The notes below the pieces were generated by a model. That model was given only the letters and a program-made list of their open reading frames with translations, was not told the DNA's origin and made no database searches. Both the position numbers and the translations under genes were made by a program. From Candidatus Desantisbacteria bacterium CG1_02_49_89 (GTDB taxonomy: Bacteria > Desantisbacteria > UBA1551), in contig MNUP01000129.1 of NCBI GenBank assembly GCA_001871075.1, positions 1-19,665 on the forward strand: a DNA stretch of 19,665 bases, in the 5' to 3' direction. Positions 1-19,665 of the stretch are shown here, piece after piece; position 1 is the stretch's first letter, and every line of letters begins with the position of its first letter.

Positions 1-240
1 GGCTTCCCCCATAAGATACGGGGTCGCCCTCCTCACCCTTTAATGTTTACGAAGCTACACCTGGATTCACTTTCGTTGCAACCCGTCTTTTGCATCGCCC
101 GCCCGAGGCGGACTTTGTCAAGCCGCTTAGAAAAGAAAGATTGCTCCTTCCTTTCTGGCTTCTTGCTACCAGACTGCCAAATCTTATCTGGGTCAGTTAT
201 TTGCAACTGACTGGATTAGCCACAGCTTAGCTTGGCGCTC
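1..240 (-). mobile_element. Probable group II intron, 5' part only (cut by the window edge)
   Basis: Read on the minus strand, the segment starts GAGCGCC, close to the group II 5' consensus GUGYG but with A at position 2. From memory, the layout resembles the Lactococcus Ll.LtrB intron: GCGCC, then a hairpin (CAGTCAGTT/AACTGAC), then a second small hairpin with GATAAGATT in its loop. Near the left edge a CCCC/GGGG hairpin presents a loop containing ATCTTAT (+ strand 11-17). This is complementary over 7 bases to ATAAGAT, the seven exon bases directly before the proposed splice site (+ strand 241-247). That is the expected EBS1-IBS1 pairing. A second ATAAGAT lies inside the segment (+ 181-187), which weakens the argument. 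I could not find a matching EBS2. Domains II-VI and any maturase ORF would lie beyond base 1. It could instead be another structured RNA. Confidence 0.5.
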
Positions 241-2302
241 ATCTTATCACCATGAATTTCCCTGTTTTTTTCTCACCCGCGGGATTCGTGATGCTGTAAA
301 TATAAACGCCGCCCGCGACGATCTCCTCTTCCGCATTCCTGCCGTCCCACTCCTTTGTCTCGCCAGTGCCGGTCTTATCGAGCCGGCGGACGAATTCGCC
401 TGCTATGCTGTAGATATTTATCGTCGCGTTATCCGTGAGAAACCCGAATGTCATGTTCCCGGTCGCGGGATTGTAAGGCACGGGATAGACTATTACGTTT
501 GAAATGCTGCGGCAATACTGGCAGCCGGATCTTGAAAAATTGAAGTATTCGTCCTGCGCCTGGACCCAGTATTCCGTGGTCTGGGAAGGAAGCGTTGCCC
601 AGATCCAGTCACCCGAAACCTCCATTTTTTTTACCGACCAGGTCCCTTCCGCCCTGTAAAACGCAAAAGCTGCCTTTACCCCGCCTGAGCTCGCCCTTAT
701 CCTGACCCCGCTGTTATCCCTGATCACCGTGGACATAGAAATCCCCGGCGGCGTGTAATCGGTGATATTAAGGCCCGCGGAATATGCGCCCCAGTCAGTG
801 CAGTGCTCGAAAATGTGCGTCATCTGGGAAATGTCATCGCCTTTTACCATGATCTTTGACGCGTCGTCAGTGCCGATGTAAAGAACCTGCTCGCCCGCGG
901 ATTTGTGGATGACCGGGATAAGCTTCCAGTCATAGCACATGACCCTTGACCCCACCGCGTCCACGGCTGCCGGGTCTTCTCCGGCGAGAACGCACTGCCT
1001 CCAGCAGGTCTTGCCAGGCCAGGCAAAATTATCGTATTCGCTCGCCTGCACAGCGTCCACTACGTTGAAATACCGCCTCTGCCTGGATGTCCGCAGGATC
1101 CCGTCCCTGTCCGCGTAAAGCACTATCTTGTTCATATCGGCTATGGAACGCCAGAAAATATCGTTCCCGAAGTAGATTTCGTTCCCGGAAGCCCCTGCTT
1201 TCGTATGCGGCAGTCTTGCATTGGTAAAACCGGTCCAGTTTGTTGTACTGGGCATAGTGCTGCCAACGTGGTTCTTTATGCAAAGCGTGTTTATCATTCC
1301 CTGGTGGCATTTCATCTTGGCAACATTTATTATCACGGGGACAGCGAGCTCATGATCGCTTACCGCGTACCAGGCCATAGCCTGGCCTTTGGGATTTACA
1401 CCGTAACAGTCAGTCTCAAAGAAATACGGGTTGTTGTAATTCGGCAGGTCTAAATTGGAGTAGCCGCTGCCCGCGAAAGAGCTGTATGAACCCATATATA
1501 TCCATCTCCAGTGGTTAAGGTCTCCCAGCCCTATCGTCCGCAGGATGATGCCCGGGTTCCTTACCTGCAGGACCTGCATCATTGTCTCGTATCCGGTCTT
1601 TCCCATTATATCATAGGCGCTGTCACAGCCGGTGCATCCCTGGCTTCCGTCGCCCACCAGGACGGCCGAAGCTCCGGCCGCAATGCACATATCAACAACA
1701 GGCCGGACAACAGCCGGATGCGTGTAGGTGACGGCGGTGCATGCCATCAGGTTCACTTTTATGAGCACGGTATCACCCGGGTTCACCAGGGCATCAAGCG
1801 GGTTTGAATGCGTGCCCAAACCAAGGTCCTCAACTGCCTGCCAAACAAGACCGTAAACCGGGTTATCGTTTTCATCGTAAGGCGGGGTCTCTCCGTAATA
1901 CGCGGAAGGTTCGTACCTGAAGCTCACCTCGGTAAACGCGCTTGCGGGCAAAGAAGACCGGGTGTGATCCATAGCGGGGATCGTCTGGCCGGCGCTGCCC
2001 GCGCTGCCCGCGTAAACGCTTCCGGGCCTGCCACGGAAACGCAGACCGAAAACAACCGCTAAAACCGCAAGGCAGGCGAAAACCGCCGTCCAGAAATGCC
2101 TGCTGAAGAAGATCTTTTTTATCTGTTTCCACAGCGAGATAAAAATAGGTATGATAAAAACGGTAATAAACCACCCGGATTGGGCTGCGGCAACCCTCTG
2201 GCACGGGTAAACGATCCTTGACGGTTTTACCCCTACCCTCAGGATAAACCATGCAAGACATGCCAGGCTGAACCAGAAGTAATTGCTCCATTTATTTTTC
2301 AT
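239..2302 (-). CDS. Membrane-anchored DUF362 protein with FlgD-like C-terminal domain
   Basis: 687 aa. Three hydrophobic segments (about residues 8-23, 43-58, 70-88) anchor the N-terminus; a KPSR...YPCQ stretch lies between the first two. A DUF362 domain follows (about 175-465), with GDTVLIKVNL, the THP/VVRPVV segment, GDGS near 217-220 and the KMKCHQ...IKNHVG block near 329-346. The last ~85 residues (YPVPYNP...YSIAGEFVRRL...WDGRN...GVYIYSI...GKFMVIR) form a FlgD-Ig/T9SS-type tail domain, usually found on exported proteins. The function of DUF362 is not settled; some members are linked to Fe-S or maturation roles. The start lies 14 nt after an apparent terminator and has no clear Shine-Dalgarno, but the N-terminal membrane segments look genuine. 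The stop TGA straddles the proposed intron junction: T belongs to the exon, GA to the intron. Confidence 0.85.
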   Translation of the reverse strand: MKNKWSNYFWFSLACLAWFILRVGVKPSRIVYPCQRVAAAQSGWFITVFIIPIFISLWKQIKKIFFSRHFWTAVFACLAVLAVVFGLRFRGRPGSVYAGSAGSAGQTIPAMDHTRSSLPASAFTEVSFRYEPSAYYGETPPYDENDNPVYGLVWQAVEDLGLGTHSNPLDALVNPGDTVLIKVNLMACTAVTYTHPAVVRPVVDMCIAAGASAVLVGDGSQGCTGCDSAYDIMGKTGYETMMQVLQVRNPGIILRTIGLGDLNHWRWIYMGSYSSFAGSGYSNLDLPNYNNPYFFETDCYGVNPKGQAMAWYAVSDHELAVPVIINVAKMKCHQGMINTLCIKNHVGSTMPSTTNWTGFTNARLPHTKAGASGNEIYFGNDIFWRSIADMNKIVLYADRDGILRTSRQRRYFNVVDAVQASEYDNFAWPGKTCWRQCVLAGEDPAAVDAVGSRVMCYDWKLIPVIHKSAGEQVLYIGTDDASKIMVKGDDISQMTHIFEHCTDWGAYSAGLNITDYTPPGISMSTVIRDNSGVRIRASSGGVKAAFAFYRAEGTWSVKKMEVSGDWIWATLPSQTTEYWVQAQDEYFNFSRSGCQYCRSISNVIVYPVPYNPATGNMTFGFLTDNATINIYSIAGEFVRRLDKTGTGETKEWDGRNAEEEIVAGGVYIYSITNPAGEKKTGKFMVIR

Positions 2303-2345
2303 ACAGGTCTATTAAAAATAAAAAATCCGTCATTTCCGACGGCAT
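2292..2345 (-). CDS. Possible 17-codon leader ORF overlapping the DUF362 start
   Basis: ATG at 2345 is preceded by AAGGA with a 4-base gap, a better Shine-Dalgarno than the DUF362 gene itself has. The frame reads MPSEMTDFLFLIDLYEK and stops at TAA 2294-2292, 8-10 nt inside the DUF362 gene in another frame. The CCGTC/GACGG terminator-like hairpin lies within it. A translated leader across a terminator, ending at the next start, is the layout of translational coupling or attenuation. This is inference; an ORF of this length can occur by chance. Confidence 0.25.
   Translation of the reverse strand: MPSEMTDFLFLIDLYEK
2316..2342 (-). terminator. Intrinsic terminator (or attenuator) between ompA-like and DUF362 genes
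   Basis: On the minus strand CCGTC-GGAAAT-GACGG is followed directly by ATTTTTTATTTTT. It is a 5-bp GC-rich stem with a 6-base loop and a U-rich tract, about 60 nt after the stop of the OmpA-like gene. It also lies only ~14 nt before the DUF362 start, so it may act on that gene as an attenuator. Confidence 0.6.
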
Positions 2346-2357
2346 TTTGTCCTTAAA

Positions 2358-2388
2358 TTTGAAATTTAAAATTTGCAATTTGAAATTG
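2358..2388. repeat. Heptamer array (TTTRMAA)
   Basis: Four consecutive 7-base units on the + strand: TTTGAAA, TTTAAAA, TTTGCAA, TTTGAAA, then TTG. The array fills most of the space between the OmpA-like gene and the terminator. It shares the 7-base period, but not the sequence, of other arrays in the window. Confidence 0.7.
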
Positions 2389-2400
2389 TGCGTGGTTGGA

Positions 2401-4056
2401 TTATTCTTCCCCGTCCATTATTATAACTTCCACCCTGCGGTTCTGCGCCCGCCCTATCTTGGTATTGTTTACGGCGATCGGGTCTTTGGAGCCGCAGCCC
2501 TTCACGGTTATGCGCTCTTTTGAAACGCCTTTGTTAACAAGGTACTTGACAACCGATTCTCCCCTTTTTACCGAAAGCTTCAGGTTGTACTTACTGGGGC
2601 CAGTGGAATCAGAATGCCCTTCAAGGGATATTTTGTTCTCAACGAATATTTTTATTATTCCGGCAAGTTTATCCAGTGTCCTGCGCGCCGCAGGGGTAAG
2701 ATCCGCGTTCCCGAACTCAAAAAATATGTCCGCGCCCGTCTGGATGGGAAGCCTTGTTAAAGTTTCACCCCCGACAAAAACCTTCTCAGCCCTGGCACTC
2801 TCTAACTTGGCTTTTACGAGCTCCTCTATCCTCGCGTCCATCTCTTTAATGACCGATTCGGCTTTCAGCCTTGCTTGCTTCTCCTTCTCCGCGGAGGATT
2901 CTGCTTCCTTTCTCTTCTTCTCGGATTCATCCTGCATCTTTCTCAGCTTTTCCCCATCTGTTGTCTTCTTGGCAAGCTCAGCCTCCAGCTGCGCTATGCG
3001 CTTATCAAGCTCCTTAACAAGAGCTTCCGCTTTCAGTCTTGCTTCCTTCTCCTTTTTTACTTCTCCGGTTAATTTTACCTTTTCTGCTTCAGCCTGCTTG
3101 GCCTTTAATATAGCTGTTTCCTGATCTTTACTTTTGGCAGCCGAAGGTGGCACTGGCGAAGATGGCACAACGGCAGTTGTAACCGTCTTCTTTTCAGCCT
3201 CAAGTTTCGCCGCAGCGTCAGCGGTCACTTTTTTCTTTGCCTCTGCTTCCGCAGCTGCTTTCTTTTCAGCTTCGAGTTTTGCAGCGGCATCCTGAGCAGC
3301 CTTAAGTTCAGCCGCTTTCTTGGCTTCGGCTGCTGCATCCTGTGCCGCCTTCAATTCGGCGGCTTTCTTTGCCTCTGCTGCTGCTCCAGCTTTCGCAGCG
3401 GTTTCCTGCGCCGCTTTAAGCTCAGCAGCTTTCTTTTCAGCCTCAAGTTTCACCGCAGCGTCAGCGGTCACTTTTTTCTTTGCCTCTGCTTCCGCAGCTG
3501 CTTTCTTTTCAACTTCGAGTTTTGCAGCGGCATCCTGAGCAGCCTTAAGTTCAGCCGCTTTCTTGGCTTCGGCTTCCGCATCTGCTTTCTTTTTTGTTTC
3601 ATCTGTCGGAGGTACAACACTAGCCGGGGTAGAAGCAGGAACTGCCTCCTGTACCTCTACCTCCTGGCCAGAACCTGTTATAGTAACTATGATCGAATTG
3701 CCGGTCTTGCCCGCATTGATCTGCAGGGAAGAAACGTCCGAAGTCTCGATAAGAATACGCCCTATCATAACAGGTCTTACTGAAGCCTGTGTTACTGTTA
3801 TATACTTTAAAATGTCCTTCCCAACGTTCGTGGAACTTTCCTTGACCTTCAGGCCTCGGACCTCTATTAATACGCCGGAAGGAATCGTTGAAACTGACTG
3901 CTTGAACTGGGCGTCTCCGCTCATGACTATCTCAACAGTCGCGTTTCCGTCTGACTCGTTTGTCTTGACTTCCTTAAGCTCTGCGCAGTCAGCGGTTGCT
4001 GAGAAGAATGCTGCAGTCAGTGCCAGTAGTATTAAATGGACTATTCGCTTTTTCAT
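2401..4056 (-). CDS. Periplasmic AMIN / coiled-coil / OmpA-like peptidoglycan-binding protein
   Basis: 551 aa. Residues 1-22 are a signal peptide (likely cleavage after A-T-A at 20-22; Cys24 does not sit in a good lipobox). An AMIN-type domain follows (about 26-130), then a long Ala/Lys/Glu-rich TolA-like segment (about 155-425) expected to form coiled coil. The C-terminal OmpA domain (about 431-551) carries EGHSDSTG (479-486), the LS..RGESVV.YL helix, and GRAQNRRVEV near 535-544. OmpA domains bind diaminopimelate peptidoglycan; AMIN domains localise envelope proteins. The protein probably links outer membrane or division machinery to the wall. There is no beta-barrel. No clear Shine-Dalgarno precedes the ATG in the AT-rich leader. 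The gene has its own promoter and terminator, separate from the dcw genes. Confidence 0.88.
   Translation of the reverse strand: MKKRIVHLILLALTAAFFSATADCAELKEVKTNESDGNATVEIVMSGDAQFKQSVSTIPSGVLIEVRGLKVKESSTNVGKDILKYITVTQASVRPVMIGRILIETSDVSSLQINAGKTGNSIIVTITGSGQEVEVQEAVPASTPASVVPPTDETKKKADAEAEAKKAAELKAAQDAAAKLEVEKKAAAEAEAKKKVTADAAVKLEAEKKAAELKAAQETAAKAGAAAEAKKAAELKAAQDAAAEAKKAAELKAAQDAAAKLEAEKKAAAEAEAKKKVTADAAAKLEAEKKTVTTAVVPSSPVPPSAAKSKDQETAILKAKQAEAEKVKLTGEVKKEKEARLKAEALVKELDKRIAQLEAELAKKTTDGEKLRKMQDESEKKRKEAESSAEKEKQARLKAESVIKEMDARIEELVKAKLESARAEKVFVGGETLTRLPIQTGADIFFEFGNADLTPAARRTLDKLAGIIKIFVENKISLEGHSDSTGPSKYNLKLSVKRGESVVKYLVNKGVSKERITVKGCGSKDPIAVNNTKIGRAQNRRVEVIIMDGEE
3188..3574 (-). repeat. 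Two near-identical 144-bp in-frame repeats within the coiled-coil region
   Basis: Bases 3188-3331 and 3431-3574 align with only two mismatches by eye. The offset is 243 bases (81 codons), so frame is kept. The spacer between them repeats shorter Ala/Lys units (KKAAELKAAQ). This indicates recent duplication within the coiled coil rather than slow divergence of protein repeats. Confidence 0.85.
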
Positions 4057-4109
4057 TTTGTTTATTGATATTAATTTATTAATTGATATTGAAAGTAATT
4101 TAGTATATT

Positions 4110-4137
4110 ATTATATATTAAATATAATAAAAGTCAA
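4110..4137 (-). promoter_or_regulatory. Sigma-70-type promoter for the OmpA-like gene
   Basis: On the minus strand TTGACT (4137-4132), a 16-base spacer, and TATAAT (4115-4110), followed by an AT-rich leader to the ATG at 4056. The -10 is a perfect consensus and the -35 matches 5 of 6. This is the clearest promoter in the window. Confidence 0.75.
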
Positions 4138-4206
4138 GGAAAAAGAGCTTTTTTCATAATTCTACGCATTTTTATGTTTCTAATCCTTAAACTATGAGCT
4201 ACCATA

Positions 4207-4273
4207 GGCCCATTGCCTTAGCTCTGGGCCGAAGGTCCCTGCGTTACCCGCCAATATTCGTGGCGGGGCAGGG
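4207..4273. other. Two strong hairpins after proC
   Basis: Hairpin one is GGCCCA (4207-4212) with TGGGCC (4225-4230). Hairpin two is CCCTGC (4237-4242) plus CCCGCCA (4247-4253), pairing with TGGCGGG (4261-4267) plus GCAGGG (4268-4273), broken by a 4-base bulge. No U-tract follows directly on either strand, so this is not a standard intrinsic terminator. It could be a folded 3' end protecting the dcw/proC transcript or a remnant of a small palindromic element. Confidence 0.5.
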
Positions 4274-4291
4274 ATATGCTATATACGGTTT

Positions 4292-5080
4292 TTAAGCCGT
4301 GGAAAGCTGCCCTGCCCTTTTCCACGCCGCCTTAACAGCCTTGTCCAATATGCTTCCCAGGCGGTATTTTTTTAAGACTTTAAGGGCTTCTGCCGTTGTA
4401 CCCTTCTTTGACGAAACCATATCGCGCAGTTCCGCAGGCTCTTTACCTGTTGTTTCCAGCAGCGCAACAGCACCCTTCGCGGTTTGGATCGCCAGATTCT
4501 TGCATGTTTGTTTGTCCAATCCAAGATCGCAGGCCGATCTGATCAGATGCCCGATCATCTCGAAGAAATAAGCCGGGCCGCTCCCGGAAAGCGCGGTCAC
4601 GGCATTAATATGTTTTTCAGCGACCGAAAAAACTTTCCCGGACCTGCGGAAAATTTCCTTCACTATAAACTCGTCTTTCCTGCTTGCACGCTTTCCCCTG
4701 CAGACCGCTGCCGCTCCCCGGCCGGCGATCAGGGCTATATTAGGCATAACCCTGACCACCCTTGCTTCACCTGCGGCTTTTTCAATAAAGCGGGTGCTTA
4801 TACCCGCAGCTATGGAAACAAACAGGTGCCTTGCCGTCACCGCGTCTTTTATGTTTACCAGCACTTCCTTCATCTCCTGCGGTTTTATCGCAAGTATCAC
4901 GATATTGCTTTTACTGACCAGTTCCAAGCTGTCTTTTGCAGGCGTTATCCCTGATCTTGAAGCGGCACGCTTTGCGGCAGGCCTTATGTCATAGCCCATG
5001 AGCGAAGATCCCTTCAGGCTTCTGCCGATAGCCATGCCCATTTTCCCCAGCCCTATTATACCGATCTTCCCCAGCTTCAT
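4292..5080 (-). CDS. proC: Pyrroline-5-carboxylate reductase
   Basis: 262 aa from the chosen start. It catalyses the last step of proline synthesis, NAD(P)H-dependent reduction of 1-pyrroline-5-carboxylate. The N-terminal Rossmann fold has GLGKMG (10-15); VMPN (111-114) and ALSGSGPAY (163-171) are family blocks. The C-terminal signature reads ELRDMVSSKKGTTAEAL, where most family members have SPGGTT, so KK replaces PG. I place the start at 5080 because AGGGG lies 5 bases upstream. A longer reading to 5134 would add 18 residues that are only translation of the TTATGAR repeat. The gene lies just below ftsZ, separated by that repeat, and is likely the last gene of the dcw transcript. Confidence 0.92.
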   Translation of the reverse strand: MKLGKIGIIGLGKMGMAIGRSLKGSSLMGYDIRPAAKRAASRSGITPAKDSLELVSKSNIVILAIKPQEMKEVLVNIKDAVTARHLFVSIAAGISTRFIEKAAGEARVVRVMPNIALIAGRGAAAVCRGKRASRKDEFIVKEIFRRSGKVFSVAEKHINAVTALSGSGPAYFFEMIGHLIRSACDLGLDKQTCKNLAIQTAKGAVALLETTGKEPAELRDMVSSKKGTTAEALKVLKKYRLGSILDKAVKAAWKRAGQLSTA

Positions 5081-5085
5081 GTTAA

Positions 5086-5090
5086 CCCCT
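5086..5090 (-). promoter_or_regulatory. Shine-Dalgarno that sets the proC start
   Basis: AGGGG on the minus strand, 5 bases before ATG at 5080. It lies immediately downstream of the repeat at 5095-5200 and rules out the longer start inside that repeat. Confidence 0.7.
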
Positions 5091-5094
5091 ATCG

Positions 5095-5200
5095 AATTAT
5101 GAATTATGAATGATGAGTTATGAATCAAAATCAAGGAGTTTTATTTAAATTCAATTCCATGTTGTTGACTCATAATTCATAACTCATAACTCATAATTAA
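5095..5200. repeat. TTATGAR inverted-repeat element, copy 1 (ftsZ-proC)
   Basis: The left arm (5095-5127) and right arm (5165-5200) are arrays of TTATGAA/TTATGAG that are reverse complements over about 33 bases with about 5 differences. They flank an AT-rich core containing AAGGAGTTTTATTTAAATT. The transcript could fold into a long hairpin ending just before the proC ribosome-binding site. Related copies lie at 9692-9803 and 13483-13580. Confidence 0.85.
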
Positions 5201-5214
5201 TTTCCTGTTTCTTT

Positions 5215-6360
5215 TTATATTATTTTGTTCCTAAGGAATGCCGGTATCTCCAGGTTGTTCACGGGATGCGGCCTTTTTTCCTCATCCAGCCTTGTCCCGA
5301 ATTTATCTATAAGGCTCCTGCGCTTGTATGCCGGTCTGTCATAATCCTGCGCGGCGGCATATGCCCCGGTGTCCACTTCCGCTCCCTGCTCCGTGTCCTG
5401 AGCGATCTTCTTTTCAAACCCGCTGGCAATTATCATGACCGTGGCCTCATCCCCCATGCTGTCATCCTCAACGGTCCCGAAAATGATATGCACGTCATCG
5501 CTTGCCATCTTCTGGATCAGGGTAGCTGCTTCCTGGACCTCGCCCATCTTAAGGTCCTTCCCCGAAATATTAAACAGGATCCTTTTCGCGCTATCTATGC
5601 AGCTTTCGTTCACAAGCGGGTTCGATATTGCCATTTTCACCGCGGCAACCGCCCTCCCCTCGCCGGACGCTGATCCCATTCCCATAAGCGTCTGCCCGGC
5701 GTCCCTCATTATGGTGCGCACGTCGGCAAAATCCAGGTTTATCAGGCCCGGGGTCGTGATCAGGTCAGAGATACCTTTGACCCCATGGTAAAGAACGTCA
5801 TCGGCCATCCTGAAGGCTTCGTTCAGTGAAGTCGCGTTATTGCACAGCCTCATCAGATTGTCGTTAGGGATCACTATCAGGGTGTCAACCTTGCCGTTGA
5901 GCTGCGCTATGCCCTGCTCTGCCTGCATGCGCCTTTTCCTGCCCTCGAACCCGAAGGGAAGCGTAACTATCGCAACAGTCAGTATTTCCATCTCCCTTGC
6001 AAGCTGGGCCACGACCGGGATCGCGCCTGTTCCTGTCCCGCCGCCCATCCCTGCCGTAAGGAAAACCATGTTTGAGCCGTCGATCGCCTGTTTTGCCAGG
6101 TCTATGTCCTCTTCAACGGCTTTCCTGCCCACATCCGGGTCTGAACCTGCGCCCAATCCCTCGGTAAGCTTGGACCCGATCTGTATCTTGTTGGTTGAAA
6201 GGGACGCTTTCAGGGCCTGGGCGTCAGTGTTTATGGCAATGAACTCGACGCCCCGGATCTCCGCCCTTATCATCCTGTCAACCGCGTTGCTGCCCCCGCC
6301 TCCTACCCCCACCACCTTCAGGTTCGCCCAGTAACCTCTTTCTTCCTCAAATCTGAACAT
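5215..6360 (-). CDS. ftsZ: Cell division GTPase FtsZ
   Basis: 381 aa, the tubulin-like GTPase that polymerises into the Z ring. Visible marks are the N-terminal VVGVGGGGSNAV nucleotide-binding loop (17-27), the tubulin signature GGGTGTGAIP (106-115), the T7-loop segment NLDFADVRTIM (208-218), and a C-terminal conserved peptide EIPAFLRNK (371-379) that docks FtsA and other partners. The start is set at 6360 by an excellent Shine-Dalgarno (AAGGAGG, 6-base gap). A longer reading to 6402 adds 14 residues from the GATTACG repeat and is rejected. It follows ftsA after 181 bases of repeat. Confidence 0.97.
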   Translation of the reverse strand: MFRFEEERGYWANLKVVGVGGGGSNAVDRMIRAEIRGVEFIAINTDAQALKASLSTNKIQIGSKLTEGLGAGSDPDVGRKAVEEDIDLAKQAIDGSNMVFLTAGMGGGTGTGAIPVVAQLAREMEILTVAIVTLPFGFEGRKRRMQAEQGIAQLNGKVDTLIVIPNDNLMRLCNNATSLNEAFRMADDVLYHGVKGISDLITTPGLINLDFADVRTIMRDAGQTLMGMGSASGEGRAVAAVKMAISNPLVNESCIDSAKRILFNISGKDLKMGEVQEAATLIQKMASDDVHIIFGTVEDDSMGDEATVMIIASGFEKKIAQDTEQGAEVDTGAYAAAQDYDRPAYKRRSLIDKFGTRLDEEKRPHPVNNLEIPAFLRNKII

Positions 6361-6366
6361 ATTCTC

Positions 6367-6373
6367 CCTCCTT
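6367..6373 (-). promoter_or_regulatory. Shine-Dalgarno that sets the ftsZ start
   Basis: AAGGAGG on the minus strand, 6 bases before ATG at 6360. It is near-perfect and supports high translation of FtsZ. It excludes the upstream in-frame ATG at 6402, which lies within repeat DNA. Confidence 0.85.
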
Positions 6374-6383
6374 TTTTGAAATT

Positions 6384-6534
6384 TGATTACGGTGATTTTC
6401 AACTGATGATTACGATGATTATTAAATAATGATTACGGTGATTATTAGAATAATGATCACAGCGATAAGTGCAACGATAGCAGTGATTTTAAAATTTATA
6501 ATCACTGTAATCATTCTTTAAATCACTGTAATCG
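6384..6534. repeat. GATTACR/GTGATTA repeat element, copy 1 (ftsA-ftsZ)
   Basis: Forward units GATTACGGTGATTWT occur near 6384 and 6432, with degenerate units GATCACA, GCGATAA, GTGCAAC, GATAGCA, GTGATTT after them. Reverse-complement units AATCACTGTAATC lie at about 6500 and 6521. The whole spacer is therefore an imperfect inverted repeat made of 7-base units. A related array lies at 7784-7910. Confidence 0.75.
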
Positions 6535-6541
6535 GTATTTA

Positions 6542-7762
6542 CTAAAAAAAATTCTGCCACCATTTCCTGAAGCCCTCGAAGACTCCGCCCTTGCCGAAAA
6601 TGGGAACGCCCCTCAGCTTTGACTGCATCAGAAGACCTGCTGCCACGGAAAAAGAAGGATCCGAAACCGCGGAACCTTCGGCTGCAGCTGTTATACCGCT
6701 TGCCTTCCCTATCCTCACGGGCATCCTCAGCATGTTCCCCGCGAGGTCAACAAGCCCGTCGGTATTCGCGACACCGCCTGTCAGCACAACACCGGCGGAA
6801 AGCATGTCCTCGTAACCAGTTTTCTTTATTTCCGCCCTTACCAGCTCGAATATCTCCTCGAGCCTTGCCTGTATGATCTCGCACAGCACCAGTTTTGAAA
6901 CCGTGTGGCCTCCCCTGCCGCCCAGGCCCGGAACATCCATCTCCCCCTCTTGTGCCATTGCCGATATCGCGCGCCCGTGTTCTTTTTTCAGTTTTTCCGC
7001 GACTTCGGGTGAACTGCGCACTCCCACGGCTATGTCTCCCGTAACCTGCTCGCCTCCCAGGCCCAGAACGCAGGTATGTATCACATAGCCTTTCACGAAA
7101 ACTGCTATGCTTGTCGTTCCGCCGCCCATATCAACCAGCGCGACCCCGCTGTTTATCTCGTCCTCGGCAAGCACTGCGAGGCTGGAAGCCAGAGGCCCCG
7201 GGACCGTGCTCCTGACCCTCAGGCCGGCCGAATTAATGCTTTTAATGATGTTCTGCATGGATGTTATCGCGCCCATGAAAAGCATGACCCTGATACCCAG
7301 GTTTTCCCCGATAAGGCCCAGAGGAGGTTCCTTCACGCCGTCGTGCCCGTCAACGATGTATTCCTGCGGCGATATGTAAAAGATCTCCTGGTCAAGCGGT
7401 ATGCTCAGCTCGCACGCCGCCTCTATAACGGCATTTATGTCCGCCTTCGTTATCTCTTTGTTTCCCCTGGAGATAGACCTGTGTCCGTCGCTGGGCATGC
7501 CCTTAAGGTAAATACCCCCGACGCTCGTAATGACATTTTTTATCCTCTGGCCGGACATCTTCTCTGCCTGCTCCACTGCGTCTTCGATCGCTCCAACGGT
7601 ATTATCAAGATGAATAATTACTCCCTTGCGCAGGCCCCCGGACGCCGGCCTTGAACCGTATCCCAGCACTTCCACCTCGCCTTCTTCGCTTACAGCGGAA
7701 ACAACCGCGCAGATCTTCGTCGTGCCGATATCAAGACTGCTCACGATCTCATCTTTAGCCAA
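6542..7762 (-). CDS. ftsA: Cell division protein FtsA
   Basis: 406 aa actin-family ATPase that tethers FtsZ to the membrane and recruits later divisome proteins. Phosphate 1 motif SLDIGTTK is at 9-16, phosphate 2 motif LVDMGGGTTSIAVF at 209-222, and the adenosine motif VVLTGGVANTDG at 325-336. The C-terminus (about 394-406, FEGFRKWWQNFF) is an amphipathic helix of the membrane-targeting type. The start codon is TTG at 7762, supported by AAGGAGG five bases upstream; no ATG fits the family N-terminus. It lies between ftsQ and ftsZ, separated from both by GATTACG-type repeats rather than by tight junctions. Confidence 0.95.
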   Translation of the reverse strand: MAKDEIVSSLDIGTTKICAVVSAVSEEGEVEVLGYGSRPASGGLRKGVIIHLDNTVGAIEDAVEQAEKMSGQRIKNVITSVGGIYLKGMPSDGHRSISRGNKEITKADINAVIEAACELSIPLDQEIFYISPQEYIVDGHDGVKEPPLGLIGENLGIRVMLFMGAITSMQNIIKSINSAGLRVRSTVPGPLASSLAVLAEDEINSGVALVDMGGGTTSIAVFVKGYVIHTCVLGLGGEQVTGDIAVGVRSSPEVAEKLKKEHGRAISAMAQEGEMDVPGLGGRGGHTVSKLVLCEIIQARLEEIFELVRAEIKKTGYEDMLSAGVVLTGGVANTDGLVDLAGNMLRMPVRIGKASGITAAAEGSAVSDPSFSVAAGLLMQSKLRGVPIFGKGGVFEGFRKWWQNFF

Positions 7763-7767
7763 ATTCC

Positions 7768-7774
7768 CCTCCTT
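7768..7774 (-). promoter_or_regulatory. Shine-Dalgarno supporting the TTG start of ftsA
   Basis: AAGGAGG on the minus strand, 5 bases before TTG at 7762-7760. The TTTTTT-AAGGAGG leader matches that of ftsZ (both read AAAAAAGGAGG), suggesting a shared strong initiation signal in the two genes, with the weaker TTG codon lowering FtsA output relative to FtsZ. Confidence 0.75.
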
Positions 7775-7783
7775 TTTTAAGAT

Positions 7784-7910
7784 GACGATTACAGTGATTA
7801 TTTAAAAATGATTACGGTGATTATTAACTACTGACGATCTTTGCTTCGCAACATTCTTTGTGGGTCACGTCGATAAACGACGAATTACGGTGATTATACA
7901 ATGATTCTTT
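7784..7910. repeat. GATTACR/GTGATTA array, copy 2, with an embedded shared module (ftsQ-ftsA)
   Basis: Direct units ATTACRGTGATTAT occur near 7789, 7809 and 7883. Between the second and third lies a 26-base module (7840-7865) found again, inverted and exact, at 15144-15169. The third unit after the module suggests that the module or a larger element inserted into an older GATTACG array. Confidence 0.75.
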
Positions 7911-7939
7911 ACTTCTCAGCATGCTTTATATTATTAAAA

Positions 7940-8716
7940 TCATGAGGAAGCTTTTGGTTTAAGGACCGCTTCACCGCCGAAACGCAGATCCACGTATTCT
8001 ATGCTCATCCCCCATGTTTTTATCTGCCCCATCAGCTTTTTTACCTTCCTGAGCTTGCCGGGAAAATCCCCGGTTCCCAGGTGGAATTCAATTCCGTCCC
8101 CGGTAACAAGAATAAGGTTCTGGGGATCCCTCATGTCAAGCTCAGAGATCTCTTTCACGGAAATACCCTCAGCTCCTGCCGCTTTTACGAAACCCGCGGC
8201 TTTTGGGAGCAATGCTTTCTGCTCATTGTCTGAAAGGCGGGCGGTTGTGACAAATGGTATGTCAAGTGAAAAGTTCCTGGACTGTCCTATCACGGACCCG
8301 CCCTCGTCCACATCGGAATATATATCGCTTCCCTCCTGCATGACCCTGAGGAAAGGCACCCTTTCGCCAGCTGTTATCACCAGTTTCCCCTCGCTGAAAT
8401 GCCTCTGTATCCTTACGTCTTTTATCTTGGGATGGCGAAGGAGTTCTTCCGCGATATCCTTCGGATCTATACGCAGCATGTTCATGCCGATACTTAGTTT
8501 CTTAAGCGCCTGGAACTGGCTGAAGTCTATCTCGCTCCTGCACTTGACCTCCATGCTTTTAAGCGGGTATGCCCGCCCGGCGAATTCAAAGAACTTAACA
8601 CCGAGTACTATTATAAGGAATACAGTGAGAAGCGCCAGCCATTCGCCGCGCGGGCCGTTGCCTTCTTTGTCCTTTCTTTTTTTTACGCCCTTGTTTTTTA
8701 AACGCGCGTCCCGCAT
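7940..8716 (-). CDS. ftsQ: Cell division protein FtsQ (POTRA domain)
   Basis: 258 aa bitopic protein of the FtsQLB divisome subcomplex. A Lys/Arg-rich cytoplasmic tail (1-24) precedes one membrane segment (about 26-44). An extracytoplasmic POTRA domain follows (about 52-120), with the usual I.P..I...L..HP.I..V.I.R pattern (IDPKDIAEELLRHPKIKDVRIQR at 83-105). The beta domain (about 120-255) ends in VDLRFGGEAVLKP, the typical FtsQ D-lR...g.v.l motif. The ATG follows the ddl stop with no gap (TAAATG), with AAGGAG inside the ddl end as ribosome-binding site, so the two are translationally coupled. Sequence is poorly conserved in this family; position between ddl and ftsA supports the call. Confidence 0.9.
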   Translation of the reverse strand: MRDARLKNKGVKKRKDKEGNGPRGEWLALLTVFLIIVLGVKFFEFAGRAYPLKSMEVKCRSEIDFSQFQALKKLSIGMNMLRIDPKDIAEELLRHPKIKDVRIQRHFSEGKLVITAGERVPFLRVMQEGSDIYSDVDEGGSVIGQSRNFSLDIPFVTTARLSDNEQKALLPKAAGFVKAAGAEGISVKEISELDMRDPQNLILVTGDGIEFHLGTGDFPGKLRKVKKLMGQIKTWGMSIEYVDLRFGGEAVLKPKASS

Positions 8717-9682
8717 TTATCTGCTCCTTGCCATCATGACGATCCTTGCCAGTAGTTCCTCGAACCCGATACCGGACGCTTTTGCCGATTCGGGGAAAAG
8801 CGAGAGTTCGGTCATGCCCGGAATCGTGTTAACTTCCAGGACATATATTCCGCTGCTGCCCATCCTGAAATCAACCCTTGAATAATCCCTGCAGCCCAGC
8901 GCCCTGTGGGCATGGAGGGCTAACTCCTGCACTTTCGCATAATCTCTTTCCCCGAGCGGCGCGGGAATAATATGCTCGCAGAATCCGGGGGTGTATTTTG
9001 CCTTAAAATCGTAGAAAGCCCTCCTGGGCTTCAGCTCTATGACCGCAAGCGCCTTGTTGCCCAGTATTCCCACAGAAAGCTCTTTCCCGCTTATATATTT
9101 TTCAACGATCACCTCGTTGCCGTATCTGAACGCGCTGCGCAAAATTGCTGCAAGTTCATTTTTGTTCCCGGCGATGCCTACCCCTATCGCCGACCCTTCC
9201 GAACTCGGTTTTACTACTACCGGAAAAGATAGTGAAACCGTGGACTGCCCGCCCTGCGCAAAGGCAGGGCGAGGTCTCGCCCCGATATTAATCGGGGCGG
9301 ATGGACCGTGGACTGTGGACTTATGCAGCACCTGGTACCGGGGAGTGGGGATGCCTTCGGAAACAAAGATCTTTTTTGCGAAAATTTTATCCATCGCAAG
9401 CGCTGAAGCAAGCACTCCCGAACCTGTATAAGGAATACCCATTCCCTCCAGGACCGCCTGTATGCCTCCGTCTTCACCGAACTTGCCGTGTATGCACAGG
9501 AATGCGACATCGAATTTTTTCCTGAAAAGCTCCTGGAAAGATCTTTTCCCTTTCAGGTCCAGGCAGGAAACCCTGAAACCCGCTTTTTTCAGCCCTTTCG
9601 CCACGGAAGATCCGCTCTTCAGCGAAATCGCCCTTTCACTCGACCATCCGCCCGAAAGCACCAGCACCCTTGTCTTCTTCAT
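8717..9682 (-). CDS. ddl: D-alanine--D-alanine ligase with an in-frame repeat insertion
   Basis: 321 aa ATP-grasp enzyme making D-Ala-D-Ala for MurF. The N-terminus has LSGGWSSER (9-17) for the family's GG.S.E; HGKFGEDG (65-72), the ATP-grasp strand FPVVVKPSSEGSAIGV (153-168) and EVNTIPGMTELS near the C-terminus are conserved. Residues 122-150 (nt 9233-9319) do not look like protein of this family: they translate GTGGACY heptamers and two perfect hairpins inserted between TPRYQVLHK and LSFPVVVKP, a loop before the ATP-grasp lid. Frame is kept and the core motifs are intact, so the enzyme is likely active. A Shine-Dalgarno AGGAG with 4-base gap precedes ATG, directly after the copy-2 TTATGAR element. 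Confidence 0.93.
   Translation of the reverse strand: MKKTRVLVLSGGWSSERAISLKSGSSVAKGLKKAGFRVSCLDLKGKRSFQELFRKKFDVAFLCIHGKFGEDGGIQAVLEGMGIPYTGSGVLASALAMDKIFAKKIFVSEGIPTPRYQVLHKSTVHGPSAPINIGARPRPAFAQGGQSTVSLSFPVVVKPSSEGSAIGVGIAGNKNELAAILRSAFRYGNEVIVEKYISGKELSVGILGNKALAVIELKPRRAFYDFKAKYTPGFCEHIIPAPLGERDYAKVQELALHAHRALGCRDYSRVDFRMGSSGIYVLEVNTIPGMTELSLFPESAKASGIGFEELLARIVMMARSR
9240..9321. repeat. Intragenic repeat in ddl: GTGGACY heptamers around two hairpins
   Basis: On the + strand GTGGACT (9240-9246); then CGCCCTGC/GCAGGGCG (9250-9257 with 9264-9271); then CGCCCCGAT/ATCGGGGCG (9278-9286 with 9291-9299); then ATGGACC, GTGGACT, GTGGACT (9301-9321). Both stems are perfect. The block lies in frame within ddl. 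Confidence 0.85.
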
Positions 9683-9691
9683 ACAACTCCT

Positions 9692-9803
9692 AATTATGAA
9701 TTATAAATTATGAATTATGAATCAACAACAAGGAGTTTTATCTTAATTCAGGGCAAAAGCCCTGATTCCTTCACTCATAATTCATAAATCATAATTCATA
9801 ATT
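9692..9803. repeat. TTATGAR inverted-repeat element, copy 2 (murB-ddl)
   Basis: The left arm 9692-9725 and right arm 9771-9803 are TTATGAA-type arrays that pair with each other. The core shares AAGGAGTTTTAT with copy 1 and the TTCACTCAT end with the reverse complement of copy 3. The core also carries a perfect 7-bp hairpin, TCAGGGC-AAAA-GCCCTGA (9748-9765). The element starts right after the murB stop and ends at the ddl ribosome-binding site. Confidence 0.85.
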
Positions 9804-9807
9804 GAAT

Positions 9808-10725
9808 TTAAAATTCACCTAAAAGCTGCACTTCCAGCTCAAGCTTCACGCCGAAATGCTCGTAAACCCTTTTCTGCATTTTTTCAATAAGGCTCATGAC
9901 ATCAGCCGCACTGGCTTTCCCGCGGTTGAGGATGAAGTTCGCGTGTTTCTTCGAAACAACAGCCCCGCCGGCCTTCTCGCCCTTCAGCCCTGCCAGATCG
10001 ATCAGCAGGCCTGCAGAGCAACCGTTCGGGTTCTTGAAAATGCATCCCGCGGAAGGCTTATCCATAGGATGTATCTTTTTCCTTTTAGCCCACGCAGCCG
10101 ATATGCTCTTTTTCACCGCGTAAGGCGACGCTTTTTTAAGCCCTCCCAAAACCGCTCCGGTTACGATGCCTTTCATTTTCTTAAGACTGCTGTCCCTGTA
10201 TGAAAAAACCAGCCTGCCCGCGGGTATCCTTCTTGTCCTGCCGCTGTAATCCATGAAGTCCACTGATCTCACTGTTTTTCCTATTGCCATCCGCGGAGAA
10301 CCGGCATTTCCGATAAGCGCTCCTCCAAGGGTTCCCGGTATTCCTGCCATGAACTCAAGCCCGCTCAACCCCCTGCCTGCAAGAGCGCTCAGAAGCCCGG
10401 ACACTGAAATTGAAGCGCCCACTTCAACCGTGCTTCCCCTGATCTTCACCTGGTCCAGCGCCTTTCCGGCCTTTACAACAACGCCCCTTATGCCTTTGTC
10501 TCCGACCAGTATGTTCGTGCCGCTGCCGGCTATGTACAGCGGCAGTCCGGATCTTTTCGCGGCACTGAATATCCTGCGCAGCTCGTTAATATCTTCGGCT
10601 ATGATGAACACGTCTGCCGGCCCGCCTATCCTGAAGGACGTATGCTTTGACATAGGCTCGTTAAAAAGCACCCGGCTTTTTTTCAGGATCTTCCCGATAT
10701 CTTTAAAAACAAATTGCTTTTTCAT
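9808..10725 (-). CDS. murB: UDP-N-acetylenolpyruvoylglucosamine reductase
   Basis: 305 aa FAD enzyme reducing UDP-GlcNAc-enolpyruvate to UDP-MurNAc with NADPH. FAD-domain blocks HTSFRIGGPAD (28-38), GSGTNILVGDKG (68-79) and GIPGTLGGALIGNAG (128-142) are present. The substrate domain has YRDS (176-179) and the final E.E (296-298). At the position of the usual catalytic serine (SAGS.FKNP) this protein has Cys228 in PSAGCIFKNP. The missing Tyr loop and the short length suggest the type II form (B. subtilis/S. aureus-like), though I cannot align it here. Order murC-murB-ddl matches many dcw clusters. Only a weak GGTG precedes the ATG. Confidence 0.94.
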   Translation of the reverse strand: MKKQFVFKDIGKILKKSRVLFNEPMSKHTSFRIGGPADVFIIAEDINELRRIFSAAKRSGLPLYIAGSGTNILVGDKGIRGVVVKAGKALDQVKIRGSTVEVGASISVSGLLSALAGRGLSGLEFMAGIPGTLGGALIGNAGSPRMAIGKTVRSVDFMDYSGRTRRIPAGRLVFSYRDSSLKKMKGIVTGAVLGGLKKASPYAVKKSISAAWAKRKKIHPMDKPSAGCIFKNPNGCSAGLLIDLAGLKGEKAGGAVVSKKHANFILNRGKASAADVMSLIEKMQKRVYEHFGVKLELEVQLLGEF

Positions 10726-10778
10726 TTTTCACCAAATAATAAAAATTACCACGGAGGCACTGTGATCATAGCTTTTAC

Positions 10779-10846
10779 TTGACACTTGATACTTGACTCT
10801 TGATACTGAAACTCTGACACGCTGATACGCTGACACGTTGACACGC
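10779..10846. repeat. TTGAYAC heptamers passing into TGAYACGC octamers (murC-murB)
   Basis: + strand units: TTGACAC, TTGATAC, TTGACTC, TTGATAC (7 bases each), TGAAACTC, then TGACACGC, TGATACGC, TGACACGT, TGACACGC (8 bases each). The array ends one base from the murC stop codon. The period changes from 7 to 8 while the unit core TGAYAC is kept. Confidence 0.8.
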
Positions 10847-10847
10847 C

Positions 10848-12224
10848 TTACTTCTCTTTTAGCTTTCTAAGGATCTCTTCCCCTATCGTGTAAACGTCTC
10901 CGGCTCCCATCGTAAGCACAAGGTCGCCCGGCTTTGCTATCCCCGCAATGTAAGATGCCGCCTCTCCCTTGTCCTCAATGTATCTTTTTTCCCCGCAGGT
11001 CCTGATCCCCGAAAGTATCACGCTTTGGTCCACGCCCTTTATTTCCTTTTCGCCGGCGCTGTAGATCTTTGTCAGGATGACTATGTCGGTGCGCGAAAGC
11101 GACCTGCCCAGTTCCCTGCCCAGGAATCTTGTCCTGCTGTACCGGTGCGGCTGGAACACGACTATCATCCTTTTTCTCCCCAGCCTCCTGGCAACCCGCA
11201 TTGTCGCGTCTATCTCGCTGGGATGGTGCGCGTAATCGTCGATCACCAGCACCCCTTTTTCTTCGCCCTTGACCTCTATCCTGCGCTTCGCGCTCCTGAA
11301 ATCCGCGAGCGCTTCGCATGCCTTCGAAAAATCAACGCCAGCCTGCAGAGCGGCGCAGGCAGCGGCCAGGGCGTTTGAAACGTTATGCATTCCGGGCACA
11401 CCCAGCCTTATCCTGCCAAGCCTTCTGCCTTCACCCGTGACCTCGAATTCGCTGCCCCAGAGGTCCAGCCTGATCCCGGACGCGCAAAAATCAGCTTTCC
11501 CGGAGGTGCTATACGTAAGCACGCCGCACTTCAGCAGTCTTTTCCTTTTTATTATCTCCGAAACGTTCCTGTCGTCGGAATTCAGTATCATTATCCCGCC
11601 GGCTGGGGTCAGGCTGGCGAAATCCCAGAAAGCCTTCTTAAGATTTCGTAGATTCCCGTAATGATCCAGGTGTTCTTCTTCGATATTCGTAACGATACCT
11701 ATGTCCGGCGGCAGCTTCAGGAACGAACCGTCGCTTTCATCCGCTTCGGCAACAAAATATTCCCCTTTGCCCAGGCCGGCATTGACCCCGCCCAGCACCC
11801 CCACGTAACCCCCCACCGCGAAATCCGGTTCGAATCCCGCCCTGTGCAGTATATAAGCGATCATGGAGGTGGTTGTTGTTTTTCCGTGCGTGCCTGTTAT
11901 CACTATCCTCTTCCTGTCTTTCATGAGGGAAAAAAGCATGTCCGCCCGCCGTATGACGGGGATACCTTTTTCCTTTGCCTCTTTCAGCTCCGGGTTTGAA
12001 GGGGAAACCGCTGACGACACGACAAGAAGGCGCGCGTCCGCAACGTTCTGCGCCCGGTGGCCGGTGAAGATCTTTGCTCCTTTTTCCGCAAGCGTCCGTG
12101 TTGCCGCGGACTCTTTTATGTCAGACCCGCTCACGCTCTCGCCTTTTGCAAGCAGCATGAGCGCGAGACCGCTCATCCCCACACCGCCTATGCCCACGAA
12201 ATGCACAGCTTTATTCTCAGCCAC
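10848..12224 (-). CDS. murC: UDP-N-acetylmuramate--L-alanine ligase
   Basis: 458 aa from the GTG start at 12224. It adds L-Ala to UDP-MurNAc. The family N-terminus VHFVGIGGVGMSGLAL appears at 7-22; the ATP P-loop GTHGKTTTT is at 111-119; EADESDGSF and DDYAHHPSEI are characteristic of MurC. A longer reading begins at TTG 12251 and adds nine residues (MQSKNPWRS) that translate repeat DNA. I prefer GTG 12224 because GGAG lies 5 bases upstream and no Shine-Dalgarno precedes the TTG. Both the GGAG and the GTG are part of the CCACGGATCT repeat unit, so the repeat seems to provide the initiation site. The exact start is uncertain. murG, expected upstream, is absent. Confidence 0.93.
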   Translation of the reverse strand: MAENKAVHFVGIGGVGMSGLALMLLAKGESVSGSDIKESAATRTLAEKGAKIFTGHRAQNVADARLLVVSSAVSPSNPELKEAKEKGIPVIRRADMLFSLMKDRKRIVITGTHGKTTTTSMIAYILHRAGFEPDFAVGGYVGVLGGVNAGLGKGEYFVAEADESDGSFLKLPPDIGIVTNIEEEHLDHYGNLRNLKKAFWDFASLTPAGGIMILNSDDRNVSEIIKRKRLLKCGVLTYSTSGKADFCASGIRLDLWGSEFEVTGEGRRLGRIRLGVPGMHNVSNALAAACAALQAGVDFSKACEALADFRSAKRRIEVKGEEKGVLVIDDYAHHPSEIDATMRVARRLGRKRMIVVFQPHRYSRTRFLGRELGRSLSRTDIVILTKIYSAGEKEIKGVDQSVILSGIRTCGEKRYIEDKGEAASYIAGIAKPGDLVLTMGAGDVYTIGEEILRKLKEK

Positions 12225-12349
12225 GGATCTCCACGGATTTTTACTCTGCAAACTCTGTAAACTTTATAAACTTTGTAAACTGCATCAGCAACCACGGATT
12301 AACACGGATTCCCACGGATTTAACTTTTAACTTTTAACTTTAAACTCTG
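12221..12349. repeat. Stacked repeat arrays filling the murG slot (ftsW-murC)
   Basis: Four blocks lie end to end on the + strand. Two CCACGGATYT decamers (12221-12240) come first. Next are nonamers of the GTAAACTTT type (about 12248-12283), then three decamers ACCACGGATT, AACACGGATT, CCCACGGATT (12291-12320). Last are heptamers AACTTTT, AACTTTT, AACTTTA, AACTCTG (12322-12349). The first block contains the murC start and the last encodes the FtsW C-terminus and stop. Confidence 0.85.
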
Positions 12350-13456
12350 GGGCTTGAGTTTGGGGCGGTGCCTCCACACGCTTACCAGCACACCTGCGCA
12401 GGCCATCATGAAAACAAGCGATGAACCGCCGAAACTTATGAACGGCAGCGGCACGCCCTTAACGGGCAGGATCCCGCTTGCGACGCCCATGTTGAAAAAC
12501 GCCTGCAGCACTATTATGAACGTTATGCCGCCGGCAAGGAGCCGCCCGAATTTATCCTTCGCTTCCAGCATGATGGATGCGCCCAGCCACAGGAAACCCA
12601 TGAACAGAAGAACTACTGTCAGGGTGCCCGCGAACCCGAATTCCTCGCCTATGACGGATATTATAAAATCGGTATGCGGCGCCGGCAGGAAGAACAGTTT
12701 CTGCCTCCCTGCTCCCAGCCCCAGGCCCGCGGGCCCGCCTGAACCCAGCGCTATAAGCGACTGGATAGTGTGGTATCCCTTGCCCAGCGGGTCATTACCC
12801 GGGTGAAGGAATGCAAGGACCCTTGCCCTGCGGTAGGCTGAGCTGAAGATCAGCGCGTATATCACGGGCAGAGAGCACAGCGCTATCCCCACGAGATAAA
12901 ATATCCTTGCCCCCGCCAGGAAAAGCATGCCGACAAAGATAATTCCGAGAAGCACCACGGTCCCGAAATCCGGCTGCCTCAGGATAAGGACTACCAGCGC
13001 TCCGGTAACGATTATATACGGGAGTATGCCGTAGGTAAAGCTCTCCACTTTTTTCTGCTTTTTGCTCAGCGAGGAAGCGAGAAATACTATCAGGCAGAAT
13101 TTTGCCAGTTCAGACGGCTGGAATGAAACAGGGCCGAGCCTGAACCACCTTACAGCCCCGCCTGCCTCCTTCCCGAATTTCGGCGTTAGAACTAGAAAAA
13201 GCAGCGCAACCGTCAGGGCGAAAAGCGGGTACTTGAGTTTTTCAAGTATGTGGTAATCCAGGTACATGAAAACCAGCATCATCACGATCCCCAGCACCAT
13301 CCACACAAGCTGCTTCCTGAGGAAAAGCAAAGGGTCCATCCGGTATTTTTGGCTCTCGCCGGACATTATACCGCTTGAGCTGTATATCATTACAACCCCT
13401 GCCACGACCAGGACCAGCACTATCACAATTATCCCGATATCAGGCGACACTTTCAT
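12320..13456 (-). CDS. ftsW: SEDS glycosyltransferase FtsW
   Basis: 378 aa, about ten membrane segments. It polymerises lipid II into septal glycan with a partner class B PBP. SEDS marks are FQPSELAKF (112-120), QPDFGT (161-166), the GSGGPAGLGLGAGRQKLFFLP stretch (238-258), HTDFIISVIGEEFGF (261-275) and PFISFGGSSL (338-347). FtsW rather than RodA is inferred from position after murD. The last residues (SLKLKVKS) and the TAA stop are encoded by AACTTTT heptamers read on the minus strand, so the natural C-terminus was replaced or extended by repeat. Start ATG has GGGG five bases upstream (GGGGTTAAAATG), similar to proC. The TTATGAR element copy 3 lies just before it. Confidence 0.94.
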   Translation of the reverse strand: MKVSPDIGIIVIVLVLVVAGVVMIYSSSGIMSGESQKYRMDPLLFLRKQLVWMVLGIVMMLVFMYLDYHILEKLKYPLFALTVALLFLVLTPKFGKEAGGAVRWFRLGPVSFQPSELAKFCLIVFLASSLSKKQKKVESFTYGILPYIIVTGALVVLILRQPDFGTVVLLGIIFVGMLFLAGARIFYLVGIALCSLPVIYALIFSSAYRRARVLAFLHPGNDPLGKGYHTIQSLIALGSGGPAGLGLGAGRQKLFFLPAPHTDFIISVIGEEFGFAGTLTVVLLFMGFLWLGASIMLEAKDKFGRLLAGGITFIIVLQAFFNMGVASGILPVKGVPLPFISFGGSSLVFMMACAGVLVSVWRHRPKLKPQSLKLKVKS

Positions 13457-13482
13457 TTTAACCCCGATTTACCGCTGAAATC

Positions 13483-13580
13483 AATTATGAGTTATGAATT
13501 ATGAGTTATGAGTGAAGGAATTTTATTTAAATGAAAATCCATGCCGTTGATTCATAATTCATCATTCATAATTCATAATT
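13483..13580. repeat. TTATGAR inverted-repeat element, copy 3 (murD-ftsW)
   Basis: The left arm (about 13483-13512) consists of TTATGAG/TTATGAA units; the right arm (about 13549-13580) is their complement. The core contains AAGGAATTTTATTTAAAT. Its TGAGTGAAGGAAT edge matches the reverse complement of copy 2, so copies sit in different orientations. It lies 27 bases before the ftsW start. Confidence 0.85.
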
Positions 13581-13589
13581 AGAAATTTT

Positions 13590-14966
13590 TTATAATTTAC
13601 TCACTTCGTCCTTGAAGATCCTGCCCCGCTCTTTGTAATCCCTGAACATATCGAAACTGCTGCATCCGGGAGACAGCACCACCTCATCCCCTGGCTCTGC
13701 TGATTCGGCCGCGGCCCTTACCGCTTCCCCCATGTCCGCTGCCTTCATTATAATGCCTCGCAGGGAGTTGCTGTAACCCAGGAGCATCTTCTCTATGGCG
13801 TCTTTCGCCTCTCCGATAAGGATTATTTTCTTTGCTTTCTCTTCCGCGGGTTTTCCGAGTATCCCGAAATCCCCGCCCTTATACCTGCCCCCTGCTATCA
13901 ATACAAGCGATTTTTTTCCCGGCGTCCCGAGGCTTTCAAGCGCTTTGAGCACGGCGTCGACCGTTGTTCCCTTCGAATCGTTTATGTACCTGACGCCTTT
14001 TTTATCCCCTGCCGGCTCCATCCTGTGTTCAAGCCCTGTGAATTCCCTGAGCGCTTTGGAGGCGGCGTCAGCATGTATCCCAAAAACCATTGCCATCGCG
14101 GTTGCCGCAAGCGCGTTCTCAAGGTTATGCTGGCCTATAAGCTTTATCTGCGAGATCTCGCAGACCGTCTGCTCCGTGCCGATCCTGCTTATTATCTTTC
14201 CGCCCCTTACGAACACGCCTGTCTGCGGTTCGCTCTTTCTTGAAAAAACAACCTTTCTTGCCTTTATGCCCTCTTCGACCAGTGCCGCGGTGGCGGGGCA
14301 GTCCCCGTTGATCACCGCGAAGTCGTCCGCATGCTGGTTCTCGAATATCCTCGCTTTCGCCTTAATGTATTCTTCCATGCCCGGATACCTGTCAAGATGG
14401 TTCGCGTTTATGTTCAGCAAAGCCGCGATCTTCGGCCTGAAATCTTTGATGGTCTCGAGCTGGAAACTGCTTATCTCCGCCACAACAGCTTCAGGCTGCG
14501 CCCCGGTGTATACCGGTCCCGCGAATTTGGTCAGCGGCTCACCGATATTACCCCCGACTATCACTTTCTTGCCGCCTGCCTTAAGCATTTCTCCTGTCAG
14601 GACCGTGGTTGTTGTCTTGCCGTTTGAACCTGTTATCGCTATTATAGGGCTTGATATGAACAAGAAGGCAAGCTCGATCTCTCCTATTACCGGGATCCCT
14701 TTTGCCGCTACTTCCTTCAGTATCGGTATACCGGAAGGTATTCCCGGGCTAATGACCACGGCGTCAGAATCAAGGACCTGGCGGCTGTGCCCCCCGAACT
14801 CTGTCCTGATACCCGCGGGGAGCCCGGCCGGCAGCTTCCCCAGTTCCTCCTTCTTCTTCGTATCGCTCAAAAGCACGTCTGCACCGGCCTTTACCAGAAG
14901 AACGGAAGAATAGATGCCGCTTATCCCCATGCCCAGAACGCTTATTTTTTTCCCTTTAAGATCCAT
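13590..14966 (-). CDS. murD: UDP-N-acetylmuramoylalanine--D-glutamate ligase
   Basis: 458 aa Mur ligase adding D-Glu to UDP-MurNAc-L-Ala in the cytoplasm. The Rossmann-like N-terminus has ISVLGMGISG (8-17). The ATP P-loop GSNGKTTTT is at 113-121. LNINANHLDRYPGMEEYIKAK gives the metal/HLD motif and the carbamylated-lysine region. INDSKGTTVDA is the MurD DSKaTN-type motif, and LSPGCSSFDMF is the C-terminal signature. Length is normal. No good Shine-Dalgarno is visible before the ATG, which follows a run of A. Unlike a compact dcw operon, 258 bases of repeat separate it from mraY upstream. Confidence 0.95.
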   Translation of the reverse strand: MDLKGKKISVLGMGISGIYSSVLLVKAGADVLLSDTKKKEELGKLPAGLPAGIRTEFGGHSRQVLDSDAVVISPGIPSGIPILKEVAAKGIPVIGEIELAFLFISSPIIAITGSNGKTTTTVLTGEMLKAGGKKVIVGGNIGEPLTKFAGPVYTGAQPEAVVAEISSFQLETIKDFRPKIAALLNINANHLDRYPGMEEYIKAKARIFENQHADDFAVINGDCPATAALVEEGIKARKVVFSRKSEPQTGVFVRGGKIISRIGTEQTVCEISQIKLIGQHNLENALAATAMAMVFGIHADAASKALREFTGLEHRMEPAGDKKGVRYINDSKGTTVDAVLKALESLGTPGKKSLVLIAGGRYKGGDFGILGKPAEEKAKKIILIGEAKDAIEKMLLGYSNSLRGIIMKAADMGEAVRAAAESAEPGDEVVLSPGCSSFDMFRDYKERGRIFKDEVSKL

Positions 14967-15000
14967 TTTTTTAGAAATCAGATTAAGATTAAGAACTTTT

Positions 15001-15195
15001 TAACCACACGATTACACAGATTTCCACGAGATGACGGTTTGACCGTCATTGCGAGCGGAGCGAAGCAATCTTGTATTGGATTGCTTCGTCATTTCATTCC
15101 TCGCAATGACATTTCTTGTGGAATTCGTCAGTCTTTCGATATTACCCACAAAGAATGTTGCGAAGCAAACAATCGCGTGAAATCTCGTGGTTATA
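15001..15195. repeat. Nested repeat element between mraY and murD
   Basis: The outer parts are degenerate decamers of the ACCACGGATT type: AACCACACGATTACACAG at 15002-15019, and the complement of ACCACGAGATTTCACGCGAT at about 15173-15192. Inside lie TGACGGT-TTG-ACCGTCA (15032-15048), the CATTGCGAG palindrome (15045-15110), and the 26-base module at 15144-15169 shared with 7840-7865. No open reading frame in it looks real. Confidence 0.8.
15045..15110. repeat. CATTGCGAG-type palindromic element
   Basis: GTCATTGCGAG (15045-15055) pairs with CTCGCAATGAC (15100-15110), and GAAGCAATC (15062-15070) pairs with GATTGCTTC (15079-15087). Palindromes with this same GTCATTGCGAG end are, as I recall, dispersed in intergenic DNA of unrelated bacteria including Rickettsia. 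It looks like a non-autonomous mobile palindrome. Confidence 0.85.
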
Positions 15196-15224
15196 TGTTT
15201 TGCATTAATCTCAATCTGCCTTTT

Positions 15225-16313
15225 TTATCTTAGCTTGAGCGTTGAAAAAGTCACAAGCGCAAGAATTATGTTAATGATCCAGAACCTGACAACGACCTTC
15301 GGTTCAGGCCAGCCCTTCAGTTCAAAATGGTGGTGCAGGGGTGTCATCTTAAAGATCCTTTTCCCGGTAAGCTTGAAACAGGTAACCTGCAGTATGACGG
15401 ATACTATCTCCACGAGGAATATTCCCCCGACGATCAGCAGGAGTATCTCCTTGCGGACAAGAAGCGCGACAAGCCCTATAGCTCCGCCGAGAGCCAGGGC
15501 TCCGGTGTCACCCATAAAAACCTGCGACGGGTATGAATTGAACCACAGGAACCCAAGGCCCGCGCCCATCATTGCTGAAAGGTAAACGGTCAGCTCGCTG
15601 CTCTGCTGCACGAAAGGTATCAGCAGGTACTGGCTGAACTTGAAATTTCCGGTGAAGTAGGCGAACAGCCCCATGGTCGCGGCTGTTATCACAACCCCTC
15701 CTATAGCCAGCCCGTCCAGCCCGTCTGTCAGGTTGACCGCGTTCGACGAGAACATTATCACCAGCGCGGCGAACGGGACATACAGGATCCCGAGCCTTAT
15801 GAGCGCGTCCTTAAAAAACGGCACTGTAACGTCGGAAAAGCCGGCTGTTTCCGGCGACATGTAAAGGAACACGCCTACCGCAGTGCCTATAAAAGCCTGG
15901 GCCGTGAGTTTCTGCCACGGCTTCAGACCCCCGGGCTTCCCTTTCTTAAGCTTCAGGTAATCGTCAAGGAAACCTACAAGGCCCAGGAACACCGTGCATA
16001 TGAGAGCCGCGTGTATGAAGGAATTGTCAAGCCTCGCCCACAGGGCGGTTGAGATAACGAGTGTCAAAACTATAAGCAATCCGCCCATTGTCGGCGTGCC
16101 CACCTTTGCCTTGTGCTGCTGCTCGAAGAGCGGGAACTCCCTGACCGTGTCACCCACCTTGGCCTGCTGCAGCCTTTTAATTATCCAGGGCCCCAGCGTT
16201 ATTGTGAGCACGAGGCTTAGCAGGGCCGCGCCGGCTGACCTGAACGTTATATACCGCAGAACGTTGAACCCGAAAAAGTGATCACGAAGAGGGAACAACA
16301 GATGATAAAACAT
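15225..16313 (-). CDS. mraY: Phospho-N-acetylmuramoyl-pentapeptide transferase
   Basis: 362 aa, about ten membrane segments. It transfers phospho-MurNAc-pentapeptide to undecaprenyl phosphate, giving lipid I. Signature residues are DDYLKLKKG (117-125), SNAVNLTDGLDGLAIG (190-205), FMGDTGALALGG (267-278) and the TPLHHHFE block (324-331). Length is typical. The ATG at 16313 has GGAGG upstream and lies inside murF: the two genes overlap by 32 bases, so translation is probably coupled. This is the only normal tight overlap in the upper half of the cluster apart from ddl-ftsQ. Confidence 0.97.
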   Translation of the reverse strand: MFYHLLFPLRDHFFGFNVLRYITFRSAGAALLSLVLTITLGPWIIKRLQQAKVGDTVREFPLFEQQHKAKVGTPTMGGLLIVLTLVISTALWARLDNSFIHAALICTVFLGLVGFLDDYLKLKKGKPGGLKPWQKLTAQAFIGTAVGVFLYMSPETAGFSDVTVPFFKDALIRLGILYVPFAALVIMFSSNAVNLTDGLDGLAIGGVVITAATMGLFAYFTGNFKFSQYLLIPFVQQSSELTVYLSAMMGAGLGFLWFNSYPSQVFMGDTGALALGGAIGLVALLVRKEILLLIVGGIFLVEIVSVILQVTCFKLTGKRIFKMTPLHHHFELKGWPEPKVVVRFWIINIILALVTFSTLKLR

Positions 16314-17733
16314 CCAGCACCTCCTCCATTTTAGCTTTGCGGGAACCCTTTACAAGGAGCATATCGCCCTTTCTGGCCTCCCGCTTCAGTTCTTTTATAA
16401 GTTCTTTTTTATCGGTAAAAGCGCGGGCGCAGCCGCCTTTCAGGGCGAATTTTTTCGCGGTTACGCGCGCGAGGTTTCCCAGCGTGAAGAGGATATCCAC
16501 CCCCGCCTTTTTAATATCTTCTGAGATCTTCCTGTGCGCCGGGACCGCGAGCCTGCCAAGTTCCAGCATGTCCCCGAGTACAAGGATCTTTCTTTTCCCG
16601 GGGATCTCCCCGAGGAAGGAAACCGCCTGGCACACGGATGATGGGTTGGCGTTATACGCGTCGTTTATAATTGTGATGCCGCCGGATTTTTTTATCTCCA
16701 TCCTCATAGGCGGGCTTTCAGCGCTCTCGATTCCTTTTTTAATAAGTTCCGCCCGTATCCCCATGGCATATCCGGCTGCCGCGCCTGCGAGCGCGTTGTA
16801 TACGTTAAAAAGCCCCGGCATAGTAAGCTTTGTTTCAAGCGTTTTTGAACCCAGGCTCAGCCTGAAAGAACTTCTGCATCCCGATATTTTTATGTCAGAA
16901 GCGCAAACGTTCCTCCTGTTATTGAAGGCGTAGTTGCCTGAAATCCCGTATGTAACCAGCCTGACCGAGGGGGGTATGTTCCCGGACTTGATCCACCTGC
17001 GGGCCATAGCATCGTCAGCGTTAAGGACTGCCGTTCCCCCTGCACGCAATCCCTTTATAAGGGAGAACTTCTCCCTTGCGACGCCGCCTACGCTTTTCAG
17101 CCCTTCAATGTGGCTCATACCGATATTCGTAACCACTCCTGCCGTTGGTCTGGCTATCTCAACCAGCCTCCTGATCTCACCGTAAGCGTTCGTGCCCAAC
17201 TCAAGAACTGCGGCTTTATGCCTGCGGCCCAGCCCGAACAGCGTGAGCGGCACCCCGACCTCATTGTTGAAGTTCCCCTTATTTTTCAGGACGTGCCTGC
17301 GCCCGAATTTCATGCCCAGTATGCTCCAGATTATTTCCTTTGTGGTTGTTTTGCCGTTGCTGCCTGTCACGCATATCACCGGGATCCTTCGCCTCATCCT
17401 GCAGAAATTCGCTATGTCCTGCATCGCCCTCAAAGTATCCCCCACCGCAATAACTACCGGTTGAACGTTGAAAGTTGAACGTTGAAAGTTTTTAAACTTA
17501 CGACTTACGACGCACGACGCACGACGCACGAGCATTCCTGCCGCTCCTCCCGCCACTGCTTTGGCAAGGAAATCATGGGCGTCGAAATTTTTGCCTTTCA
17601 GCGCGATGAACAGGTCTCCTTTTTTAACACTGCGTGTATCGGTAGAAATGTTTTTAAAAGAAGCGCGTATGTCCCCGCTGATAAGCCTTCCTTTTGTCGC
17701 CTTTAATATTTCTCTAACGGTCATCTTTTCCAT
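16282..17733 (-). CDS. murF: UDP-MurNAc-tripeptide--D-Ala-D-Ala ligase with an in-frame repeat insertion
   Basis: 483 aa. It adds D-Ala-D-Ala to complete the pentapeptide precursor. The N-terminal DTRSVKKGDLFIALKG (32-47), the P-loop GSNGKTTTK (124-132), NKGNFNNEVGVPLTL (151-165) and NDAYNANPSS are classic. Residues 70-91 (nt 17461-17526) are translated repeat DNA between AAGMLV and PVVIAVGDTLRAM, a site at the end of the N-terminal domain where family members go nearly straight from strand to strand. The frame and all motifs survive. The start may be ATG 17733 or 17724 (residue 4); no strong Shine-Dalgarno decides it, the nearest AAGG being in the murE-murF heptamer array. Confidence 0.94.
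   Translation of the reverse strand: MEKMTVREILKATKGRLISGDIRASFKNISTDTRSVKKGDLFIALKGKNFDAHDFLAKAVAGGAAGMLVRRASCVVSRKFKNFQRSTFNVQPVVIAVGDTLRAMQDIANFCRMRRRIPVICVTGSNGKTTTKEIIWSILGMKFGRRHVLKNKGNFNNEVGVPLTLFGLGRRHKAAVLELGTNAYGEIRRLVEIARPTAGVVTNIGMSHIEGLKSVGGVAREKFSLIKGLRAGGTAVLNADDAMARRWIKSGNIPPSVRLVTYGISGNYAFNNRRNVCASDIKISGCRSSFRLSLGSKTLETKLTMPGLFNVYNALAGAAAGYAMGIRAELIKKGIESAESPPMRMEIKKSGGITIINDAYNANPSSVCQAVSFLGEIPGKRKILVLGDMLELGRLAVPAHRKISEDIKKAGVDILFTLGNLARVTAKKFALKGGCARAFTDKKELIKELKREARKGDMLLVKGSRKAKMEEVLDVLSSVVPSS
17460..17530. repeat. Intragenic repeat in murF: two heptamer arrays back to back
   Basis: + strand: GTTGAAC, GTTGAAA, GTTGAAC, GTTGAAA (17460-17487), a short GTTTTTAA junction, then ACTTACG twice and ACGCACG three times (17496-17530). 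The two arrays are unrelated in sequence but share the 7-base unit. Together they add about 22 codons without stop codons or frameshift. Confidence 0.88.
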
Positions 17734-17738
17734 GTTTT

Positions 17739-17771
17739 AACTTTCAACCTTTAACTTTTAACCTTTAACTG
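17739..17771. repeat. GTTAAAR heptamer array at the murE-murF junction
   Basis: + strand units AACTTTC, AACCTTT, AACTTTT, AACCTTT, AACTG. Read on the minus strand they supply the TAA stop of murE (17767-17765) and the only AAGG near the murF start. The array is the same family as the one ending ftsW (12322-12349). Confidence 0.85.
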
Positions 17772-19273
17772 TTTTTAAGTATCTCCCTGACTACTTCCCT
17801 GTCGTCAAAATGTATGGTTTTATCCGCGAGTATCTGGTAATCCTCATGCCCTTTTCCGGCGATCACAACAAGGTCTCCCTGCCCCGCTGCCGAGCAGGCT
17901 TTTTCGATCGCCTCCCTGCGGTCAACGAAAGTGTAATATTCCCCCATGGGCTTTACTTTCTGTATCCCGGACTCTGTGTCCAGTATGATGCGCAGGGGAT
18001 CTTCCCTTCTCGGATTATCCGAAGTGAGTATGCACAAGTCGCTGCATGAAGCCGCTATCTCGCCCATGATAGGCCGCTTGCTCCTGTCCCTTTCGCCCCC
18101 GCACCCGAAAACCACTATGAGCTTCTTCTTTGCTAGCTCCCTTGCAGCTATGAGCAGGTCTTTAAGCGCCTCCGGCGTATGGGCGTAATCCACTATCACG
18201 TAAAAACCCCTGCCCTTTATTTTTTCAAACCTTCCGGGAACGTTTGCGACAGACTCTATGCCTTCCTTTATTTCCTCTATCGGGATCCCTTCGGCGATCG
18301 CGCTTGCCGCGGCAGCCAGCGCGTTGTATATGTTGAACTTGCCGGTCATTTTCAGGTTCACGTCTGTCTTGCCCGCTGGTGTTACCATCTCGAACGATAT
18401 TTTCTCCATGTCCATGTGCAGGGGGACAGCGCTGACCTGGGCTGCCGGGGAAAAACCGTATGTTATTTTTCTTGCCTTTGTAGAATCCATGATCTCCCTG
18501 GCGCAGGCGTCATCAAGGTTCACGACCGCGATCTTGTCCTTCTTGGCCCCGGGCCTGTCAAGGCCCTGGAACAGCTTCATTTTCGCCTTAAGATATTCTT
18601 CCTTGGTCTGGTGAAAATCCAGGTGGTCAAGGCCAAGGTTGGTGAATATTGCCTGGTCAAACTCTATGGCATCCACGCGGTGCAGCATAAGTGAGTGGGA
18701 AGAAACCTCTATAACAGCGTATTCCTCTCCCGCGTCCGCTGAATGCCTGAACATGAACTCAATGTCCGACGCTTCGGGTGTTGTCCTGCCTGCGGGGAAA
18801 GAATCCCCGCCCGCCTCGTAAACTATGGTACCTATAAGCCCGGCTTTTTTGCCGTGCCTTTCAAGTATCGACCGGAGTATGTAGGTCGTTGTGGTCTTGC
18901 CGTTCGTGCCTGTAACGCCTATAACGCGAAGGCTTCTGTCGGGATGATCATAGAATTCCGCCGCGAGCTTTCCCAGGCTTACCCTCGTATCACCGACCTT
19001 GACAAGCACGCTGCCCGCGGGAACGTCAGGCTTCCCGTTGCTTATGACCGCGCCCGCGCCTTTTTTAAGCGCGTCCGGCACGAATTCGTTCCCGTCCATA
19101 TTGAATCCGGGCATGCACGCAAAAATAAAATCTTTTTTCACCTTTCTTGAATCGTATGTTATTCCTTCCACAGGGATGTCGTTTATCATGAGATCATCCG
19201 GGCTTATCTGCGCGCCGCCCCTGAATAGCTGGGCTTTGTCCAGAACTCCGATCAGCTGCGATAATTTTTTCAT
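17765..19273 (-). CDS. murE: UDP-MurNAc-L-Ala-D-Glu--meso-diaminopimelate ligase
   Basis: 502 aa Mur ligase adding the third stem residue. The P-loop GTNGKTTTT is at 122-130; Lys231 in YLKAKMKLF is the likely carbamylated lysine; DYAHTPEAL is at 362-370. DNPRREDP at 419-426 is the substrate motif of the meso-diaminopimelate type (lysine enzymes differ here), which supports a Gram-negative-type wall. The ATG has GGAAAGGGG directly upstream. The stop codon falls within a heptamer array. It is the most upstream gene visible; ftsI, ftsL or mraW, if linked, would lie beyond 19665. Confidence 0.96.
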   Translation of the reverse strand: MKKLSQLIGVLDKAQLFRGGAQISPDDLMINDIPVEGITYDSRKVKKDFIFACMPGFNMDGNEFVPDALKKGAGAVISNGKPDVPAGSVLVKVGDTRVSLGKLAAEFYDHPDRSLRVIGVTGTNGKTTTTYILRSILERHGKKAGLIGTIVYEAGGDSFPAGRTTPEASDIEFMFRHSADAGEEYAVIEVSSHSLMLHRVDAIEFDQAIFTNLGLDHLDFHQTKEEYLKAKMKLFQGLDRPGAKKDKIAVVNLDDACAREIMDSTKARKITYGFSPAAQVSAVPLHMDMEKISFEMVTPAGKTDVNLKMTGKFNIYNALAAAASAIAEGIPIEEIKEGIESVANVPGRFEKIKGRGFYVIVDYAHTPEALKDLLIAARELAKKKLIVVFGCGGERDRSKRPIMGEIAASCSDLCILTSDNPRREDPLRIILDTESGIQKVKPMGEYYTFVDRREAIEKACSAAGQGDLVVIAGKGHEDYQILADKTIHFDDREVVREILKNS

Positions 19274-19293
19274 CCCCTTTCCTTTCCCTTTTC

Positions 19294-19335
19294 AGATTAT
19301 ATTGTAGATTGCAGATTTAAGATTGTAGATTGAAA
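19294..19335. repeat. ATTGYAG heptamer array upstream of murE
   Basis: + strand units AGATTAT, ATTGTAG, ATTGCAG, ATTTAAG, ATTGTAG, ATTGAAA. Six consecutive 7-base units, about 20 bases before the murE start. Confidence 0.8.
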
Positions 19336-19369
19336 AATCCGTGTTTATATTTTGTTTTGCTCCGATAGA

Positions 19370-19399
19370 GTCCGAAGACTCATGCGGAGTCCTTCAGAC
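19370..19399. other. Imperfect hairpin in the murE leader
   Basis: GTCCGAAGACTC (19370-19381) pairs with GAGTCCTTCAGAC (19387-19399), with one mismatch and one bulged base around a 5-base loop. No U-tract follows. It may be a leader structure or a small palindrome remnant. Confidence 0.4.
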
Positions 19400-19665
19400 C
19401 GGTTTAGCCTGTTTTGCTGGTTGAACTTTTGCTTTTTGTTTTTTTACCTGAAAAACGCATAAAACATCCTATATTTTTATCACTTCTCGTCGGATCTCTC
19501 ATTAAGAGACTTTGCAAATTGTTTAGAATGTTATAAGATAATAAACATTTCTAAGGTTGTTTCCCGAGTATAACAAAAGAAAGCTCTCTTTATTGATTTG
19601 CAAATTATTGAAGAAAAAGTAACTCTCTAAAGTAAAAAAATCTGTTCTTTCGAGGGGAATTTGTA

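Follow-up and report, generated by a model that had tools for sequence, protein, structure and literature searches.

Period-7 arrays of a Desantisbacteria dcw/mur cluster and a suggested common origin with the inverted ends of S23p genes

Heptamer repeats of unexplained origin have been reported from cyanobacteria, Xanthomonas, Geobacter and other bacteria, and the class was noticed decades ago. The dcw/mur cluster of Candidatus Desantisbacteria bacterium CG1_02_49_89 (the source genome, labelled G000) raises the question of what produces arrays of one format and many unrelated units. The window, that is, the whole stretch of 19,665 nt analysed here (contig MNUP01000129.1, forward strand), coincides with this cluster.

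Arrays of the window and of its genome

The array sites of the window are as follows.

2355..2387: solitary period-7 array (AAATTTG) between a 687-aa ORF and an OmpA-domain ORF
5095..5198: complete IVP-less palindromic TTATGAR element (31-nt array 5095-5125, 42-nt core, inverted 31-nt array 5168-5198), overlapping the N-terminal extension of a proC-like ORF; RNA fold -33.5 kcal/mol, z -6.3
6384..6541: inverted GATTACR/GTGATTA repeats with a higher-order period of 21-23 and no clean heptamer array, between ftsA and ftsZ
9246..9321: GTGGACY array (9302-9321) with a GC-rich REP-like hairpin alongside, within the ddl ORF, at a position where the E. coli-type Ddl is ~12 residues shorter
9692..9805: complete TTATGAR palindromic element at the ddl/murB junction, with the GC hairpin CAGGGCAAAAGCCCTG in its core; RNA fold -38.1 kcal/mol, z -8.0
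10777..10846: period-7 array (ACTTGAC) adjoining a period-8 array (CTGACACG), murB/murC junction
12243..12346: composite of three arrays with periods 9 (12243-12281), 10 (12293-12320) and 7 (12319-12346), murC/ftsW junction
13483..13580: complete TTATGAR palindromic element, ftsW/murD junction; RNA fold -36.9 kcal/mol, z -7.7
17460..17531: two dissimilar arrays inside murF, GTT-type (17460-17490, 31 nt) and ACT/ACG-type (17496-17531), encoding most of the 15-residue excess over E. coli MurF
17735..17770: period-7 array (TTTTAAC/TTTCAACC), murE/murF junction
19301..19332: degenerate period-7 array (ATTGTAG) upstream of murE

Tandem Repeats Finder placed period-7 arrays at 2355-2387, 5094-5125, 5168-5196, 9302-9321, 9692-9722, 9775-9803, 10777-10820, 12319-12346, 13485-13513, 13550-13580, 17460-17490, 17496-17531, 17735-17770 and 19301-19332. 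The strong arrays of a lag scan comprised eight at period 7 and one each at periods 8, 9 and 23, along with four period-14 rows that mostly represent the period-7 arrays again; the remaining periods yielded none, and 40 Markov-3 null sequences were empty. The three TTATGAR pairs, with arms of 31 nt, end in inverted arrays that each comprise about five 3-nt boxes at a period in the range 7-9, while the other arrays of the window are unpaired or paired with dissimilar units. Visual inspection of 19 TTATGAR elements, the exact ends of which are ambiguous, revealed no evident target-site duplication.

In 339 kb of the genome, a sample partly selected for TTATGAR-bearing contigs and therefore enriched for this unit, 127 arrays were counted at period 7, 37 at period 8, 19 at period 9 and 17 at period 10, with 0-2 at each of periods 3-6 and 11-12 and none at periods 7-10 in the Markov null. 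The modal period-7 array is 31 nt long, equal to four units plus 3 nt and hence to five 3-nt boxes, and the modal period-9 array spans 39-40 nt, a tail of expanded arrays also being present. There are 46 canonical 7-mer units, nine of which differ pairwise by at least three letters. Some arrays are paired in inverted orientation, with a palindromic core between them; a same-unit inverted partner lies within 200 nt of only 37 of 200 G000 arrays.

The first-pass annotation had described at least nine unrelated heptamers, tandemly repeated 3-6 times at most gene junctions. The arrays are real, and the period histogram is peaked at 7, not spread evenly over 5-12. Period 7 is the peak of a true range of 7-10 and not a constant: the period-8 array (10806-10846) and the period-9 and period-10 arrays of the murC/ftsW composite had been overlooked, and the supposed GATTACR/GTGATTA heptamer was reported at periods 21-23 and weakly at 9. 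The TTATGAR arrays, described as head-to-tail, in fact form inverted pairs that build three palindromic elements of ~100 nt. Repetition is confirmed, but with a nearly fixed copy number, and most arrays do lie at junctions, apart from the two sites within murF and ddl.

Arrays beside S23p (IVP) genes

S23p (IVP), a small protein associated with the intervening sequences of rRNA, belongs to a family that has, to our knowledge, no known function. Its domain, PF05635 (23S rRNA IVP/S23p, a relative of Avd), has 11 matches in G000, and none in the window elements, which consist only of array pairs or arms. Most of the G000 IVP genes have an array on one side and an inverted array of the same unit on the other, the unit differing from paralogue to paralogue, and a unit related to the solitary AAATTTG array of the window (AAATTTC/AAATTGT) flanks one of them (G000:C6:5460-5756). 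Arrays were found on 13 of 16 IVP gene sides, as opposed to 0 of 18 for Y1 transposase genes; ordinary ORF sides in this genome carry an array in 37 % of cases, reflecting its high array density. At 80 IVP loci from organisms other than G000, a 7/14-nt array was present on 58 % of the 150-nt sides of IVP genes and on 5.5 % of those of other ORFs of the same loci (Fisher p 2e-58).

IVP genes in many phyla are flanked by such arrays, usually on both sides, inverted and with equal period. Among 126 loci across phyla, 118 were flanked by at least one array (10 when shuffled) and 85 by arrays left and right (0 when shuffled), and the period was equal left and right in 80 of these 85. The sharing of 4-mers between the upstream and the reverse-complemented downstream array amounted to 0.53 within a locus and 0.25 between loci. 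In a set of 40 loci from five genomes chosen by IVP score, independently of arrays, nearly all IVPs are array-flanked, and the units again differ between paralogues. Inverted heptamers also occur on the flanks of IVP genes on Nostoc, Calothrix and Anabaena plasmids. Period-7 arrays were detected in nine of 20 Planctomycetota genomes with at least four IVPs and in none of 20 sampled without IVP. A same-order relative that lacks IVP has one such array in 159 kb, compared with 116 in 319 kb.

With one mismatch per box allowed, the box count peaks at five (88 of 195 arrays), while for exact boxes beside IVP genes the commonest run is four. The boxes are conserved and the spacers degenerate, as in ACTnnnn x5, and expanded arrays occur beside some IVP genes (24 boxes in L109; long arrays in L075 and L080). 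A period fixed for each IVP clade was considered and rejected: across the full set of loci, 16 changes were counted against 22.8 in shuffled data (0/1000), but the 40-locus set gave 15 against 16.7; in that set the IVP tree does not predict the period, which is thus labile. When units of solitary arrays in the sample were matched to IVP units of the same genome, permuted units performed equally well (48 versus 24.5, 40/300). None of the IVP genes detected has TTATGAR ends, so no particular IVP can be assigned to the solitary families.

The Flavobacterium site L110, compared in 30 genomes, varies in occupancy: nine carry the IVP element and 21 lack it, but none of the 17 IVP-less sites inspected was a clean, scarless empty site. 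Another hairpin is clear in L316 and was recognized by inspection in L319, L330, L314 and CACAAAGATTCGC-type sites; L322 holds an unrelated gene and L328 has no visible array.

Origin of the arrays

The heptamer repeats of the genome are built like the mirror-image ends flanking S23p genes in many phyla, and a common origin of the two is therefore suggested. The arrays probably serve as recognition sequences at the ends of a family of small IVP elements; pairs or arms that stand alone would be IVP-less derivatives. Such an element would consist of an array, an IVP gene and an inverted array, each array typically presenting four to five copies of a 3-nt box, one every 7, 8 or 9 nt, to which an IVP oligomer would bind. 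One box per IVP subunit is plausible, as the two closest solved relatives, 2gsc and 2rld, both matched by the IVP model together with the Avd of diversity-generating retroelements, have five chains each. The three TTATGAR elements of the window and the lone arms would have spread in trans or been left by gene loss. Movement, if IVP elements are indeed mobile, would most likely proceed as a hairpin (DNA or RNA) with no obligatory reverse transcriptase. A speculative and fairly unlikely proposal is that a pentameric S23p/IVP recognizes an array of five boxes, with one 3-nt box for each subunit, and mobilizes the palindromic element bounded by such arrays without a transposase or reverse transcriptase of known family, each paralogue having its own unit and period.

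It is possible, if somewhat doubtful, that the arrays are the ends of IVP elements whose spread depends on another enzyme (a reverse transcriptase, a Y1 transposase or a host nuclease), the role of IVP being only that of an autoregulator or chaperone that binds RNA. The S23p fold is that of Avd, the reverse transcriptase partner of diversity-generating retroelements (PMC10053308), and G000 has ten Y1_Tnp matches and one RVT match. However, RVT_1 was undetected in 16 of 35 IVP-bearing genomes, including ones with 18 and 21 IVPs, although some assemblies are incomplete and may conceal genes; a reverse transcriptase was rejected as an obligatory partner. The single RVT match of G000 lies on another contig; judged by the reverse transcriptase, the arrangement of a diversity-generating retroelement, in which this enzyme accompanies Avd together with template and variable repeats, is not present. 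A RAYT-like Y1 transposase was likewise rejected, its genes in G000, the one genome considered, lacking arrays within 150 nt.

The binding of a global regulator or nucleoid protein, or a function as RNA hairpins such as terminators, with IVP genes nearby by chance, is improbable. For Geobacter metallireducens, IHF/HU has reportedly been put forward as the binding protein of paired octamer/heptamer sites. The arrays are mostly intergenic, with strong hairpins, and at L110 (9900-10420) several Flavobacterium species retain hairpins differing in unit and period, as if structure were selected. Nevertheless, a single regulator would hardly be expected to use many unrelated units at three different periods in each genome, arrays occur within the murF and ddl ORFs, and the specific association with PF05635 across phyla is left unexplained.

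Slippage during replication, for which a preferred step of ~7 nt has been invoked to explain heptanucleotide repeats of bacteria (cited in PMC4679880 and PMC4692102), does act on IVP-flanking arrays, as the expanded L109, L075 and L080 arrays indicate, and in many genomes heptanucleotides form the most frequent class of long simple repeats (PMC4679880); as the origin of the arrays, slippage is nonetheless improbable, given a modal length fixed at four units plus 3 nt instead of an open-ended copy number, inverted partners sharing period and unit, the position beside one gene family, the lack of period-7 arrays in the sampled IVP-free Planctomycetota, and conserved boxes between degenerate spacers.

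The first-pass annotation had proposed a shared mechanism with a ~7-nt step and set aside the spread of an element. A shared cause behind the unrelated units is supported, with a period of 7-10 and a mechanism that is still presumed. Of its three options, a modular binding protein fits best: in many phyla, PF05635 genes are flanked by arrays of one common format, and each structure entry of a solved relative contains five chains. Slippage by itself and an obligatory reverse transcriptase fit less well. The spread of elements, in many families of the same build, is now the favoured reading. If the arrays are the ends of S23p elements, the origin of the repeats and the function of S23p would merge into one bench-testable question, Avd-like proteins would have a role beyond diversity-generating retroelements, and a rule would be available for identifying a large share of the non-coding repeats in uncultured bacteria.

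Comparison with known systems

REP/REPIN sequences with their RAYT (Y1) resemble the present elements as small, dispersed palindromes with a single-gene partner, but REP hairpins are not tandem arrays, and the Y1 genes of G000 have none adjacent. The TAACTGA repeats of Beggiatoaceae are heptamer direct repeats, mostly intergenic (PMC4679880); they differ in having a single unit that is almost never inverted (one inverted case). The cyanobacterial STRR of Calothrix and Nostoc are also heptamer arrays, likened here by this format to the inverted heptamers beside plasmid IVP genes. The heptanucleotide arrays of Xanthomonas (GGGAATC) and Nostoc mostly comprise four units and are mostly intergenic, with 70-75 convergent inverted pairs per Xanthomonas genome (PMC4692102); they resemble the arrays described here in these respects, but are treated there as quadruplex formers, with S23p unmentioned in the sections considered. 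The solved S23p 2gsc originates from X. campestris. Beyond the Coxiella intervening sequence (IVS), no paper linking heptamer arrays with S23p was found in the literature searched, which excluded most subscription papers.

In the 23S rRNA IVS of Coxiella burnetii, as in IVP elements, an S23p/PF05635 ORF lies inside terminal inverted repeats (28-bp inverted ends) with tandem heptamers directly upstream (PMC4990558). These IVS differ in being located in 23S rRNA genes and excised by RNase III, whereas the window elements lie in the dcw/mur cluster and an Rfam scan of six IVP loci (five of Flavobacteriia/Cytophagia type and L085) returned no rRNA. Unlike the 23S rRNA IVS, the IVP elements described here display many units and periods per genome.

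Heptamer arrays and their genomic setting

The first-pass annotation had described many period-7 arrays with unrelated units at gene junctions and had suggested a common mechanism with a step of about 7 nt. The arrays are real, being common both in the window and across 339 kb of the genome, with a Markov-4 null giving 0 at periods 7–10. In these 339 kb, 127 arrays of period 7, 37 of period 8, 19 of period 9 and 17 of period 10 were counted, with 0–2 arrays at each of periods 3–6, 11 and 12, although the sample was picked partly via matches to the TTATGARTTATGARTTATGA pattern and absolute densities are thus inflated. Genome-wide, this pattern has 121 matches and its reversed control 0. The units comprise 46 canonical 7-mers, nine of which differ mutually by at least three letters.

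A same-unit inverted partner lies within 200 nt of 37 of 200 arrays in this genome. The TTATGAR family forms inverted pairs about a short core (19 pairs in the sample). These fold as long hairpins, the three window pairs reaching z −6 to −8. The window additionally holds lone arms and composites that mix different periods.

The window sits on contig 59 of the 150 that make up a 2.48-Mb genome and comprises a cell-wall/division cluster (murE, murF, mraY, murD, ftsW, murC, murB, ddl, ftsQ, ftsA, ftsZ and a proC-like gene), named by Pfam for most genes, by comparison with solved chains for ddl and from sequence only for ftsQ and proC. Arrays occur inside genes at two sites: murF has about 15 extra residues at the array position relative to E. 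coli MurF, and ddl about 12 near its array relative to E. coli-type Ddl. The following features were also observed.

Window 7763-7939: second GTGATTA/TAATCACCGTAATCA-type copy, at the ftsQ/ftsA junction
Window 9246-9300 and 9741-9762: REP-like GC-rich hairpins within heptamer elements, one inside the ddl ORF
Window 14967-15224: long imperfect palindrome (minus-strand fold −88 kcal/mol) that includes a VIASGAKQS-type reading frame and looks like a further dispersed element
Scanned loci L020 (12086-12252) and L026 (11972-12133 and 16208-16372): 8-mer arrays of GAGCAATA/TTCTATTG type near tRNA genes

Arrays flanking IVP genes

PF05635 (23S rRNA intervening-sequence protein, S23p, 'four helix bundle protein'; hereafter IVP) has 11 matches in this genome and was absent from 14 control genomes. 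Most of these genes carry same-unit inverted arrays on both sides, the unit varying from gene to gene; the exceptions are locus L031, where the arrays look direct, and loci L032 and L035, where they are weak or one-sided, while L036 is truncated by the contig end. In this genome, arrays were found on 13 of 16 sides of IVP genes, compared with 0 of 18 sides of Y1 transposase genes and 37 % of the sides of ordinary ORFs.

Among 80 IVP loci from other genomes (Chloroflexota, Bacteroidota, Planctomycetota, Elusimicrobia, Atribacteria, Patescibacteria and others), a 7/14-nt array was present on 90 of 156 IVP sides versus 94 of the 1712 sides belonging to other ORFs of these loci. In 40 further loci, selected from five genomes by IVP score alone, nearly all IVP genes have flanking arrays, with a period of 7, 8 or 9, and boxes (the conserved three letters of the unit) differ among the paralogues of one genome. 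When 126 loci were pooled, 118 had an array on at least one side (10 when shuffled) and 85 on both (0 when shuffled). The period matches between the two sides in 80 of these 85, and the upstream array resembles the reverse-complemented downstream array of its own locus twice as well as those of other loci. Flanks of the same kind accompany IVP genes on Nostoc, Calothrix and Anabaena plasmids; on two cyanobacterial plasmids (L342 and L349) an IVP gene is located between cas6 and cas4.

In sampled planctomycetotal DNA, period-7 arrays were detected in 9 of 20 genomes with at least four IVP genes and in 0 of 20 without (Mann–Whitney p 0.0009). An IVP-less relative of the window's genome has one period-7 array in 159 kb.

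Turnover of IVP elements

The simplest account is that the arrays would be the ends of S23p/IVP elements, with lone pairs and arms as derivatives of such elements. Within this genome, units of solitary arrays match those of its IVP genes no better than chance; TTATGAR ends were not seen at any IVP gene, and array period is labile along the IVP protein tree.

Flavobacterium IVP elements that are 80–83 % identical occupy unrelated surroundings. A position shared by 30 genomes (L110 9900-10420) lies upstream of a conserved gene; 9 of the 30 have an IVP element there and the others lack one. Of 17 IVP-less versions inspected, L316 plainly holds an array hairpin and several others, judged by eye, hold hairpins with a different unit or period; L322 holds an unrelated gene, and no array was seen in L328. 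This comparison shows turnover rather than a clean insertion event; possibly, a conserved hairpin changed sequence in place. As regards enzymes that might move IVP elements, RVT_1 was undetected in 16 of 35 IVP-bearing genomes, some of them incomplete, and Y1_Tnp has 10 matches in the window's genome, the one genome searched for it.

The IVP protein and known heptamer systems

The AlphaFold2 structure predicted for an Elusimicrobia IVP (mean pLDDT 94.8) matches 2gsc (X. campestris XCC0516), 2rld, Bordetella phage Avd (4dwl) and the Avd of DGR ribonucleoproteins (8ub7, 8ube); one NCBIfam scan also returned an Avd match below threshold. The two solved relatives, 2gsc and 2rld, contain five chains each, the former having been described as a pentamer of four-helix bundles (PMC4990558). 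The modal array lengths, 31 nt at period 7 and 39–40 nt at period 9, equal four units plus three letters, i.e. five three-letter boxes. With one mismatch per box permitted, the mode is five boxes (88 of 195 arrays); with exact boxes only, it is four beside IVP genes. The numerical correspondence of about five boxes to five subunits is suggestive only.

In the literature searched, no paper was found that ties together, with S23p, the reports on heptanucleotide excess, Geobacter, Xanthomonas and Coxiella. Slippage has been proposed as the source of the excess (PMC4679880). Heptamer/octamer sites of Geobacter metallireducens include several paired on opposite strands (PMC2700814), and Xanthomonas heptamer arrays mostly have four units and often form inverted pairs (PMC4692102). 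In the Coxiella 23S intervening sequence, heptamers reportedly lie upstream of its S23p ORF (PMC4990558).

Follow-up and report, generated by a model that had tools for sequence, protein, structure and literature searches.

The murF gene of this genome carries two different heptanucleotide arrays in its reading frame, and we consider it probable that these are two members of a heptamer class dispersed over the whole genome, lodged in a permissive loop of MurF and read through as filler. The window, that is, the whole stretch of 19,665 nucleotides that was analysed, is an entire contig (C59) of a 2.48-Mb draft genome in 150 contigs. For comparison, 58 relatives were drawn, one of which (G001) belongs to the same order as the window genome, the rest being related to it only at the level of the domain.

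Two heptamer arrays in the murF reading frame

The murF gene (16282-17733, minus strand) encodes a protein of 483 amino acids in an intact frame, with the Pfam domains Mur_ligase, Mur_ligase_M and Mur_ligase_C. Its sequence resembles the MurF proteins of PDB entries 1gg4 and 4cvk, and its best fold matches are solved MurF structures; the three Mur ligase domains and this similarity place it among the MurF ligases. The first array (17460-17490, minus strand; 31 nt, about 4.4 units; sense sequence AACTTTCAACGTTCAACTTTCAACGTTCAAC) alternates GTTGAAC and GTTGAAA and encodes NFQRSTFNVQ(P), corresponding to MurF residues 82-92. It recurs with 31 of 31 bases identical elsewhere in the genome (G000:C71). 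A junction of 5 nt (17491-17495, minus strand) separates it from the second array (17496-17531, minus strand; 36 nt, about 5.1 units), which in the sense direction consists of three TCGTGCG units followed by two TCGTAAG units, and on the forward strand appears as ACTTACG, then ACGACGC. This second array encodes approximately (V)RRASCVVSRK, residues 68-80, and the ACGACGC family has 11 occurrences in the genome sample described below, 9 of them genic. Another heptamer array (17735-17769, no strand assigned) fills the gap between murE and murF and extends to the end of murE.

Both murF arrays were detected by TRF and by an independent period-7 scan, with scores of 15 and 23, and 100 dinucleotide-model shuffles of the window yielded no match with a score of at least 11. 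The sequence-only reading, which had placed two different heptamer arrays back to back and in frame within murF, is thereby corroborated, both arrays being detected and the frame being open. Its count of nine units totalling 63 nt has to be corrected, as the block amounts to 31 + 5 + 36 = 72 nt, equivalent to 24 codons (about residues 68-92). A palindromic element was ruled out for this stretch, which is made of pure direct repeats; no inverted repeat of at least 10 nt is present in 17400-17600.

Position of the arrays in the N-terminal domain

On the MurF alignment, the array block follows the strand that ends in GAAGMLV and precedes the strand VVIAV, ahead of the P-loop. The connection between these strands, as counted on the alignment, comprises 35 residues in the window MurF, 30 in the nearest relative (at order level) and 23-38 elsewhere, and the E. 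coli and P. aeruginosa proteins show gaps of 14-15 residues opposite the array block. This loop differs in both length and sequence between MurF proteins. The AlphaFold2 model of the window MurF has a mean pLDDT of 91.5 and a pTM of 0.91, with pLDDT falling to 68-69 over residues 71-90, between the strands at 66-69 and 93-96. The arrays thus make up, or take the place of, a permissive loop at the surface of the N-terminal domain. It had been proposed that about 22 residues are added between strands of this domain. A repeat-derived peptide does lie between two strands, but it replaces a loop and is not a plain addition: the loop exceeds that of the nearest relative by 5 residues and those of E. 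coli and P. aeruginosa MurF by 14-15. Comparison with other MurF proteins also bore out that the array peptide is not conserved in distant MurF. Since the frames are open and the length changes described below are in frame, we favour the view that the arrays would be translated rather than removed.

A dispersed class of heptamer arrays

Both murF arrays have matches at many further sites of the genome. The genome sample covered 576 kb, of which 241 kb were unselected and 335 kb were chosen by similarity to the murF arrays. Array density reached 27 per 100 kb in the unselected part and 31 per 100 kb in the selected part, about 30 overall. The order-level relative G001 has 0.8 per 100 kb, G028 has 0, and 80 murF loci from other bacteria have 3.4. 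No arrays appeared in shuffles, and periods other than 7 within the range of 5 to 13 were much rarer. The window genome holds, in other words, a dispersed class of heptamer arrays in numbers far above chance. Among 170 arrays there are 54 distinct units, where 153 would be expected from random genomic heptamers, a sharing that may partly reflect composition or selection for certain heptamers and not copying. The mode of array length is 31 nt, that is, four units plus 3 nt, whatever the sequence, and lengths are 3 modulo 7 in 51 of the 170 arrays, which reads as (XXXYYYY)4XXX. Four units are preferred between genes (68 of 102 arrays) as within them (34 of 47), and this preference persists among the 142 of 170 arrays whose units are free of GG or CC; no unit with GGG or CCC was found in the sample. 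The earlier supposition that the number of units must be a multiple of three is contradicted by these counts; it need not be, as arrays do not begin and end at unit boundaries.

Genic arrays account for 47 of the 170, and for 10 of 65 in the unselected part of the sample, genes having been called with a home-made hexamer model. They are located in recognisable enzymes, including ROK, integrase, PALP, RnfC, Dxr, PriA, glutamate synthase and others, and the idea that such repeats are special to this operon or to wall genes does not hold. The sense strand is stop-free in all frames in 42 of the 47 genic arrays, versus about 43% per strand between genes, a bias that is partly true by definition, given how genes are called. 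A heptamer strand without stops is stop-free in every frame because seven is not a multiple of three, so that the same cyclic peptide of seven residues is read in all three frames; such an array can therefore be tolerated in a gene. As a separate observation, several apparent signal peptides owe part of their hydrophobic segment to heptamer arrays, for example LLLLLVV-TFQLSALSFEL-ACAQ (arrays at L053 2966-2995, 4922-4952 and 9279-9310; L046 987-1017; L154 9653-9684; L155 13590-13614).

The same MurF loop in other lineages

The array scan of 167 distinct MurF frames identified 14 arrays in 11 genomes; ten of these genomes account for the 11 arrays that fall at residues 68-96 of the window MurF. 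These 11 comprise the two of the window, those of six Thermodesulfovibrionales (units of the GTTCACG, AATTCAG, GATTTCA and AATTTCA types), one in Nitrospira (TTCCAAT) and one in each of two Omnitrophota (ACCCAAT and GTCACCA). Of the remaining three, one is at residues 19-26, one near residue 146 and one at the C-terminus. When the arrays are counted as eight presumed separate events, five of these lie within 6% of MurF (P about 4e-5 under uniform placement, a model that ignores viability, which also limits array position). Presumably, about five separate lineages would have filled this loop, namely the window phylum, Thermodesulfovibrionales, Nitrospira and Omnitrophota twice, their separateness being argued from unit sequence and taxonomy rather than from a reconciled tree. 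The loop holds no array in G076, whose MurF is 82% identical to that of G059, nor in the nearest relative G001.

Turnover of arrays in related genomes

Base identity between the genomes G059 and G108 is about 94% at this locus. Their array lengths agree in MurE, in MurF and in three slots of MurD; a further MurD slot differs by 15 nt, and in another a TCAGCCA-type array has taken the place of an AAATTTC array, the length differing by 3 nt. Upstream, an open frame shows a 42-nt difference with paired arrays, and two more differences, of 39 and 5 nt, are found outside recognised frames. The genic changes in array length are multiples of three, and not always of seven. The expectation that only frame-preserving lengths would be seen is thus upheld for the genic array regions of this pair, which differ by 0, 3, 15 or 42 nt, while its corollary that the unit count is bound to three is not. 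The MurF array has a constant length in three related genomes (G059, G108 and G088); no close relative of the window genome was found. A clean empty site beside a filled one was not encountered, and about 16 kb of additional aligned synteny between G059 and G108 contained no arrays with orthologous flanks.

In several Thermodesulfovibrionales, a single MurD protein has arrays in as many as four separate loops (L244-L246 of G059 and G108, L249, L251, L252). One of these slots is occupied by arrays of the GGCAATA type or of the AAGAGTC type, depending on the species, and sister species differ. G076, a single contig of 2.37 Mb, has arrays in murD and murB.

Other repeats in the window

The ddl gene (8717-9682) had been put forward as a second wall gene bearing repeat-derived peptide. 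An in-frame insert is indeed present (9234-9316), but the heptamer array is short (9302-9321, score 10) and near the noise limit. The insert consists mainly of an element of about 57 nt with the palindromes CGCCCCGATTAATATCGGGGCG and CGCCCTGCCTTTGCGCAGGGCG, flanked by direct repeats CAGTCCACGGT and having about 40 related places in the genome; like a Rickettsia palindromic element it is in frame, and the short heptamer array lies next to it. Three intergenic elements of 95-112 nt (5094-5196, 9692-9803 and 13485-13580) lie between co-directional genes and are composed of a heptamer arm, a core like AAGGAnTTTTATTTAAAT...TTCCTTG and an inverted heptamer arm. Elements of this AATTATG type have 10 copies in the genome sample, and the core is matched exactly at 7 places in the genome. 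Between murD and mraY, a palindrome-like repeat GTCATTGCGAGCGGAGCGAAGCAATC...CTCGCAATGAC (15043-15122) has the appearance of a REP or MITE. Motifs like GATTACGGTGATTAT are repeated with a spacing of about 23 nt at 6361-6541 and 7763-7939, upstream of ftsZ and ftsA, and may possibly constitute a shared operator. The only Rfam match in the window, group II intron D1-D4-4 (RF02003; 71-209, minus strand), is located near the contig end.

Discussion

Dispersed unit families, a set array length, reuse of slots, replacement of one array by another and keeping of the frame are all observed. The reading that we regard as probable is that the murF arrays originated in, or were inserted into, a permissive loop at the protein surface, and that the array peptide would be made and be neutral or nearly so. 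As to their origin, we tentatively suggest that an array may appear in one block of some four units, when DNA synthesis in the course of repair copies or slips on an array that is already present and serves as the template. Selection would then retain in-frame, stop-free arrays in loops, signal-peptide cores or gaps between genes, and these arrays may later decay by point mutation or be swapped for another. Acting in this way on reading frame, stop codons and position in loops, selection would account for the places in which arrays survive. A more far-reaching version, which we hold to be rather doubtful, is that a recurrent copying process in several phyla produces arrays of fixed length (about 31 nt, or four units and three further bases) in many sequences and swaps them within one slot; the MurF and MurD loops would thereby become interchangeable cassettes, with a peptide dictated by DNA repeats and not by protein selection.

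It could also be hypothesised that each array grew locally as a microsatellite, by strand slippage on a chance duplication of 7 bases, without loci exchanging arrays. That heptamer repeats are in excess in bacteria has long been noted, with no accepted cause (PMC4692102, which cites work of 2007); polymerase slippage in a 7-base register is one proposal cited there. This proposal, together with the pure direct repeats of murF and their lack of inverted arms, would suit local growth, but the small number of unit families, the peak of array lengths at 31 nt where a fall-off would be anticipated, the equal lengths of the orthologous MurF arrays in G059, G108 and G088, and the replacement of a MurD array by an unrelated heptamer make it unlikely. 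We find it improbable that the array is a functional adaptation, in which the peptide is selected, for instance for contacts with other Mur enzymes, or the DNA or RNA form acts as a regulatory element. Repeated use of one MurF loop and some peptide features kept there by related species are consistent with such a role; the peptides are nevertheless wholly different between lineages, the array is absent from G001 and G076, unrelated enzymes carry arrays too, and the RNA of the murF stretch folds no better than shuffles (z = 0.73).

A phase-variation switch, with changes in unit number turning MurF on and off, has precedents in the phase-variable heptanucleotide repeats of the HMW adhesins of Haemophilus and of neuO of E. 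coli. MurF is essential, however, and a frame change in its gene should therefore be lethal; with arrays that are short, mixed in sequence and of constant length in the three related genomes, we give this possibility very little weight. Much the same holds for an assembly artefact of the metagenome-assembled genome: the window is one contig of a 150-contig draft, but a typical read is longer than these arrays (31-36 nt) and the murF frame is intact. An assembly error is unlikely because the same loop is filled in separate genomes and because arrays occur in murD and murB of the single-contig G076.

The nearest described kinds of repeat are the Geobacter four-heptamer elements and the TAACTGA and GGGNATC repeats, while Rickettsia palindromic elements and Borg repeats are parallels in effect. 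The four-unit elements of Geobacter metallireducens have the consensus GGACCGG / GGGACCG (PMC2700814), which the murF units GTTGAAC/GTTGAAA, ACTTACG and ACGACGC do not fit; where Geobacter has one consensus, the window genome has dozens of unit families, mostly free of GG or CC, and one loop is reused across phyla. The TAACTGA direct repeats of marine Beggiatoaceae comprise 2-6 units and are mostly intergenic, with some in open frames, including one at the MurG end, and they extend to distant phyla (PMC4679880). The present arrays are similar in being heptameric, in lying partly in open frames and in being spread over distant phyla. In that study, however, a single heptamer is concerned, related heptamers being rare as direct repeats, and genic copies are mostly at protein ends (PMC4679880), whereas the arrays described here occupy internal loops of essential enzymes; the murF units are not TAACTGA, nor is TAACTGA among the 25 commonest units of the genome sample. 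For the GGGNATC heptamers of Xanthomonas and Nostoc, the preference has been tied to G-quadruplexes (PMC4692102). In the window genome, four units are favoured in units without G-runs, and G-quadruplex formation therefore does not explain the four-unit length.

Rickettsia palindromic elements, which are palindromes of about 150 bp (reviewed in PMC10969869), are alike in that they too are dispersed, insert in frame into many genes unrelated to one another and are tolerated there as additional peptide; the murF stretch differs in being built of direct repeats and having no inverted arms. Tandem repeats in open frames of Borg elements also create new protein segments, but their genic unit lengths are all divisible by three (PMC9879509), whereas the murF unit is seven. 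Apart from the MurG end (PMC4679880), we found no published report of heptamer arrays in Mur enzyme loops, in a literature search that lay mostly outside subscription journals, and neither a recurrent MurF slot nor array exchange in one slot is reported in the papers found. The single MurF slot, which contains different arrays or none in related genomes, offers a natural test bed, and the arrays represent a route by which repeats that are not multiples of a codon would give rise to new stretches of protein, opposite to the Borg rule.
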